From Thiomicrorhabdus immobilis (GTDB taxonomy: Bacteria > Pseudomonadota > Gammaproteobacteria > Thiomicrospirales > Thiomicrospiraceae), in assembly GCF_021654855.1 (NCBI RefSeq), contig NZ_AP024202.1, positions 124,001-188,000 on the forward strand: a stretch of DNA of 64,000 nucleotides, given 5' to 3'. The translations under genes were made by a program, and so were the position numbers. The first letter of the stretch is position 1, and the number at the start of each line of letters is the position of its first letter. Below, in pieces: positions 1 to 64,000 of this stretch. The notes below the pieces were generated by a model. That model had not been told where the DNA came from. It ran no database searches and was given only the letters and a program-made list of their open reading frames with translations.

Positions 1-228
1 AACCCAAGCATTGCCAAATTGCGGTTGAATACGGTGGCTCAGCAAGCGGGGGGCAATAAGGTGTTACAAGCACAAGTCAATCAGCAAAGAGCGGAGCAGT
101 TTGAACATCAATTGCAAAAATTGCAAGACGACCAGAAACAGCTTTTAAAAAGGCTGTTTGAGCGTGAAGAAGGTTTTCATGCCGCGCAAGAGAAAGCGCA
201 TGTTATTCCAGGAGCGCAACCATGGTAA
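1..228 (+). CDS. C-terminal end of a Bat-operon protein (BatB/BatC-like), partial
   Basis: Only the last 75 codons are present; the frame is open from base 1 and stops with TAA at 226-228. The visible tail is hydrophilic and rich in Gln, Lys and Glu (for example QRAEQFEHQLQKLQDDQKQL), which suggests a helical or coiled-coil end. The stop overlaps the start of the batD-like gene by 7 bp, so the two are translationally coupled. In Bat operons the gene before batD is usually batB or batC (VWA and TPR proteins), and this tail would suit the end of a TPR/BatC or fused BatB-BatC protein. That identity rests on position only, because no diagnostic domain lies inside the window. Confidence 0.55.
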   Translation, partial: NPSIAKLRLNTVAQQAGGNKVLQAQVNQQRAEQFEHQLQKLQDDQKQLLKRLFEREEGFHAAQEKAHVIPGAQPW

Positions 229-1802
229 ACACGATGAGGACTTTGGGTTGTAGGTTATTGGCGTTGTTTTTGGTCACGTTTTTTGTCAGTCCGGCCATGG
301 CGTTTGATGCCGAAGTGACCAGGCCTGGTGATTTGGCTAAAGCTGAAGCAACACAAGAGAGTTCACCGATAACGGTGAGGATTCGACCGACCAATGTGCA
401 GCTTGGCGAGCCGGTTTCTCTCGTGATCGAGGGTGAGAAAATCGGTCAGTCGACCGCGTTATTGGATTGGAGCAATCTTAAGCAAGATTTTGTGATCAAT
501 GGGGTTGACCAGCACTCATACCTTTTAAGGTTGACGCTGTATCCGCTTAAAGAGGGTGATTTAGTGATTGCCGAGCAAAATGCCGGTAGGGTGCATATCC
601 CGAGAACGGTCATTCAGGTTCAAGCTAATCCACAAGTGAGTATTCAATGGCAAAAGCCTAAAGCCGAATTGTTCAGCACACAACAAGGGGTGTGGCAAGC
701 CAAGGTGGCGGTAGATAATCCGGCGTTCTTAGTGGAAATGCAACCGTCTTCGGAGTCGGAAAATAACGAAATCATTACACATCTGTTAAGTTCGTTAAGT
801 CATCCGCAACTCCATATGGTGAGTTATGAGATGCCGAGTGTTTCAAAGCGACAAACGGTACTTATCAACTCGCCTGTGGTTGAAGTGAAAAACACCAGTA
901 ATCGACGTTGGAAGTTTTTCGATTCTCCACAAACCGTGCAGATTAAACCCTTGCCGATTTTTTTACCGATGTCGGCTGCCGTCGGTGAGATCGACTGGAA
1001 GATAACACCTTTAAGGCGGTTTTACCAAGTGGGTGATTTGTATTATTGGCACTGGCAATTAACCGGCCAAGGAGTGACCGAGGATTATCTTAAATCCACG
1101 GCTTATCAGTTGATTGGTCAGTTAACGCACAATGATCAGCTTGCTTGGCTGGCAGAGTCGATGCAAGCCACACAAATGAGTGATGATAAAGGTATGTTGA
1201 CGCAGTTGGATGTGCAGATACCGTTTCGGATCAAACAACCAGGCCTGGTTGATTTTCCTGAGCTTGTTTTGCGCAGTTTTAATCCCGACCAGGCCAAGGT
1301 GTCGCAACAGACTTTTGCGGTGGCGAGCGTGGTGGTTGTACCAGGCTGGCTGGTATGGATTTTCAACTGGTTGATTTTGTTGCTTGGCATCGTTTCAGGC
1401 TATTTTATACTGCTACTTGTTAAGCAGTATTGGTTGAATATCCAGTTGCGTAGACAATTGAAAGAGGCGCAAACCAGTGAGCACGTTTTGCAGGCGATTT
1501 TGTCTTGGCAATCGAAACACCTATTGGGTTTAAGTATGACTGGGCAAACCAATCAGATTCAGTCATTGAGACAATTTGAACAGTGGTATCAACAACTTTA
1601 TGGCGATTCGCCGATATTATCGACGTTAATCGACGAGTTGAATGCCATGCTTTACTCAAAATCGAGTCAAGAGGCGTCGTTTTCAAGCATCAGAAATAAT
1701 GCCCAGGCCTGGGCATATTCACTTTCCATCATCAAAGGCTCACAACTGGCTTTCAAACGAGTCTTAAGAAAGGTCATGCAAGCCTTAAGGCTTAACCGAT
1801 AA
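222..1802 (+). CDS. batD: BatD-like protein (Bat aerotolerance operon)
   Basis: The 526-residue protein begins with a signal peptide (hydrophobic core LLALFLVTFFVSPAMA, cleavage likely after AMA near residue 27). A long extracytoplasmic beta-rich region follows, then one membrane helix at about residues 372-398 and a cytoplasmic tail of about 125 residues. This layout, with the early motif VRIRPTNVQLGEPVSL, is that of BatD family proteins, which are encoded with BatA/B/C and linked to oxygen or stress tolerance. ATG at 222 overlaps the preceding stop; a second ATG at 234 is an alternative start. The gene carries two exact ACCAGGCCTGGT palindromes (318 and 1238) and a GCCCAGGCCTGGGC variant (1701), encoding Thr-Arg-Pro-Gly, Pro-Gly-Leu-Val and Ala-Gln-Ala-Trp-Ala. 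The family call is solid; the biochemical role is not known. Confidence 0.8.
   Translation: MVNTMRTLGCRLLALFLVTFFVSPAMAFDAEVTRPGDLAKAEATQESSPITVRIRPTNVQLGEPVSLVIEGEKIGQSTALLDWSNLKQDFVINGVDQHSYLLRLTLYPLKEGDLVIAEQNAGRVHIPRTVIQVQANPQVSIQWQKPKAELFSTQQGVWQAKVAVDNPAFLVEMQPSSESENNEIITHLLSSLSHPQLHMVSYEMPSVSKRQTVLINSPVVEVKNTSNRRWKFFDSPQTVQIKPLPIFLPMSAAVGEIDWKITPLRRFYQVGDLYYWHWQLTGQGVTEDYLKSTAYQLIGQLTHNDQLAWLAESMQATQMSDDKGMLTQLDVQIPFRIKQPGLVDFPELVLRSFNPDQAKVSQQTFAVASVVVVPGWLVWIFNWLILLLGIVSGYFILLLVKQYWLNIQLRRQLKEAQTSEHVLQAILSWQSKHLLGLSMTGQTNQIQSLRQFEQWYQQLYGDSPILSTLIDELNAMLYSKSSQEASFSSIRNNAQAWAYSLSIIKGSQLAFKRVLRKVMQALRLNR
318..329. repeat. ACCAGGCCTGGT palindrome, exact, inside batD
   Basis: Exact 12-bp copy, read in batD as Thr-Arg-Pro-Gly. 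It lies just after the predicted signal peptide. Confidence 0.9.
1238..1249. repeat. ACCAGGCCTGGT palindrome, exact, inside batD
   Basis: Exact copy, read as Gln-Pro-Gly-Leu-Val in batD. Confidence 0.9.
1701..1714. repeat. Palindrome variant GCCCAGGCCTGGGC inside batD
   Basis: The 10-bp core CCAGGCCTGG is kept. Both outer bases are changed in a compensating way, so this is a perfect 14-bp palindrome. It is read as Ala-Gln-Ala-Trp-Ala. Confidence 0.75.
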
Positions 1803-1865
1803 AACGGCCGTTCAATCCAGAATATAGCCTGCTGTAGAACGGGTTTTGCGTTCCGGATAAGAATT

Positions 1866-1877
1866 ACCAGGCCCGGT
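1866..1877. repeat. Palindrome variant ACCAGGCCCGGT between convergent genes
   Basis: One mismatch (T to C at position 9). It lies between the ends of batD (+) and the small membrane protein gene (-). Confidence 0.7.
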
Positions 1878-1909
1878 GACTTTAAAAATCTTCGTGGCTG
1901 ATTTTGCTA

Positions 1910-2170
1910 TTATTTTGAACGGTAGGTTTCATCAAACGGTTTGATGATGCGTTGGTATTTTTTCCAAACCAACACTAGGGCATAGACTAAAGAACCCAGT
2001 AGAATCGCCAAACCAAGGTAAGCGATACCGGTTGAAAAGGCGTTCTCTCTGAACAAGAACGGAATCATTAAAATCACGCCTAAGATAAAGCCCATTGAGA
2101 TGGTTTTTAATGCTACTTTAATGATGCCCTGCATAAGTAAATGTTTGTGTTCTGGTGAACCTAATTCCAT
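1910..2170 (-). CDS. Small two-helix membrane protein, unknown function
   Basis: The 86-residue product has a short polar N-terminus (MELGSPEHKHLL), two strongly hydrophobic stretches at about residues 25-43 and 49-69, and a basic C-terminal tail (KKYQRIIKPFDETYRSK). This suggests a double-spanning inner-membrane protein. I do not recognise a family and see no catalytic motif. It is transcribed away from trxC's 3' end region and converges with batD, with a one-mismatch palindrome between the two stops. The ribosome-binding site before the ATG is weak. It is probably a real gene given its two clean helices and lack of overlap, but its function is unassigned. Confidence 0.55.
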   Translation of the reverse strand: MELGSPEHKHLLMQGIIKVALKTISMGFILGVILMIPFLFRENAFSTGIAYLGLAILLGSLVYALVLVWKKYQRIIKPFDETYRSK

Positions 2171-2247
2171 GCTGTTCTCGCTGTAATGTATAGAGGTTGT
2201 TTGATTATACGTTTGTTAGGTTTCTTAGATGGGAAAAATCGATGTAA

Positions 2248-2280
2248 CGGGCGATATGTTTGAATACATCGCCCGATTTT
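2248..2280 (-). terminator. Possible terminator after trxC
   Basis: Inverted repeat with 8-bp arms CGGGCGAT/ATCGCCCG (2248-2255 and 2268-2275), about 25 bp past the trxC stop. On the minus strand the T-run is interrupted (TTACATCGATTTTT), so efficiency is uncertain. Confidence 0.35.
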
Positions 2281-2300
2281 CTGAAGCTTGGCGGCTTGGT

Positions 2301-2729
2301 CTAGTTTGGCAGGTTTTGCTCAAGCCAGCGGCTAAAATTACCATAATCCATTGCGCCAGACATTCTGGTTAACTCTTTGCCAGACTGGAACACCGCCAGT
2401 GTCGGAATAGAGCGAATGCCAAATTGAGCGGCGATTTGCTGTTCGTTTTCGGTGTTGATTTTAATAAAACGTGCTCTAGGCTCAAAGTTAGCTGCGGCTT
2501 GCGCAAAGGTTGGGGCAAATCCCTGACAAGGCCCACACCAAGGCGCCCAAAAATCCACTACAAGTGGTTGGTCGCTTTTATTTAAAGCTCTTTGGAATTG
2601 TTGGCCGTTCATCTCTATTGGTTTGCCAGGGAAAAGTTCGCCTTTGCATTTGCCACAAGTGGCTTGTTTGGAGAGTTTTTCATCTGGTACACGGTTAAGA
2701 CCCGCGCAGTGTGGACACATAATAATCAT
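2301..2729 (-). CDS. trxC: Thioredoxin 2 (TrxC), zinc-ribbon thioredoxin
   Basis: Cytoplasmic protein-disulfide reductase of about 142 residues. An N-terminal zinc-binding module has two CxxC pairs (C5/C8 in CPHC and C25/C28 in CGKC). A thioredoxin fold follows with the active site WCGPC (C65, C68) and the cis-proline segment GIRSIPTLAVF. The extra zinc pairs separate TrxC from TrxA, and the length fits TrxC (about 140). I take ATG at 2729 because GGAAG lies 7-8 bases upstream; a GTG at 2732 and an ATG at 2720 are alternatives. In Escherichia coli trxC belongs to the OxyR regulon; I did not find a clear OxyR site here. It probably acts with the thiol-defence genes elsewhere in the window. Confidence 0.92.
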   Translation of the reverse strand: MIIMCPHCAGLNRVPDEKLSKQATCGKCKGELFPGKPIEMNGQQFQRALNKSDQPLVVDFWAPWCGPCQGFAPTFAQAAANFEPRARFIKINTENEQQIAAQFGIRSIPTLAVFQSGKELTRMSGAMDYGNFSRWLEQNLPN

Positions 2730-2795
2730 CACTTACTTCCCATTGTTTATGTCGGTAATTCTAAAAATATGGGGGTGTTTCAGGCGTTTTCAAGT

Positions 2796-3260
2796 CTAGT
2801 TTTCATCAAGCCAGCTAGGCTTGGGACTTTCGCGTTTACCTGCATCAAACCCTTCGTTAACAAAGCCATGCAGGGTTTCGTCATGGCAGTGAATCAACTC
2901 TACTATTTTGGGATCATCGCTGGTCAGGGTCGCTTCTACACCGTTTTCTATATTACGGTATTCCATTTTGATTTGGTCTTTGTATTCAAATAAAGCGGAA
3001 AATAGAGGATCCCAAGAACGGATCGCCCTGCCCATGCCAAAGCGTTTTTCCATGCCGATAACATGTTCTTGAATGATTTTAGCCAACTTGGGAGATGCCG
3101 AAGTGGTGCGGCTACAAATCCCGTTGGGAAGTTTTTCCGTAGTGCGCTCTAGTTCAGAATGATGTTCGAGTAGATGGCTGAACAGGGCTTGGTCTTTTTT
3201 GTGTTGTTCATCACTGCCGTGTCCGTGTTTGTAATTGCGGTGCTGGGATTTGCTTTCCAT
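2796..3260 (-). CDS. Conserved-looking His-rich protein, unknown function
   Basis: About 154 residues with no signal peptide or membrane helix. The N-terminus is rich in His, Lys and Gln (HRNYKHGHGSDEQHKKDQ), followed by HLLEHH. The core has two loosely similar segments, KIIQEHVIGMEKRFGMG and KIVELIHCHDETLHGFVNEG, each with a conserved-looking His in a helix. The TSDDPK motif before the second copy suggests an internal duplication. A metal-binding role is possible from the His content, but this is only inference. I chose ATG at 3260 because GGAG lies 8 bases upstream; the ATG at 3272 overlaps that ribosome-binding site. It lies upstream of trxC on the same strand with a 66-bp gap, so co-transcription is possible. 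Confidence 0.6.
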   Translation of the reverse strand: MESKSQHRNYKHGHGSDEQHKKDQALFSHLLEHHSELERTTEKLPNGICSRTTSASPKLAKIIQEHVIGMEKRFGMGRAIRSWDPLFSALFEYKDQIKMEYRNIENGVEATLTSDDPKIVELIHCHDETLHGFVNEGFDAGKRESPKPSWLDEN

Positions 3261-3718
3261 AAAATACTCCATATACGGTCAAGGTATTTTAAATAAGTTT
3301 GCTTGAATTGTCGTGGTGGAGCCGTGTGCAAAATTGAGTTTGCGCAACTATCAAGCAAAAAAAAACGCGGTATTGGTCGATACCGCGCTTTTCAAGCTGA
3401 GGAGCATTAAAAACCCTTTTTTAAAACAGGGAGAGTTTTTGAGGCTTTTAAGACTAAGGAGTAACTCAAATAAATTGATTAGGTTTATTCAAGTTACTGA
3501 AGAGTTTAATACTCAGCTTAACTTTGAGCAATAGGTAAAAGTTGAGGAAGTATTGAAAGAGTATGGATAACTAATATGGGTATTAGAATATTTTATACAC
3601 CTATAGGCTAAAGCCTTATTTTATGTAAGGGTAATTGATTTAATTCATTATTATCAATAAGTTAAAACAGAATGAGTCAAGTATGGTTTTGAACACCATC
3701 CTGCTTTGCGTATGAAGG
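3261..3718. other. Gene-free stretch of 458 bp with an orphan minus-strand terminator
   Basis: I see no convincing coding frame. A 73-codon plus-strand frame (3313-3534) has no ribosome-binding site and unnatural composition. The right part (3540-3720) is AT-rich. The stretch holds a strong minus-strand intrinsic terminator at 3357-3387, over 330 bp beyond the nearest upstream minus-strand stop codon (3719). It could hold a long 3' UTR or a small RNA gene on the minus strand. Confidence 0.5.
3357..3387 (-). terminator. Strong intrinsic terminator, minus strand
   Basis: Perfect 8-bp arms CGCGGTAT (3366-3373) and ATACCGCG (3380-3387) with a 6-base loop. On the minus strand they are followed by nine T (A-run at 3357-3365). 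Confidence 0.75.
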
Positions 3719-5323
3719 TTATTTTTCAGAAACAACCGTTTTAGAGTCATGCTTTGTTGTCATGGATGCCTCAGTGGTGTTTGTAGCAAGGATTTCAGGT
3801 TGAATTTTTTGATTAGTATCGTCTGATTGAATATCGCTGGCTTGGCTTTTTGGGGCGCTCTGCTGAAATTCGACCGGTGTTGTTTCGGGGATATCAATCT
3901 CAGCGGTTGTCGTTTCCTGCTTACCTGAAGGGTTTGCAAATTGGTCGTTTAACTTCTGAATGGCTCTTTTACTGGCCGCCACGACTTGGGTTAGTTTGCG
4001 ACGATTTCGGTTGCTCCAACCTCTCGGCTCTTTAGAGAACATGCGCCGCCAAAAGCGTGTATTGTGACGAAGGGCATTGGCTAATTGGGGATCGTTTTTT
4101 TCAATGCGTGCCGCATCCCATTCAGAAAGTTTGGCGCGTAAGAACCAATGGGTGCTGAAAATGATGACCACAGCTACAGCGCTGAAGCCCGCACCATAGA
4201 TAATCGATTCTTGCATGAGTTGAGCGATTTTCCATTCCAATATAGGTGTATCAAAAGCGCCAAATGTATTAAGGGCAAACAGCAGAGCGAAAAACAGGGT
4301 AGCAAACACAGCTATGTCTGCAGTAATGACTTTTCTGCGCCATGAGCGGACGGCATCCTTTATTAGTGGTATTTTGGTTTCATGAATCTCTTCTACAAGG
4401 TTTTCCATTGCATTGGCGATGCGGTAGGTACGTTCGATGCTGACTTTATCAATACGTTGTTGAATGCGCTGCATATCCAAATCTTTTTTACGTTTAAAGC
4501 GTTCCGCTTTGGCGTCATCATCGAAATCATTGGCAGAAGCTTCGTTATAGATGGCATAGAAATTTCCACCCACCAAGCCTTGACTGGAAATCGCGCGTTG
4601 CCATGAACCAATCACCTCTTCAGGGTTATCTTCTTGCGCGGCGGTATCAATTTGATTGAGAATGTAAAGAACCTTGTCAGAATCCTTACGGCCAATGGTG
4701 GTCGCAACCAAATGTTGTAATGTATCGCGCATTGCACCTGGCTCAGGGTGACGAGCGTCAAAAAACACCAATACCAAATCAGACATTTCAATAATGTGAT
4801 TGGTAATCCTAAGGGTTGAGTCTCTCTGCGAATCCGCATCAAAGCCAGGAGAATCAATTAAGATTTTGCCTTTTAACACCTCTGCATTGGTGGTTTTGAG
4901 TTGCAGGTATTTATCAATACGACTGCCTTCACCGGTTTCGACCTTCTCAATCTCTTTGCTTATTCCAAAAAAAGGAAAGCGCGGGTCAGAATCCAATGCT
5001 AGGCCTGGTAGAGTGGTCACCTCATCGTTCTCACCATAACAAAGAACGGTAAATTTATCGTCAACGGCTTGATTACCGGTGGTTTGAATCTTTTTACCTG
5101 TGTAGCCGTTAATAAACGTCGACTTACCTGCCGAAAAGGTACCCAGTACCGAAATAAGCGGCCACCACGAGATTTGCGTTGCATAAGATTGTTCTTTCGT
5201 TAACAACCCAGTTTTGTAACCCACTTTATCAAGCTCTTTGTAGGTATTGATGATGTCTAAAAGAACCGGGTTCTCTTCTTTAAGGTGTTGTTGCAATTTA
5301 AGATAGCGCTCTTTTGGTGTCAT
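3719..5323 (-). CDS. Dynamin-like GTPase, membrane-associated
   Basis: The 534-residue protein has a GTPase domain of the dynamin superfamily: P-loop GTFSAGKST at residues 61-69, a DSPG switch/G3 motif in ILIDSPGFD, and G4 motif NQID in LYILNQIDT. After a helical region come two hydrophobic segments (about residues 335-355 and 370-392), which suggests membrane anchoring. The C-terminal 100 residues are polar and low-complexity, rich in Thr, Gln and Ser. Family members bind membranes and act in membrane remodelling, fission or fusion, but bacterial roles vary and this one cannot be fixed from sequence. AAGGAAG lies about 8 bases before the ATG. A degenerate half-copy of the repeated palindrome (AGGCCTGGT, 5001-5009) lies in the GTPase part, encoding Pro-Gly-Leu-Ala. 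Confidence 0.82.
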   Translation of the reverse strand: MTPKERYLKLQQHLKEENPVLLDIINTYKELDKVGYKTGLLTKEQSYATQISWWPLISVLGTFSAGKSTFINGYTGKKIQTTGNQAVDDKFTVLCYGENDEVTTLPGLALDSDPRFPFFGISKEIEKVETGEGSRIDKYLQLKTTNAEVLKGKILIDSPGFDADSQRDSTLRITNHIIEMSDLVLVFFDARHPEPGAMRDTLQHLVATTIGRKDSDKVLYILNQIDTAAQEDNPEEVIGSWQRAISSQGLVGGNFYAIYNEASANDFDDDAKAERFKRKKDLDMQRIQQRIDKVSIERTYRIANAMENLVEEIHETKIPLIKDAVRSWRRKVITADIAVFATLFFALLFALNTFGAFDTPILEWKIAQLMQESIIYGAGFSAVAVVIIFSTHWFLRAKLSEWDAARIEKNDPQLANALRHNTRFWRRMFSKEPRGWSNRNRRKLTQVVAASKRAIQKLNDQFANPSGKQETTTAEIDIPETTPVEFQQSAPKSQASDIQSDDTNQKIQPEILATNTTEASMTTKHDSKTVVSEK

Positions 5324-5528
5324 GTTTTCGCTTCCTTAGTGGTGATTAGATGGGCTTGCTTAACACTGGGTTGAACCGTGCATGGGTTGAGCATAGGAGG
5401 AGTTTGGATATTTTATCTTGGCATTATTAAGATGGTTGGATATTGCGTTGGATCCAACTTCATATAACATCATCCATGCTAGGTCGCTATCAATCGATTT
5501 CAATTACGCCGCCACGGCTTGACGTAGG

Positions 5529-5548
5529 TTTAACCAGGCCTGGTTAAA
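5529..5548. repeat. ACCAGGCCTGGT palindrome extended to 20 bp
   Basis: Exact core at 5533-5544. Flanks TTTA/TAAA extend it to a perfect 20-bp inverted repeat just past the stop of the minus-strand gene ending at 5555. There is no T-run, so it is a hairpin but not a classic terminator. Confidence 0.9.
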
Positions 5549-5554
5549 TCCAAG

Positions 5555-5896
5555 CTATTCTTTAGTGGAAATAGTCGATTGATTTGATAAAAAATTGCTT
5601 TGAGCCTGCAAGTTGGAGGCATAGGTTAAACCGTTTGTGGTTTCGTTGGCTTCGTTTGCGCTATTTTCAACCGCTTCAGTATTGTTGATGGTTTGCTGAC
5701 GGCTTAAGGATAAATAATCGGTTACCGGATTTTCGGTGCTTGTCGTTAATGTCACCGATGTATCTAGCTTGGAAGGCGTGCGCAAGCTTTCAGAGGATCG
5801 TTCATTGGTCTTAGATTCAATTTTAGAATTATTGTTGCTTTGTTGGTTTTGCATTGATAGTGCGGCTGAAGCAAGATTAGGGTTAATTGTAGACAT
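5555..5896 (-). CDS. Small Ser/Asn/Thr-rich protein divergent from the adhesin gene, unknown function
   Basis: About 113 residues, starting MSTINPNLASAALSM. ATG at 5896 is preceded by AGGAG at a good distance; an upstream in-frame ATG at 5911 would lie before that site. The protein is rich in Ser, Asn, Thr and Gln, has no Cys or Trp, no hydrophobic helix and no recognisable signal peptide, and looks intrinsically disordered. It is read away from the giant adhesin across a 324-bp shared intergenic region, so common regulation is possible. It has no match to a family I know. Repetitive composition such as this can be a translation artefact, but the ribosome-binding site and clean position argue for a real gene. 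Confidence 0.5.
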   Translation of the reverse strand: MSTINPNLASAALSMQNQQSNNNSKIESKTNERSSESLRTPSKLDTSVTLTTSTENPVTDYLSLSRQQTINNTEAVENSANEANETTNGLTYASNLQAQSNFLSNQSTISTKE

Positions 5897-6220
5897 AATA
5901 AACTCCTGCAAAACATCTTAACTAAAAGAAAAATCAATTATTGATGATTCAATTATAGGATAAATGAAGGGCAAAAAACCGATTTATAAATCAAATTCAA
6001 AGAAAGAGAGTTTGTTTCAATAAGTTTAAAGGATTTATGACACTACATTTAGTGAATTTCTATAATCCTAATCTATATTTAGTGGGTTATAAATTGTTAA
6101 CTAAAAAAAGATTATTGTATTGTCCTTGGGTACAGTAGGCGTGCTTGAACCTCAAGCGTATGATACGTTTAAATAGAGTTTTAATAGCTTGATATTCAAT
6201 GCAAAAATTGGAGTGCCAAA
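5897..6220. promoter_or_regulatory. Divergent regulatory region upstream of the giant adhesin
   Basis: This 324-bp AT-rich region holds no gene. A 16-bp imperfect direct repeat, CTACATTTAGTGAATT (6043-6058) and CTATATTTAGTGGGTT (6073-6088), matches at 13 of 16 positions and is spaced exactly 30 bp, about three helical turns, as expected for tandem regulator sites. A weak sigma-70-like pair TTGTTA (6094) / TATTGT (6118) with an 18-bp spacer follows. GGAG lies about 8 bases before the adhesin ATG at 6221. The promoter assignment is tentative. Confidence 0.4.
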
Positions 6221-9200
6221 ATGTCTACAATCGTCGGTGAAGTTTCAAAGTTAGAAGGTGTTGTTCGTGCCATAAATCCAGCGACAGGTGAAAGTCGTGT
6301 TCTACAAGCTGGGGATGAGGTATTCGCAGGAGAGGTTATTCAAACCTCCGGTAAGGGTGGCATCGTTATCGATATGGCCAATGGTACGCTTTTAACACTT
6401 GGACGCGACACGCAAATGCGTTTGGATGACGACGTGGCTGGACAAGCGAACATGGTCGATTCTGGAACAGAAGGCGCTGTAGATATCGCAGCACTTCAGC
6501 AAGCGGTATTGGAAGGAAACTTCGACGCACTTGAAGCCACTGCAGCCGGTGATGCTTTAGTCTTTGGTAGCGCCTCGGATGGCGGTGTTTTTGTCGAACG
6601 TATAGCAAGCACAGGCCAAGTGACTTCAGGTTTTGATACGACGACAGAAAATCAAACATTCACTGATGTGACACGTTATACCGGTGAAGAGATCGCTCCT
6701 GGTGTTACTCCTGCTACACCTGTTATCCCAACCATCAGCGTAGCGGATGCCGGAACGATCAATGAAGGTTCGGATGCAAGCTTCATCGTAACGTTAAGCA
6801 ACCCGATGGAAGCGGCACACGACATCAGCTTAAGCACCACATTAGGTACCGCCGAAGCGAACGACATCGGTGCGATGACTGTCAGCTACAACGACGGCGT
6901 CAACGACATCGTCATCCCCCAAAACACAGATGGCAGCTACACGGTTCCTGCAGGGGTTACCTCATTGACGGTTGACGTTGCCACGACTCAAGACGATGTA
7001 TACGAAGGACCTGAAACCTTCAGCTTAACCGCGGGTTCAACGTTGGTTGGCAGCGACACGGGCAGTGCGACGATTGTCGATGACGGCACAGGCACACCGC
7101 CTCCAGGCACACCAGTAGACAACGACATCCCAACCATCAGCGTAGCGGATGCCGGAACGATCAATGAAGGTTCGGATGCAAGCTTCATCGTAACGTTAAG
7201 CAACCCGATGGAAGCGGCACACGACATCAGCTTAAGCACCACATTAGGTACCGCCGAAGCGAACGACATCGGTGCGATGACTGTCAGCTACAACGACGGC
7301 GTCAACGACATCGTCATCACCCAAAACACAGATGGCAGCTACACGGTTCCTGCAGGGGTTACCTCATTGACGGTTGACGTTGCCACGACTCAAGACGATG
7401 TATACGAAGGACCTGAAACCTTCAGCTTAACCGCGGGTTCAGCGTTGGTTGGCAGTGATACAGGCAGTGCGACGATTGTCGATGACGGCACAGGTACACC
7501 ACCTCCAGGCACGCCAGTAGACAACGACATCCCAACCATCAGCGTAGCGGATGCTGGAACGATCAATGAAGGTTCGGATGCAAGCTTCATCGTAACGTTA
7601 AGCAACCCGATGGAAGCGGCACACGACATCAGCTTAAGCACCACATTAGGTACCGCCGAAGCGAACGACATCGGTGCGATGACTGTCAGCTACAACGACG
7701 GCGTCAACGACATCGTCATCCCCCAAAACACAGATGGCAGCTACACGGTTCCTGCAGGGGTTACCTCATTGACGGTTGACGTTGCCACGACTCAAGACGA
7801 TGTATACGAAGGACCTGAAACCTTCAGCTTAACCGCGGGTTCAGCGTTGGTTGGCAGTGATACAGGCAGTGCGACGATTGTCGATGACGGCACAGGTACA
7901 CCACCTCCAGGCACGCCAGTAGACAACGACATCCCAACCATCAGCGTAGCGGATGCTGGAACGATCAATGAAGGTTCGGATGCAAGCTTCATCGTAACGT
8001 TAAGCAACCCGATGGAAGCGGCACACGACATCAGCTTAAGCACCACATTAGGTACCGCCGAAGCGAACGACATCGGTGCGATGACTGTCAGCTACAACGA
8101 CGGCGTCAACGACATCGTCATCCCCCAAAACACAGATGGCAGCTACACGGTTCCTGCAGGGGTTACCTCATTGACGGTTGACGTTGCCACGACTCAAGAC
8201 GATGTATACGAAGGACCTGAAACCTTCAGCTTAACCGCGGGTTCAACGTTGGTTGGCAGCGACACGGGCAGTGCGACGATTGTCGATGACGGCACAGGCA
8301 CACCGCCTCCAGGCACACCAGTAGACAACGACATCCCAACCATCAGCGTAGCGGATGCCGGAACGATCAATGAAGGTTCGGATGCAAGCTTCATCGTAAC
8401 GTTAAGCAACCCGATGGAAGCGGCACACGACATCAGCTTAAGCACCACATTAGGTACCGCCGAAGCGAACGACATCGGTGCGATGACTGTCAGCTACAAC
8501 GACGGCGTCAACGACATCGTCATCACCCAAAACACAGATGGCAGCTACACGGTTCCTGCAGGGGTTACCTCATTGACGGTTGACGTTGCCACGACTCAAG
8601 ACGATGTATACGAAGGACCTGAAACCTTCAGCTTAACCGCGGGTTCAGCGTTGGTTGGCAGTGATACAGGCAGTGCGACGATTGTCGATGACGGCACAGG
8701 TACACCACCTCCAGGCACGCCAGTAGACAACGACATCCCAACCATCAGCGTAGCGGATGCTGGAACGATCAATGAAGGTTCGGATGCAAGCTTCATCGTA
8801 ACGTTAAGCAACCCGATGGAAGCGGCACACGACATCAGCTTAAGCACCACATTAGGTACCGCCGAAGCGAACGACATCGGTGCGATGACTGTCAGCTACA
8901 ACGACGGCGTCAACGACATCGTCATCCCCCAAAACACAGATGGCAGCTACACGGTTCCTGCAGGGGTTACCTCATTGACGGTTGACGTTGCCACGACTCA
9001 AGACGATGTATACGAAGGACCTGAAACCTTCAGCTTAACCGCGGGTTCAGCGTTGGTTGGCAGTGATACAGGCAGTGCGACGATTGTCGATGACGGCACA
9101 GGTACACCACCTCCAGGCACGCCAGTAGACAACGACATCCCAACCATCAGCGTAGCGGATGCCGGAACGATCAATGAAGGTTCGGATGCAAGCTTCATCG

Positions 9201-12200
9201 TAACGTTAAGCAACCCGATGGAAGCGGCACACGACATCAGCTTAAGCACCACATTAGGTACCGCCGAAGCGAACGACATCGGTGCGATGACTGTCAGCTA
9301 CAACGACGGCGTCAACGACATCGTCATCACCCAAAACACAGATGGCAGCTACACGGTTCCTGCAGGGGTTACCTCATTGACGGTTGACGTTGCCACGACT
9401 CAAGACGATGTATACGAAGGACCTGAAACCTTCAGCTTAACCGCGGGTTCAACGTTGGTTGGCAGTGACACGGGCAGTGCGACGATTGTCGATGACGGCA
9501 CAGGCACACCGCCTCCAGGCACGCCAGTAGACAACGACATCCCAACCATCAGCGTAGCGGATGCCGGAACGATCAATGAAGGTTCGGATGCAAGCTTCAT
9601 CGTAACGTTAAGCAACCCGATGGAAGCGGCACACGACATCAGCTTAAGCACCACATTAGGTACCGCCGAAGCGAACGACATCGGTGCGATGACTGTCAGC
9701 TACAACGACGGCGTCAACGACATCGTCATCACCCAAAACACAGATGGCAGCTACACGGTTCCTGCAGGGGTTACCTCATTGACGGTTGACGTTGTAACGA
9801 CTCAAGACGATGTATACGAAGGACCTGAAACCTTCAGCTTAACCGCGGGTTCAACGTTGGTTGGCAGCGACACGGGCAGTGCGACGATTGTCGATGACGG
9901 CACAGGCACACCGCCTCCAGGCACACCAGTAGACAACGACATCCCAACCATCAGCGTAGCGGATGCCGGAACGATCAATGAAGGTTCGGATGCAAGCTTC
10001 ATCGTAACGTTAAGCAACCCGATGGAAGCGGCACACGACATCAGCTTAAGCACCACATTAGGTACCGCCGAAGCGAACGACATCGGTGCGATGACTGTCA
10101 GCTACAACGACGGCGTCAACGACATCGTCATCCCCCAAAACACAGATGGCAGCTACACGGTTCCTGCAGGGGTTACCTCATTGACGGTTGACGTTGTAAC
10201 GACTCAAGACGATGTATACGAAGGACCTGAAACCTTCAGCTTAACCGCGGGTTCAGCGTTGGTTGGCAGTGATACAGGCAGTGCGACGATTGTCGATGAC
10301 GGCACAGGTACACCACCTCCAGGCACGCCAGTAGACAACGACATCCCAACCATCAGCGTAGCGGATGCCGGAACGATCAATGAAGGTTCGGATGCAAGCT
10401 TCATCGTAACGTTAAGCAACCCGATGGAAGCGGCACACGACATCAGCTTAAGCACCACATTAGGTACCGCCGAAGCGAATGACATCGGTGCGATGACTGT
10501 CAGCTACAACGACGGCGTCAACGACATCGTCATCACCCAAAACACAGATGGCAGCTACACGGTTCCTGCAGGGGTTACCTCATTGACGGTTGACGTTGTA
10601 ACGACTCAAGACGATGTCTACGAAGGACCTGAAACCTTCAGCTTAACCGCGGGTTCAGCGTTGGTTGGCAGTGATACAGGCAGTGCGACGATTGTCGATG
10701 ACGGCACAGGCACACCACCTCCAGGCACGCCAGTAGACAACGACATCCCAACCATCAGCGTAGCGGATGCTGGAACGATCAATGAAGGTTCGGATGCAAG
10801 CTTCATCGTAACGTTAAGCAACCCGATGGAAGCGGCACACGACATCAGCTTAAGCACCACATTAGGTACCGCCGAAGCGAACGACATCGGTGCGATGACT
10901 GTCAGCTACAACGACGGCGTCAACGACATCGTCATCCCCCAAAACACAGATGGCAGCTACACGGTTCCTGCAGGGGTTACCTCATTGACGGTTGACGTTG
11001 CCACGACTCAAGACGATGTATACGAAGGACCTGAAACCTTCAGCTTAACCGCGGGTTCAGCGTTGGTTGGCAGTGATACAGGCAGTGCGACGATTGTCGA
11101 TGACGGCACAGGTACACCACCTCCAGGCACGCCAGTAGACAACGACATCCCAACCATCAGCGTAGCGGATGCTGGAACGATCAATGAAGGTTCGGATGCA
11201 AGCTTCATCGTAACGTTAAGCAACCCGATGGAAGCGGCACACGACATCAGCTTAAGCACCACATTAGGTACCGCCGAAGCGAACGACATCGGTGCGATGA
11301 CTGTCAGCTACAACGACGGCGTCAACGACATCGTCATCCCCCAAAACACAGATGGCAGCTACACGGTTCCTGCAGGGGTTACCTCATTGACGGTTGACGT
11401 TGCCACGACTCAAGACGATGTATACGAAGGACCTGAAACCTTCAGCTTAACCGCGGGTTCAACGTTGGTTGGCAGCGACACGGGCAGTGCGACGATTGTC
11501 GATGACGGCACAGGCACACCGCCTCCAGGCACACCAGTAGACAACGACATCCCAACCATCAGCGTAGCGGATGCCGGAACGATCAATGAAGGTTCGGATG
11601 CAAGCTTCATCGTAACGTTAAGCAACCCGATGGAAGCGGCACACGACATCAGCTTAAGCACCACATTAGGTACCGCCGAAGCGAACGACATCGGTGCGAT
11701 GACTGTCAGCTACAACGACGGCGTCAACGACATCGTCATCACCCAAAACACAGATGGCAGCTACACGGTTCCTGCAGGGGTTACCTCATTGACGGTTGAC
11801 GTTGCCACGACTCAAGACGATGTATACGAAGGACCTGAAACCTTCAGCTTAACCGCGGGTTCAGCGTTGGTTGGCAGTGATACAGGCAGTGCGACGATTG
11901 TCGATGACGGCACAGGTACACCACCTCCAGGCACGCCAGTAGACAACGACATCCCAACCATCAGCGTAGCGGATGCTGGAACGATCAATGAAGGTTCGGA
12001 TGCAAGCTTCATCGTAACGTTAAGCAACCCGATGGAAGCGGCACACGACATCAGCTTAAGCACCACATTAGGTACCGCCGAAGCGAACGACATCGGTGCG
12101 ATGACTGTCAGCTACAACGACGGCGTCAACGACATCGTCATCCCCCAAAACACAGATGGCAGCTACACGGTTCCTGCAGGGGTTACCTCATTGACGGTTG

Positions 12201-15200
12201 ACGTTGCCACGACTCAAGACGATGTATACGAAGGACCTGAAACCTTCAGCTTAACCGCGGGTTCAGCGTTGGTTGGCAGTGATACAGGCAGTGCGACGAT
12301 TGTCGATGACGGCACAGGTACACCACCTCCAGGCACGCCAGTAGACAACGACATTCCTGTAGTTTCAATTTCTGCGATTGACAATTCAGCATTAGAAGGG
12401 GATGTCAATAACAGCACAATCGTATTTAAAGTCACGCAAGATAATTTGAGTGATTTTGATTCGGTTGTGACAATCAAACCAGCTTTTGGTGATACAGCGA
12501 TTACGGATTTTAGTCAGATTAGTTATACCGATGTAAACGGTAATGTTCAGACGTTGACAACCCAGCAAGAGATTGCGGATTTCTTCACTAATGGCGTTGA
12601 GGTGATGATCCCTGCTGGTAGCACAGAAGCTCCAGTGATTACGTTTACGGCAGCGGATGATCACTATATTGAACAAGATGAAAGTTTTAGCTTAACGGTT
12701 CAATCGGTGACTAATTCTGTTGTCAGCGCTACCCAGAATAGTGCGGATGCCACGATTCTAGATGACGATAATGCTCCTACTACTATAGATGTTACAGCTC
12801 GAGTTTCTGAAGAGGGTCTTTCAGGTGGACTTGCTGATACATCGGGTGCCAATGCTGGTGACGATACGACAAATAACACAACTTTCACTGGAACTTTGGC
12901 ACAGGATTTAGATGGTGATTCACTTTCGATTTCATTTACAGCGCCAACTTCTACTTTGACATCTGATGGGCATCAAATCATTTGGTCAGGTGAAGGCTCG
13001 AATCATTTAACGGGTTATACAAGTGAATCGATTGTTCTAGGTCTTGGTGATATCTCATTGGCCGCAAGCGTGGCTATTGGAGATGTTGCTAGTGTTGAGA
13101 TTACGGCTCTTGCAAGTACGGGTACTTTGGAGTTGTTTGATGGAAACGCTTGGGTTGCAGTAGGTGTTGGTCAGACAATCAGTAATACAGATATTATTGA
13201 AGGAAACCTACGTTTTACTCCGAGCTCTGATGCGAATGATTCTCCATTGGTGGATATTGGCGTCAAGGTAAGTGTTCTTGGAGGCGCTCTAGATGTCGAT
13301 GCTACCTTAGCAATCGATGTTTCTGAGCAAAATACGATTGTTACAGTGGATGCGGATACGTCAGGTGGTTATACCGTCACGTTAAGCGGGCCTGTTGATC
13401 ATCCTGTGAATTCAGTTGAAGATACATTATCTTTTGACGTAGGTTTTGTCGCTTCAGACGGGTATAACCAATCAACTCCATCTACGTTAACGGTTGTTGT
13501 TGAAGACGACATGCCTGATGGCACAATTATTAAAGCAGATTTGGGACTTGATAACTCAGGAATAGATGCATTGGTTGATGTATTGTCTCTGTCTGATAAT
13601 TTCAGTTTCGACTCTCTAACCAATACGATTTCTAATACCTTAACAATTGATTTGAATAATCTAGTTAAGTTCGGTGCTGATGGCCCAGGAAGTATTTCGT
13701 TAAAAACAGGGTTAGGTTGGGCATTAGATGATGAAGGCGTTTTGGTTTCAGTTGATGGTCTAAGTGCAACGATTGATTCAAACAATATGCTATCCCTTAC
13801 CCAGGCTGATATTTTGAATTCAACGTTAAACGGTAAAGTATATCTTCCTGTTTACATTACTGATGCGGATGGCGATGAAGTCCAAACCAGTATTGAGGTG
13901 GATATAAAAGCGGTTATCTCATCTGACCCTGATATCAATGTTTCCGATGTCGCTGTATCGGAAGGAGATATTGCGGTATTTGATATTGATATGCAACCTT
14001 CTCTAGTACCTGTAACAATGAATTTAGCATTGGCAGATACTACGACAGAAGCTAATGACTTTGATCATAACACTTCGAATATTGTATTGACTTATCAGAC
14101 CCTTTTAGGTGAACAAACTATTACTGCAAATCCAGATGGTAGTTTTACCATTCCTGCATTAGTAACTGGTCTACAAGCTAAAGTTCAAACTACCGATGAT
14201 AATGGAAATCCTGTTTATGAAGGGCCGGAAGGCTTTACTTTAACGGCATCAGTGGGAGCAAACAGCGATTCAGGTGTAGGTACAATCTATGATGATGGTT
14301 CTTTCATTGATAATGATATACCGTCATTAAGTATCAACGATGTAAGCGTAAATGAAGACCAAGGCTCAATGACCTTTACGGTTACCTTGAGTAATCCAAG
14401 TGATTTTGTCACGACTGTGGATTATGCTAGTTCCAATGGTACTGCGACAGCAGGCTTAGATTACACCGCAGTAAGTGGCAGCCTAAGTTTTGCGCCAGGA
14501 GAACTCACCAAAACCATCACCGTCCCTGTTACAGACGACTTCATTGCCGAAGGCTCAGAGACTTTAGACGTTATTCTATCTAACCCGGTCAATGCCACGA
14601 TTGGCGATGGTACTGGTCTAGGTATTATCAGTGATGAACCAGTGCCTGGCACAGCAGACACGATTACCGTTAGCCTCAGTGGTGATACAACCGTTACCGA
14701 AGGCGGTACGGCAAATTACACCGTTACTCTAAGCGAAACCGCGATTACAGCCATGGACGTCGTTGTTGTGACGGGCCACGTTACGACAGACAATGGTGAT
14801 TTAGTTCCAACCACTATGACCGTAACCGTCCCAGCGGGAAGTGATCACGTTGACTTTAGCGTCAGCAATATCGACGATGCCTATGCAGAAGGCGATGAGA
14901 GTTACACGGTTACTCTCTCAGGAGTGACCACGGGCGGAGGTTTTGAAGCGGTTAATGTAAACAAAACCCCAGTTGAAACCGTCATTAAAGACAACACCAT
15001 TCCAAATACGGAAGTGGATGATGAAGTCATCAATATCACGCTAACCGGTGATGCCTCTGTAGCTGAAGGTGGGACAGCAACATACACAGTGACGCTGGAC
15101 CAGCCGGCGGCAACAGCTATGCAAGTTGAAGTGCAAACAGGACATATCACGACTGATAATGGTGACCTTGTTCCAACAACGATGATGGTTACCATCCCAG

Positions 15201-18200
15201 CAGGAGTAAGCAGTGCCAACTTCACGGTCAGCAATAACGAAGACACTACAGCAGAAGGTAATGAAGACTACCAGGTAGCCCTAACAGGCAATAACACTGT
15301 GGGTGGCGGTTTTGAAACCATCAACATTAACACTGCGCCGGTTGAAACGACGATTGTGGACAATGATGTACTGTCAATCAGCATTAATGATGTAACTGTC
15401 AATGAAGATGCTGGCACAATGACCTTTACTGTGTCATTGAGTACAGACTCTACAACAGACGTCACCTTTGACTATGCCTCGGCTGATAACGGCAGTGCGC
15501 TTGCGGGTAGTGACTACACGGCTGTGTCAGGAAGTGGTGTGATTACCGCAGGAAACACGTCAACCACGATTACCGTTCCAATTACGGATGATTACATTGC
15601 GGAAAATCCGGAAACTTTCCTAATGAACCTAAGCAACATTTCTCCAAGTGTTGTGGTTGCGGATGCACAAGGTGTGGGAACGATTACGGACGAAGCAACT
15701 CCTGGTTCAGAAGATACCATTACCGTGAGCATCGACGGTACAGCCATTGTTGCTGAAGGTGAAACAGCCAGTTACACCGTAACGACTGACAAGCCAGTTG
15801 TTACAGACATGACTGTTGACGTTGCTTACAACTACATCTCTGCAGAAACCGGAGATATCGTAGAAGGTATTGCGACAGTTACCATTCCGGCCGGTAGCTC
15901 TACCTCAGCACCATTCAATGTTGCAACCGTAGATGATGCCTACCTAGAAGGCGATGAAGTGTTCAATGTCACCATCTCCAATCCACAAGGCGGTGGTGCT
16001 GAAAATGTGGTTATCGGAACCGCTGCACAAGCCACAACCATTAAAGACGGTGCTGATGAACCTGATGGTGGAACAGGTACAGACGATACAGCGACTGTAT
16101 CGATTTCTGGTGATACTTCCGTTATTGAAGGAAATACCGCGGCTTACACAATCAGTGTTGATAAAGCCCCATCAGTGGACATGACTATTGATGTGACCTA
16201 CACCTACACTTCAGCAGACTCAGGTGATATTAACACTGGAATCACACAAGTCACCATTCCAGCAGGTCAGCTATCAGTACCCCTTAATGTGGCAACGATT
16301 GATGACGCCTATGCCGAAGGTGATGAAGTCTACAGTGTCGTTATCAGCAACCCATCGCAAGGTGGTTTTGAAAATATCGTGCTTGGTACAGATACCGCAA
16401 GCACCACAATCAGCGATAACAGCACGCCAGGCACCGAACCAAACGATGAAGTCATCAATGTGACGTTGATGGGCGACAGCACAGTATCTGAAGGAGGTCA
16501 AGCGACTTACACGATCAGTGTGGATCAACCAACCGCAACGGCAATGGATGTAGAAGTGATTGTTGGCCATATTCAGACTGACAACGGAGATTTAACGCCA
16601 GTTACGCAAATGGTTACTATTCCACAAGGCGCAACCTCGATTCAATTTACCGTTGACAACAACGACGACAACCTAACCGAAGGAAACGAGTTGTACAGCG
16701 TCGCTCTGACTGGCATCACATCAGGTGGAGGTTTTGAAACAATCAACGTAAATACTAGCCCTGTAGAAACCAATATTATTGACGACGAAGGCACTCCAAG
16801 CCTGGTTATCAATAATGTCACGGTTAACGAAGATGCTGGAACGCTAGAATTTACCGTGACGTTGAGCAACCCAACCACTTCAGAAGTGACGTTTGATTAC
16901 GCCTCATCGGATAACTCTGCGTTGGCAGGTAGCGACTATACTGCGGTAAGTGGTTCTGGTTCGATTGCAGCTGGAACGACTACCACAACGATTACGGTTC
17001 CAATTACCGATGACTATATCAAAGAGAACCCTGAAACCTTCTTCATGAACTTAAGCAACCCTAGCGCGAATGCACAAATCGCTGACGCACAAGGTGTAGG
17101 AACCATTACAGACGAAGGCACGCCAGGAGCAGAAGACACTGTTACCCTAACGCTAAGTGGTGATGCACAAGTAGAAGAAAGTACTCAGGCTGCGTACACC
17201 GTAACGGCAGACAAACCAGTTGTAACCGATCTGACGGTTACGGTTACAACTGGGCATATCACGACAGAAGATGGCGACTATGTTGCTATTACACAAAATG
17301 TGACCATTCCTGCTGGTCAAACATCGGTCGACTTTACGGTAGACACGATTGATGACGCCTATGCAGAAGGTAGCGAAGACTTCACGGTCACCATGAGTAA
17401 CCCTGTAGGTGGTGGTGTAGAAAACATCGTTTTAGGTAGCTCACAAGTTACCACATCTATTGTCGATGAAAGTTCACCAGCTTCTGAAGATACCGCTACG
17501 GTCAGTATCAGTGGAGCCACTAGTGTGGTTGAAGGTGAAAGCGCTAGCTATACGGTAATGGTTGATCGAATTCCAACAACGGATCTAATTGTCACAGTAC
17601 AAACAGGTCATATCACCACAGAAGACGGTGACTATGTACCTCTTAATACAACCGTGACGATTCCAGCAGGACAAACGTCCGTTAACTTCACCGTGAGTAC
17701 CAACGATGATGCGCTAGCTGAAAGCAGTGAAGACTACAAAGTGAGCCTGACAGGCACCTCTGGTGGAGGTTTTGAGAACACGATTATTGGTGTTAATTCG
17801 GTAACGACAGCGATTACCGATGAAACCAATCCATATAATCCAAATGATCCAGATCAGCCAAATGAGAGAGACTCTGGAGCAGTTCTAAGCATCAGCGGTT
17901 CAACATCGACAATTGAAGGTGATGCTGTTGAATATACCTTGAGTGTCACTAATGCTCCTGTTCAAGACATGGATGTAGAGGTTAGCATCGCTAATGTGAC
18001 AACAGATGGCGATGTTGTTGTAGAAACACGTACAGTGACTATTTTGGCAGGCCAAACGACAGCAACATTTACTGTAGATAATATAGAAGACCAAATTAAA
18101 GAGAATACGGAATCCTATACAGTATCTATCTCTAATTATGCAACAGGTGGTTATGAGGCTGTAGAGCTTGGTAACAGCAGTATTGAAACCTTTATTACCG

Positions 18201-21200
18201 ATGATGATGAGGCGCCTGAAGTAACAACGATTCCTCCACAAAATGATGAAGATGCAACGGCAGTCAGTTTTGATGTTTCAAGCTTCTTTACTGACGACAG
18301 CTCGCTGACGTACAGTGTTACTGGACTTCCTCCAGGGTTATCAATTAACTCTTCAACAGGAGAGATTACAGGTTCTCTAGACAATAGTGCGTCCCAAGGT
18401 GGTGCCGGTGGCGTCTATTCAGTCACAATCACGGCAACGGATGGCTTTAACCCTCCAGCCGTTACAAGTTTCGATTGGACTGTGACCAACCCTGGTCCGG
18501 ATGCGGTTGATGATGGCATTATTTTAGTTGCTGAAGATAGCTTTGGCACTATTATTCATGTGTTAGACAATGATCAAGATCCTGATAGTGATGATTTGTC
18601 GATTGTTGCAACGACCAATCCTGCAAATGGTTCGATTATAGTGAATGGTGATGGAACGATTACTTACATTCCAAACCCTAACTATAACGGTCCAGATAGC
18701 TTTACTTACACAATTAGTGATGGTGAAGGGGGGATTGATACCGCAACGGTCAACGTGAACGTTACACCGGTTAATGATGCACCTACGATTACACTAGGCG
18801 ATGAGATTTCTGTTTCTGAGGCTGGTTTAGAGGCTGGCGGTACTGGTGAATTGGCAGATGGGGATGCGTCTAATAACAGCGACACTTCTGAGAAAGCTTC
18901 CGGAACGTTCACGATTTCTGACGGAGATGGTTTAGCGGATATCACGACCATAAGTTTTGATGAAACGGGTACCAATGGTTCAACTGCGACCTTTACGTTA
19001 GGTGTGAATGGTATTGCCGATTGGAGTGATTTGATTGGCCAGACGTTTAATACGGATAACGGTACTGTAGAAATTACCAGTTATAGTAATGGTCAGTTTG
19101 GTTATGACTTTACATTGATATCTTCGGCAACGAATGTGAATAATGCTGATGCTAGCAACAGTTTCCGTATTGGGGTTTCAGATGGGGAATCTGATACGCA
19201 GTATGCAACGGTCGATATTAACATTGCCGATGATACGCCAATCGCCTATGACAATGAAGTTACTTTAACTGAAGGTCAAAGTAGTGGTAGTGATGGTTCT
19301 ACAAATCTAATCTTGACGCTTGATGTTTCCGGATCAATGGATACAGCGGTTGACGGCTCGACTAAAACCCGCTTTGAAATAGCTAGGGATGCGTTAGTTG
19401 ACTTGATAACGAAATATGATGCTCAAGGTGATACAGCGGTCAATTTGACGCTGTTTGGTAGAGATGCGATGAATATGGGTTGGATGACAGCATCAGAAGC
19501 CGTCAATTACCTGGATACTTTGGTATTGCATTGGAATGATAGCGGCTATACAAATGGTCTTTACAGTTCAGGTTCTACCGTTGCTGTTAATGTTGGTGGT
19601 ACAGATTATCTTGATGCCATCAATTCAACGATGTCGGTAAACGACTTTGTTGATCATCCGGCTTCTCAGACGATTGCCTACTTCTTGTCGGATGGGGATC
19701 CAAACGATAATGCAAGCTCTGTAGATAGCGATTCAGATTCGGCGATTGTGAATTGGGAATCATTCATTAGTAGCAATATGGATGATTTACATGTCGTCGC
19801 TATAGGTAGCAATGTTCAAAACCCGATTTATTTGAACACGATTCAGGTACTTGCTGATAAAGCGGATACTAGCGGTAAAGAGTATATTGAAGTTACCGAT
19901 GAAACCCAGTTGTCAGCGACATTGAGTACAACTGTAGTAGAGATCGAGCCAACACAAGGTAGTGTCGTCGTCGATTCGACATCAGGCAATTTGGTCGACC
20001 AATCAGGTGCTGATGGTTGGGCGGATGTGAAGCTGGTATCGGTTGAATATAACGGAACAACCTATACCTTTGATGCAACCAATACCGAGTTCACTATCGA
20101 GACCGCAGCCGGTACGGTGACTATCGATAACCAAGGTGCTTATAGTTTCACTTCAATTGGTGATGTGGCAGACGATGTGGTTTCCCATGTGACTTATACG
20201 GTTCAAGATAGCGATGGTTCGACCGCGTCAGCGGACTTGATTTTGACCACGACGGATAGCAGTGAAGTGGTGGCTTATGACAATACTAACCAAGCTACAG
20301 TCCAGTTGGTAGAAGTTCAAGCTTCTGAATCTACAGAACAACTCTATGATCTTACGCTAACGGCTACCGATAAAGGTAGGGGTGATACTGTAACGGGTGA
20401 AAGAACCTTTAGTATTGCTGAAGGTACGACCGGTTCGATTGAGTTTGACTTGAGAGTGAATGATTTTGAATTTGTTCTTGGGGATAGTTATACCTGGGCC
20501 CTTATGAAAAATGATGGCTCTGGAGAGGTTATTCAAACGGTGACCTATAATCTACCTGATGACGAGTTCAATATTACAGTGAGCAACCTTGTTGCTGGGG
20601 ACTACAAACTGGTATTGACAGCTAATGATTCAGGTATTGGAGATAAGCGATATGACTTATCCGTGAGCTTACAGAATATTGATGTTGTTTCGACAACACC
20701 TCATTCTTGGAAAGTTCAGACTGGTTCCGTTTCAGGTAATGTCATCACCGATGTTAATGCGGCTGGTGAGGTCGATGACAAAGGTTCGGAAGGTGCTTCA
20801 TTGTCGATTTGGAATGGTACTGAATTTGTTGATGTGCCTGTTTCTGGAACAACCGTTATTGGAACATACGGTACTTTAGAAATCAGCAGCAATGGTTCTT
20901 ATACCTATACACCAAATGCTGATATTAGCAATACCGGTGAGCAAGATAGCTTTACCTATAAATTGACTCAACCAGATGGAGATAGTGATACTGCACAGTT
21001 GACGATTGATATTGTTCAGCCTCCTGTTGCCCCTGTTGTTGATATTCAAGATAGTAATAGCTTACTTGGTTTAATTGGTGTGGAAGCGCTCAATCTACTT
21101 GACTTCGGTGCACATCAGACGTTCACCGCATTTGATGCCAATAGCAATTTGAAATCGGTTACGCTGACAACGGGCAGTTTATTAGGTGTCAACTTAATTG

Positions 21201-22069
21201 ACGGTGGTGCTCCGATGACGATTTCCGAGCAACTAGCCAATGAACTTGGCTTGGCGGTTTCATATGATACTGGCGGTTTGAATCTTCTAGGATTAGTGAG
21301 TTTAGGTGGTAGTTATTCGATTACCATCACGGCAACTGATGGTGGTGAGATTGATAATCAGGTTATCAACGAGTTATTAGGTACGGTTGAGTTTAATCAA
21401 GCGTTAATAGCTGATTTAGGTCTTTTAACTTCAACAACAATCACGGCAACGGATACAACCGGTTTAAGTGATACAGAAACGGTTGGTAATTTAATTGATG
21501 TTAACTTGCTGGATAATTCAATTGAAGACAACGGTATTTATGAAGGCACTACCGGCGATGATACGCTTGTAGGAACCAGCGATTCAGATCGTATCTACGG
21601 TTACGAAGGTAACGATACCCTAAGCGGTGGTGAGGGTAATGACCTGCTTCGTGGCGGTGCAGGTGATGATATGCTTGATGGTGGTGCTGGCAATGATCTG
21701 CTTTACGGTGGTGAGGGCGATGATATCCTGACTGGCGGTACGGGTGCGGATGTCTTTGTGATTGAACCAGATAGCACCGGCGGTAGCACAACGATTACTG
21801 ACTATAATAAAGCCGAAGGCGACGTTTTAGACTTAAGTGAAGTGATTGATGATTCAGCAACAGAGGGAACGCTGGAGCAGTATCTCAATTTCACTAATCT
21901 TGATGCCGATGGCAATGAAGTTGCTGCAGGTGATGCGAATGCGGTTAATACCAAAATCACGGTTGATTCGAATGGTTCAGCGAGTGGTGGTGATATTAGT
22001 ACCATCTATCTTGATAACCAAGTTATCGACAATATCAATGATTTGAATATCGACTTTCAAAATGACTGA
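6221..22069 (+). CDS. Giant LapA-like RTX adhesin secreted by a type I system
   Basis: A 5282-residue repeat protein, probably an outer-surface biofilm adhesin. Residues 1-110 form a LapA-type N-terminal retention module ending in TAAG at 107-110, the motif cut by LapG-family periplasmic proteases. Residues 170-2045 are fourteen 134-residue Calx-beta-like repeats. A divergent Calx-beta, a T1SS-associated repeat and a further Calx-beta follow. About eleven diverged Calx-beta repeats (DNA 14320-18210) come next, then Ig/cadherin-like and VCBS-like domains. A VWA domain at about residues 4358-4560 has the MIDAS motif DVSGS. The C-terminus has RTX nonapeptides (GGEGNDLLR, GGAGDDMLD, GGAGNDLLY, GGEGDDILT, near 5107-5190) and a type I secretion signal region. 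No Cys-rich part and no Sec signal peptide are present. Its exporter (LapBCE-like) and LapD/LapG are not in the window. The gene is monocistronic, with a terminator after the stop. It lacks the ACCAGGCCTGGT palindrome found throughout the rest of the window. Confidence 0.9.
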   Translation: MSTIVGEVSKLEGVVRAINPATGESRVLQAGDEVFAGEVIQTSGKGGIVIDMANGTLLTLGRDTQMRLDDDVAGQANMVDSGTEGAVDIAALQQAVLEGNFDALEATAAGDALVFGSASDGGVFVERIASTGQVTSGFDTTTENQTFTDVTRYTGEEIAPGVTPATPVIPTISVADAGTINEGSDASFIVTLSNPMEAAHDISLSTTLGTAEANDIGAMTVSYNDGVNDIVIPQNTDGSYTVPAGVTSLTVDVATTQDDVYEGPETFSLTAGSTLVGSDTGSATIVDDGTGTPPPGTPVDNDIPTISVADAGTINEGSDASFIVTLSNPMEAAHDISLSTTLGTAEANDIGAMTVSYNDGVNDIVITQNTDGSYTVPAGVTSLTVDVATTQDDVYEGPETFSLTAGSALVGSDTGSATIVDDGTGTPPPGTPVDNDIPTISVADAGTINEGSDASFIVTLSNPMEAAHDISLSTTLGTAEANDIGAMTVSYNDGVNDIVIPQNTDGSYTVPAGVTSLTVDVATTQDDVYEGPETFSLTAGSALVGSDTGSATIVDDGTGTPPPGTPVDNDIPTISVADAGTINEGSDASFIVTLSNPMEAAHDISLSTTLGTAEANDIGAMTVSYNDGVNDIVIPQNTDGSYTVPAGVTSLTVDVATTQDDVYEGPETFSLTAGSTLVGSDTGSATIVDDGTGTPPPGTPVDNDIPTISVADAGTINEGSDASFIVTLSNPMEAAHDISLSTTLGTAEANDIGAMTVSYNDGVNDIVITQNTDGSYTVPAGVTSLTVDVATTQDDVYEGPETFSLTAGSALVGSDTGSATIVDDGTGTPPPGTPVDNDIPTISVADAGTINEGSDASFIVTLSNPMEAAHDISLSTTLGTAEANDIGAMTVSYNDGVNDIVIPQNTDGSYTVPAGVTSLTVDVATTQDDVYEGPETFSLTAGSALVGSDTGSATIVDDGTGTPPPGTPVDNDIPTISVADAGTINEGSDASFIVTLSNPMEAAHDISLSTTLGTAEANDIGAMTVSYNDGVNDIVITQNTDGSYTVPAGVTSLTVDVATTQDDVYEGPETFSLTAGSTLVGSDTGSATIVDDGTGTPPPGTPVDNDIPTISVADAGTINEGSDASFIVTLSNPMEAAHDISLSTTLGTAEANDIGAMTVSYNDGVNDIVITQNTDGSYTVPAGVTSLTVDVVTTQDDVYEGPETFSLTAGSTLVGSDTGSATIVDDGTGTPPPGTPVDNDIPTISVADAGTINEGSDASFIVTLSNPMEAAHDISLSTTLGTAEANDIGAMTVSYNDGVNDIVIPQNTDGSYTVPAGVTSLTVDVVTTQDDVYEGPETFSLTAGSALVGSDTGSATIVDDGTGTPPPGTPVDNDIPTISVADAGTINEGSDASFIVTLSNPMEAAHDISLSTTLGTAEANDIGAMTVSYNDGVNDIVITQNTDGSYTVPAGVTSLTVDVVTTQDDVYEGPETFSLTAGSALVGSDTGSATIVDDGTGTPPPGTPVDNDIPTISVADAGTINEGSDASFIVTLSNPMEAAHDISLSTTLGTAEANDIGAMTVSYNDGVNDIVIPQNTDGSYTVPAGVTSLTVDVATTQDDVYEGPETFSLTAGSALVGSDTGSATIVDDGTGTPPPGTPVDNDIPTISVADAGTINEGSDASFIVTLSNPMEAAHDISLSTTLGTAEANDIGAMTVSYNDGVNDIVIPQNTDGSYTVPAGVTSLTVDVATTQDDVYEGPETFSLTAGSTLVGSDTGSATIVDDGTGTPPPGTPVDNDIPTISVADAGTINEGSDASFIVTLSNPMEAAHDISLSTTLGTAEANDIGAMTVSYNDGVNDIVITQNTDGSYTVPAGVTSLTVDVATTQDDVYEGPETFSLTAGSALVGSDTGSATIVDDGTGTPPPGTPVDNDIPTISVADAGTINEGSDASFIVTLSNPMEAAHDISLSTTLGTAEANDIGAMTVSYNDGVNDIVIPQNTDGSYTVPAGVTSLTVDVATTQDDVYEGPETFSLTAGSALVGSDTGSATIVDDGTGTPPPGTPVDNDIPVVSISAIDNSALEGDVNNSTIVFKVTQDNLSDFDSVVTIKPAFGDTAITDFSQISYTDVNGNVQTLTTQQEIADFFTNGVEVMIPAGSTEAPVITFTAADDHYIEQDESFSLTVQSVTNSVVSATQNSADATILDDDNAPTTIDVTARVSEEGLSGGLADTSGANAGDDTTNNTTFTGTLAQDLDGDSLSISFTAPTSTLTSDGHQIIWSGEGSNHLTGYTSESIVLGLGDISLAASVAIGDVASVEITALASTGTLELFDGNAWVAVGVGQTISNTDIIEGNLRFTPSSDANDSPLVDIGVKVSVLGGALDVDATLAIDVSEQNTIVTVDADTSGGYTVTLSGPVDHPVNSVEDTLSFDVGFVASDGYNQSTPSTLTVVVEDDMPDGTIIKADLGLDNSGIDALVDVLSLSDNFSFDSLTNTISNTLTIDLNNLVKFGADGPGSISLKTGLGWALDDEGVLVSVDGLSATIDSNNMLSLTQADILNSTLNGKVYLPVYITDADGDEVQTSIEVDIKAVISSDPDINVSDVAVSEGDIAVFDIDMQPSLVPVTMNLALADTTTEANDFDHNTSNIVLTYQTLLGEQTITANPDGSFTIPALVTGLQAKVQTTDDNGNPVYEGPEGFTLTASVGANSDSGVGTIYDDGSFIDNDIPSLSINDVSVNEDQGSMTFTVTLSNPSDFVTTVDYASSNGTATAGLDYTAVSGSLSFAPGELTKTITVPVTDDFIAEGSETLDVILSNPVNATIGDGTGLGIISDEPVPGTADTITVSLSGDTTVTEGGTANYTVTLSETAITAMDVVVVTGHVTTDNGDLVPTTMTVTVPAGSDHVDFSVSNIDDAYAEGDESYTVTLSGVTTGGGFEAVNVNKTPVETVIKDNTIPNTEVDDEVINITLTGDASVAEGGTATYTVTLDQPAATAMQVEVQTGHITTDNGDLVPTTMMVTIPAGVSSANFTVSNNEDTTAEGNEDYQVALTGNNTVGGGFETININTAPVETTIVDNDVLSISINDVTVNEDAGTMTFTVSLSTDSTTDVTFDYASADNGSALAGSDYTAVSGSGVITAGNTSTTITVPITDDYIAENPETFLMNLSNISPSVVVADAQGVGTITDEATPGSEDTITVSIDGTAIVAEGETASYTVTTDKPVVTDMTVDVAYNYISAETGDIVEGIATVTIPAGSSTSAPFNVATVDDAYLEGDEVFNVTISNPQGGGAENVVIGTAAQATTIKDGADEPDGGTGTDDTATVSISGDTSVIEGNTAAYTISVDKAPSVDMTIDVTYTYTSADSGDINTGITQVTIPAGQLSVPLNVATIDDAYAEGDEVYSVVISNPSQGGFENIVLGTDTASTTISDNSTPGTEPNDEVINVTLMGDSTVSEGGQATYTISVDQPTATAMDVEVIVGHIQTDNGDLTPVTQMVTIPQGATSIQFTVDNNDDNLTEGNELYSVALTGITSGGGFETINVNTSPVETNIIDDEGTPSLVINNVTVNEDAGTLEFTVTLSNPTTSEVTFDYASSDNSALAGSDYTAVSGSGSIAAGTTTTTITVPITDDYIKENPETFFMNLSNPSANAQIADAQGVGTITDEGTPGAEDTVTLTLSGDAQVEESTQAAYTVTADKPVVTDLTVTVTTGHITTEDGDYVAITQNVTIPAGQTSVDFTVDTIDDAYAEGSEDFTVTMSNPVGGGVENIVLGSSQVTTSIVDESSPASEDTATVSISGATSVVEGESASYTVMVDRIPTTDLIVTVQTGHITTEDGDYVPLNTTVTIPAGQTSVNFTVSTNDDALAESSEDYKVSLTGTSGGGFENTIIGVNSVTTAITDETNPYNPNDPDQPNERDSGAVLSISGSTSTIEGDAVEYTLSVTNAPVQDMDVEVSIANVTTDGDVVVETRTVTILAGQTTATFTVDNIEDQIKENTESYTVSISNYATGGYEAVELGNSSIETFITDDDEAPEVTTIPPQNDEDATAVSFDVSSFFTDDSSLTYSVTGLPPGLSINSSTGEITGSLDNSASQGGAGGVYSVTITATDGFNPPAVTSFDWTVTNPGPDAVDDGIILVAEDSFGTIIHVLDNDQDPDSDDLSIVATTNPANGSIIVNGDGTITYIPNPNYNGPDSFTYTISDGEGGIDTATVNVNVTPVNDAPTITLGDEISVSEAGLEAGGTGELADGDASNNSDTSEKASGTFTISDGDGLADITTISFDETGTNGSTATFTLGVNGIADWSDLIGQTFNTDNGTVEITSYSNGQFGYDFTLISSATNVNNADASNSFRIGVSDGESDTQYATVDINIADDTPIAYDNEVTLTEGQSSGSDGSTNLILTLDVSGSMDTAVDGSTKTRFEIARDALVDLITKYDAQGDTAVNLTLFGRDAMNMGWMTASEAVNYLDTLVLHWNDSGYTNGLYSSGSTVAVNVGGTDYLDAINSTMSVNDFVDHPASQTIAYFLSDGDPNDNASSVDSDSDSAIVNWESFISSNMDDLHVVAIGSNVQNPIYLNTIQVLADKADTSGKEYIEVTDETQLSATLSTTVVEIEPTQGSVVVDSTSGNLVDQSGADGWADVKLVSVEYNGTTYTFDATNTEFTIETAAGTVTIDNQGAYSFTSIGDVADDVVSHVTYTVQDSDGSTASADLILTTTDSSEVVAYDNTNQATVQLVEVQASESTEQLYDLTLTATDKGRGDTVTGERTFSIAEGTTGSIEFDLRVNDFEFVLGDSYTWALMKNDGSGEVIQTVTYNLPDDEFNITVSNLVAGDYKLVLTANDSGIGDKRYDLSVSLQNIDVVSTTPHSWKVQTGSVSGNVITDVNAAGEVDDKGSEGASLSIWNGTEFVDVPVSGTTVIGTYGTLEISSNGSYTYTPNADISNTGEQDSFTYKLTQPDGDSDTAQLTIDIVQPPVAPVVDIQDSNSLLGLIGVEALNLLDFGAHQTFTAFDANSNLKSVTLTTGSLLGVNLIDGGAPMTISEQLANELGLAVSYDTGGLNLLGLVSLGGSYSITITATDGGEIDNQVINELLGTVEFNQALIADLGLLTSTTITATDTTGLSDTETVGNLIDVNLLDNSIEDNGIYEGTTGDDTLVGTSDSDRIYGYEGNDTLSGGEGNDLLRGGAGDDMLDGGAGNDLLYGGEGDDILTGGTGADVFVIEPDSTGGSTTITDYNKAEGDVLDLSEVIDDSATEGTLEQYLNFTNLDADGNEVAAGDANAVNTKITVDSNGSASGGDISTIYLDNQVIDNINDLNIDFQND
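6728..12355 (+). repeat. Fourteen tandem 402-bp repeats within the adhesin gene
   Basis: Fourteen units of exactly 402 bp (134 codons) run without interruption, beginning at the Pro codon of IPTISVADAG. They differ at only a few sites: GCC/GCT in the Ala-Gly pair, CCC/ACC (PQN or TQN), GCC/GTA (VATT or VVTT), and ACG/GCG (STLVG or SALVG) with linked silent changes. Each unit carries a Calx-beta-like core (VYEGPETFSLTAGS) and a proline-rich linker (GTGTPPPGTPVDND). Units 3-6 and 11-14 share the same series of variants, which points to block duplication or gene conversion. Confidence 0.95.
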
Positions 22070-22085
22070 TATTTAACCTAAATTA

Positions 22086-22115
22086 AAAGGGCACCATTCA
22101 AGTGCCCTTTTTTTT
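22086..22115 (+). terminator. Intrinsic terminator of the adhesin gene
   Basis: AAAGGGCAC and GTGCCCTTT arms with a 7-base loop, followed by T's, starting 17 bp after the adhesin stop. Confidence 0.88.
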
Positions 22116-22128
22116 AGATTCAATTTTA

Positions 22129-22155
22129 TTGAGATATTTTTTAAACCGTTATAAT
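22129..22155 (+). promoter_or_regulatory. Candidate sigma-70 promoter of the kinase gene
   Basis: A perfect -10 box TATAAT (22150-22155) has TTGAGA 15 bp upstream (22129-22134), which is a short spacer. Since a terminator separates the adhesin from the kinase, the kinase needs its own promoter, and this is the best candidate. Confidence 0.45.
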
Positions 22156-22193
22156 GGTTTAGATATGTTGCAAAGAATGGAGAAAACTAAGGT

Positions 22194-23561
22194 ATGTCTG
22201 ATGAGGTTTTACCTGTGTTGGAACAACAGCCCGATTTGAGTAAGGTCAAGCTGCTTTTAGAGGGGGATATCGCTTCTATTTATAAGGTTAAGCAAACGAC
22301 TGAAGCAGGTGTTGTGCGTAAACAGATTGTGCGGGTTATTGACGATATTAGCCACTATCAGGCTGTGAAGCGTGAAAAGGATTTGTTGCATTATTTAAAT
22401 CAGTTTCCAGAATTCATGCACTTTAATGAAATCCGCAAAGTCGGATTTCGTTACCTGCAGTTTTTTGATTTTGTGGGTAAACGTACCCTTTCCCAAACAA
22501 TTAAAAAGAAAGGTCCCTTACCGGTCAAGACCGCGAAACAATTGCTGGGTGATTTGCTTGCTATTCTAGAAAGAGTTCACCATGTTGGGTTTGTCCATGG
22601 TGATATTCGACCCGACAATATCATTATGGGAGACAAGCAGGCCTACCTCATTGATTGGTCGCATTCGATACCTTCATTAAGTTCATATGACTCGGAAACT
22701 ATGTGTGGTGATAAACGTTATTTTGCACCAGAGCGTTTAAATGGCCAGGTAGAAGAGGCTAGTGATATCTATTCATTGGGTTGCACTTTGTACTTTGCCT
22801 TAACCGGCAAACATATTTATCGCTTAGATAAGGTCAACGATGAGGCTAAACAGCTTTGGGCACATGCACACCACACGGTCCATAAAATGAATAAGTTACC
22901 TATTTTTTGGCGTTATCTTATTTTCTGGATGACCCAGAAAGACCCGGAAAAGCGACCAGGCCTGGCTGAATTGAATGCTTGGTTAGAAGATTTCACGGTT
23001 CCTGATTGGGTTCGTCAGATGAGTGTTAGGGTCGATAAATCCTATCCTGAAGACCCTATGACGGTTTTGGCAGATGAGCATTATATGTATCCAATCTTTA
23101 AAAAGGCGTTGGAGAGCGAACAATCCGGTGATTTGGATACCGCTTTCAACCTTTATGAAAACTGTGCGTTTAGAGATTATTCACGTGCAGAAAATAATTT
23201 GGGTCGGATGTATGAGCAGGGTAAACCGGTAAGGGAATCCTATGCGATGGCCGCCAATATGTACCAACAGGCTTTCGAGAAAGGCAACCCTTATGCCGCT
23301 TATAATTTGGCGCGCTTGTTTGAACAAGGTTTGGGTATGCCTACCAACTTGGAACATGCTTTTAAGTTGTATCGTTATGCCGCGATGCGGGGTAACTTGG
23401 AAGCGCAAAATGCATTGGCGATGATGTATTTAGAAGGAAGAGGTACCGCCAAGAATGTGACTCAAGCCCGTTCTTGGTTTGGTTTGGCCGCCCAATATGG
23501 CCATGCCGCCGCAAAGAAAAATATTCGCACCCTCTTAAAAGAGTCAAAAACAATCATTTGA
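22194..23561 (+). CDS. Ser/Thr protein kinase-like protein with C-terminal Sel1 repeats
   Basis: A 455-residue cytoplasmic protein. Residues 15-270 are a eukaryotic-type kinase domain. The catalytic loop HGDIRPDN (135-142) keeps the Asp and Asn, IDWS (153-156) replaces DFG but keeps the Asp, and APERL and SDIYSLG follow. The beta-3 lysine of the usual VAIK motif appears to be Arg47 (IVRVI), and the Gly-rich loop is poor (GDIASIYKV), so ATP binding may be atypical. Residues from about 300 form Sel1-like repeats (for example NNLGRMYEQGKPV, YNLARLFEQGLGM, NALAMMYLEGRGT), which mediate protein contacts. It lies 125 bp downstream of the adhesin and behind the adhesin terminator. A role in adhesin control is only a positional guess. 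A one-mismatch palindrome copy at 22955 is read as Arg-Pro-Gly-Leu-Ala. Confidence 0.85.
   Translation: MSDEVLPVLEQQPDLSKVKLLLEGDIASIYKVKQTTEAGVVRKQIVRVIDDISHYQAVKREKDLLHYLNQFPEFMHFNEIRKVGFRYLQFFDFVGKRTLSQTIKKKGPLPVKTAKQLLGDLLAILERVHHVGFVHGDIRPDNIIMGDKQAYLIDWSHSIPSLSSYDSETMCGDKRYFAPERLNGQVEEASDIYSLGCTLYFALTGKHIYRLDKVNDEAKQLWAHAHHTVHKMNKLPIFWRYLIFWMTQKDPEKRPGLAELNAWLEDFTVPDWVRQMSVRVDKSYPEDPMTVLADEHYMYPIFKKALESEQSGDLDTAFNLYENCAFRDYSRAENNLGRMYEQGKPVRESYAMAANMYQQAFEKGNPYAAYNLARLFEQGLGMPTNLEHAFKLYRYAAMRGNLEAQNALAMMYLEGRGTAKNVTQARSWFGLAAQYGHAAAKKNIRTLLKESKTII
22955..22966. repeat. Palindrome variant ACCAGGCCTGGC inside the kinase gene
   Basis: One mismatch at the last base. The 10-bp core is intact. 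Confidence 0.75.
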
Positions 23562-23597
23562 TTTGAGAGGTTAGCTCAAGCCAATAAATGAACCTTC

Positions 23598-23646
23598 AAG
23601 GTCAAGACATACTGAGATTTTACTTGGTGGTTTTGGCCTTTTTTTA
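23598..23646 (+). terminator. Possible terminator of the kinase gene
   Basis: AAGGTCAA (23598-23605) can pair with TTGGCCTT (23633-23640) with one G-U pair across a long loop, followed by a T-run. The long loop lowers confidence. Confidence 0.35.
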
Positions 23647-23659
23647 TATCAAAATCATG

Positions 23660-23671
23660 ACCAGGCCTGGT
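23660..23671. repeat. ACCAGGCCTGGT palindrome, exact, between convergent genes
   Basis: Exact copy between the ends of the kinase gene (+) and the 135-residue unknown (-). Flanks extend it only to TGACC/GGTTA and are not self-complementary. Confidence 0.9.
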
Positions 23672-23731
23672 TATCTCTGGTTATCTACTGAGTAGCTGAA
23701 AAGTTATCGAGTCATGCTCAAAGGTCAGATT

Positions 23732-24139
23732 TTAGCGTTTTTGTTTGAGTAAATTGGCAAACGTTTTTAACCATTCACTGAATATCGGGTACTCTTCACG
23801 GCTCATTTCAATGACTTCTTTTACCGAATAGAGATTTAACGGCAATCCGATGCTGGAACAGGCCGCTTTCATCAAGTAAAGCAACTCTTCTTTTGTAAAG
23901 TTGGGATTGGGTAAAAAGTAAGTCGTTTTGGCTAAGAGCGTCGCATTGATAATCTCTGGCCATAATTTCTCAGGCACACGATGTTCATGCAATAAATCCT
24001 GATTAGGTTCATCGGCTTGCCACATTAAAAGCAGTTCATTTAATGGTGTCAATGTTAGCAAATGTTCGGCAATATCCCTTGCATGAGGTGGCAACTTTAA
24101 AAGCCCGGCCGTTTCGTATTTATTTTCTATTAGGTGCAT
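23732..24139 (-). CDS. Hypothetical cytoplasmic protein
   Basis: A 135-residue soluble protein that I do not recognise. It has no signal peptide, membrane helix or Cys cluster. Composition is that of a folded, mostly helical protein (LLTLTPLNELLLMWQAD, FTKEELLYLMKAACSSIGLPL). It converges with the kinase gene and diverges from apt across 172 bp. The ribosome-binding site before the ATG at 24139 is weak. Its good helical pattern and lack of overlap with other genes support it being real. Function unknown. Confidence 0.6.
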   Translation of the reverse strand: MHLIENKYETAGLLKLPPHARDIAEHLLTLTPLNELLLMWQADEPNQDLLHEHRVPEKLWPEIINATLLAKTTYFLPNPNFTKEELLYLMKAACSSIGLPLNLYSVKEVIEMSREEYPIFSEWLKTFANLLKQKR

Positions 24140-24311
24140 AAGATATTTTGCTGATTAAACCATTATTTAGAAAGCCCAAAAGGCAATAGAATTGTTAGAA
24201 TAATCATTTATTATTACAGAGTAAAGATGGTTTTCATAAGCCATGCTCGATTTTTGTTACTTTGGTCTTTTTTACAATGCGACATTCAATCAATAAAGTG
24301 AAAGGAAAATT

Positions 24312-24830
24312 ATGGCCCACCACCCATTAGCGCAATATTTAGACTCTGTTCCGGATTTTCCAAAACCAGGTATTCTATTCAGTGATATCTCCCCTCTTTT
24401 AAAAAGCCATTTCGCAGAAACGATTGACGCCATCAGCGACTTGTTTTCACAGCAAGAGTGGGATGAGATTGACTGTTTGGCTGGAATTGAGTCTCGTGGT
24501 TTTATTTTTGCCGCCGCTTTAGCCTATAAGCACAAAAAAGGCTTTATCAAGGTGAGAAAACCGGGCAAATTGCCTAATGTCGCCGCATCCATCGAGTATG
24601 GTTTGGAATACGGTACGGACAGGCTTGAGATGCAGAAAGGGGATGGCAGTAAGATTGTTTTATTGGATGACTTGATCGCTACAGGTGGTTCAATGGGAGC
24701 GGCGGCGGCTTTGTGTGAAGAGGTTGGTTATAACGTTTATGGCATGGCATGCTTAATTGACTTGGCAAGTTTGAACAGCTTTAAATACAACGATATGGTT
24801 GTCCGTTCAGTCATACAATTTAACGATTAA
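24312..24830 (+). CDS. apt: Adenine phosphoribosyltransferase
   Basis: Cytoplasmic purine-salvage enzyme: adenine plus PRPP gives AMP and pyrophosphate. The 172-residue length is standard. The start region DSVPDFPKPGILFSDISPLL is the Apt N-terminal signature, CLAGIESRGFIFAAALA is the base-binding region, and VLLDDLIATGGS is the PRPP-binding motif. AAAGGA lies just before the ATG. The diguanylate cyclase gene follows after 23 bp and is probably co-transcribed. Confidence 0.96.
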   Translation: MAHHPLAQYLDSVPDFPKPGILFSDISPLLKSHFAETIDAISDLFSQQEWDEIDCLAGIESRGFIFAAALAYKHKKGFIKVRKPGKLPNVAASIEYGLEYGTDRLEMQKGDGSKIVLLDDLIATGGSMGAAAALCEEVGYNVYGMACLIDLASLNSFKYNDMVVRSVIQFND

Positions 24831-24853
24831 CCTTGTTGATACAGGACATTTGA

Positions 24854-26233
24854 ATGCAAATCCCTAGACTTACCAAAAGTATCTTTTTAGACCAATTCAT
24901 TTACATGCAAGTGGTGGGTGTAATCATTGGTTTAGCCTTTCCTCACTTTCTTGTATGGTACGGTTTTCCAGAAAGTGAAGTGCTGACTTGGGAGTTCTAT
25001 TTGGTCACGCAAATTGCCGGACAAATGGTCGGTTTGCTGAGCTTTTTGATGATTTCGATGGTTATTAGACCGCATTTGAAGCAATTGGCGTTGAAAATGC
25101 AGGATATCGCAGAGGGTTTACAGGAAAAGGATTTTATCGATTACTCCGTAAAGTGCCATGAGCAACTTTGTACCATGGAAGTGCTTTCCAATGATGAAAT
25201 CGGCGTAAGCGCCAGTGCCTACAATCAGCTATTAGCCGCGTTATTGTCCTCTCATGAAAATGAACAGGTCTTCAATAAATTCACTAAGGTTATGTCACAA
25301 AACCTTGAAGTGGAGACGCTCTCCGAAGAGACCATTAACCTACTTATTTCAGCAACCAAAATAGAAGCTGCAGCTATTTTATTGTACAAAAATGGTGAAA
25401 TCGTGGTGGAAGCGACTCAGGGTATATTTCATCCTGAAACGCTCACCGAGCATACCACGGTGCTTGATGCGATTAATAAAGGTAAAGCCCAAAGGATTAC
25501 CTTGCCCAAGCATATCCAGTTAGATGGGGTTTTAACGCAATTTACCCCAACGGAAGTGTTCATTGAGCCGATTGAGTTTAAAGGGACTCATTTAGGGGTG
25601 ATGGTTGCTGCAACCGGCTCAGAAATGGCCGATGAACGTACCAATACGACGTTACATTTGTTTGCCCGTAGCATGGGATTGGCACTCAACAATGCATTGA
25701 TACATTCCAAATTCCAGAGATTGGCGGCCTATGATGGATTGACCAATGTCTACAACCGCCGTTTTGGAATGGCTCGTCTTAAAGAAGATTTTGGCCGGGC
25801 AACTCGAGAGCAATCCGCATTGAGTGTGATAATGGTGGATATCGACCACTTTAAGAAAATAAATGATAACTATGGTCATTTGGTGGGTGATAAAGCGATT
25901 ATTCTGATCGCTTCGATTCTTAAGAAGACCTTGCGTGATGGCGATATTGTGGTGCGTTATGGTGGTGAAGAGTTCTTGATGATTTTACAAGGTGCTAGCA
26001 CCAAAGACGCGCTTGATGTCAGTGAAAGAATTCGCCATCAAGTTCAAGATACGATTTTCACAGAAGGTGATCAGCGAATCGATATTACCGTCAGTGTGGG
26101 CGTCTGTGGTTTCCCTGAAGTCCAAGTGCCTGATGAAGTGATGTTGATTGATAAAGCCGATCAAGCACTGTATCAAGCGAAACAGACTGGGCGTAACAAG
26201 GTCATTGCTTATGGAACGGCTTTGGCAGCTTGA
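24854..26233 (+). CDS. Membrane GAF-GGDEF diguanylate cyclase
   Basis: A 459-residue protein predicted to make cyclic-di-GMP from two GTP. Two membrane helices lie near the N-terminus (about residues 14-36 and 50-72), followed by a HAMP-like linker, a GAF-like sensor region (about 130-285) and a GGDEF domain (about 290-455). The active-site motif is GGEEF near residue 370. An inhibitory I-site RDGD lies five residues upstream, so product inhibition is expected. An AGGA ribosome-binding site precedes the ATG and the gene follows apt closely. The signal sensed by the GAF-like region is unknown. Confidence 0.88.
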   Translation: MQIPRLTKSIFLDQFIYMQVVGVIIGLAFPHFLVWYGFPESEVLTWEFYLVTQIAGQMVGLLSFLMISMVIRPHLKQLALKMQDIAEGLQEKDFIDYSVKCHEQLCTMEVLSNDEIGVSASAYNQLLAALLSSHENEQVFNKFTKVMSQNLEVETLSEETINLLISATKIEAAAILLYKNGEIVVEATQGIFHPETLTEHTTVLDAINKGKAQRITLPKHIQLDGVLTQFTPTEVFIEPIEFKGTHLGVMVAATGSEMADERTNTTLHLFARSMGLALNNALIHSKFQRLAAYDGLTNVYNRRFGMARLKEDFGRATREQSALSVIMVDIDHFKKINDNYGHLVGDKAIILIASILKKTLRDGDIVVRYGGEEFLMILQGASTKDALDVSERIRHQVQDTIFTEGDQRIDITVSVGVCGFPEVQVPDEVMLIDKADQALYQAKQTGRNKVIAYGTALAA

Positions 26234-26250
26234 TGGTTTTTCGCTTCTAA

Positions 26251-26284
26251 ATCAAACCTACCAGGCCTGGTAGGTTTGATTTCT
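26251..26284. terminator. 30-bp perfect palindrome with ACCAGGCCTGGT core between convergent genes
   Basis: The exact core (26260-26271) is extended by 9 self-complementary bases on each side to a 30-bp perfect inverted repeat (26251-26280). It lies 17 bp past the diguanylate cyclase stop and 32 bp from the rsuA stop, and is a likely two-way transcription stop with modest T content. Confidence 0.65.
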
Positions 26285-26312
26285 GCAAAAGTTTTGTCTT
26301 AAAAAGGCGGGT

Positions 26313-27032
26313 TTATTCACCCTTTTCTGGCTTTGTCCGCCATATCGAATCGATTTCAGCTTGGCTTAAGGCTCGATAATCTCCAGGGCGTAAAGCCGAG
26401 TCTAATTTAATCTCTCCCACGGATTCCCGGTGTAGGTTTTTAACGCGATTGCCAGTTGCAGCAAACATGCGTTTGATTTGATGGTATCGCCCCTCATAAA
26501 TGGTCAGACGACAGCTTGTTGGGCTGAGTATCTCGATTTCAGCTGGACTGGTGGTCATGTTTTCATAGGCAAAGTAAATGCCTTTGCTGAACAAATTCGC
26601 CGTTTGCGGTGAAATCGCATACACGGTTTCCACCCGATAGGTTTTAGGAACCTTTTGTTTAGGTTCGGTGATATGGCGTGACCATTTACCATCATTGGTC
26701 AGAATAAGCAGGCCTGTTGTCGCTCGATCCAAACGACCGGCAATATGTAAATCTTCCCGTTCGGTTTCGGCAATTAATTCGATGGCGGTAGTATGTTGTG
26801 GGTCAGTCGTGGCGCTCAATATTCCGGCCGGCTTGTTCATTAAAAAATAACGGGCGGGTTTATGTAGATTGAGCAACTTACCTTCAATGTGAATTTTTGA
26901 AAAATCGTTCACCGGATGGTCTCGCGATAAAGTGACCTGCTCATCCACTTTAATCTTCCCAAGATTGAGTAAGCGCAAAATCGATTTACGGCTCAATCCT
27001 GCATACTTGCTTAAATAACGATCTAAATGCAC
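26313..27032 (-). CDS. rsuA: 16S rRNA pseudouridine synthase RsuA family
   Basis: Modifies a uridine of small-subunit rRNA (U516 in Escherichia coli). In the 239-residue protein, residues 1-60 form an S4-like RNA-binding domain (DRYLSKYAGLSRKSILRLL). The catalytic domain has YFLMNKPAG and the active-site motif GRLDRATTGLLIL with the catalytic Asp. The C-terminal EGRYHQIKRMFAATGNRV is typical of RsuA/RluB/E/F, and overall size and the S4 domain favour RsuA. It lies downstream of argH on the same strand but behind a terminator, so it is probably transcribed separately. Confidence 0.85.
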   Translation of the reverse strand: MHLDRYLSKYAGLSRKSILRLLNLGKIKVDEQVTLSRDHPVNDFSKIHIEGKLLNLHKPARYFLMNKPAGILSATTDPQHTTAIELIAETEREDLHIAGRLDRATTGLLILTNDGKWSRHITEPKQKVPKTYRVETVYAISPQTANLFSKGIYFAYENMTTSPAEIEILSPTSCRLTIYEGRYHQIKRMFAATGNRVKNLHRESVGEIKLDSALRPGDYRALSQAEIDSIWRTKPEKGE

Positions 27033-27084
27033 CGGAAGTTCTCTTAAATGTGAATGATGAATTAGGGTTTTATCAGGAAAGATA

Positions 27085-27118
27085 ATAAAAAAGCCGCTAA
27101 CAAATAAATGCGCGGCTT
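27085..27118 (-). terminator. Intrinsic terminator after argH
   Basis: Arms AAGCCGC (27091-27097) and GCGGCTT (27112-27118) with a 14-base loop, followed on the minus strand by a T-run. It lies about 60 bp past the argH stop. Confidence 0.75.
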
Positions 27119-27142
27119 GGAAAAGTGACCAGTAAAACTACC

Positions 27143-27154
27143 ACCAGGCCTGGT
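27143..27154. repeat. ACCAGGCCTGGT palindrome, exact, 3' of argH
   Basis: Exact copy between the argH stop and its intrinsic terminator. Flanks are not self-complementary beyond the core. Confidence 0.9.
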
Positions 27155-27180
27155 CGCTTTAGGTTTTGATGGCTTAAATC

Positions 27181-28575
27181 TTAAGACGCCAAATAGGCCT
27201 TAGCTCTTGCAACCGCCGCTCGTACTTGATTTGGAGCGGTACCCCCTAAATGATTACGTGCGGCAACAGAACCCTCAAGGGTTAATACCTCAAAGACATC
27301 ATCGGTGATTTTGTCACAGAAACCTTGTAAGGTTTCCAATGACATTTCAGAAAGGTCCTCACCTGTCTTAATACCGTGGGCGACCGCCAACCCCACTACC
27401 TCGTGAGAGTCGCGGAACGCTAACCCTTTACCTACCAAGTAGTCAGCTAAATCAGTTGCGGTAGAGAAGCCGCGTTTAGCCGCTTCATAAGTGATTTCAC
27501 GTTTAACTTGAATGGCAGGAACCATATCGGCAAATGCTCTTAAAGATCCTTTAACAGTATCGACGGTGTCAAACAAAGGTTCCTTATCTTCTTGATTGTC
27601 TTTGTTGTAAGCCAATGGCTGCGATTTCATCAAGGTTAACAAACTCATCAGGTGACCATAAACACGCCCGGTTTTACCACGAACCAATTCTGGTACGTCA
27701 GGATTTTTCTTTTGCGGCATAATCGATGATCCCGTGCAGAAGCGGTCAGGCAGATCAATGAACTGAAATTGTGCCGATGACCACAGAACCAACTCTTCAG
27801 AAAAACGTGATAGATGCATCATTAAGGTTGCGGCAAAATGCGTGAATTCGATTGCAAAGTCACGGTCAGAAACCCCGTCCAATGAATTTTCGGTAATACG
27901 TTCAAAGCCCAATAATTCTGCGGTGTATTCACGCTCAATCGGGTAGGTTGTGCCCGCTAAAGCGGCTGAACCCAAAGGCATGGTATTGACACGCTTGCGG
28001 CAGTCTTGCAAACGTTCTACGTCACGTTTAATCATCTCGAACCAAGCCAGCATATGGTGACCAAACGTCACTGGTTGAGCGGTTTGTAAATGGGTGAAAC
28101 CAGGCATGATGGTATCGGCTTCACGTTCGGCCAATTCAACCAGGCCTGTTTGTAAACGCTTCAACTCAGGTAGAATCGCATCAATTTCATCACGAATATA
28201 CAGACGGATATCGGTTGCTACTTGGTCGTTACGTGAACGACCGGTATGCAGTTTCTTACCGGTAATGCCGATCAGGTTGGTTAAACGCGCTTCGATATTC
28301 ATATGAATATCTTCTTGTTTGATCGACCACTGAAACTCGCCCGCTTCAATTTCTTGTTGAACTTGCGTTAAGCCATTAATGATGTCATTGAGTTCAGCGT
28401 CATTCAAAATCCCCACTTTGGTGAGCATTTTGGCATGTGCGATAGAGCCTTGGATATCTTGTTTGTACATTCGGTTATCGAACTGAATCGAGGCGGTAAA
28501 GGCTTCTACAAAGGCATCGGTTGATTCACTGAAACGTGCGCTAGATAGTTTTTCTTGGTTGTGTTGATTGCTCAT
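27181..28575 (-). CDS. argH: Argininosuccinate lyase
   Basis: Last step of arginine synthesis: argininosuccinate is split to arginine and fumarate. The 464-residue length is standard. The fumarase/aspartase superfamily signature [12 protein letters not shown] contains the mobile catalytic Ser loop. [12 protein letters not shown] and the HTHLQ-like segment [15 protein letters not shown] hold the substrate-binding and catalytic His residues. It diverges from hemC with one gene between; argH near hemC is a known gammaproteobacterial neighbourhood, as in Pseudomonas. A near-copy of the repeated palindrome at 28139 is read as Thr-Gly-Leu-Val. Confidence 0.96.
28139..28150. repeat. Palindrome variant ACCAGGCCTGTT inside argH
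   Basis: One mismatch at position 11. Confidence 0.65.
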
Positions 28576-28653
28576 TTTTATCTCAAATTTTATTTAATTC
28601 GTATTGGGCATGCCGGATTGATTAGCTTAACCGCCAGTATTCATGCTGTCGTT

Positions 28654-29193
28654 TTATCGATGTTGTTGCCATTGAATCTCTAACTGTTCTGGTGTCAGCG
28701 GAATCTGTTTGTTTAGCCCCATGTTTTTATAGGCGATATTCAAATTTTGGTGAATGATCCCTGCATACATGGTGATTTCGGAAATACCAATGATTCGTGG
28801 AGCCACTTCTCTGCCAAAGCCATCAAGGAAAAGCACAGTAGGAGTTAAGTCCGCATTCAATTGGTAAGCCCATTTGTCTTTTTTAACGGGGCTGCCATGC
28901 CAATCAATCAAGGGCTGATCTTCATCGATGCCTACATGACGCATCAACACGACGGATTCTTCATATAGCCCACTTAATGCCATAGGATTGAAGACCTGTT
29001 CTTTTAATACTTGGCAATATTCACACCATTCAGCCCCAAACATTAACATGATGGGGAGTGCTTGCTGTTTCGACTTTTCGGCTAATGATTGTAAATCGTC
29101 CAACTCCTTAAAAGATGCTTCGGCATTTGATAAAGAAGGGGTTATACAGAAAGTGGTGAGCATAAACAGATAGACAAAGACTCTCTTTGACAT
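28654..29193 (-). CDS. Periplasmic thioredoxin-fold protein, SoxW-like
   Basis: A 179-residue exported protein. The N-terminal signal peptide (VFVYLFMLTTFCITPSLSNA) ends near residue 24, followed by a thioredoxin fold with the redox motif AEWCEYCQ and a cis-Pro segment LTPTVLFLDGFGREV. The insertion around the WHGSPVKKDKWAYQLN region and the CEYC motif resemble SoxW-type thioredoxins, which keep periplasmic sulfur-oxidation proteins reduced in some bacteria. No sox genes are in the window, so the partner is unknown. TAGGAG before the ATG supports the start. It is transcribed in the same direction as argH and away from hemC. Confidence 0.75.
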   Translation of the reverse strand: MSKRVFVYLFMLTTFCITPSLSNAEASFKELDDLQSLAEKSKQQALPIMLMFGAEWCEYCQVLKEQVFNPMALSGLYEESVVLMRHVGIDEDQPLIDWHGSPVKKDKWAYQLNADLTPTVLFLDGFGREVAPRIIGISEITMYAGIIHQNLNIAYKNMGLNKQIPLTPEQLEIQWQQHR

Positions 29194-29525
29194 TGCAAGC
29201 TCCTACTGTAATCAAAAGTGTTAAACGTTAGTAAACAAACCTTGTTCTGAATGTGATGTGTAGCGTTCTGTTTTATTCTCTGGTTTTGGGTCGAATAAAA
29301 ATCCCACCAAACGCGTTCAATTCATTCCAAATTAGCTTAAAGCATTCACTTAAGCTCTTATTTTAACGAAAACTTTAAGAGGATTTTCAGTAAAATGGTT
29401 GAATTAATCAATCAATCTTAAAAGAATTATCGTAAACCGCATAAAAGCTTAAATCATAAAATTCAAACAGCTTGGTTTTAATCAAGTTGATTTGGCTTGT
29501 TCAGCGCGGAGAATTGGAAAACAGC
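29194..29525. promoter_or_regulatory. Divergent intergenic region before hemC
   Basis: These 332 bp are AT-rich and hold no gene. The hemC operon and the SoxW-like gene must start here in opposite directions. I see no confident promoter hexamers. An in-frame GTG/ATG-like extension of hemC from 29472 lacks conserved HemC sequence and is not used. Confidence 0.4.
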
Positions 29526-30470
29526 ATGAAAAAAACCTTAAGAATCGCCACCCGTAAAAGCCCATTAGCCATGTGGCAAACTGAATTTGTTAAAGCAGAG
29601 TTGGAAAAAGCCCACCCTGGCTTAGAAGTTATTTTGCTGCCCATGTCGACCAAAGGGGACAAGATTCTTGATGTGCCATTAGCTAAAATTGGTGGAAAAG
29701 GACTCTTCACCAAAGAGCTTGAAGACCGCATGATGGATGGCGACGCGGATATTGCGGTGCATTCAATGAAAGATGTGCCGATGGAATTGCCGGAAGGGTT
29801 TGCTTTGGGTGCGATTTTAGAACGTCATGCCCCCACGGATGCGTTTGTTTCAAACCAATACGACACCTTTGATGCTTTGCCGCAAGGGGCGATTTTAGGG
29901 ACATCCAGCTTGCGTCGTAAAGCGCAGTTGATGGCGATTAGACCTGACCTGGATGTGCGTGATTTACGTGGTAATGTGGGAACCCGTTTAGGAAAGTTGG
30001 ATGCGGGTGAATATGATGCGATTATCTTGGCAACCGCAGGTTTGCAGCGTTTAGGTTTGGACGAAAGGATTCGTCATGAACTGTCGCCGGAAGTGTGTTT
30101 GCCAGCGGTGACCCAGGGAACAATCGGTATTGAATATTTTGCTAAGGACACGGAAACTTTAGAGATTATTCAGGTTCTGAACCATAAAGAAACCGAAATT
30201 CGTACCACTGCCGAGCGCGCCATGAACCATCATTTAGAAGGTGGTTGCCAGGTTCCTATTGGGGTGTTTGCAGAGTTAGATGGCGATGATTTGAAAATGC
30301 GCGGCTTAGTTGGGACTTTAGACGGCTCTGAAATCCTAACCGCAAGCATCGAAGGTAAGGCCGAACAGGCTCAGGAATTGGGTGTGGACTTAGCCAAAAA
30401 ACTGTTGGCGCAGGGGGCTAAAGCCATTTTAGATGAAGTCTATGCCAATGATGCCCATAATAAAGGTTAA
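29526..30470 (+). CDS. hemC: Hydroxymethylbilane synthase (porphobilinogen deaminase)
   Basis: Joins four porphobilinogen units to hydroxymethylbilane in haem synthesis. The true start is ATG at 29526 ([18 protein letters not shown], the HemC N-terminus), giving 314 residues. An 18-codon in-frame extension upstream is not conserved. Arg-rich substrate-binding motifs [10 protein letters not shown] and [14 protein letters not shown] are present. The dipyrromethane cofactor Cys is in [11 protein letters not shown]. It is the first gene of hemC-hemD-hemX-hemY, with 25, 8 and 37 bp gaps. Confidence 0.97.
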
Positions 30471-30495
30471 GAAAACGTTTGTCGGTTAGCGAAGG

Positions 30496-31338
30496 ATGAA
30501 CAGCTTATTCGGGTTAACTCTGTTGAATACTCGGCCTGCTCATCAGGCAAAGGTATTAACGGATTTGGTTGAATCGCAAGGTGGGCAGGTCATTGCTTGC
30601 CCATTGATGGATATCGAGTGGATGGCGTTGTCCGAGGGCAAGCTCGCCAATTGCCAATCATTTGATAAGGTCATTTTTACCAGTAGCAATGCGGTTGAAG
30701 GTTGGCGACGTTTTCAAGAAAAAATCCGCCCGGCGGATAAAGCGTTATTTGCCCATTCAGATTATTATGCCATTGGCAAAGCGACACAAGCTAAAGGTCA
30801 AGAAGCAGGCTTGAAGATTCGAAGCCTGTCTTTAAAGCAGTTTGATAGCGAACATTTTTTAGCGCATGAAGAAATGTTGGCGGTTGCTGGTGAATCTATC
30901 GCCTTGATGAAAGGGGTGGAAGGGCGCACCTTGATTGAGGATACACTTTTACAACGTGGTGCGAAGGTCACCTCCTTTGAGGTTTATCAGCGCCAAGCTG
31001 TAACGTTTTGTGATGTTGCCTGGCAACGGTTTTTAAATGCCAAACAGCCTGTTTTGCTAATCAGTAGTTTAGACAGTTGGCATAAGCTGTTGGCGGCCAT
31101 TATGAGGTATAGTGGTTCTGAGTATACTGATTTGGATCAAAGCGATAAAAATCAAAACGAGTGTAAGCAAAAAGAAATTATGCAGGCGGAGTTTTGGTCA
31201 AAAATTACGAGTGCAGTTGTAATGAGTCAACGCATTGCGAGTGCTATGCAAAACGAAGGTTTTAAACGCCCTATTGCCGTAGTGGAAACCCAAAGCAATG
31301 AAGGGATTGTTAAAGCTCTACAGAGTGTTTTAAATTAG
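30496..31338 (+). CDS. hemD: Uroporphyrinogen-III synthase
   Basis: Cyclises hydroxymethylbilane to uroporphyrinogen III. HemD is poorly conserved, but the 280-residue length, the opening LLNTRPAHQAKVLTDLVESQG, the segment KVIFTSSNAVEGW and the position directly after hemC make the call firm. The C-terminal part has a non-conserved polar insertion (DQSDKNQNECKQKE, near residues 210-225). It is part of the hemCDXY operon. Confidence 0.88.
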   Translation: MNSLFGLTLLNTRPAHQAKVLTDLVESQGGQVIACPLMDIEWMALSEGKLANCQSFDKVIFTSSNAVEGWRRFQEKIRPADKALFAHSDYYAIGKATQAKGQEAGLKIRSLSLKQFDSEHFLAHEEMLAVAGESIALMKGVEGRTLIEDTLLQRGAKVTSFEVYQRQAVTFCDVAWQRFLNAKQPVLLISSLDSWHKLLAAIMRYSGSEYTDLDQSDKNQNECKQKEIMQAEFWSKITSAVVMSQRIASAMQNEGFKRPIAVVETQSNEGIVKALQSVLN

Positions 31339-31346
31339 GTGGAAAA

Positions 31347-32825
31347 ATGTCTAAACGTATAAAACCGAATGCGGAACATCGCATTGTTGATGGCGAGATC
31401 ATTCCAGATAGCTTGGCGAGCATTGATGAAAAAATCGAACGCGGCAAGGCTTATTCAGAGCAAAAGGCTGAGCAATCATTGGGTGATGTAAACCTCTCGA
31501 GTGAAGATATCAATGACCTGGGTGAAGATGTGGATCCTCGGGCATCGATTTCCGAAGGGATTGATCTGAAGGCAGAAAACAAACCGCATTCGCCAGGCTT
31601 TATCCGTAAATATAAGTCTTATCTATTCTCTTTAGTGCTCTTGCTTGCGATTGTCGCCACACTTTATATTACCCGCCCTAATTTGGATTGGGAGATTCAG
31701 CGTATTAACGACTTACAGAGTCAGATAGCGGAATTGCGCCAAGAAAATAGCGCGCTAGAAGTTCGCATGCAAGAACAGCAAAAAGCTTTAATCGCCCGGG
31801 TTGATAGTCAATTGCAAAAAGCGCTTGATAATCCCGAAAACCAAGTGCTAATCACCCAAGCCGATTTGTCTCAAATCAAAGAACAAACCAATCAACAGCT
31901 GGAAAAAATCCAAGAAAAACTTGCCAGTTTAGGTGGTCAAGGTGAAGTCCAGGTAGAGCAAGCTCTTGCACAACTTGAGCAACTGGCTAAAAAGGCACAG
32001 CAAGAGTTGCAGCCGAGTGATGAGCAGTTAAAGGCGTTGAAAGAGGTCGAGCAGACTCTACAAGCCCAAATCGACGGCTTTAGCGAAAAACTTGGTGAGT
32101 TATTCCAGTTTAAAAAAGAGCAGCAAGTGTTAACCAAACAACCTCCCGTCCTGAAGTTGGATATGCCACTGGACAGTCTGCAAATTCAGCAGTGGATTGT
32201 TGAAATCAACACCCAATGGATTCTGAACGGTCGTGTCGAGGAAACGCAACAACAGTTGTTGGCTCTAGAGCAGGCGGCCAGTTTGAGCGATTTTGCACAC
32301 ACCACCCAGTTGGCACGCTTGATTGGTCAGGATTTAGGGTATTTAAACCAAGTGCAGGGAGACGCTTTGAGTTATCCTTTGCCAACTACGGATAAGCTTA
32401 AAAAAGCCGTGAATAATTTGAGCGCGGATAATTTATTTACGTCAGCGGATACCACTAAACCACAAGATGCCGAGAGTTCGGATAGCGGCCATGGTTTTGA
32501 CAATCTGTTGAATAAGTTTAGCCAGATGATTACGGTCAAAAAACGTCCTGAAGAGGGAGCCTTGGCCGAGGTGGATGGTTTGTTGATGAATGATGTGCTC
32601 TTGCAAAGGCTTGGGTTGTTGATTGACCGTTTGGATTGGGGTATGCAGACCCACTCTTCACAAATGGTAAACAAAGCCAGTGACGATATTAAGGCTTTCA
32701 TAAAACGGCATTATGCGAAATCCTTCTCCGAATTCAATCTTTTATTAACCCCTTTTGAAAACGTGCAGTTTACGGATAAACAAACGTTATCCATTGTGAC
32801 ATTGGATCAGGCGGTTAGTGAGTGA
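31347..32825 (+). CDS. hemX: HemX-like membrane protein of the haem operon
   Basis: The 492-residue protein has a polar N-terminal region of about 88 residues, one membrane helix (YLFSLVLLLAIVATLYI, about residues 91-108) and a long periplasmic part. The latter begins with a coiled coil rich in Gln, Glu and Ala (about 115-255) and ends with a helical domain. This is the HemX architecture of proteobacterial hemCDXY operons. It was once annotated as a uroporphyrinogen methyltransferase, but no such motif is visible, and the role is unresolved. A GGTGG ribosome-binding site lies close to the hemD stop. Confidence 0.85.
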   Translation: MSKRIKPNAEHRIVDGEIIPDSLASIDEKIERGKAYSEQKAEQSLGDVNLSSEDINDLGEDVDPRASISEGIDLKAENKPHSPGFIRKYKSYLFSLVLLLAIVATLYITRPNLDWEIQRINDLQSQIAELRQENSALEVRMQEQQKALIARVDSQLQKALDNPENQVLITQADLSQIKEQTNQQLEKIQEKLASLGGQGEVQVEQALAQLEQLAKKAQQELQPSDEQLKALKEVEQTLQAQIDGFSEKLGELFQFKKEQQVLTKQPPVLKLDMPLDSLQIQQWIVEINTQWILNGRVEETQQQLLALEQAASLSDFAHTTQLARLIGQDLGYLNQVQGDALSYPLPTTDKLKKAVNNLSADNLFTSADTTKPQDAESSDSGHGFDNLLNKFSQMITVKKRPEEGALAEVDGLLMNDVLLQRLGLLIDRLDWGMQTHSSQMVNKASDDIKAFIKRHYAKSFSEFNLLLTPFENVQFTDKQTLSIVTLDQAVSE

Positions 32826-32862
32826 TTATGGTTTTGTTTGATATCGAAGAGTTAACCTTATC

Positions 32863-34038
32863 ATGCGTTTAATTTTTATACTTGCGATTGTCTTTTTTGC
32901 AGCGACTTCTTTAACGACGATGCTGTTGTACGATAACGGTCAAGTCTCTATGGTTTGGGGTGACTGGGTTGTACAGACTAGTGTGAGCTTTTTGATCTCC
33001 GCCGCCATCATTGGTTTTATAGTGGTTTATGCGTCAATTCGTTTGTTGTTGAATATTTGGCATATTCCTCTGTTTTGGCGAAAACAGCGTCGATTACGTC
33101 AGTACAGTAAAGCGGAAACCGCTATGGCAAAAGGGATGATTGCGCTTGAATACGGTGATTGGCATAGAGCTGAGAAAGAACTGATTAAGAGTGCCAAAAA
33201 TAGCGAAGCGGGTCTGGTGCATTATCTGAGTGCCGCAAAAATGGCGCACAATCAAAAAGCCTATCATCGTCGCAACCAATACCTTGAACAAGCTAGAGGT
33301 GTCTATCCAGATGAATATGTCACTATAGGGTTGGTTGAAGCACGATTACTTGCGGAAGATAAGCCCGATACCGCGTTAGCTATTTTGCAAGCCCTGCATG
33401 AACAACAGCCTAAAAATCCGACTATTTTGGCTGAATATGCACTGGGTTTGAAACAGCAGGGCTATTGGGAGACCTTGGCCGAATTGCTTCCGGAAATTAA
33501 GAAAACACGCGCTTTGGACAGCACCCAATATGCGCTATTGGAACAGCAATTTTGGTCCGGGAAGCTGGCCTCCGCGGTCGATGAAGAAGCTTTAGCACAG
33601 ATTTGGCAGTCACTCTCTAAGAAGCAACAGATGGTGCCTGAAATATTGGCAGAATATGTTGAACAAAGAATGGGTTGGAATGAAGAAGTCACCTTGGAAT
33701 CTTTATTGGAAAAGGCCATAAAAAAACAGTGGGACGACCGCTTGGTTTATCAATATGGTCGATTGACATTGGGGCCGGCTTTCGAGCGTTTAAAAACAGC
33801 GGAAAAATGGCGTAGTATCCAAGGGGACGATAATCCGGTGCTGCTGCTCACTTTAGGTAGATTAGCCTGTCAGAGCCAATTATGGACCCTTGGACAGAAC
33901 TATTTAAAACAGAGTCTACAAATCAGGGCCGAAGTTGAAACCTTCCATGCTTTGGCTCAGTGTTATGAAGCTGAAGGTAAGGAAAACCAAGCGGCATTGA
34001 CCTACAAAGAAGCGATAATGCAATTAGAAAAGAAGTAA
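32863..34038 (+). CDS. hemY: HemY TPR membrane protein
   Basis: The 391-residue inner-membrane protein has two membrane helices (about residues 1-22 and 40-62) and then TPR-like helical repeats (for example AETAMAKGMIALEYGDWHRA and FHALAQCYEAEGKENQAA). This fits HemY of proteobacterial haem operons, not the protoporphyrinogen oxidase of Gram-positive bacteria that shares the name. Its precise role in late haem synthesis is unknown. It is the last gene of the operon and is followed 26 bp later by a palindrome-based terminator. Confidence 0.88.
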   Translation: MRLIFILAIVFFAATSLTTMLLYDNGQVSMVWGDWVVQTSVSFLISAAIIGFIVVYASIRLLLNIWHIPLFWRKQRRLRQYSKAETAMAKGMIALEYGDWHRAEKELIKSAKNSEAGLVHYLSAAKMAHNQKAYHRRNQYLEQARGVYPDEYVTIGLVEARLLAEDKPDTALAILQALHEQQPKNPTILAEYALGLKQQGYWETLAELLPEIKKTRALDSTQYALLEQQFWSGKLASAVDEEALAQIWQSLSKKQQMVPEILAEYVEQRMGWNEEVTLESLLEKAIKKQWDDRLVYQYGRLTLGPAFERLKTAEKWRSIQGDDNPVLLLTLGRLACQSQLWTLGQNYLKQSLQIRAEVETFHALAQCYEAEGKENQAALTYKEAIMQLEKK

Positions 34039-34063
34039 TTGCCCTCTATCTATAATCCATTTC

Positions 34064-34094
34064 AAAAACCCACCAGGCCTGGTGGGTTTTTTTT
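34064..34094 (+). terminator. hemY terminator built on the ACCAGGCCTGGT palindrome
   Basis: The exact core (34072-34083) is extended by 8 self-complementary bases to a 28-bp perfect inverted repeat ending in a run of T. It is a complete intrinsic terminator for the hem operon. Confidence 0.9.
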
Positions 34095-34292
34095 AGGTTT
34101 TTCCTGGTTTTGCAAGGTTTATGAACATCCCGGCATTTCTTGTTATCGGTATGATTGATGCGGTTGTATGTGTAGTTTTTTTACCAAAGTGAATGGGGTT
34201 TGATGTTTGAATGTTTACGTGCGAAAGGAAAGGCGCTTGCTGTACTCGCTAGCTAGGTTTGTGGTTATTGAGATAGAGCAGAATTGAAATGT

Positions 34293-34323
34293 AAAAAAAC
34301 CAACCGTAAGGGGTTGGTTTTTA
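34293..34323. terminator. Bidirectional terminator
   Basis: AAACCAACC and GGTTGGTTT arms around a 6-base loop. The A-run on the left and T-run on the right make it usable on both strands, chiefly for the minus-strand sensor gene ending at 34354. Confidence 0.75.
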
Positions 34324-34353
34324 TGGGTAGATTACACTTCGTGAACTGAATTT

Positions 34354-35706
34354 TTATTTGTTTTCAGCTGGAGGATAACGTCCGGTCAACTCTTTGGATT
34401 CACGCATCGATACCAGTGCGGATTTCAGTAAGTCTTTTGCTGTTGCATGGTCACCTGTATAAGTTGAAGAACCCACTTGAATGGTGAATTCATATTCGGG
34501 ACGTGCAATCGAGCTCTGAATGTTGCTAGGGATTTCACTGTGTATCAAACGGTGGTAGATGTCTTTTTTCACTACTTCCGCTCCGGCTTCATCGGTTTCC
34601 GGCGCAACGACGGCAAAAATGTGTTCTTCTAGCCTGAACGCCATATCGGTTTCGCGGGTGTCATTGTGCAGAATTTCCCCAAATACCAGGTATTTTGAAC
34701 CAGGAGCTTCCATTTCAATGTTTTTAGCCGTTGCATTCAACACTTTGACATTGACCAGTTTGATCAACAGTAGAGAGAACGAATGTTGGTAACGGTGGCT
34801 ACGGAACAATTCATATTTCATGACTTCGTTAAATCGTTCTTTATGGAAAAGCCCAGTTTGGTGTTCAGTAACAACCAGGGCATCCAGTTTGTCGTAGATT
34901 CCCTTGATCGTGTGTATGTGGGCCGAAATGCTTTCATCGATTTGATCGATTTCTATCATCTTTTGTGGGGTGCGCTCCCAATCGATTTGCTGTTCATGAC
35001 TACTTAGTCTTAAGCGTTTAACACGCTCATTTAAACCATCCAGTGGTACAAGCAGGTTGGTTTGGACCAGTCTGTTGGTGATGACGGTTGCAACAACAAT
35101 GAAAATAGTCAGGAAGACGATGAAAAAGGTGATGATTGAGGTAGCCGAGAGCTGGTTAATGGACATTGGAACTTGAAGTACCATTGTTCCGGCAAGTGCA
35201 CCTGTGTAGATTTCACCTGTTTTCACTTCTTGCGAGTGGCAGACTAAACATTGATTTTGGAATTTGATAGGAATGGCTGCATTGATCGTGCTGTTTAATA
35301 CATTGGTCTCAATGATTAGACGTTCATTGCGTTGCACTTCTTCAATCAAGCGTTTGAAGGTAGCTGTAGTCGGTGTTGACGGGTCGACAACATCGTCCTC
35401 TTCTGGGTTTAAAAACTGCGGCGCTTTTTGCAAGAAGAGTGCAGCATTTGGCATTTTCTCACGAATACGCTGGTAAACCTTATCGATATTATAAGGTTGC
35501 CAACCGGTATTCAGGTGCTCATTAACAGCCTCATAACTTTGTGTTTCTAAGTTTTCGATATCGGAGTTAATCGCATGATTAAGCGCAAAAAAAGCTGGAA
35601 TACCTGTCAAAGGCAAGCTAATTGCAAAGGCTACTGCAATTGCAATAAACAGCTGATTCAGAAGTACCGATTTGAATGTGTATTGTTTAAAGTTAATTTT
35701 TGCCAT
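34354..35706 (-). CDS. Membrane sensor with periplasmic haem-c motif and degenerate GGDEF domain
   Basis: A 450-residue protein. Two membrane helices (about 16-40 and 188-212) bracket a periplasmic region of about 150 residues that holds CLVCH at 153-157, a c-type haem attachment motif. A short linker (about 212-240) and a GGDEF-fold domain (about 280-445) follow. There the active-site loop is replaced by RLEEHIF (358-364), so cyclase activity is not expected. The periplasmic part resembles the DUF3365/Tll0287-like haem sensors, which is a family inference. Likely it senses redox state, oxygen or NO and signals through the pseudo-GGDEF domain, for example by binding GTP or c-di-GMP or a partner. 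The gene stands alone, with a bidirectional terminator downstream. Confidence 0.75.
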   Translation of the reverse strand: MAKINFKQYTFKSVLLNQLFIAIAVAFAISLPLTGIPAFFALNHAINSDIENLETQSYEAVNEHLNTGWQPYNIDKVYQRIREKMPNAALFLQKAPQFLNPEEDDVVDPSTPTTATFKRLIEEVQRNERLIIETNVLNSTINAAIPIKFQNQCLVCHSQEVKTGEIYTGALAGTMVLQVPMSINQLSATSIITFFIVFLTIFIVVATVITNRLVQTNLLVPLDGLNERVKRLRLSSHEQQIDWERTPQKMIEIDQIDESISAHIHTIKGIYDKLDALVVTEHQTGLFHKERFNEVMKYELFRSHRYQHSFSLLLIKLVNVKVLNATAKNIEMEAPGSKYLVFGEILHNDTRETDMAFRLEEHIFAVVAPETDEAGAEVVKKDIYHRLIHSEIPSNIQSSIARPEYEFTIQVGSSTYTGDHATAKDLLKSALVSMRESKELTGRYPPAENK

Positions 35707-35858
35707 GATCGTCTTTTAAGTTGTTCACTTCTGCATTATAGTTCAGCAAAATGAGTATTTTAATCTATTAGACATCAATAAATTAATAAGGGTATTAACT
35801 TGTTCATGATTGCCTTTAAAACAGGCTGTTTTTAACTTTATCCTTACTAACTTACCAT

Positions 35859-36548
35859 TTAGTGTACTAACTTCTCTTGGGATAATCCCGCATCAATGAA
35901 AGCCTGTTTTGCCGTTTGTATCATCGCCCATGGCCCGCACATGTAAACAGAGGCATGAGCCAAACTTGCATGGTGTTTCAATACGGTTTCATGTACTAGC
36001 CCGGTTTCACCTTTCCAATCTTGAATCTCATCTGAGACAACCGGAACATAATTAATATGAGGTTCTTTTTGCATTAAGTCAATAAGCCAATCATGCATGT
36101 ATAGGTCATCAGCAGTGCGAACCCCCCAGTAAAACGTGATGGGCACCTGGATATTTTGACGCAAAGATTCAATCAAAAGTGCGCGTAACGGGGCAAAACC
36201 CGTACCCCCGGCAACAAAGATAATTGCTTCATGTGCCGGCATTAATGCCATTTGAGGTTTGGGGCCTTGCATGACCAAGTTATCGCCAGCTTGAACAGCA
36301 AATAGCTTTTCCATCCATTCGTTATTCGGCTGCTTACGAATATGACATTCAATCAAGCCATCTTCCCTAGGTGCGTTGGCGATTGAGAAAGGTTTGAGTT
36401 CATCGGTTTCAAAACCTAACATAATATAATCGCCTGAGGTATAGGAGATTGGGTGTTCAGGCTTTAATAGCAATTGAATGATTTGTGGCGCAAGTGTATG
36501 AACGTGAATCACTTTCATTACATGGGTTTGTGTGTCAGTGGTTGACAT
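35859..36548 (-). CDS. NAD(P)H-flavin reductase / ferredoxin-NADP reductase-like oxidoreductase
   Basis: The 229-residue protein has the FAD-binding beta-barrel with KPFSIANAP (the RxxS-type flavin motif here reads PFS) and the NAD-binding half with GGTGFAPLRALL and CGPWAMI. There is no iron-sulfur Cys cluster. This matches Fre/LuxG-type flavin reductases, which reduce free flavins with NAD(P)H and can drive Fe(III) reduction or activate oxygenases. The gene starts 9 bp after the xthA stop with a good AAGGAA site, so the two form an operon. The exact substrate cannot be told. Confidence 0.82.
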   Translation of the reverse strand: MSTTDTQTHVMKVIHVHTLAPQIIQLLLKPEHPISYTSGDYIMLGFETDELKPFSIANAPREDGLIECHIRKQPNNEWMEKLFAVQAGDNLVMQGPKPQMALMPAHEAIIFVAGGTGFAPLRALLIESLRQNIQVPITFYWGVRTADDLYMHDWLIDLMQKEPHINYVPVVSDEIQDWKGETGLVHETVLKHHASLAHASVYMCGPWAMIQTAKQAFIDAGLSQEKLVH

Positions 36549-36557
36549 TAAGTTTCC

Positions 36558-37379
36558 TTAAAATTTAAATTCGGTCCAAACAGGAGCATGGTCAGAGGGC
36601 TTTTCCATACCTCTTACGTTATAACTGACTTCACTTTTAGTGGCTTTTTCATTGAGTGTGGCTGTCGCTAACACGGTATCGATACGCAGACCTCGTCGCG
36701 GTTCACGGTCGAATCCTTTGGAGCGGTAATCAAACCAGCTAAAGACATCATTGGTTTCTGGATGAATGGTTCTGAAGGTGTCAATCAACCCCCAGTCCAA
36801 AAGGCGTTGCCACCACTCTCTCTCTTCTGGCAAAAAGCTGGTTTTTCCATCACGCAACCAGCGTTTGCGATTAGGTTCACCAATCCCGATATCCAAATCG
36901 GTTGGAGAGATATTAAAATCACCAATCACGGCAAGTTGTTGCTTGGGGTCGCAATCGCTATTCAAATAGTCCATTAAATCTTGATAAAACTTCTCTTTAG
37001 CAGGGAATTTAACCGGATGTTCGCGGTTTTCACCCTGAGGGAAATAGCCATTGATCACTCTAACGACTTCACTATTTTCAAAAGCAAAATCTCCAATGAT
37101 CATGCGTTTTTGGGCATCTTCGGTATCGCTCTTCCAACCTTTCTGTGAATCAATCAGCTCAATCCCATTGCGATACAGCAATGCCACACCGTAGTGTGTT
37201 TTTTGCCCCATATAAATCGCGTTGTATCCCATTGCATGAATCTCATCGATTGGAAACTCATGGTCTTGTACTTTGGTTTCTTGAAGGCCGATAATATCAG
37301 GTGCAATTTGGTCGGTTAAGGCTTGAAGTTGATGTAAACGTAAACGAACGCTATTGGTATTGAAAGATACGATTTTCAC
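36558..37379 (-). CDS. xthA: Exodeoxyribonuclease III family AP endonuclease
   Basis: Base-excision repair enzyme that cuts at abasic sites and removes 3' blocks. Motifs in order are KIVSFNTNSVRLRL at the start, LQETKV (catalytic Glu), GVALLYRNG, IGDFNISPTDLDIG (Asp/Asn) and SDHAPVWTEF (catalytic His). I take GTG at 37379 as start because the conserved N-terminus begins there and GGA lies 9 bases upstream; a TTG at 37391 would add four residues. Length is about 273, standard for ExoIII. It is the first gene of a two-gene operon with the flavin reductase. Confidence 0.92.
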   Translation of the reverse strand: MKIVSFNTNSVRLRLHQLQALTDQIAPDIIGLQETKVQDHEFPIDEIHAMGYNAIYMGQKTHYGVALLYRNGIELIDSQKGWKSDTEDAQKRMIIGDFAFENSEVVRVINGYFPQGENREHPVKFPAKEKFYQDLMDYLNSDCDPKQQLAVIGDFNISPTDLDIGIGEPNRKRWLRDGKTSFLPEEREWWQRLLDWGLIDTFRTIHPETNDVFSWFDYRSKGFDREPRRGLRIDTVLATATLNEKATKSEVSYNVRGMEKPSDHAPVWTEFKF

Positions 37380-37768
37380 TGAGATTTCCAAATGGGGTTT
37401 TATGTGTCTGTTAGATGGTTATAAATTATAGCGAAAATTTAGCTTGTAGTGTCTGTAAAAGCCTGGTTGATAATGGTTTTTTATAAAACGAACACTTGCT
37501 TGAGCATATACATCTCAATCGGCATGGTTGTGCAAGAAAAGCATATTTTTAGAGTGAGGATAGAGAGCGAATCGCGCTAAATTGCGCCAAGATAATGTCG
37601 GTGCTGCCAAGCTGCTGCAAAAACGCTTTATACCTCAATCACTAAGGGGGTAAAAACAGCTATGTATTGCAACTAAATGACTTATAAAGCACCGTTTGTT
37701 GTGTTAGATTATCAATCTTGTTATCGACATTATTATATCCATCTTAAATTTTTAAAGAGAGTAGCTTT
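37380..37768. promoter_or_regulatory. Divergent intergenic region between xthA and purU
   Basis: 389 bp with no convincing coding frame. It must hold promoters for xthA (-) and purU (+), but I see only weak hexamers. AGAGAG before the purU ATG is the ribosome-binding site. Confidence 0.4.
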
Positions 37769-38626
37769 ATGAGCCATGTTTATCGATTAGTGATTTCTTG
37801 TCCTGACCAGGTTGGGATTGTTGCCAAGGTTGCGGAATATATTGCTGGGCAAGGCGGCTCGATTGTCGAAGCGAATCATCATACCGATGCCAATAATGGC
37901 TGGTTTTTTATGCGCCATGAGATTTTGGCAAGCTCTTTAAACATGAGTTTACATGACTTTGAAAAAGGCTTTCAGCAAGTCGCCGATGCATTTGATATGG
38001 AGTGGTATATTTCGGATTCCGAAAAACCGAAAAAAATCGCATTATTTGCCTCTAAAGAGTCGCACTGTTTGGCGGATTTACTGCACCGTTGGCATGAGAA
38101 TGAGTTGCCGGGCGAGGTGGTTTGTGTGATTGCCAATCACGATGATTTACGCTCTATGGTGGAGTGGTATAAAGTGCCGTTCCATCATGTGCCTGTAACT
38201 CCGGATACCAAGCCGCAAGCGTTTGCCGAGACCGAGGCGATTGTTGCCCAGTACGATGCGGACGTGATTGTGTTGGCCCGTTATATGCAAATTCTGCCAC
38301 CACAGATGTGTCGTGATTATGCCAGCCAAGTGATCAATATCCATCACAGCTTCTTACCCTCTTTTGTCGGGGCAAAACCTTATCATCAAGCGAGTGAACG
38401 TGGTGTTAAGTTGATTGGTGCAACCTGTCACTATGTCACCGAAGACTTGGATGAAGGGCCGATTATCGAACAGGATGTGATTCGTGTGAACCACTCCAAA
38501 ACCATTGAAGATTTAAAGCGACTAGGGCGTGATGTGGAAAAAACCGTGCTGGCACGTGGTTTACGTTATCACCTAGAGGATAGGGTGTTGATTCACGGCA
38601 ATAAAACCGTGGTATTTGATTCTTAA
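37769..38626 (+). CDS. purU: Formyltetrahydrofolate deformylase
   Basis: Hydrolyses 10-formyl-tetrahydrofolate to formate and tetrahydrofolate, supplying formate to PurT and balancing one-carbon pools. The 285-residue protein has an N-terminal ACT domain (about residues 5-75, CPDQVGIVAKVAEYIAGQGG). A formyltransferase-like domain follows with NIHHSFLPSFVGAKPYHQA and the catalytic-region motif VTEDLDEGPIIEQD. Length is standard for PurU. It is monocistronic, converges with tmcA, and is followed by two hairpins. Confidence 0.95.
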   Translation: MSHVYRLVISCPDQVGIVAKVAEYIAGQGGSIVEANHHTDANNGWFFMRHEILASSLNMSLHDFEKGFQQVADAFDMEWYISDSEKPKKIALFASKESHCLADLLHRWHENELPGEVVCVIANHDDLRSMVEWYKVPFHHVPVTPDTKPQAFAETEAIVAQYDADVIVLARYMQILPPQMCRDYASQVINIHHSFLPSFVGAKPYHQASERGVKLIGATCHYVTEDLDEGPIIEQDVIRVNHSKTIEDLKRLGRDVEKTVLARGLRYHLEDRVLIHGNKTVVFDS

Positions 38627-38653
38627 TGGGCGTTTTTGCCTGTTGTAAACCAA

Positions 38654-38677
38654 AAAGCGACCAGGCCTGGTCGCTTT
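38654..38677. repeat. 24-bp perfect palindrome with ACCAGGCCTGGT core between purU and tmcA
   Basis: The exact core (38660-38671) is extended by AAAGCG/CGCTTT. It lies 27 bp past the purU stop and probably acts as a hairpin, with a classic terminator further on. Confidence 0.9.
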
Positions 38678-38708
38678 CACAAACCGCGTTAAATTTGCAC
38701 TGAAAAAC

Positions 38709-38738
38709 CGCTGACAAAAGCTTTGTCAGCGATTTTTT
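38709..38738. terminator. Intrinsic terminator between purU and tmcA
   Basis: CGCTGACAAA and TTTGTCAGCG arms with a 3-base loop. They are followed by seven T on the plus strand and by five T on the minus strand, so it can serve both genes. Confidence 0.8.
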
Positions 38739-38743
38739 TATCT

Positions 38744-41005
38744 TCAATATCTATGTACGCCACTGGCTGGGCTTTTGTTTATCGCCTCCAGTTTGTGGGT
38801 TAGGCTGTTAAGGTTATTCCAATCGCTTATTATCTTTTTGAGCGCTTCCTCCACCCCTTTACGACCAGCTAGGTGGTGCTGGTGGGCGACCTCTTGCCAT
38901 GACATTTTTTTAAGAATCTTGTCACACCAGATTGTTTGTTCAACAATCGAGCTCTGACGGATAACCGGTGCAGACTGGATACTCCATTCCCAAATTCGGC
39001 TACTAATCGCCTCGTAAGGTCGTTTGTTGTTGAGGTAGTTCTGTAAGACCCTATCGAGTTTATGGTTGCGTTGCTTAAAGCGAAAGGTTTGAATGATTTG
39101 CCAAATCTGGATGGCGGATAAATTGGGTAGCGATTCCAATAAAAGATGCGGGAACTGTTGTTGAAAACGTTCCTGAATCAGCGCTAATGCTTGTCTAGCC
39201 ATGGCGCTAAGCGGTTTAGTGACCACAATGTTGTGGCTACCACTCGCCTTGTCTCGCTTAACCCCCACATGCAGTGGCCAAAAATTTTGCTTGAACCAAA
39301 ACGGTAGCAATTCATCACTCGCGCCAAAACTACTGCTGAGATAATCCACACGTGCGTTGGTGGCTAAGGTTTCAATCTCTTTAGTCAGCTGTAAACCAAT
39401 GCCATTGCGTTGATATTCGGGGTGCACGGCAATGCGCATAATACGCCAGGTGGAGAGCATCAAAAAGTTATCTTGAGCGTAGTTTTTGGTGAGCAGCTGC
39501 GGCACCAAATGTCCGTGTGCACGTTTGGTGCTCGGGCCTAGTTTGCCTTCTTCAACACACAGTAGGGCACCGATGATCTGGGTTTGACCGTTTTGTTTGA
39601 AGCTCGCCACCAAAATATGAATATTGGGTGCATTCAGCAGTTGTTGCAAATCATTGGGGCTGGTTTGGTAGTGGGCTTGTACCAGTAAGCCAAATAAAGA
39701 TTCCAATAGTCCGGATTGGCTAAGCAGTTGTTTGGCCGTTAGTTGTTGATATTTTATTTCTGGCAGTCGTCCTGGCTGGGGAGAGGTTTGGCTTTCAGAT
39801 AATCCGCTATTCAATAACAGAGCTTGGTTGATCGATTTTTCTAAAGGGTCGTTTTCTGCCCAGCGAATCGGTTGGTTGAGTTGGCTCGTTTTCCAGTCGG
39901 GGGTATGCTGTTCCAACTGTTTTTTGAAACGCAACTCAAACCCTCTGCCTGACCCTTCATAGCCATGCAGCGTGGTTGCGAATACCAAACGATGATGGCG
40001 CATCAACAACTCGGTTAATAGCGGCGTAGGGAGGTGTGCGGCCTCATCAACCAGCAGTAAATCCGCGGTAGTCGGGCTTAAGATGAGAGCATCCGGGGCA
40101 ATGAATTCAATGCATTTGTTTTGCTGGTTGTATTCAAATTCAACCAGGCCTGGTTTATTGGCGATAATGTTTAAGTTAAGGGTGGCATCTTGTTGCTGTA
40201 AGGTTTGTAAGGCGTACTGCGCATGTTTAAATACGGCCTGTGTTTGGTCTAAACGGCTAGCGGTGACCACAATGTGATTTTTACCATCCAATAGGCAGTC
40301 TATCGCCGCAATCCCTAAGGCGCTGCTTTTACCGCGGCCGCGGTCGGCAGTGATGACCAATGGGCGTTTGCGATGACCGAAAGCGACGGTATGTATGGCT
40401 TTAATCGCCTGCGTCTGGTCTTGAGTTGGCAGTTCAATATCGATAACGGCGCCGTTTATTGCCGGTGGTATCGCAGGGGTGTTTTTGTGTTGTTCCAACC
40501 AGACAACGTCATCGGTCTGCCAGCTTTGAATAAGGTGTTGGGTGAAACCATTGTGGGCTTGTTGAATGGTCAGCGGGGTATTTAAAAAACGGCTGTTTTC
40601 GGGGTTGACGATTGACGGCCAAATCTGTTTTTTAGGTGTAAGCAACACCAGTAAACCACCTGCAGTGATCATGCCTGCAAGTATGCCCAAAGTGTCGGCG
40701 CTTAAGCCTTGCTTAACGTCGATGATGGCACCGCTGATTTCTTGTCCTAAATGGTAACTAAGGCGTTTCGCTTCAAGCGGTTCAACGGCATAATCGAGTA
40801 GTGCCTGTGCGTTATGCAACAGCGTATTTTCTTCAGAACCGGATTCGCCGTTCAGTGAAGTTGAACCAATCCAAAAAATCTTTTCATCGGTTTTATACAG
40901 CCCTTTTAGTTGTTGCATTTGCCAATGAGTGTCGCCACTTAAAATCACCAGTTTCCGATGCTGTTTTTGCAAAAGTTGTTGACGAAGGTTAATCAGTTCA
41001 GACAT
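38744..41005 (-). CDS. tmcA: tRNA(Met) cytidine acetyltransferase
   Basis: Makes N4-acetylcytidine at the wobble base of elongator tRNA-Met using acetyl-CoA and ATP. The 753-residue protein has an N-terminal domain, then a RecA-like helicase module with Walker A ADRGRGKSSALG and Walker B LLLVDEAAHLP. A GNAT acetyltransferase module (RIMRIAVHPEYQRNGIGLQL) and a C-terminal tRNA-binding domain follow. Length is slightly above that of the E. coli enzyme. The GGDEF/EAL gene ends 38 bp upstream on the same strand, so co-transcription is possible. It carries an exact palindrome copy at 40143, read as Pro-Gly-Leu-Val. Confidence 0.94.
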   Translation of the reverse strand: MSELINLRQQLLQKQHRKLVILSGDTHWQMQQLKGLYKTDEKIFWIGSTSLNGESGSEENTLLHNAQALLDYAVEPLEAKRLSYHLGQEISGAIIDVKQGLSADTLGILAGMITAGGLLVLLTPKKQIWPSIVNPENSRFLNTPLTIQQAHNGFTQHLIQSWQTDDVVWLEQHKNTPAIPPAINGAVIDIELPTQDQTQAIKAIHTVAFGHRKRPLVITADRGRGKSSALGIAAIDCLLDGKNHIVVTASRLDQTQAVFKHAQYALQTLQQQDATLNLNIIANKPGLVEFEYNQQNKCIEFIAPDALILSPTTADLLLVDEAAHLPTPLLTELLMRHHRLVFATTLHGYEGSGRGFELRFKKQLEQHTPDWKTSQLNQPIRWAENDPLEKSINQALLLNSGLSESQTSPQPGRLPEIKYQQLTAKQLLSQSGLLESLFGLLVQAHYQTSPNDLQQLLNAPNIHILVASFKQNGQTQIIGALLCVEEGKLGPSTKRAHGHLVPQLLTKNYAQDNFLMLSTWRIMRIAVHPEYQRNGIGLQLTKEIETLATNARVDYLSSSFGASDELLPFWFKQNFWPLHVGVKRDKASGSHNIVVTKPLSAMARQALALIQERFQQQFPHLLLESLPNLSAIQIWQIIQTFRFKQRNHKLDRVLQNYLNNKRPYEAISSRIWEWSIQSAPVIRQSSIVEQTIWCDKILKKMSWQEVAHQHHLAGRKGVEEALKKIISDWNNLNSLTHKLEAINKSPASGVHRY
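40143..40154. repeat. ACCAGGCCTGGT palindrome, exact, inside tmcA
   Basis: Exact copy, read on the minus strand as Lys-Pro-Gly-Leu-Val. Confidence 0.9.
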
Positions 41006-41043
41006 AAGATAGATTCATTTTCGGTTCAGTGGGTTTTAATGGT

Positions 41044-43050
41044 TCATTCAAACCAATCGATTAAGGGTTTGGGCTTGCCTAGATAGTAACCTTGTCCGTA
41101 AGTAATGCCAATACGTGTTAATTCGACTACGTCGGCCGCCGTCTCCACATATTCTGCTACGGTTTCTTGGTTACGCAGAGCACTAATCTCTTGGATATAG
41201 CGAATCACGGCTTTATCAGATGGATCATCATGCATGTCTTTGACAAAGCTGCCATCAATTTTAATGACATCAAACGGTAGGCTTTTCAGGTATTCAAAAG
41301 AGGACATACCAGTGCCAAAGTCATCCAAAGCCAATCCTATGCCAACCTGTTTGAGCCATTCAATGAACGCTTTTGCTTGGCTGAAGCTGCCTACCGCGGA
41401 GGTTTCGGTCAACTCCAGCTCTAATTTATGCCAAGGGAAGTTGAAGGTATTCACCGCTTTTTTGATTTGAGCTTGAAAATCAGGATGGTTGAGTGATGAG
41501 CCTGCCAGGTTGATATGGACCGAATGCAGGTTTTCGATGTGTTCCGGATATCGGCTAACCAGGGTTAGATACTCCCATAAAACATATTGGTCAATTTCAG
41601 CCATCATTTGATAACGTTCTGCGGTGGGCAAAAAGTTATCCGGCGGGATGAAATTGCCTTCGCAATCCCACATCCTCAACAACACCTCATAACTGACCTT
41701 TGTCGATTTATATTGCAAGGGTTCTATTAACTGTGCGAAAAGTTCAAACCTTGAACTCCCTTTATTCAACGCTTCCTTGATATAGCCAGCGGTAATGACT
41801 TCTTGATTCAGACGTTCGGTCAAACTGTCGTCCGGATGGTAAAGGTGTAATTTGTTGCGGCCGGTCGCTTTGGCGGCATAAAGTGCGCTATCGGCGGCTT
41901 TGATGAGTTCTTGTAAACTGTAGGCGAAAGATCGAAACATCACCAGACCAATCGATGCTGAAACGGAAAACGCTTGTCCCTCCCAGGAAAAACGGAAGTC
42001 ATTCAGGTTCTCTAAAACTTGGCGGGCAATGAGGGTCGCCTGTTTTTCGGTATGGTCTGTTAATAAGATTAGAAAATCATCACTTTCCATTCGCGCCATC
42101 ATCGCATCTTTGGGCAATTCAAGCATGCAGGTCGCCACCAACATTTTCAAGAGCTCATCACCGGCTTCGTGAGATGCGGTGTCATTAATGATCCTGAATT
42201 GATCCAAATCCAAGTGTAGCAGAGCATGCGGTGTCTGGTTCGCTTGGCCATCGTTACCGGTCTGTTTTAACAGCGTTTTAAGCTTTGCTTCCATGGCAAA
42301 ACGGTTGTAGGCACCGGTGAGCATGTCATGGTTGGCCTGGTAGCGCATCTGCTGGGAGGTTTTTGAAATTTGCGACATCATTTGGTTAAACCCCCTAAAT
42401 AATGCCCCGATTTCATTTTCTGAACGAGTGTTTAAAATCGGAAAGTCATCTTTAGTCGGCTCGCTGTTTTTCATTGCTTGGGCCAAGGTTTCAAACGGCT
42501 GAGAGTAGATACGACTCACTCTAAGAGTGAACAGGAAACCAATCAGCAGCTCTAAAGGGAAAGCGATAATCAAATAAGCGAAGTGCTCATCAATTTGAGT
42601 GGCAAAGTCCTGCATATCTATCACATAGGCCACGTTGCCGAATTGGTGTCCGTCCGTTACCAAGGGTAGCTTTACATATAAATCCACCCCTTCAAATTGC
42701 GGTTCAAGAGTTGATTTATTGATTAAATGGTCATACTCATAGCTGTTTTTTGGATTGAATTCATAAACAGGATGATCTTGCGCATCGTAAAGCACCAAAC
42801 GGTCGAGAGAATCAAAAGAAGCAAGGCGAAACGAGAGGTCGGATAAAACATCGGTTTGATTATCGACTAACGCTTTGAGCATGTCATGACTCATGGCGTT
42901 GTTCAGGGTTTCCGATAATCCTATCGCGAGTTCCTTACGTTCATTTTGATCCATGATAAACGCTAAGAACAGTGTGGAGATGGTGAAGCCGAGCAACATC
43001 AATGCGATCAAGCTGAAAAGCTGTATTCGAATGCTTAATTTACGCCACAT
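41044..43050 (-). CDS. Membrane HAMP-GGDEF-EAL protein, probable c-di-GMP phosphodiesterase
   Basis: A 668-residue protein. Membrane helices at about 11-32 and 158-178 enclose a periplasmic sensor of about 125 residues. A HAMP-like linker, a GGDEF-fold domain (about 235-400) and an EAL domain (about 415-665) follow. The GGDEF site is degenerate (ESDDF at 322-326) and has no I-site. The EAL domain reads EVL (455-457), but the other metal and catalytic motifs are present: HINLAG, LELTET, LDDFGTG, VIKIDGSFV and VAEYVET. It is thus more likely a phosphodiesterase than a cyclase. The layout recalls LapD, but the periplasmic part does not look like a LapD domain and the EAL site is too intact. It lies 22 bp after the rhodanese gene, so the two form an operon. 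Confidence 0.82.
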   Translation of the reverse strand: MWRKLSIRIQLFSLIALMLLGFTISTLFLAFIMDQNERKELAIGLSETLNNAMSHDMLKALVDNQTDVLSDLSFRLASFDSLDRLVLYDAQDHPVYEFNPKNSYEYDHLINKSTLEPQFEGVDLYVKLPLVTDGHQFGNVAYVIDMQDFATQIDEHFAYLIIAFPLELLIGFLFTLRVSRIYSQPFETLAQAMKNSEPTKDDFPILNTRSENEIGALFRGFNQMMSQISKTSQQMRYQANHDMLTGAYNRFAMEAKLKTLLKQTGNDGQANQTPHALLHLDLDQFRIINDTASHEAGDELLKMLVATCMLELPKDAMMARMESDDFLILLTDHTEKQATLIARQVLENLNDFRFSWEGQAFSVSASIGLVMFRSFAYSLQELIKAADSALYAAKATGRNKLHLYHPDDSLTERLNQEVITAGYIKEALNKGSSRFELFAQLIEPLQYKSTKVSYEVLLRMWDCEGNFIPPDNFLPTAERYQMMAEIDQYVLWEYLTLVSRYPEHIENLHSVHINLAGSSLNHPDFQAQIKKAVNTFNFPWHKLELELTETSAVGSFSQAKAFIEWLKQVGIGLALDDFGTGMSSFEYLKSLPFDVIKIDGSFVKDMHDDPSDKAVIRYIQEISALRNQETVAEYVETAADVVELTRIGITYGQGYYLGKPKPLIDWFE

Positions 43051-43072
43051 GTTCCGCTAACACTCCAGCTGT

Positions 43073-43996
43073 TTATTCAATCGGTAGACTAAAATCATTA
43101 CCCCATTCATTCCATGAAGCGTCATAGTTGGCAACATTAAAGCCAAGTTCCCTAAGGGTGAGATAGTTGGTTGCCGAGATATGCCCAAGCGAGCAGTATA
43201 GAATAATTTTGTGGTCTTTGGAAAGCCCGCCATAAAGCGATTCTAGTTCTTGCTTGGACTTGAAGCGGGTCATGCCTTGCTGTTGGGTTAAATTCTCTTG
43301 AGCGGGAATATTGATGGCGGTAATGATGTGTCCAAAACGTTTGGCTGTCGAGACCTTGCCTTCATAAGCCTCTTGGGAGCGGGTATCGATGACTTGCTGG
43401 TTGGGGTTTTTAGTTGCAATCAAGGTGCTTAATTTGGTGGCTAAACGCTCATGGTTTATGACCGGTATGTAATGACTGCTTTTGGCTTCAGGCAAGATTG
43501 AGGTGGTCGCCAGGTTGAGTTTTTTCCAATGATTGAGCCCCATATCGAGAACCTTAACGTCGTGTAGCCCATAAACCTCCAAAGTCCAAAAAACCCGGGC
43601 GGCATCGGTTAAGTTGCCTTGGTCGTAGATGACTAATGACGTATCGACGGTAATGCCTATGGCTTGTAAATAGGTTTGCATTGCCTGCGGTTGAACGATG
43701 CGGCCATCGAGGGATTTATCGTGATAACTTTGCGTCTCCGGAAAATTAAAGGCTCCAGGAATATGTTCTTTGGCATATTCCTCCTTTGAACGCACATCTA
43801 ACACCACCAGGCCCGGTTGGTTTAAGGTTTCTTTAAGTTGCTTCGCGCTGATCCTTAAGGTGTTATCGGCAAAAGCTGGAGGGCTAACCGCTGATAGCAT
43901 CAATAAAATGATGAAAGCCGGAATCAACAGTAAATTGAGCTCGACCCTAAATGGTCGCCTATCACGATTTGTTTTGCTAAAAGACCATGATTTCAT
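43073..43996 (-). CDS. Periplasmic double-rhodanese sulfurtransferase
   Basis: A 307-residue exported protein. A hydrophobic N-terminal segment (LLLIPAFIILLMLSAVSPPAFA, ending near residue 44) acts as signal peptide or anchor, followed by two rhodanese domains. The first (about 50-165) has VVLDVRSKEEYAKEHIPGAFN. The second (about 185-305) has the active Cys in YCSLGHISATNY (near residue 268). This is the SseA/thiosulfate sulfurtransferase layout, moving sulfane sulfur from thiosulfate or mercaptopyruvate to a thiophilic acceptor. Periplasmic placement would suit sulfur-compound oxidation. It is co-transcribed with the GGDEF/EAL gene. A one-mismatch palindrome at 43806 is read as Pro-Gly-Leu-Val. 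Confidence 0.85.
   Translation of the reverse strand: MKSWSFSKTNRDRRPFRVELNLLLIPAFIILLMLSAVSPPAFADNTLRISAKQLKETLNQPGLVVLDVRSKEEYAKEHIPGAFNFPETQSYHDKSLDGRIVQPQAMQTYLQAIGITVDTSLVIYDQGNLTDAARVFWTLEVYGLHDVKVLDMGLNHWKKLNLATTSILPEAKSSHYIPVINHERLATKLSTLIATKNPNQQVIDTRSQEAYEGKVSTAKRFGHIITAINIPAQENLTQQQGMTRFKSKQELESLYGGLSKDHKIILYCSLGHISATNYLTLRELGFNVANYDASWNEWGNDFSLPIE
43806..43817. repeat. Palindrome variant ACCAGGCCCGGT inside the rhodanese gene
   Basis: One mismatch, the same substitution as the copy at 1866. Confidence 0.7.
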
Positions 43997-44145
43997 CGTT
44001 AGGTTCTCTCCAAGTCGTTATCTTACAAAGGTTGAAGCATGTGTTTGATAAGGCTTTAAAAGCCTTGAATGTTCTTGTCTTAAGAAGACATGTTTTCTTT
44101 ACGCAAATATTGCAAAACACCACAATCTTGATTACAGACGTGTAT

Positions 44146-44565
44146 TCAGCGGATTTTAAAGTTCAAACTCGCAGAGTTGATGCAAAACCTGAGACCAGTC
44201 GGTTCTGGACCATCGGTAAAGACGTGCCCTAAGTGACTATGACACACCGCACATTGCACCTCTGTACGAGTCATGCCATGGGAGGTATCTACTTTTTCGA
44301 TCACCGCTTCTTGGTTGATGGGTTGCCAATAACTAGGCCATCCAGAACCGGAATCGTACTTTTCATTAGACGAGAATAACGGCGCGTCACAACAGGCACA
44401 ATGATAGATTCCGGGAGTTTTCAAATCCCAATACTTACCGGTAAAAGCGCGTTCGGTTCCTCCGCAGCGGCATATTTCGTATTGTTCAGGAGTCAGTTTC
44501 TGTTTCCAAAAGTCATTGTTAGGTGATTCATTCACAGCACTTAGTGTTTTGTCATCTTCTTTCAT
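44146..44565 (-). CDS. msrB: Peptide methionine (R)-S-oxide reductase
   Basis: Reduces the R-epimer of methionine sulfoxide in proteins. ATG at 44565 has GGGAG about 8 bases upstream; the open frame extends 22 codons further without support. The 139-residue protein has zinc-binding pairs CACC and [23 protein letters not shown], and the catalytic Cys in [11 protein letters not shown]. Length is standard for a cytoplasmic MsrB. It diverges from mnmC across 103 bp. Confidence 0.95.
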
Positions 44566-44668
44566 GATAATCTCCCGTCCGGCGTATAATATCGGTTTTG
44601 ATGAGTCGTCGAATTCATCCGATATCCCCATTAAAATAAGCTTACTTAACAGGTTGAATTAATTCGTA

Positions 44669-46711
44669 ATGTCATCAAACAAACTCACTTTAGCACAAGT
44701 TAGCTGGACAAATGAAGCCGTTCCGAAGTCACAGCAGTTTGACGACTTCTATTTTTCAACTGATGGTGGTATGGCTGAGGTTGAACATACCTTTATCCTG
44801 CCCAACAATCTAGCGGAACGTTTTGCTTCATTAGGTGAACAAGCAACCTTTAGAATTGCCGAAACCGGCTTTGGTTCGGGGTTGAATTTTTTGATGGCAA
44901 CCGAGTTGTGGCTGACGACAGCATCAGAAACGGCTCAGTTACACTTTATTTCATTTGAAAAATACCCCTTGCATTTGGATGATTTGATTAAGGCGCATCA
45001 AGCTTTACCAGGCCTGGTCGATGTGGCTAAAGCTTTGCAAGAGAACTATCCGTTTTTATTGCCGGGCTGGCATGATGTTTGGCTGTTTGAAAAACGGGTG
45101 CGTTTAACCTTATGGTTTGGCGATGTGTTAAAAGGATTGCCGGAGTGTGATGGTAGCGACAGTGCCAAGGTGGATGCTTGGTTTTTAGATGGCTTTGCTC
45201 CGGTGAAAAACCCGGATATGTGGCAACCCGCTCTCTATCAACAAATGGCGCGTCTGAGTCATCTGAACAGCACTTTTGCGACGTTTACCGCCGCCGGCGA
45301 TGTAAGGCGAGGACTGGAGAAAACCGGTTTTGAAGTCAATAAGTCCTCTGGATTTGGCAAGAAACGCGAGATCTGCTCCGGAAAATTGGTTCATCAGCGT
45401 CCTTATAGCCTAAAAAACCCATGGTTTAGCCGGCCACAAGATGTGTATAGTCAGCCAGGCAAGGCCATTGTGATTGGCGCTGGATTGGCTGGAGGAGCGG
45501 TGGTTAACCAGCTGGCACAAGCCGGTTGGTCGGTAGAGTTTCTGGAGGAGCAGGATGAAATCGCTACCCAAGCCTCGGGTAATTTGGCGGGGGCGGTGCA
45601 TCCGTTGATCACCGCCGATTGGAACCTGCGAAGTCAGTGGTACTTGCAAGGTTTTGAAGCCACCTTGAGAGCGGTTCTGCCGTGGTTGGCGGAATCGCAA
45701 ACCGACAGTGCGGGTCTGTTGGGCGACCTGAGCGGCTTAGTACAATTGGCGGTCACCGAAACCAGCGCTAAACGGGTTGCTGAGGCGATAGAAAGGGTGG
45801 GGTTGCCGGAACAATTCGCTCAATTGGTCACCCAGTCGCAAGCGAGTGAAATGATTGGTGCTCAAGCCAGTGCCTCGGGGGTGTTTTTCCCTCAAGGCGG
45901 TTGGCTCTATCCCAAAGCGGTGATTGAGCGTTGTTTACAATACGACAACGTCACCCTGTTTACGGGGCAAAAGGTCTTAGACATTCAGCAACAGGAAAAT
46001 CAGCAGCAGAGTCGTGCCGTTTGGCAGGTGATTACGCAACAGCAAACTTTTTATGCGGATATCGTGGTGGTGGCCACCGGCAGCCTGGATCAAAATCTCA
46101 ACCACAAACTCGGACTCCCCATTCGCCCAGTAAAAGGCCAGGTGAGCCATATTTCAGCAGAGCAACAAACCGTGCCGTTAAAAATGGCGGTGACCCACGA
46201 AGGGTATTCTGCTCCCTGCGGGCACGCAAGAGCGGTGAGTGGAGCCACGTTTGAAGCACCGGATATGAGTGAATTCTTGTCTCTAACAAGCCATCAAGCC
46301 AATTTGGAGATTACGCGAAATGCCTTGCCTGACTGGTTGGATGTCCAGGCTGAATCATTGACTGGACGAGTCGCTTTCAGGCCAACTACGCCAGATCATC
46401 TGCCAATTATCGGAGCGGTTGCTGATAATGATTGGATGCAAAAAGCCTACCTTTCGCAATCGCACACCCATGCGGTTTATCGTTATGAAAAACAACGTTA
46501 TCAACCTGGCCTGTATGTTTCCAATGGACATGGCCCAAGGGGGTTGATGTCGGTGTTCTTGGCTGCGGAAACCTTGCTGGCGGATATCATGGGGCGAGCC
46601 TTGCCACAACCCTTATCACTCTATCATGCAAGCCACCCGGCTCGTTTTGCCATTCGTCGTTGGCGCAGTGGCGAGCAAAAATCGGATAAAGATGACGTTG
46701 GTGGTCTTTAG
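44669..46711 (+). CDS. mnmC: Bifunctional tRNA mnm5s2U34 methyltransferase/FAD oxidoreductase MnmC
   Basis: Completes the mnm5 group at wobble uridine of several tRNAs. The 680-residue protein has an N-terminal SAM-dependent MnmD methyltransferase (AETGFGSGLNFLMA, VDAWFLDGFAPVKNPDMW). Its C-terminal FAD-dependent half (from about residue 265, VIGAGLAGGAVVNQL and SGNLAGAVHPL) removes the carboxymethyl group. The length is typical of the fused enzyme. An exact palindrome copy at 45007 is read as Leu-Pro-Gly-Leu-Val. The ribosome-binding site is weak. It is followed by a 221-bp gap. Confidence 0.95.
   Translation: MSSNKLTLAQVSWTNEAVPKSQQFDDFYFSTDGGMAEVEHTFILPNNLAERFASLGEQATFRIAETGFGSGLNFLMATELWLTTASETAQLHFISFEKYPLHLDDLIKAHQALPGLVDVAKALQENYPFLLPGWHDVWLFEKRVRLTLWFGDVLKGLPECDGSDSAKVDAWFLDGFAPVKNPDMWQPALYQQMARLSHLNSTFATFTAAGDVRRGLEKTGFEVNKSSGFGKKREICSGKLVHQRPYSLKNPWFSRPQDVYSQPGKAIVIGAGLAGGAVVNQLAQAGWSVEFLEEQDEIATQASGNLAGAVHPLITADWNLRSQWYLQGFEATLRAVLPWLAESQTDSAGLLGDLSGLVQLAVTETSAKRVAEAIERVGLPEQFAQLVTQSQASEMIGAQASASGVFFPQGGWLYPKAVIERCLQYDNVTLFTGQKVLDIQQQENQQQSRAVWQVITQQQTFYADIVVVATGSLDQNLNHKLGLPIRPVKGQVSHISAEQQTVPLKMAVTHEGYSAPCGHARAVSGATFEAPDMSEFLSLTSHQANLEITRNALPDWLDVQAESLTGRVAFRPTTPDHLPIIGAVADNDWMQKAYLSQSHTHAVYRYEKQRYQPGLYVSNGHGPRGLMSVFLAAETLLADIMGRALPQPLSLYHASHPARFAIRRWRSGEQKSDKDDVGGL
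45007..45018. repeat. ACCAGGCCTGGT palindrome, exact, inside mnmC
   Basis: Exact copy, read as Pro-Gly-Leu-Val in the methyltransferase half. Confidence 0.9.
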
Positions 46712-46932
46712 GGATATGGGGCTCTGAGGTTAGGCTTTTGATAGTAGGCTCTCCATCCTTCTCGATTGGATTCGGCCTGGTAACCACAGGCAATGTTCCT
46801 GTCAGAGTTATCTGATTTAGAGTCAGATAATAAGGTATGATTATGCTCATATTTTATTATAATTTAGCAAGTCATTTTACCAAGGGTTTTCTGTGGATGT
46901 TATCCAGTAACAGAGTGATAGAATTGAAGATA

Positions 46933-47793
46933 ATGCAGGCAAAAGGGTTGGCTTTTTACCGTTGGTTGTTGAAAACCATGGCTTTTATGGTTTTGTTTAA
47001 TCTAGGTTTAGTCTCATCTGGACAGGCTAACGAGCAGATTGCGGGGCAGACTGGCTTAACGATTCATCAGCCACCCTGGAATGCGGTTGTCAAAACGTTG
47101 CTTGCCGAGCAAGGTGTGTTCAATCAAAAGCTACGCCAAGCCGTGCTGGAAAATTTGCGACTCCCTATTTTGACCATAGAACAACTGGCCGATAACAAAA
47201 AGCTACTTGAGTTGTTGATGCCAAGATTGCAGTTGTTGGATAGGGATTTGTCAAACTATGTTCGCGTGAGTGAATCGGTCAGCCGTTTTGAGCAACTTAA
47301 ACGTTTGATGCCAGGTCTATACAATATTGAAGAGCGTAAACTGATTGAGGCTTTACTGACTCGTCAGGGTGTGGCCGTGCCGCGTATGAGAAATAGTCGT
47401 TTAGTTGGCTTTTTAGATAAACGCATCAGTTTGTTGGCAAATGGTCTGGTTTTCAATATGAAAGCGTTAGTCAGGGAACAGCGTGATTATGAACCAGACT
47501 TGCTCCAGGCGATGGCCCAACAAGGTGTAAGCTTTTCTGCCCGTCCGCCCGATTTTGTTTTAGACTACTCGTTAATCGCCAACCCTTCTGCAGAGGCTGG
47601 TGAATGGGGGTTTGACAGCCATATCGCTCTGTTAGGAAAATATGAGATACCGCTTGTCGAGGTTAACGAAAAAATCAGAGAAGTAGCGGCTAGCCAAGAG
47701 CAAGCGCAAATTAAAACCGTACAGTTCCTAGCCGAGAAAGTGGTCGAGCAACTTAAAGAATTTTTAATTAATCCTTCCCTAAAACAGCCGTAG
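46933..47793 (+). CDS. Predicted exported protein, unknown function
   Basis: About 286 residues from ATG at 46933; the frame stays open to an ATG at 46837, and the start is uncertain. The N-terminus LLKTMAFMVLFNLGLVSSGQA looks like a signal peptide ending near residue 31. The mature part is helical and charged (LRLPILTIEQLADNKKLL, KRLMPGLYNIEERKL), with a C-terminal beta-like segment (PDFVLDYSLIANPSAEAG) and a coiled tail. I do not recognise a family. The small membrane protein gene follows after 26 bp, so they may form an operon. Confidence 0.6.
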   Translation: MQAKGLAFYRWLLKTMAFMVLFNLGLVSSGQANEQIAGQTGLTIHQPPWNAVVKTLLAEQGVFNQKLRQAVLENLRLPILTIEQLADNKKLLELLMPRLQLLDRDLSNYVRVSESVSRFEQLKRLMPGLYNIEERKLIEALLTRQGVAVPRMRNSRLVGFLDKRISLLANGLVFNMKALVREQRDYEPDLLQAMAQQGVSFSARPPDFVLDYSLIANPSAEAGEWGFDSHIALLGKYEIPLVEVNEKIREVAASQEQAQIKTVQFLAEKVVEQLKEFLINPSLKQP

Positions 47794-47819
47794 TGCTCAT
47801 CATAATTTAAGGAAAAACC

Positions 47820-48053
47820 ATGAACTTATTTGGGAAAATCAGTATCTTAATTTGGCTTATTATCTTTATTGCCGCAGCGATTATGTTCGACTGGTTCGGC
47901 AGCAGGGAGATTGCGACAAAGGTTTTGGATTCTTCTCAAACCGCGGTAGAAAAACTTTCCGAAACTGGCGATCACGTTCAAGATGCGATTGATGTGGTCA
48001 ACGAAAGTACCGCACCGGTACGTGAAGATATCAAAGAAAAAGCGGCCGAGTAA
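47820..48053 (+). CDS. Small single-span membrane protein, unknown function
   Basis: A 77-residue protein with one membrane helix (ISILIWLIIFIAAAIMFDWF, residues 7-26) and a charged amphipathic tail (EKLSETGDHVQDAIDVVNE). TAAGGA lies close before the ATG, which supports expression. It probably sits in the inner membrane with a coiled or helical cytoplasmic or periplasmic tail. It follows the exported unknown by 26 bp and is followed by a palindrome at 48081. No family recognised. Confidence 0.65.
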   Translation: MNLFGKISILIWLIIFIAAAIMFDWFGSREIATKVLDSSQTAVEKLSETGDHVQDAIDVVNESTAPVREDIKEKAAE

Positions 48054-48078
48054 TTAGAGAGGCGTATCAAGTCGTGCC

Positions 48079-48094
48079 TCACCAGGCCTGGTGA
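48079..48094. repeat. ACCAGGCCTGGT palindrome, exact, between convergent genes
   Basis: The exact core (48081-48092) is extended to a 16-bp perfect palindrome. It lies 25 bp past the small membrane protein gene (+) and 31 bp past the thiD stop (-). Confidence 0.9.
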
Positions 48095-48125
48095 TGTTGT
48101 CGAACACTTTTCCTAAACTAAGCCA

Positions 48126-49004
48126 TTACTCTGCTATAAAGTCTACAAAATGGTTCAACCCACCGTGTCGGTCAGCAGATTCCTTTCTGTAATGTGGTTG
48201 TGCCAAGTCGGCTGATTTCAGGGCTTTGAACAGGTAGTCTTTTGCCGATTTTACCGCTTCGGGAAGTATCATCCCTTTAGCCAGTTGAGTCGCAATTGCA
48301 GAAGATAAGGTGCAGCCGGTACCGTGATTATGTTGGACCGCTATCCTCTCTGAAGCATACGCCGTTATCGGTTGCGTGTCATCAAGTGGCGGAATCAGTT
48401 TTGCTTTGTTCAAAATAAGATAATCGGTTGCTGACGGCTCTTGGCTATGGCCGCCCTTCAATAGGCAATGAGGCCAATTCAACTGGTTGATTCGTTGCCA
48501 GATTTCCTCGGTTTCAGCTTGCATACTTGTGTACGAAAAATGGTTATCACGCTGTAGCAATGTATTCAGTTCTGGAAGATTGGGCGTCAGCAGGGTGATT
48601 AAGGGGAATAGCTCGTTTATCATGCTGTCGACAGCGTTTTCATCCAACAGAACCTTGCCGCTGGAACTTAAAAACACCGGGTCTAAAACAACCGGTATTC
48701 GCGGATGTTTTTTTAAAAAATCAACGACGACTTGAATAATCTCGCGATTGGCTAAGATGCCGATTTTAATGGCTTCAATCTGGTAATCGGCAGCTAAGGA
48801 TTCCAACTGGCTTTGTACCTGCATGCTCGGCAGAGGATAGCTGTTTTGCACGCCATGGCTGTTTTGCGCCGTGATTGCGGTCGGTACGGTCAAAGCATAA
48901 CCATGCAATGCATGGATTGTTTTTAAATCAGCTTGTATGCCGGCGCCTGCAGAACAGTCTGAGCCGGCAATGCTGAGAACCGTGGGAAGTGGGTTTGTTG
49001 ACAT
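48126..49004 (-). CDS. thiD: Hydroxymethylpyrimidine/phosphomethylpyrimidine kinase
   Basis: Phosphorylates HMP and HMP-phosphate in thiamine synthesis. The 292-residue ribokinase-fold protein opens with LSIAGSDCSAGAGIQADLKT, the ThiD signature, and has VVLDPVFLSSSGKVLL. The anion-hole motif NHGTGCTLSSAIAT holds the catalytic Gly/Cys region. Length is slightly above the usual 266. It stands alone, divergent from the CinA-like gene. No TPP riboswitch (THI box) was visible in the 212-bp upstream region. Confidence 0.93.
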   Translation of the reverse strand: MSTNPLPTVLSIAGSDCSAGAGIQADLKTIHALHGYALTVPTAITAQNSHGVQNSYPLPSMQVQSQLESLAADYQIEAIKIGILANREIIQVVVDFLKKHPRIPVVLDPVFLSSSGKVLLDENAVDSMINELFPLITLLTPNLPELNTLLQRDNHFSYTSMQAETEEIWQRINQLNWPHCLLKGGHSQEPSATDYLILNKAKLIPPLDDTQPITAYASERIAVQHNHGTGCTLSSAIATQLAKGMILPEAVKSAKDYLFKALKSADLAQPHYRKESADRHGGLNHFVDFIAE

Positions 49005-49216
49005 AGAGCCCTATCAAATCTTGAATATGAATCTTTTCTGAATATGGTTTGTGTTGCCATGATTTATTTTCTGAAAATGCGATAATGAGGCAAATCCATT
49101 ACGGGTAATGGCGATTCGTTTGCCATTACTCTCTTGCATATCGCTTGGTAATGCTTAGCAATGCAAAACAGTTTACGTTTTCAAAATAGCAATTGGAAGC
49201 CTAAGGTAACTCTCTT

Positions 49217-50002
49217 ATGAACACTTCGACAACAAATATAGCTGAATCGCTTTCGGCACCACTCAAAATCGGACTTCTGATTATCGGTGATGAAGTCTTG
49301 TCCGGCAAACGCCAAGATAAACATCTGGCGCAAGCCAATAGTCTGTTACAACCGCGAGGTTTGGCTTTGAGTTGGGTGAAAATTATTGGCGATGAACCTG
49401 GGTTTTTGGTGCAAACCTTGCAAGAGAGTTTTGCCTCCGATACCGTGGTCTTCAGTTTTGGGGGAATCGGCGCAACACCGGATGACCGTACACGTCAAAG
49501 CGCCGCTTTAGCTTTAGACTTGCCGATAGAACGTCATCCTCAAGCTGTGGCGGAAATTGAAGCTCAGTTTGGTGATGCGGCGTATCCGCAACGTATCCAT
49601 ATGGCCGAATATCCAAAAGGAGCGGAGATTATTCCGAATTTCTATAATCGTGTTCCTGGGTTTTCAATTCGACATCATCATTTCATGCCTGGTTTTCCGA
49701 TGATGGCCAAGCCGATGATGGAGTGGGTGTTAAATGAGTATTACCGTGATTTTTATCGAAGCCCAACCGTAGAAATGGGGATTAAGATTATCAATGGTCA
49801 GGAGTCGGAGTGGGTGGAGTTTATGGAATCTTTTGAACAGGCGTTTCCAAACTTGCGCCTATTTAGTTTACCGAGTATTCTTAACGATGATACTCGAACG
49901 ATGGATTTGGGTGTTGAAGGCCAGGTTGAAGAAGCCCAAGCGGGTTGTGAAGCCATTATCGCGGAAGCCAACAGACGCGGTGCTAAATGGGAATTATTGT
50001 AA
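49217..50002 (+). CDS. Competence/damage-inducible CinA-like molybdopterin-binding domain protein
   Basis: A 261-residue protein whose N-terminal 170 residues are a MoCF-type molybdopterin-binding fold: LLIIGDEVLSGKRQDKHLAQAN, FSFGGIGATPDDRTRQSAALAL, and MAEYPKGAEIIPN. The C-terminus has a short further domain (KIINGQESEWVEFMESFEQ). Similar CinA_N-only proteins exist without the C-terminal deamidase, and their role is unclear (nucleotide or pterin binding). AAGG precedes the ATG. The PAS-GGDEF gene follows 42 bp later. Confidence 0.8.
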   Translation: MNTSTTNIAESLSAPLKIGLLIIGDEVLSGKRQDKHLAQANSLLQPRGLALSWVKIIGDEPGFLVQTLQESFASDTVVFSFGGIGATPDDRTRQSAALALDLPIERHPQAVAEIEAQFGDAAYPQRIHMAEYPKGAEIIPNFYNRVPGFSIRHHHFMPGFPMMAKPMMEWVLNEYYRDFYRSPTVEMGIKIINGQESEWVEFMESFEQAFPNLRLFSLPSILNDDTRTMDLGVEGQVEEAQAGCEAIIAEANRRGAKWELL

Positions 50003-50044
50003 TTCTCTTTTTTTCCTTAGAACTCAGGGTCGCTAAGTGTTGTC

Positions 50045-51730
50045 ATGGATGAACTGAAACGTTTAAGAAAAATCCTAGGAACGAGTCATGCCGTTATCTT
50101 TTATTGGAAAGCGTTAGAAGATTGGCCGGTAGAATTCGTTTCGGACAGCATTGAGCAATTTGGCTACCAAGCCGATGACTTTTTAAGTGGACGCATCACT
50201 TACTCCCAAATCATCCATCCTGATGATTTATCTCAAGTTAGCTCCGAAGTTGAACTTTTCACAGCAAACCATATAGATGAATTTTGCCAAATCTATCGAA
50301 TATTGGACTCCAAGGGAAAAACTTGCTGGATTGACGACCGTACCGTGATTGAGCGCGATGCATCAGGGCAACCACAGCATTATTTGGGTACAATAGTGGA
50401 TATCACCGAGCAAAAGAAAAATGAAGCTTGGAGCGACTTACTAAGCCGGGTGATTAACGAAAGTACTGATGAATTTTATATTTTCGATGCTGAAAGCCTT
50501 AAGTTTGATTACCTTAATCAAGCGGCATTGCTCAATCTTGGCTATTCTTCCGGTGAGATAGCCAATCTTACGCCATTAGATATTAAACCTAACTTATCCA
50601 AAGAACTTTTTTTACAGCGTTTGACTGAACTTAAAGAACAACCTTGCGTGATTTTAAAAACAGAACATCAACGCAAAGACGGCAGTTTGTATCCCGTTGA
50701 AGTGAAGATTCAAAGTATTGATGTGCTTGGTGAAACCAAATATGCCGCGGTCGTTCGTGATATGAGCGAGCTTTACGCATTACAAGAAGAGCAGCAGAAA
50801 AAATTTGAATTCGTACAGAATGTCATCGACGGCATCGCTGAATCGGTGATGGTCATTAATCAGGACTATACCGTAGAATTGATGAACGAAGCGGCTCGTA
50901 AAAGCTCTACTGACAGTGTCATCGCCAACATTCGTCAACCCAAATGTTATGAAGTCTCCCATAATCGGAGTACGCCTTGCGATGGTTTAGAGCACCCCTG
51001 TCCTTTGAAAGCGGTATTGCAAAGTAAAGAGCAGGCATCGGTAATTCATAACCATGGTTCCCAAGAAAATCCTGAGTATGTGGAGTTGATGGCCAAACCA
51101 TTGATCGATGCAAAAGGTGAGGTGTATGCCATTGTTGAGTCCGCGCATGACATTACCAGTTTGATTCAGACACAGAATGCATTGATTCATAAAACCACAC
51201 AGCTCAATTACCAGGCCACCCATGATGAATTGACGGGATTGGTGAATCGCCAGGTCTTTCAAGACCGTTTGGAACATGCGCTTCAGCAAGCCAAACGCCA
51301 ACAGAAATTGGTGGTAGTCGTATTTGTCGACTTGGATAAGTTTAAGCAAATCAATGACGGTTTAGGACATCAAGCCGGTGACGAGGTGTTGACAGAAGTG
51401 GCAAGCCGTCTACAAGGTTTGTTACGTTCTTGTGATACGGTGGCCAGAATGGGCGGTGATGAGTTTACCCTGGTGCTTGAGGATTTACACGACCTGCAAA
51501 GTGCGGAGCGTGTGTTGCAAAAAGTGCAAGAGGTGTTTGCTGAACCGATTTCAACCTCTTGTGGGGATGTTCTCATTACCTTGAGTTTGGGGGCGGCCGT
51601 CTATCCCAATGACGCAATAACTCCTTCCGAATTGGTGCGTTTAGCGGATTTGGCGTTGTATGATGTGAAGTTTAAGGGGCGGAATGGCCACCGTTTCTAT
51701 CATCAGCTTAAAGCGCTGACCTACCTCTAA
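50045..51730 (+). CDS. PAS-PAS-PAS-GGDEF diguanylate cyclase
   Basis: A 561-residue soluble sensor-cyclase. The first PAS (about 10-125) is of PAS_3 type with a PAC motif (GTIVDITEQKKN). A second PAS (about 140-245) and a third PAS (about 258-380) follow. The third carries a Cys cluster, CYEVSHNRSTPCDGLEHPCP, seen in some redox or metal-linked PAS domains. The GGDEF domain (about 390-555) has GGDEF near residue 470 and an I-site RSCD five residues upstream, so it is probably an active, product-inhibited cyclase. There is no membrane helix, so it likely senses a cytoplasmic signal. Confidence 0.88.
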   Translation: MDELKRLRKILGTSHAVIFYWKALEDWPVEFVSDSIEQFGYQADDFLSGRITYSQIIHPDDLSQVSSEVELFTANHIDEFCQIYRILDSKGKTCWIDDRTVIERDASGQPQHYLGTIVDITEQKKNEAWSDLLSRVINESTDEFYIFDAESLKFDYLNQAALLNLGYSSGEIANLTPLDIKPNLSKELFLQRLTELKEQPCVILKTEHQRKDGSLYPVEVKIQSIDVLGETKYAAVVRDMSELYALQEEQQKKFEFVQNVIDGIAESVMVINQDYTVELMNEAARKSSTDSVIANIRQPKCYEVSHNRSTPCDGLEHPCPLKAVLQSKEQASVIHNHGSQENPEYVELMAKPLIDAKGEVYAIVESAHDITSLIQTQNALIHKTTQLNYQATHDELTGLVNRQVFQDRLEHALQQAKRQQKLVVVVFVDLDKFKQINDGLGHQAGDEVLTEVASRLQGLLRSCDTVARMGGDEFTLVLEDLHDLQSAERVLQKVQEVFAEPISTSCGDVLITLSLGAAVYPNDAITPSELVRLADLALYDVKFKGRNGHRFYHQLKALTYL

Positions 51731-51797
51731 ACCACCGCTCCGTTAACAATCAATCTTTATCATTGAATTTAAGTAACCCAAACCAAGAATCGATCAA

Positions 51798-52967
51798 ATG
51801 CATTATCAAACAATCATATTGGGCGCAGGGGCTTCGGGCTTGATGTGTGCCGCCACCTCAGGCTACCAAGGAAAATCCGTTTTGGTGATTGACCATGCGC
51901 CTAAAGCCGCCGCTAAAATTCGTATCTCGGGGGGCGGAAAATGCAATTTTACCAATCTGGATGTCTCTCCCAGTCACTACCTCTGCCAAAACCCGCATTT
52001 TGTTAAGTCGGCTTTGTCGCGTTATCCTTCGGCGGCTTTTATTGAGTTGGTTGAACGTCACGGTCTGGAATATGAACAACGTGAGCTGGGCAAGCTGTTT
52101 TGTAAAGAGCGCGCTTCGGACTTGATTCAAATCTTACGCACCGAATGCGATTGGGCCGGCGTTGAGGTAATGACACATTGCGCCATAGACCAGGTTGCAT
52201 TCACCAATCAACAGTATCTGATTAGTACCTCGCATGGAGAGTTCACAGCCGATAAATTAGTGGTGGCTACCGGCGCCTTGTCTTTTCCAAAACTTAAAGC
52301 CAGCGGAATCGGTTATGAAATCGCCAAGCAGTTTGGTTTAAATGTCATCCCAACCTCACCAGGCCTGGTGCCTTTGGTTTTTGAGGGTAAATGGCAAGAG
52401 CGTATTGCCGCCTTAAGTGGCTTGGCTTTGGATGTGAATGTTTCATGTGGAACACATGCATTCAAAGAAGCCATTTTGTTTACCCATACTGGTTTGAGCG
52501 GACCAGGGATTTTGCAAATTTCAAACTATTGGCAACTGGGCAAAACCATTGAGATTGATTTGTTACCAGGCCTGGTGGTTGTGGAGGAGCTTAAAGTCTT
52601 GAAGAAATCGGGACAACCTGTTCAAAAATGGCTCAATCAATATTGGCCAAAACGGTTTACCCAGGCCTGGTTAGAGTGGTTTCCGATTGAAAACCAGTTG
52701 TCCAATGTACCGGATGAGATGTTAATCGATTACGCACACCAACTCACCCATTGGACGCTTTATCCCAGTGATACCGCTGGGTACGATAAGGCAGAGGTTA
52801 CTTTGGGTGGTGTGGATACCGATGAAGTCTCCTCCAAAACCTTTGAAGCCAAAAAACAACCCGGTCTGTATTTTATCGGCGAAGTGTTGGATGTGACGGG
52901 GCATCTGGGCGGCTACAACTTCCAGTGGGCTTGGGCGTCCGGTGTGGCTTGCGGGTTGGCTTTGTAA
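51798..52967 (+). CDS. BaiN/YhiN-like NAD(P)/FAD-dependent oxidoreductase
   Basis: A 389-residue flavoprotein of the HI0933 family. The FAD-binding motif ILGAGASGLMCAA lies at residues 7-19, followed by RISGGGKCNFTN, a family signature near residue 42, and a C-terminal GYNFQWAWASGVACGLAL closing the FAD site. The substrate is unknown for most members. The gene carries two exact palindromes (52358, 52565) and one single-mismatch copy (52660) within about 310 bp. They are read as Pro-Gly-Leu-Val, Pro-Gly-Leu-Val and Gln-Ala-Trp-Leu. Confidence 0.86.
   Translation: MHYQTIILGAGASGLMCAATSGYQGKSVLVIDHAPKAAAKIRISGGGKCNFTNLDVSPSHYLCQNPHFVKSALSRYPSAAFIELVERHGLEYEQRELGKLFCKERASDLIQILRTECDWAGVEVMTHCAIDQVAFTNQQYLISTSHGEFTADKLVVATGALSFPKLKASGIGYEIAKQFGLNVIPTSPGLVPLVFEGKWQERIAALSGLALDVNVSCGTHAFKEAILFTHTGLSGPGILQISNYWQLGKTIEIDLLPGLVVVEELKVLKKSGQPVQKWLNQYWPKRFTQAWLEWFPIENQLSNVPDEMLIDYAHQLTHWTLYPSDTAGYDKAEVTLGGVDTDEVSSKTFEAKKQPGLYFIGEVLDVTGHLGGYNFQWAWASGVACGLAL
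52358..52369. repeat. ACCAGGCCTGGT palindrome, exact, inside BaiN-like gene
   Basis: Exact copy, read as Pro-Gly-Leu-Val. Confidence 0.9.
52565..52576. repeat. ACCAGGCCTGGT palindrome, exact, inside BaiN-like gene
   Basis: Exact copy, read as Pro-Gly-Leu-Val, 207 bp from the previous one. Confidence 0.9.
52660..52671. repeat. Palindrome variant CCCAGGCCTGGT inside BaiN-like gene
   Basis: One mismatch at the first base, read as Thr-Gln-Ala-Trp-Leu. Confidence 0.75.
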
Positions 52968-53027
52968 AAAGTTATAAGAGGAGGCCATTCCCTCAAGCTT
53001 GTGCGGGGCGGAATATGGTATCAGCCA

Positions 53028-54233
53028 TTATTCATGTCGTAAGGCATCAATCGGGTTTAGACGTGCGGCGTTTCTGGCGGGCAGGTAGCCAAAAATGATC
53101 CCTACGGCGGCCGAGAATAAGAATGCCATAATGATGATGTTTATATCCAGTATTAACGGAATCTCCATCACGTCGCTGAGTATGGTTGAGGTGACAATCG
53201 CCACCACAATGCCAATCATGCCTCCCAGTGAAGACAAAGCCATCGCCTCGACTAAAAACTGCCATAACACCTCTTTTTCCAAAGCACCAATCGCCAAACG
53301 AATACCGATTTCGCGAGTACGTTCGGTTACTGAAACCAGCATGATATTCATGATGCCGATACCTCCGACCACCAGGCTTACCGCGGCCACCGCGCCTAAC
53401 AGCATGGTCATGACTTTAGTGGTGCTGGTCAGGGTTTCGGTGATTTGTCGGGTATCTAGAACCGAAAAATCATTTTTTTGATTATCGCTGAGGTGGCGAC
53501 GGTCTCTAAGCAGTAAGGTGATGGCACGATTGACGACATTGGTATCCACATTGGGTTTGACGGAAACGCGAATCATGCTGATATCGGTATTTCCTGAGAT
53601 TCTGCGCTGTAAGGTTTTGAGCGGCACAATCACCATATCGTCTTGGTCGCTTCCCATCATTGACTGTCCTTTGCCTGCAAGCACGCCGATGATTTGGCAA
53701 GAGAAGGTATTTAAACGTAGCTTTTCTCCAATAGGATTGGTATCCCCCAAAAGCTCTTTGACGATGGTTTGACCGATGATACAACTCGACTTACCTGAGA
53801 TGAGTTCATTGTCGGTAAATTCTCGCCCCTGTTTGAGCTCCCAATTACCGGTGATTAAATAATCGTTATTGGTGCCCACAATGGAGGTCGACCAGTTTTT
53901 ATTACCAAATACCACGGTATTACTGGCATTGGCGGTGGGCGCGACCGCGGTAATGGAGTTGATCTCTTTGCGAATGGCTGCAGCATCGCTCTCTTTGAAA
54001 CGTTTTACACTGATTGAGTCTCGGTTTGGGCCGCGTTGTCCTGGACGAATCATCAGTAAATTGCTTCCCAAACTGGAGATTTGCGCGGTCACTTGTGCGG
54101 TGGCGCCGTTGCCGAGGGTCACCATGGTAATCACTGCCGCCACGCCAATAATGATGCCGAGCATGGTTAAAATGGAGCGCATCAGATTACGGCGGATTTC
54201 TCTAAGGGCGAGTAGAAAGGCATTCCAAATCAT
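53028..54233 (-). CDS. MacB-like ABC transporter permease
   Basis: The 401-residue protein has the MacB/FtsX layout. An N-terminal membrane helix (LTMLGIIIGVAAVITMV, about 20-40) is followed by a large periplasmic domain (about 45-275) and three C-terminal helices (about 285-380) with the motif SVTERTREIGIRLAIGA. In MacAB-type pumps it transmits ATP hydrolysis to the periplasmic adaptor. It overlaps the ATPase gene by 4 bp and is the last gene of a four-gene operon (outer-membrane factor, adaptor, ATPase, permease). ATPase and permease are separate here, unlike the fused E. coli MacB. Confidence 0.9.
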   Translation of the reverse strand: MIWNAFLLALREIRRNLMRSILTMLGIIIGVAAVITMVTLGNGATAQVTAQISSLGSNLLMIRPGQRGPNRDSISVKRFKESDAAAIRKEINSITAVAPTANASNTVVFGNKNWSTSIVGTNNDYLITGNWELKQGREFTDNELISGKSSCIIGQTIVKELLGDTNPIGEKLRLNTFSCQIIGVLAGKGQSMMGSDQDDMVIVPLKTLQRRISGNTDISMIRVSVKPNVDTNVVNRAITLLLRDRRHLSDNQKNDFSVLDTRQITETLTSTTKVMTMLLGAVAAVSLVVGGIGIMNIMLVSVTERTREIGIRLAIGALEKEVLWQFLVEAMALSSLGGMIGIVVAIVTSTILSDVMEIPLILDINIIIMAFLFSAAVGIIFGYLPARNAARLNPIDALRHE

Positions 54234-54949
54234 GCTGAATCCCCTTGTTGTAATTGATCGCTTTCAATTTCACCATCTACAAAATGAATGATGCGTTTGG
54301 CATAAGCGGCCATTTCCGCTTCATGGGTTACCATCAATACGGTAATCCCCAACTCTGTATTTAAAGCGCTTAACAGTTCCATGATTTCATGGCTTCGGGC
54401 GGTATCGAGGTTTCCGGTTGGCTCATCGGCCAACAATACTTGCGGGTTGCTGACCAAAGCACGGGCAATGGCGACACGCTGTTGCTGCCCACCAGAGAGC
54501 TCTCCGGGAGAGTGGTCTCCCCAACCTTCCAACCCCACTTTTTGAAGTGCTTGCTGGGCGGCCTGATGTCTTGCCTGGGTGGCTTCTCCACGATAAATCA
54601 GTGGCAGTTCGACATTCTCAAGCGCGGATGTACGGGCTAATAGGTTGAAACCTTGGAACACAAAGCCTAAATAATGGCGGCGCAGTAAAGCGCGTTGATC
54701 TCTATCCAGGTTTTCAACCGCTATGCCCTGAAAGAGGTAGCTTCCCGATGTGGCCGTATCTAGGCAACCGAGTAAGTTCATTGCGGTGGATTTGCCCGAG
54801 CCACTTGGCCCCATAATGGCCACAAACTCGCCTGGATAGATTTTTAAGGAAACATCCTTTAAAGCATTAAACGCGTTGCTACCTTCACCATAAACCTTGG
54901 TGATGGCTTGAAACTCGATTAACGGGGTTGCGGCCGGATCGTGACTCAT
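54230..54949 (-). CDS. MacB/LolD-type ABC transporter ATPase
   Basis: A 239-residue ATPase with Walker A GPSGSGKST, Q-loop FVFQGFNLL, signature LSGGQQQRVAIARAL, Walker B VLLADEPTGNLD and switch His in MVTHEAE. It powers the MacB-like permease encoded next, which it overlaps by 4 bp. It overlaps the adaptor gene by 4 bp on the other side, so all are tightly coupled. It is of the lipoprotein/macrolide-export (LolD/MacB) group. Confidence 0.94.
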   Translation of the reverse strand: MSHDPAATPLIEFQAITKVYGEGSNAFNALKDVSLKIYPGEFVAIMGPSGSGKSTAMNLLGCLDTATSGSYLFQGIAVENLDRDQRALLRRHYLGFVFQGFNLLARTSALENVELPLIYRGEATQARHQAAQQALQKVGLEGWGDHSPGELSGGQQQRVAIARALVSNPQVLLADEPTGNLDTARSHEIMELLSALNTELGITVLMVTHEAEMAAYAKRIIHFVDGEIESDQLQQGDSA

Positions 54950-56253
54950 TTTGTGGGAACCTCAACGCCAACAATAATCTCGTCCCCTTCATGTAAGTCG
55001 CCTTCTAGAACTTCAATTGAAGAGCCGTTAGAGTCGCCTAGCTTGATGGATACCGATTTAAGTTCGTTATTGACCATTTTCCATATCGTTTCAGAGCCAT
55101 CTTTGCTTTTAGATTTAACCAGGTTCTGGTTCGAGCGACGTGGGCGGGGCATTAGAGATTGCACAATGCTGGTCTGTTGCTGTTGGGTATTGATCAAGTC
55201 AGGGGTGAAGCGCAGTGCCGCCATCGGGATCAATAGGATATCCTTTTTCTCTTTAACCAAAATGTCGGCCGATGCGGTCATGCCCGGGCGCAACTTCAAG
55301 TCTTTATTGGACACGCTCAACAAGGTGGCGTAAGTGACAACGCCATCAAGGGTTTCTGCCCCAAAACGTACTTGTTTGATTACCGCGGGAAACCGGGTGT
55401 TAGGGTAAGCATCAACCGTGAATATTGCGGTTTGTCCTTGATTGACTTGGCCAACATCCGCTTCATCCACGTTCACTTCCAGCTCCATCGAGGTCAAGTC
55501 TTCGGCCAGGGTGAACAGAACGGGAGCGGTCATGGTGGCGGCGACGGTTTGCCCCGCTTCAATGGAGCGTTTTAAGACAATACCATTAATGGGTGAAAGC
55601 ACTTTGGTTTTGGCCAAGTCCGTTTGATTTTGATCTAAATTGGCTTTAGCTTGTTCCACTTTTGCCAGAGCTGTGCTTTTGGCGGCTTGAGCGCGAAGTT
55701 GTGACGCTTTTGCAGAGCTTAAATCGGTTTTTGATGGCGCTTTACCCGCAGAGAGCTTATACACCTCCAAGAGGCGGGCATAGTTGGCATTGGCTTCTTG
55801 CAAGGTGGCTTCAGCTTCTAAAACGCCCGCTTCGGCCACTTGTAGCGACGCTTTGGTTTGCAACACTTGAGCTTGCAGCTTATCGGTGTTGAGTTCGGCC
55901 AGCAGTTGGCCTTTAGTGACTTTGTCGTTGTAATCAACCAAAACTTTTTCAACGGTTCCGGACAGTTCACTCCCCACATCGACTTTATTGGTAGGCTGCA
56001 AGGTACCTGTGGCAGAAACGGTCGCACGGATGTCGCCAATTTTTACCTTGGCGGTTTTGTAAATGGGGGCGCCACTTTGTTGCGGGAATAGCCATGTTTT
56101 CAACCCGTAACCTAAGGCGATCAATACCACAAACGCGAACACCCAATAGCCTTTTTTAAAGCGGGTTTTAGGAGATTTTTGCAATAAAGATTGCAATGCG
56201 ATTTTATCGTTGTCTTGATTGGTCGTTTTCGTGTCATTTGGGGCGCTATTCAT
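54946..56253 (-). CDS. Periplasmic adaptor (HlyD/MacA family)
   Basis: About 435 residues from ATG at 56253; an upstream frame of 38 codons overlaps the outer-membrane factor gene and is not conserved. A membrane anchor (WVFAFVVLIALGYGLKTWLF) lies near residues 37-56. A biotinyl-lipoyl-like half (VSATGTLQPTNKVDVGSELSG) follows, then a long coiled-coil hairpin (about 120-215), a second lipoyl half (AKTKVLSPINGIVLKRSIEAGQTV) and a beta-barrel. It bridges the inner-membrane ABC transporter to the outer-membrane channel. The start overlaps the stop of the outer-membrane factor gene by 8 bp. Confidence 0.9.
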   Translation of the reverse strand: MNSAPNDTKTTNQDNDKIALQSLLQKSPKTRFKKGYWVFAFVVLIALGYGLKTWLFPQQSGAPIYKTAKVKIGDIRATVSATGTLQPTNKVDVGSELSGTVEKVLVDYNDKVTKGQLLAELNTDKLQAQVLQTKASLQVAEAGVLEAEATLQEANANYARLLEVYKLSAGKAPSKTDLSSAKASQLRAQAAKSTALAKVEQAKANLDQNQTDLAKTKVLSPINGIVLKRSIEAGQTVAATMTAPVLFTLAEDLTSMELEVNVDEADVGQVNQGQTAIFTVDAYPNTRFPAVIKQVRFGAETLDGVVTYATLLSVSNKDLKLRPGMTASADILVKEKKDILLIPMAALRFTPDLINTQQQQTSIVQSLMPRPRRSNQNLVKSKSKDGSETIWKMVNNELKSVSIKLGDSNGSSIEVLEGDLHEGDEIIVGVEVPTK

Positions 56254-57676
56254 TTTCCGATTCCTCTGACTGTGGCGATGAAGCCACTTGCATTTGTTGC
56301 CATGCCCAATCTCCCATAGTGGCTTTGGTAAAGCTGATGGTGTATTCCAATAACGATTGTTGAGCATTTAATTCTTGTTGCTGAAGGCCTAAACGGATTC
56401 TTTGTGCGGTAAGCACTTCAGAAAACGCGATTTGCCCACTTTTGTACTGTAATAAGGCGAGCTCTTCTTCGCTTTTTGCCAGCGATAGCGCGGTGAGCGT
56501 TTTTTGTAGGCGCTGCCGTGCATTGTGCATTTGCGATTTTGCGAGTTGCACTTCGGATAAAGCGTTTAATACCGTGGTTCGATAACTTAATAAGGCTTGT
56601 AAAGCTTGCTCTTTTTTAATCTCAATATCGGATTTTATTTGCCCATGGTCAAACAGCGTTTGTGAAAGGCTGGCACTTAAACTCGCAATCAGTGTATTGA
56701 CCGATAACAGGTCGCCAAGGTTGCTGGCGGCATTGCTTAGGCTACCGGCTAAAATGAAACTGGGATATTGGTTGGCTTTAGCGATGGCTTCTTGAAAAGC
56801 CGCAGATCTGGCACGGTGCTCGGCCGCTCTTACATCTGGGCGCTGGCGTAAGATTTCCAATGGAAGTTGGTCTGTTGCAATGTTGGGTATTGGCGCTAAG
56901 CCTTGTGTCAAAAACAGCGTTTTGGGGAGTTGCTCAAGACCTATGCCCAACAAACCAGCGAGTTGGTGCTGGCGTTGCAAAATGGCAGATTGGTATTCTG
57001 GAATCGTCGCCGCTGTTTGTGCATAGCTACGGTGTGCTTGTTCAACCGCAAGCTGGCTTTGTAATCCGGCCATGGCTTGCCACTCCACCAACTGTTGGGT
57101 CTCTTGCCAGTTCTTCAGGCTGGACTGGACTAGCTGTAATAGCTGTTGTTGTTGTCTTAAGGAGAAATAGGTGTTGGCGAATTCTGCACTTAGAGAAATA
57201 ATCAGGTCGGTATAATCCGCTTGTACCGCTAAAAACAGTTCTTTAGCGGAGTTGCTCGCATTTTGCTGTTGTTTGAACACATCAATTTCCCATTGAGAGT
57301 CCAAAGCTAAAGAGTATTTGCCGGTTTGTTTTTCGGTTTCATTGGAATATTGATGGCGATAACCTGCTGATAATGACGCAGAAGGATAGCGACCAGCATC
57401 GGTTTTGTTTTGATAGGCACGAGCTTCACGAATGGCGGAAAGTGCTGTTTGGCTGTTCGGGTTGGCAGCAATGCATTGTGCGATCAAGGTGTTTAATGTC
57501 GGGTCATTAAATTTTTGCCACCAGCCTTGCTGAAGTGTTTTTTGTAGTTTGGCATCCTCAATAGGTTTTTGCGTTTGCAAGTCACTATAGGTCTTGTCGA
57601 GTGCGGGAAGGGTGGGTTGAACCGTGCATCCAGTTACCCCGCCAATAATCAGTAAAGCTAAAACCTGACGCAACAT
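56246..57676 (-). CDS. TolC-like outer-membrane efflux lipoprotein (NodT/OprM type)
   Basis: A 476-residue protein with a lipoprotein signal peptide (lipobox GGVTGC, Cys17) and two repeated OEP coiled-coil halves, typical of the NodT/OprM branch. It forms the outer-membrane channel of the MacAB-type pump encoded downstream. AAAGGA precedes the ATG. It is the first gene of the operon, so the promoter must lie in the 288-bp region upstream (57677-57964), where I see no clear operator. The substrate of the pump cannot be told from sequence. Confidence 0.9.
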   Translation of the reverse strand: MLRQVLALLIIGGVTGCTVQPTLPALDKTYSDLQTQKPIEDAKLQKTLQQGWWQKFNDPTLNTLIAQCIAANPNSQTALSAIREARAYQNKTDAGRYPSASLSAGYRHQYSNETEKQTGKYSLALDSQWEIDVFKQQQNASNSAKELFLAVQADYTDLIISLSAEFANTYFSLRQQQQLLQLVQSSLKNWQETQQLVEWQAMAGLQSQLAVEQAHRSYAQTAATIPEYQSAILQRQHQLAGLLGIGLEQLPKTLFLTQGLAPIPNIATDQLPLEILRQRPDVRAAEHRARSAAFQEAIAKANQYPSFILAGSLSNAASNLGDLLSVNTLIASLSASLSQTLFDHGQIKSDIEIKKEQALQALLSYRTTVLNALSEVQLAKSQMHNARQRLQKTLTALSLAKSEEELALLQYKSGQIAFSEVLTAQRIRLGLQQQELNAQQSLLEYTISFTKATMGDWAWQQMQVASSPQSEESENE

Positions 57677-57964
57677 ACCATTCCTTTCTGTTCTAAGTGA
57701 TTGGGATTCCGCTATTCAAAACATGGTCTTAAGTAGTTGGTGAATCACTGAAAGTTATACGCCTTAAGTATAATTGAGTTCATTGGAATTTAAAGCATTT
57801 AAGTCTGTCAAAAATATGAAAATATTAAACGGCATCAATTTATTGTCCATGCTTGGCGTGAATTAAAAACCGATCCGATTTTTCGCATTCATTGTGCATA
57901 CTAAAAATTGACTGTAGATAGGGTTATAATAGAAAAATTGTTACTAACGAAGACATTTACACGG

Positions 57965-58414
57965 ATGAATTTATTGAATTTAGATGAAGCGCAACGTGCG
58001 CCTTTTGCACGTATTGCCGCAGGTTTAATCCGCGATAAGGGTATCGATCCTCGCGAGATATTTTTGAATGTATTGGAAAGCCAAGAAGCCCCGGAGATGA
58101 ATTATTGGATGACCATGGTGTTGGTGCAGGAGCATTTCGTTTCCGCGCAACAAGAAGTGGCCAAAGATGCGGCTGGCGAAGTGGTCAAACCTTTGCAAGC
58201 AGCTTGTTTGTTGCAAAACGTGGGTATGGTTGCGGCGTTACTGGAGCTGGGCGGTTTTAAAGGCAGTGTGACTGATAGGGAATTTCAATTAAGCGCACGC
58301 ATTGCGTCTTCACATGAAGACCAGGCCATTTTAGGGTTGTTAATGAAGTATGCTCAAGAAAAAGACGTTTTAGAACCATTTATGCGCACTTTACAGGGCT
58401 CGACACTACAATAA
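57965..58414 (+). CDS. Hypothetical cytoplasmic protein
   Basis: A 149-residue soluble protein starting MNLLNLDEAQRAPFARI at ATG 57965; an upstream TTG at 57908 is in frame but unlikely. It is mostly helical (GLIRDKGIDPREIFLNVLESQ, LQAACLLQNVGMVAALLELGGF), without Cys motifs or membrane helices apart from one Cys. The helical pattern suggests an ankyrin- or HEAT-like fold, but I do not recognise the family. A palindrome at 58425 lies 10 bp past its stop. Confidence 0.6.
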   Translation: MNLLNLDEAQRAPFARIAAGLIRDKGIDPREIFLNVLESQEAPEMNYWMTMVLVQEHFVSAQQEVAKDAAGEVVKPLQAACLLQNVGMVAALLELGGFKGSVTDREFQLSARIASSHEDQAILGLLMKYAQEKDVLEPFMRTLQGSTLQ

Positions 58415-58424
58415 ATCCAATGTC

Positions 58425-58436
58425 ACCAGGCCTGGT
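58425..58436. repeat. ACCAGGCCTGGT palindrome, exact, 3' of the hypothetical gene
   Basis: Exact copy 10 bp after the stop at 58414. Flanks are not self-complementary beyond the core. Confidence 0.9.
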
Positions 58437-58464
58437 AGATATTCGATTAGTGTAAAAATGATTA

Positions 58465-58501
58465 ATAGGTAAAAACTATCAACTTGGTTGAAACAATCAA
58501 T
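58465..58501 (+). promoter_or_regulatory. OxyR-like operator upstream of the peroxiredoxin-glutaredoxin gene
   Basis: The left half, ATAG (58465-58468) N7 CTAT (58476-58479), fits the OxyR half-site ATAGntnnnanCTAT at every defined base. After a 7-bp spacer comes a weaker second half, GTTG N7 CAAT (58487-58501), in the correct phase. It lies about 120 bp before the ATG of a peroxide-removing gene, which fits OxyR activation. Confidence 0.5.
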
Positions 58502-58620
58502 TTCCTTTATTAAAGGTCTTTCAGTAAACTAGGCATCAAGTTAACGAAACAACTCGTTAAAAACTAAATTTTAATCAACTAACGAACAGCGTAAAAAGTT
58601 TGTTCCAGTAGGAGTAGAAA

Positions 58621-59358
58621 ATGGCATTAGTAAACAAAGAAGGTCAAAACGTTCCAGCAGTTACATTCCGTACTCGTCAGAATAATGAGTGGGTAAACGT
58701 GACTTCAGACGATATTTTTAAAGGTAAGACGGTTATCGTATTTTCACTACCAGGTGCATTTACGCCAACCTGTTCATCAAGCCATTTACCACGTTTTAAC
58801 GAACTAGCTCCAGTATTTACTGCAAACGGTGTTGATGAGATTGTGTGTATGTCGGTCAACGATACGTTTGTAATGAACGCTTGGGCAGAAGACCAAGAGT
58901 CTGACAACGTGACTTTAATCCCAGACGGTAACGGTGAGTTCTCTGAAGGAATGGGTATGTTGGTTGATAAAACCGATCTAGGTTTTGGTATGCGTTCATG
59001 GCGTTATTCAATGTTGGTGAAAGATGGTGTTATCGACAAAATGTTTATTGAGCCGGAAGTAGAAGGTGACCCGTTTGAAGTTTCTGACGCGGATACCATG
59101 CTTAACTACATCAACCCAGAAGCTAAGCCACCACGTGTTGCGACAATCTTCACCAAGCCTGGTTGCCCATTCTGCATTAAAGCGAAAGCGATGTTGAAAG
59201 ATAACGGCATTAGCTACGAAGAGATTACGATTTCTAACCACGGGCCAAGCTCTAAAACGCTACGTGCGGTTGCTCAGGCAAGTACGGTTCCGCAAGTATT
59301 CATCGAAGGTGAGCACATTGGTGGATCAGATGATCTAGAAGCGTTTTTAAGTAAATAA
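58621..59358 (+). CDS. Hybrid peroxiredoxin-glutaredoxin
   Basis: Glutathione-dependent peroxidase made of two fused domains in 245 residues. Residues 1-165 are a Prx5-type peroxiredoxin with the peroxidatic Cys51 in [10 protein letters not shown]. Residues 172-245 are a glutaredoxin with the CPFC motif (Cys182, Cys185) and the cis-Pro segment [15 protein letters not shown]. Hybrid proteins such as the Haemophilus enzyme use GSH through their own glutaredoxin domain. TAGGAG lies before the ATG. An OxyR-like operator is upstream and the glutathione reductase gene is 150 bp downstream, so the two make a full GSH cycle. Confidence 0.95.
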
Positions 59359-59377
59359 GCATTGTTGTAAAGACAAT

Positions 59378-59407
59378 TTAAAACCTACCAGGCCTGGTAG
59401 GTTTTAA
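59378..59407. terminator. 30-bp perfect palindrome with ACCAGGCCTGGT core, 3' of prx-grx
   Basis: The exact core (59387-59398) is extended by 9 self-complementary bases per side. It lies 19 bp after the stop and carries four T on the 3' side, and is a probable terminator hairpin. Confidence 0.7.
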
Positions 59408-59433
59408 GCTAGAATAATTTGTATTGAGTATTT

Positions 59434-59471
59434 TAAAAAGCCGTAATGACAACTTACTATCGGCTTTTTTT
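59434..59471 (+). terminator. Second hairpin terminator between prx-grx and gor
   Basis: AAAAAGCCG and CGGCTTTTT arms around a 17-base loop, followed by more T. It lies 39 bp before the gor ATG, so it should reduce read-through into gor. Confidence 0.6.
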
Positions 59472-59509
59472 ATTGGTATGAGTCTCTTTTTTTGAGCAAA
59501 GGAATAACC

Positions 59510-60865
59510 ATGAGTTTTGATTACGATGTAATTGCGATTGGCGCCGGTAGCGGCGGTTTATCAATTGTGGAGCGTGCGGCAGAATACGGTAAAAAATGTG
59601 CAGTGGTAGAAGCCAAAAAGCTTGGTGGAACTTGCGTAAACATCGGTTGTGTACCTAAAAAGGTGATGTGGTTTGGAGCGCACATCGCTGAGGCTCTGCG
59701 CGATGCGCCGGACTTTGGTTTTGATGTTGAACAAAAGGGATTTGATTGGGCGACTTTGGTTGCCAAACGTGAGCAGTACATCAAGAATATCACGACTTGG
59801 TATGATGGCTATATGGCTGACAAAGGTGTGGATGTATTGCATGGTTGGGGAAGTTTTGTCGATAAAAACACGGTGTTGGTCGATGGCAAGAAGTATACGG
59901 CGGAAACCATTGTCATTGCCCCAGGCGGCACCCCATTGATTCCACAAGAAACAGAAAATGCGGATTTAGGAATCAGTTCCGATGGTTTCTTTGCCTTAAC
60001 CGAGCAGCCTAAGAAGGTCGCTGTTGTCGGTAGTGGCTACATTGCCGTTGAGTTGGCCGGCGTGTTCCAAGCATTAGGCACCGATACCACTTTGATTAGC
60101 CGTAAAGATTTAGTCTTGCGTGGTTTTGATGACATGATTCGTGAAACCTTAACCGACGCGATGTTGGAGAGCGGCATCACCAAAGAGTACCATTTTGCGG
60201 TGAAAAAACTAGAGCGTGCCGCAGACGGCACCTTAACAATTTACAGCACGGATGGTCAAGAGATTCACGGTTTTGACCAAGTGGTGTGGGCCGTAGGGCG
60301 TACGACCTTGGTTGAGCCGTTGGCATTAGCTAATGCGGGGCTTTCTGCAAATGGTCGTGGCTTTATTGATGTGGATGAGAATCACAAAACAGCGGTAGAC
60401 AATATCTATGCGATTGGTGATGTCACTGGTCAGCCGCAATTAACGCCGGTGGCGATTCGTGCGGGTCGTTACTTGGCGGAGCGTTTATATAATAATAAAC
60501 CTCACCTAAAGTTGGATTTGAGCTCGGTGCCGACCGTGATTTTCTCGCACCCTCCTGTTGGGACGGTTGGTTTGGCGGAGCATGATGCCCGTAAAGAGTA
60601 CGGTCATGATAATGTTAAGGTTTACACGTCGTCGTTTACGCCAATGCGCTACGCTTTCACTCAGCACCAAATTAAAACCGCTTTAAAATTAGTGGTGGCG
60701 GGTGAAGACGAGAAGGTGGTCGGTATTCACATTGTGGGTGATGGTGCCGATGAAATGTTGCAAGGTTTTGCCGTTGCCGTGCAAATGGGTGCGACTAAAG
60801 CGGATTTAGACGCCACTATCGCCATTCATCCATCAAGCTCGGAAGAGTTGGTGACCATGCGTTAA
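59510..60865 (+). CDS. gor: Glutathione-disulfide reductase
   Basis: Reduces GSSG to GSH with NADPH and FAD. ATG at 59510 has AAAGGA 8 bases upstream; a TTG at 59492 would precede that site. The 451-residue protein has the FAD motif [16 protein letters not shown] and the redox-active disulfide [13 protein letters not shown]. Further motifs are the NADPH motif [14 protein letters not shown], the second FAD motif NIYAIGDVT and the C-terminal catalytic [14 protein letters not shown], which closes the active site in the dimer. It recycles the GSH used by the peroxiredoxin-glutaredoxin encoded just upstream. Confidence 0.96.
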
Positions 60866-60892
60866 TCCATTGATTTAGTTTGGATTGATTGT

Positions 60893-60928
60893 TAAAAGGC
60901 CGTATATCATCGATATACGGCCTTTTTT
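60893..60928 (+). terminator. Strong intrinsic terminator of gor
   Basis: 15-bp perfect arms (AAAAGGCCGTATATC and its complement) with a 3-base loop and a T-run, 27 bp past the stop. Confidence 0.9.
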
Positions 60929-61076
60929 AATGCCTGGTCAATTTAACCCCGTTGGCTATCATTTCACAATGGTCATAAACCTTGTTCTGAGATAAAAAGT
61001 GGTTAAGTGTAATTGGCCTTATTCCCTGATATAGTATCAAGATGCCCTTAACAAAATTCTTGGAGTGCACAATACC

Positions 61077-61868
61077 ATGGTGACACATTTTCCAATACAA
61101 CAAATCGAATCCGGCTGTGCGCATTGTGGTTCCACTCTGCCGTTTGATTTTACGTTTGCATTTCAGCCAATTGTGAACTTACGTCGACAGCAAATTTTTG
61201 GCTATGAAGCTTTGGTTCGCGGTGTGAATGGTGAGAGTGCGGCGAGTATTTTGAGTCAAGTCGATGATGATAATCGTTATGCCTTTGACCAAGCTTGCCG
61301 AGTAAAAGCGATTCAGTTGGCCAGTGAACTTAAGCTGGACAAAATGTTAAGTATCAATTTTTTACCCAACGCTGTTTATCAGCCTGAACATTGTATTCAA
61401 AGTACCTTGAGAGCCGCAAAAGAGTGCAATTTCCCGGTCGAAAACATCATGTTTGAGATTACCGAATCGGAAGAGGTGCTGGAAGCGAGGCATCTGACGA
61501 AAATTTTTAACTACTATCAAAGCCAGGGGTTTGTGACGGCCATTGACGATTTCGGGTCAGGTTATGCTGGTCTAAATCTATTGACGAGTTTTATTCCAAA
61601 TATTATGAAACTGGACATGGAGTTGGTACGAAATGTGGATAAAGATCGTGTGAAGCGCATAATTAACCGTAATTTGATTGCTACTTGTAATCAGTTGAAA
61701 GTCACCGTCTTGGCGGAGGGTATAGAAACCGTGGAAGAGGCGCGTTTTTTTAAAGATTTAGGTGTTTACCTGATGCAAGGTTATTATTTTGCCAAACCTG
61801 GATTTAAAAGTTTACCAGAGGTTTCACCGTCACAATTTGATCCAATATTGGAGACGCCATTTTTTTAG
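61077..61868 (+). CDS. EAL-domain c-di-GMP phosphodiesterase
   Basis: The 263-residue cytoplasmic protein is almost only an EAL domain. Catalytic motifs present are EAL at about residue 44 (YEALVRG), SINFLPNA, MFEITESEE, AIDDFGSGYAG, MKLDMELV and LAEGIETVEE. A CxxC pair (CAHC) lies in the short N-terminus before the domain, possibly for zinc or a redox switch. ATG at 61077 is chosen; an in-frame GTG at 61065 is possible, and GGAG lies at 61062. The gene converges with the PilZ gene and the two stop codons overlap. Confidence 0.88.
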   Translation: MVTHFPIQQIESGCAHCGSTLPFDFTFAFQPIVNLRRQQIFGYEALVRGVNGESAASILSQVDDDNRYAFDQACRVKAIQLASELKLDKMLSINFLPNAVYQPEHCIQSTLRAAKECNFPVENIMFEITESEEVLEARHLTKIFNYYQSQGFVTAIDDFGSGYAGLNLLTSFIPNIMKLDMELVRNVDKDRVKRIINRNLIATCNQLKVTVLAEGIETVEEARFFKDLGVYLMQGYYFAKPGFKSLPEVSPSQFDPILETPFF

Positions 61869-62224
61869 CTGGAAGAGGTGGTTTCAAAGAATTTTGTATA
61901 CTCTAGTGACTTATTTTCAATGCTGCCGCCGATGTAATATTCAAAATCCACTTCATGACAGCTCTGCACTTGAACTTTGAGGTTGACGGGAACCATGGTG
62001 TTGGCTGATTTACGTTCAAAAGTGATTTCCACGACATCATTGGCTTTTAAGGGAACCGCAGATAAAAATCCAATGCCATGAGAGGATAAATTAATAATGG
62101 TCGTATAAATAGTCCGGTCTTTGTTGATGAGAATAGATGGTAAATGAGTAGGAAGGCGAGCTTCACGACGCCGTTCTACATACTCTTGACTTGTTTTAGG
62201 AGGCTGTAAAATATTTTTTTCCAT
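61865..62224 (-). CDS. PilZ-domain protein
   Basis: About 119 residues from ATG 62224 (GGAG 4-7 bases upstream; the ATG at 62233 overlaps that site). PilZ-type features are RRREARLP at about residue 20 (the RxxxR c-di-GMP motif) and NLSSHGIGF, where the usual D/NxSxxG motif is kept with Asn. It is likely a c-di-GMP receptor. It overlaps the EAL gene end by 4 bp in convergent orientation and is followed upstream by a second PilZ gene on the same strand. Confidence 0.8.
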   Translation of the reverse strand: MEKNILQPPKTSQEYVERRREARLPTHLPSILINKDRTIYTTIINLSSHGIGFLSAVPLKANDVVEITFERKSANTMVPVNLKVQVQSCHEVDFEYYIGGSIENKSLEYTKFFETTSSS

Positions 62225-62344
62225 AATCTCCATAAATCCATTTTATTGTGTCATTGACTGGCATTCTAGCAAATAAAAGTCATAATAAAAACCATAGTAT
62301 AAATAAGTATTATTCCGCACTGGTTTGTTTTGTTGATTAACTCA

Positions 62345-62689
62345 TTAAGCGACTGATAATTCATCAAATAATGTTAAATATTCCTGGCTTGGCTGTTCAA
62401 TACGGACTCCAATGTGGCTTTCGTGACTATAGGTGAAGCAGTGTCTGATTTCGGCTTTAAATTGAAAGGGTTTGACTTCCTTTTGATTGGTCGCGCTGTT
62501 GGGGATATCAAAATGAATTTCAATACGACTGTGTATGTCAGCCGTTTCAGAGCTGACAAACCCTATGCCATGTCGAGAGAAATCGGTCATGGTCGCGTAT
62601 ATGCTTTTATTGTTAATGATCATGAGAACTGGACGGCTTGATGGAAAACGGATGTTTTTACGTTTTTCGGTGCGAGGAGTGTTTGTCAT
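62345..62689 (-). CDS. PilZ-domain protein
   Basis: The 114-residue protein has the PilZ motifs RKNIRFPSSRPV (R residues for c-di-GMP binding) and DFSRHGIGF (DxSxxG). It is a paralogue of the neighbouring PilZ protein: both share HGIGF and the spacing between motifs. AAGG precedes the ATG. It is probably co-transcribed with the downstream PilZ gene, with a 120-bp gap, and acts as a c-di-GMP receptor. Confidence 0.82.
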   Translation of the reverse strand: MTNTPRTEKRKNIRFPSSRPVLMIINNKSIYATMTDFSRHGIGFVSSETADIHSRIEIHFDIPNSATNQKEVKPFQFKAEIRHCFTYSHESHIGVRIEQPSQEYLTLFDELSVA

Positions 62690-62906
62690 TGAAAACCTTT
62701 ATCTTTTTTGGATTCAATTTTCATTATAGGCCTATTTTTTGATAATCCTAATAAAGCGTTTTTGTGCTCTATTAATGGAGTTTTATGTGTTTACTGTTTA
62801 CCTTTTACAGCTTGATTTGAAACGGATGGATTACGTTTTCATTAACTATCCAAAATTAGCCTGGGCTATAATCTAGCTCAATAAGCTTAAAAATTGAGGA
62901 TTTTAG

Positions 62907-63437
62907 ATGGCAATTAGAAAATATAAATCGATCGAACCGCAGTTAGCCGACGGTGCTTGGGTAGACGAAAGTGCCGTAGTAATCGGTAAATGTGTTTTAG
63001 GTAAAGATGTCGGGATTTGGCCGAATGCGACTTTACGTGGTGATGTGAATGATATTGTGATTGGCGACCGCTCCAATATCCAAGATGGCGCAGTGGTGCA
63101 TACCACTCATGAGAGTGAAATCTCTAAAGGTTCAAAATGCATTGTCGGCAAAGATGTGACTGTCGGGCATAACGCGGTACTGCATGGCTGCATTATTGAG
63201 GATGAGTGTCTGATTGGCATGGGGGCGGTTGTTTTGGATAATGCGGTCGTACAAAAGCATGTTTTGGTTGGTGCCAACAGTTTGGTGCCGTCAGGTAAGG
63301 TGCTGGAGAGTGGCTATCTTTATGTGGGATCTCCGGTGAAACAAGCCCGCCCGTTAAACGAGAAAGAGTTGGCCTTTTTTAAATATTCCGCCGAGCATTA
63401 CGTAAAGCTAAAAAATGACTTTCAAGCTGAGCAATAA
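62907..63437 (+). CDS. Gamma-carbonic anhydrase family protein (hexapeptide repeat)
   Basis: The 176-residue left-handed beta-helix protein is rich in hexapeptide repeats (for example VVIGKCVLGKDVGIWPNATLRGDV). The zinc-ligand region VVHTTHESE and GHNAVLHG keeps the His residues of gamma-carbonic anhydrases (YrdA/CaiE/PaaY group). GAGGA precedes the ATG. YrdA-like proteins often have no proven activity, so carbonic anhydrase function is possible but not shown. It is followed 59 bp later by the DUF4010-like membrane protein gene. Confidence 0.88.
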   Translation: MAIRKYKSIEPQLADGAWVDESAVVIGKCVLGKDVGIWPNATLRGDVNDIVIGDRSNIQDGAVVHTTHESEISKGSKCIVGKDVTVGHNAVLHGCIIEDECLIGMGAVVLDNAVVQKHVLVGANSLVPSGKVLESGYLYVGSPVKQARPLNEKELAFFKYSAEHYVKLKNDFQAEQ

Positions 63438-63496
63438 GGCCTGGGTTAAACGATTCAACTACGCTATTCAATGACGAAATTACACACGGAATTTTT

Positions 63497-64000
63497 ATGA
63501 TTTCACTGCAGCATGAACTTTGGGCACAACTGATTTTAATTTTGCTATTTAGTTTTTTGACAGGGTCTGAGTTAAGAGGTTATCAGCAAAAGTTTCATGC
63601 AAAAACCCAGCAACTTTTTGTGGGTACGGTCAGGACGATGAGTCTGACAGGGTTGATGGGGAGTGTGTTTTATCTAGTCAATGAGTGGTTGTATCTATTA
63701 GGTTTTTTGGCCTTGTCGATGCTGTTTGCCCTGTTGTACTGGCAACGATTGAAGCTCCATAATAGCAGTTTATTGAGCTTTTTAGTTTGGGCGTTAACCT
63801 ATAGTTATGCCCCGTTGGTCATGACTCAACCGCTTTGGGTCGCCTCTGCGGTTTTTGTGACCATCGTGCTATTGCTCAACTCAAAACAGATGCTGAATGA
63901 ATTGGCTCAAAAAGTCTCCAATGAAGAGTTGAGCACCTTGGCGAAGTTGGTGTTGTTGAGTGTTGTGATTCTGCCGTTGTTGCCTCAAGAAAACATCAAT
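63497..64000 (+). CDS. DUF4010/MgtC-like membrane protein, 5' part
   Basis: The frame is open from ATG 63497 to the window edge (168 codons, 3' end missing). Several membrane helices follow a short amphipathic start (ISLQHELWAQLILILLFSFL, MGSVFYLVNEWLYLLGFLAL, LVTIVLLLNSKQ-like segments). The early motif FLTGSELRGYQQK and the FVGTVRTMSLTGLMG segment match the N-terminus of MgtC/SapB-fused DUF4010 transporters. Function of that family is unknown. The start is supported by ACGGA at a fair distance and by position after the gamma-CA gene. Confidence 0.65.
   Translation, partial: MISLQHELWAQLILILLFSFLTGSELRGYQQKFHAKTQQLFVGTVRTMSLTGLMGSVFYLVNEWLYLLGFLALSMLFALLYWQRLKLHNSSLLSFLVWALTYSYAPLVMTQPLWVASAVFVTIVLLLNSKQMLNELAQKVSNEELSTLAKLVLLSVVILPLLPQENIN

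What the first reader, a model, noticed from the sequence alone, without database searches (positions are those of the whole stretch)
318..59398. A 12-bp perfect palindrome, ACCAGGCCTGGT, is dispersed through the whole window
I count 15 exact copies (318, 1238, 5533, 23660, 26260, 27143, 34072, 38660, 40143, 45007, 48081, 52358, 52565, 58425, 59387). There are five single-mismatch copies (1866, 22955, 28139, 43806, 52660) and one 10-bp-core copy (1703). Chance alone would give about 0.004 exact copies in 64 kb. The core is two abutting CCWGG (Dcm-type) sites, CCAGG then CCTGG, around the StuI site AGGCCT. Known classes of iterated motif include HIP1 of cyanobacteria, DNA uptake sequences of Neisseria and Haemophilus, and nucleoid-organising sites; this motif is none that I recognise. 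Candidate roles are a DNA-uptake or self-recognition tag, a methylation/VSR-driven hotspot, or a binding site for an unknown chromosome-organising protein.
Basis: partly seen in the sequence, partly recalled or inferred. Interest (0 to 1): 0.85.

Follow-up and report, generated by a model that had tools for sequence, protein, structure and literature searches.

The report
Palindromic self-recognition tag in Thiomicrorhabdus DNA
A short mirror-like DNA word is scattered hundreds of times through this sulfur bacterium's chromosome, several relatives carry altered versions of it, and it looks like a tag that lets the cells recognise their own kind's DNA when they take DNA up from the surroundings.

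Summary
Confirmed: 15 exact copies of ACCAGGCCTGGT in the window (six more with one mismatch) and 446 in the 2.54-Mb genome; reversed control 0. The genus is Thiomicrorhabdus: 20 kb of a congener's plasmid is identical to a T. aquaedulcis record. The 12-mer is the centre of a longer symmetric motif, AAAnYnACCAGGCCTGGTnRnTTT, also inside genes. In the family, 32 of 62 genomes are rich in the core CAGGCCTG, and 6 more carry altered words, some non-palindromic: AACAGGCCGGGT, ACCGGCCGGT, CCAGGYTGGGG. Outside the family none of 271 genomes has over 5 exact copies. Copies favour gene-end spacers, can form hairpins, arose in genes mostly by substitution, and are about 6-fold scarcer on one plasmid. 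This genome has no match to the two DNA-methyltransferase families tested. Best reading: a DNA-uptake (self-recognition) sequence with dialects, in a third bacterial family. Uptake is not shown, the receptor is unknown, and 24 of 62 relatives show no such word.

The parts
318..329 (.). exact 12-mer, inside ORF 222-1802
1238..1249 (.). exact 12-mer, inside ORF 222-1802
1703..1712 (.). 10-bp core CCAGGCCTGG
1866..1877 (+). one-mismatch copy
5533..5544 (.). exact 12-mer, outside ORFs
22955..22966 (+). one-mismatch copy, in protein-kinase-domain ORF 22194-23561
23660..23671 (.). exact 12-mer between convergent genes
26260..26271 (.). exact 12-mer between convergent genes; long perfect hairpin
27143..27154 (.). 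exact 12-mer in the spacer after argH (argininosuccinate lyase family gene)
28139..28150 (+). one-mismatch copy in argH
34072..34083 (.). exact 12-mer between convergent genes; hairpin followed by a T run
38660..38671 (.). exact 12-mer between convergent genes; hairpin
40143..40154 (.). exact 12-mer inside a TmcA-like gene
43806..43817 (+). one-mismatch copy in a rhodanese-domain gene
45007..45018 (.). exact 12-mer inside ORF 44669-46711 (Methyltransf_30 + DAO domains; MnmC-like by recall)
48081..48092 (.). exact 12-mer between convergent genes
52358..52369 (.). exact 12-mer in HI0933-like gene; core at the same site in G018 and G035
52565..52576 (.). exact 12-mer in HI0933-like gene; core at the same site in G018, gapped and different in G035
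52660..52671 (+). one-mismatch copy in HI0933-like gene; core at the same site in G018 and G035
58425..58436 (.). exact 12-mer just after the end of ORF 57908-58414
59387..59398 (.). exact 12-mer just after ORF 58621-59358; hairpin

Best explanation
The motif is an uptake (self-recognition) sequence of naturally transformable bacteria, working like the DUS of Neisseriaceae and the USS of Pasteurellaceae. SHOWN: hundreds of near-identical copies; an inner core with A/T-rich flanks; altered words in relatives; gene-end and in-gene placement; hairpin or paired arrangements at gene ends; origin in genes mostly by substitution; scarcity on one plasmid; a ComEC gene and many pilin-like genes. INFERRED: a surface pilin prefers DNA carrying the word; DNA from the same or close species is therefore taken up and recombined more often; copies accumulate by this biased uptake, settling where they do least harm (after genes, where the palindrome doubles as a terminator hairpin); the receptor's specificity drifts, giving dialects that limit exchange between lineages.
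For: (1) 446 copies in G000, 0 reversed. (2) The exact 12-mer has 0-5 copies in each of 271 genomes of other families (dialect words were not searched there). (3) Dialects: core CAGGCCTG 236-1173 copies in 32 of 62 family genomes, at most 74 in the other 30; AACAGGCCGGGT 482 in G020 and 275 in G004, 0-3 in the other 30 congeners; ACCGGCCGGT 1025 in G023, 0-15 in the other 31 (reversed control 0-12); TSTRCCAGGYTGGGG 162/214/271 in G063/G064/G068, 0-1 in the other 59. Left halves align as AAAnYnnnCAGG in the small samples read (G023 departs, CCGG). On a one-gene tree G063+G064 pair at 100/99. (4) Placement in 464 kb: 49 of 87 exact copies in the 11.6% outside ORFs; 16 in 9.6 kb of convergent and 3 in 14.2 kb of divergent spacers. 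(5) Four of four window sites tested fold into hairpins, z -3.1 to -6.7 (sites chosen by me); G020's non-palindromic word has 8 close pairs, all inverted, 0.9 expected in any orientation. (6) 30 of 33 ortholog comparisons, covering 23 of 82 genic core sites, show no gap. (7) G018 plasmid: 6 cores in the 80 kb read against about 36 at chromosomal density. (8) ComEC in 28 of 32 genomes of the genus; 14 pilin-like matches in G000 at E <= 0.05.
Against: No uptake or transformation experiment for this genus turned up: two searches gave 0 papers and two broader listings showed none (listings only). No receptor found: the pilin genes looked at also occur in motif-poor congeners. ComEC is about as common in motif-poor (12 of 14) as in motif-rich (16 of 18) congeners, so it does not discriminate. 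PilQ, PilT, DprA were not tested. Both known uptake words are non-palindromic, whereas the commonest words here are palindromic and most copies in G000 carry the flank signal on both sides, which also suits a dimeric DNA-binding protein. 24 of 62 family genomes, including 14 of 32 in the genus, have no dialect that I found. The plasmid test rests on one plasmid.
Confidence: 0.66

Rival explanations
1. Binding site of a dimeric chromosome-organising or regulatory protein (works like matS, SlmA or Noc sites, named from recall).
For: Perfect palindrome whose A/T and Y/R flank signals are on both sides of the same copy (32 of 38 genic copies have Y/R on both sides, 19 of 38 the A/T block on both); near-random spacing over the first 535 kb (CV 0.92); palindromic altered words in G008 and G017.
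Against: Non-palindromic words in G020, G004, G063, G064, G068; preference for convergent and avoidance of divergent spacers; absence in many close relatives; whole-genome counts of 162-1173 are far above those recalled for such systems. Ori-ter distribution over the whole genome was not tested.
Confidence: 0.18
2. Methylation- or repair-driven iterated palindrome, as proposed for HIP1 of cyanobacteria (Elhai 2015, PMC4390886; abstract, section 7 and part 1 of section 18 read).
For: Palindrome, GC-rich, replaced by other palindromes in relatives, as with alternative HIPs.
Against: G000 and G023 have no match to PF00145 or PF01555; no association of PF00145 with the motif in the genus (7 of 18 vs 8 of 14); motif is about 24 bp with A/T blocks; some relatives' words are non-palindromic. 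Other MTase families (for example D12 or type I adenine enzymes) were not tested.
Confidence: 0.06
3. Purely a transcription terminator or mRNA 3'-end element.
For: Gene-end placement and hairpins.
Against: 38 of 87 copies lie inside ORFs and keep the A/T and Y/R flank signals; terminators do not need one fixed core.
Confidence: 0.05
4. Mobile or REP-like repeat that inserted at many places.
For: Many near-identical copies with palindromic structure; 3 of 33 ortholog comparisons have a gap near the site.
Against: 30 of 33 comparisons show existing codons changed without insertion; flank profiles show no longer repeated unit beyond the A/T blocks.
Confidence: 0.02

Closest known systems
DNA uptake sequence (DUS) of Neisseriaceae, receptor ComP
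   Same: Hundreds or more copies, dialects with a conserved inner core, inverted pairs at terminators, genic and intergenic copies (PMC3630211, passages seen).
   Different: Different word, different class of bacteria; the commonest words here are perfect palindromes, so one copy alone can make a hairpin; A/T blocks flank the core; uptake untested and no ComP identified.
Uptake signal sequence (USS) of Pasteurellaceae, proposed receptor ComN/PpdA
   Same: Gammaproteobacteria; core plus A/T-rich segments; dialects (PMC12616744 introduction).
   Different: USS core is non-palindromic with its A/T segments downstream only; here half of the genic copies have A/T blocks on both sides. No comNOPQ search done.
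HIP1 and alternative HIPs of cyanobacteria
   Same: Iterated palindromes spread through a genome with lineage-specific replacement (PMC4390886).
   Different: HIPs go with a cognate methyltransferase; neither of the two families tested is present in G000. Some words here are not palindromes.

Membership tests
DUS/USS uptake sequences | Hundreds to thousands of copies, far above chance | tested here: met
   446 vs 0 control; O/E about 2000 in 464 kb
DUS/USS uptake sequences | Dialects with conserved inner core between related species | tested here: met
   G023 departs (CCGG in place of CAGG); 24 of 62 genomes have no known word
DUS/USS uptake sequences | Dialects adhere to phylogeny | tested here: inconclusive
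   One-gene tree of 30 genomes, 8 of 27 inner branches well supported; G063+G064 pair, but exact-12-mer congeners fall in two places and motif-poor ones lie among them
DUS/USS uptake sequences | Inverted pairs or hairpins at gene ends, terminator-like | tested here: met
   Structure and placement only; termination not measured
DUS/USS uptake sequences | Scarce in foreign DNA | tested here: inconclusive
   One plasmid only: 6 cores in 80 of 96.8 kb vs about 36 expected
DUS/USS uptake sequences | Natural-transformation machinery present | tested here: inconclusive
   ComEC and pilin-like genes found; PilQ, PilT, DprA not tested; ComEC also in motif-poor congeners
DUS/USS uptake sequences | Specific surface receptor (ComP or ComN-like) | tested here: inconclusive
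   Pilin genes of 8 genomes compared, none seen to separate motif-rich from motif-poor genomes
DUS/USS uptake sequences | Motif raises DNA uptake | not testable with these tools
   needs an experiment
HIP1-type palindromes | Cognate DNA methyltransferase in the genome | tested here: not met
   PF00145 and PF01555: 0 matches in G000 at E <= 0.001; other families not tested
Dcm/Vsr hotspot | CCWGG cytosine-5 methyltransferase | tested here: not met
   PF00145: 0 matches in G000; Vsr itself not searched
Chromosome-organising sites (matS, SlmA, Noc) | Regional (ori or ter) distribution and cognate protein | not tested
   Only the first 100 positions, to 535 kb, were examined for spacing
REP/BIME repeats | Copies are insertions | tested here: not met
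   30 of 33 genic comparisons without gap; 3 with a gap

The most novel reading that the evidence does not exclude
A third, apparently independent lineage of sequence-specific DNA uptake, in environmental bacteria of the Thiomicrorhabdus family, whose word is in most lineages a palindrome (read symmetrically, so orientation-free and able to act as its own terminator hairpin) and has split into at least six dialects, some of which are no longer palindromic; the receptor is a fast-evolving pilin and the dialects act as barriers to gene exchange.
Probability: 0.53. Interest if true: 0.88.

Novelty: new variant of a known kind. Interest (0 to 1): 0.8.

Why it matters
[quoted passage not shown] A third family with a different, mostly palindromic word and several dialects would give an independent replicate for open questions: how uptake words arise, why they change, what reads them, and whether they isolate species. 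The family contains close relatives with rich, altered and apparently absent motifs, so receptor candidates can be sought by comparison. It could also give a practical handle: adding the word to DNA might make these bacteria easier to transform.

Tried and rejected
Naming the organism by a genome-contig scan with ArgH failed: the 80 loci kept are distant, and near records may be left out. A plasmid of congener G018 gave the genus. The k-mer scan of 79-100 kb each from G003, G013, G014, G019, G024, G026, G031 found no dispersed word of the same strength; some words in G013 and G024 were confined to a few 2-kb bins. G011 and G016 had only 20 kb each and G060 40 kb. G068 showed nothing in 40 kb but has 271 copies genome-wide, so a negative on 40 kb is weak. 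G002 has 466 cores but 6 exact 12-mers: its dialect was not sampled. The 35-kb motif gap at 410-445 kb of G000 is a ribosomal-protein / RNA-polymerase region (genes recognised from recall), not an island, and a gap that long has P about 0.10 by chance among 100 positions. Receptor hunting among pilins gave no discriminating gene. The flank profiles of palindromic words were symmetrised, so their symmetry is built in; one search tested each copy's two sides apart and found both-sided signals. Strand bias of G020's word could not be read from the cut listing. No structure was predicted. Chi-like, restriction-avoidance and codon-usage explanations were considered and dropped without a dedicated test: the first is polar, the second predicts scarcity, the third cannot explain copies outside genes.
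Full report
Observation. The 15 exact copies are at the stated places; six one-mismatch copies exist, one more than listed (59152), and the 10-bp core at 1703 is real. One hundred dinucleotide shuffles gave at most 2 matches at this tolerance against 21 observed. The genome holding the window (G000, one contig, 2,539,444 b) has 446 copies and none of the reversed word. In a 464-kb sample (window plus 20 stretches) there are 87 exact copies against 0.04 expected, and 140 copies of the inner CAGGCCTG against 5.3 expected. Of 36 one-mismatch copies in the sample, 31 differ at one of positions 1, 2, 11, 12; the 19 changes at positions 2 and 11 include no transition.

Organism. A contig of congener G018 (96,830 b) matches Thiomicrorhabdus aquaedulcis plasmid NZ_AP018723.1, of the same length, at 100% over the 20 kb compared, so the genus is Thiomicrorhabdus as grouped in this collection. 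The order held is one family of 62 genomes in 7 genera. That g5 and g6 are Thiomicrospira and Hydrogenovibrio is my guess, not tested.

The real motif is longer. The profile of the 38 genic copies alone shows A at -4 to -6 (53-67%) and a pyrimidine at -2 (92%), with the mirror image downstream. That profile was symmetrised, so I checked each copy's two sides apart: 32 of 38 genic copies have Y at -2 and R at +2 on both sides, and 19 of 38 have the A/T block (at least 2 of 3) on both sides, 13 on one, 6 on neither; a random triplet has it in 22%. Outside genes the numbers are 46 of 49 and 30 of 49. So the motif is AAAnYnACCAGGCCTGGTnRnTTT, with both-sided signals in most copies, and the blocks are not merely a terminator by-product. 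This is longer than methyltransferase sites that I recall, and the two Dcm-type sites look incidental.

Dialects. The 12-mer is patchy in the genus: of 31 other genomes, 7 have 333-718 copies, 7 have 6-197 and 17 have 0-2. Altered words explain 10 of these 24 lower counts: the seven with 6-197 all have 236-1173 copies of the core CAGGCCTG, and three of the 17 have another word; the other 14 have none that I know. Samples of 40 kb show AGCAGGCCTGCT in G008, AACAGGCCTG half-words in G005 and G017 (palindromic ACAGGCCTGT in G017), and mixed outer pairs in G025 and in three g5 genomes. CAGGCCTG is at 236-1173 copies in 32 of 62 family genomes (15 of 32 in g1, 9 of 9 in g5, 7 of 11 in g6, 1 of 1 in g3) and at most 74 in the other 30. 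Six of those 30 have other words: AACAGGCCGGGT in G020 (242+240) and G004 (137+138), 0-3 in the other 30 congeners; ACCGGCCGGT in G023 (1025), 0-15 in the other 31, where the reversed control is 0-12; TSTRCCAGGYTGGGG in G063, G064, G068 (162, 214, 271), 0-1 in the other 59. Aligned by their left halves the consensus words, from 7-87 copies each, read AAAnYnACCAGG, AAAAnTnAGCAGG, AAAnYnAACAGG, AAAACTCAACAGG, AAAATCTGCCAGG: a common AAAnYnnnCAGG with a right half that is either its mirror or something else. The remaining 24 genomes show no word I know; seven congeners were sampled at 79-100 kb without finding one, most of the others were not sampled, and G068 shows that a 40-kb negative is weak. 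Outside the family the exact 12-mer occurs 0-5 times in each of 271 genomes (counting out the three family members in that draw of 274); other words were not searched there.

Tree. An ArgH tree of 30 genomes (midpoint root, for drawing only) separates the g5 genomes and G060 from the other 26 at 98/100; G063 and G064 pair at 100/99; the exact-12-mer congeners G000, G009, G015, G021, G030, G018 group at 80/91, but G007 and G027, with the same word, pair elsewhere (100/99). Motif-poor congeners lie among motif-rich ones, which suggests losses. Only 8 of 27 inner branches are well supported.

Placement. With a simple ORF caller (88.4% coding), 38 of 87 exact copies are in ORFs and 49 outside or overlapping an ORF end: 0.09 against 0.9 per kb. 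By spacer type: convergent 16 copies in 9.6 kb, codirectional 25 in 26.4 kb, divergent 3 in 14.2 kb, 5 at stretch ends. Intergenic copies extend to longer perfect palindromes (15 of 49 by 3 or more bases each side; genic 3 of 38; random places 1.7%), and 23 of 49 have a run of four T within 18 b on one strand or the other (genic 11 of 38). Four window sites that I chose fold with z-scores -3.1 to -6.7. Since G020's word is not a palindrome, such hairpins there need two copies: among 85 sites listed to 483 kb, 8 neighbouring pairs are within 60 b, all inverted in the same order, against 0.9 expected in any orientation (positions, counted). Inverted pairs at terminators are described for the Neisseriaceae and Pasteurellaceae words.

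Origin of copies. I could compare 23 of 82 genic core sites with orthologs at 45% identity or more in the stretches on hand, 33 comparisons: 30 have no gap near the site, so codons were changed in place, e.g. an RPG stretch using the uncommon codon AGG (341 of 5,320 Arg codons). Three have gaps and give no clear insertion; five comparisons keep the core unchanged, all in the HI0933-like gene of the window shared with G018 and G035. This speaks against a mobile repeat.

Foreign DNA. The G018 plasmid has 4 exact 12-mers and 6 cores in the 80 kb read of 96.8 kb; at chromosomal density about 23 and 36 are expected. A large second contig of G015 (443 kb; 60 kb read) has 19 cores where about 18 are expected, as a control. 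One plasmid is a small sample.

Methylation. PF00145 has no match in G000 or in motif-rich G023, G027, G021, G010, G025, G017, G005, G020, G004; over cut-off it occurs in 7 of 18 motif-rich and 8 of 14 motif-poor congeners, and G015 has a match below cut-off (sorted). PF01555 has no match in G000 and G023 but occurs in 9 of 32 genomes of the genus. I did not test D12, type I or other adenine enzymes, nor Vsr.

Machinery. ComEC is in 28 of 32 genomes of the genus: 16 of 18 motif-rich (the two misses are drafts in 330 and 520 contigs) and 12 of 14 motif-poor. G000 has 14 pilin-like matches at E <= 0.05, seven other genomes 3-11. A lone 176-aa pilin at 553 kb and a pilin cluster near 2,027-2,032 kb have counterparts in several genomes, including motif-poor G003. 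No receptor is claimed.

Mechanism and verdict. The anatomy fits an uptake sequence in most respects that can be read from sequence; the palindrome, the missing receptor and the motif-poor relatives are the open points. Steps not shown: preferential binding, preferential uptake, a receptor, and drive by recombination. The main rival is a dimeric chromosome-organising protein (0.18).

Literature. PMC12616744 (abstract, introduction and passages seen) names only Neisseriaceae and Pasteurellaceae as families known to discriminate by uptake words. PMC3630211 was seen in passages only. Searches 'DNA uptake sequence'+'Thiomicrospira' and 'Thiomicrorhabdus'+'natural transformation' gave 0 papers. In two broader searches I saw only listings, 10 of 13 and 10 of 374 papers; none of the 10 rows holds Thiomicrorhabdus. 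In one search no listed paper (15 of 848) holds ACCAGGCCTGGT; since papers with both terms should rank first, I take it that none held does. The library has no preprints and lacks most subscription journals, so prior description elsewhere is possible. PMC6501319 (Hydrogenovibrio genomes; passages only) has no occurrence of competence or type IV pil.

Noticed in passing
window 6221-22069: A 5,282-aa ORF holding 14 copies of a word exactly 402 bases apart (7001 to 12227), i.e. a 134-residue repeat unit; GC up to 0.545 there. Probably a giant repetitive surface protein (not searched). It holds no exact copy of the motif.
   Followed up: partly
L290, L296-L302: In the 8 genomes looked at, pilin-like genes sit beside a conserved gene run (miaB, phoH, ybeY by recall); the pilins match best at the N-terminus and diverge after it. 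Candidate place for a recognition pilin, not discriminating by presence.
   Followed up: partly
L293 3002-4350: Two ORFs looking like an IS3-type transposase pair (named from recall) lie a little upstream of comEC in G000.
   Followed up: no
L303-L304 (G000 405-445 kb): The longest motif-free gap among the first 100 copies is a ribosomal-protein / RNA-polymerase region (recognised from recall), as if highly expressed genes do not tolerate the word; a gap that long has P about 0.10 by chance.
   Followed up: partly
L100 17732-18317 (G033): A local cluster of the repeated word AGGCTAAAGCCT: 8 of its 9 copies in 40 kb of G033 lie within 600 bases.
   Followed up: partly
L059-L060 (G003), L066-L067 (G019): Words containing TCACGTGAAA recur near the start of the contigs and look like ParB parS sites (recalled motif).
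   Followed up: no
G002: 466 copies of CAGGCCTG but only 6 of the exact 12-mer: a further dialect not sampled.
   Followed up: no
L288 (G031): argH of G031 reads in two overlapping frames (315 and 172 aa), a frameshift or assembly error; not mended.
   Followed up: no
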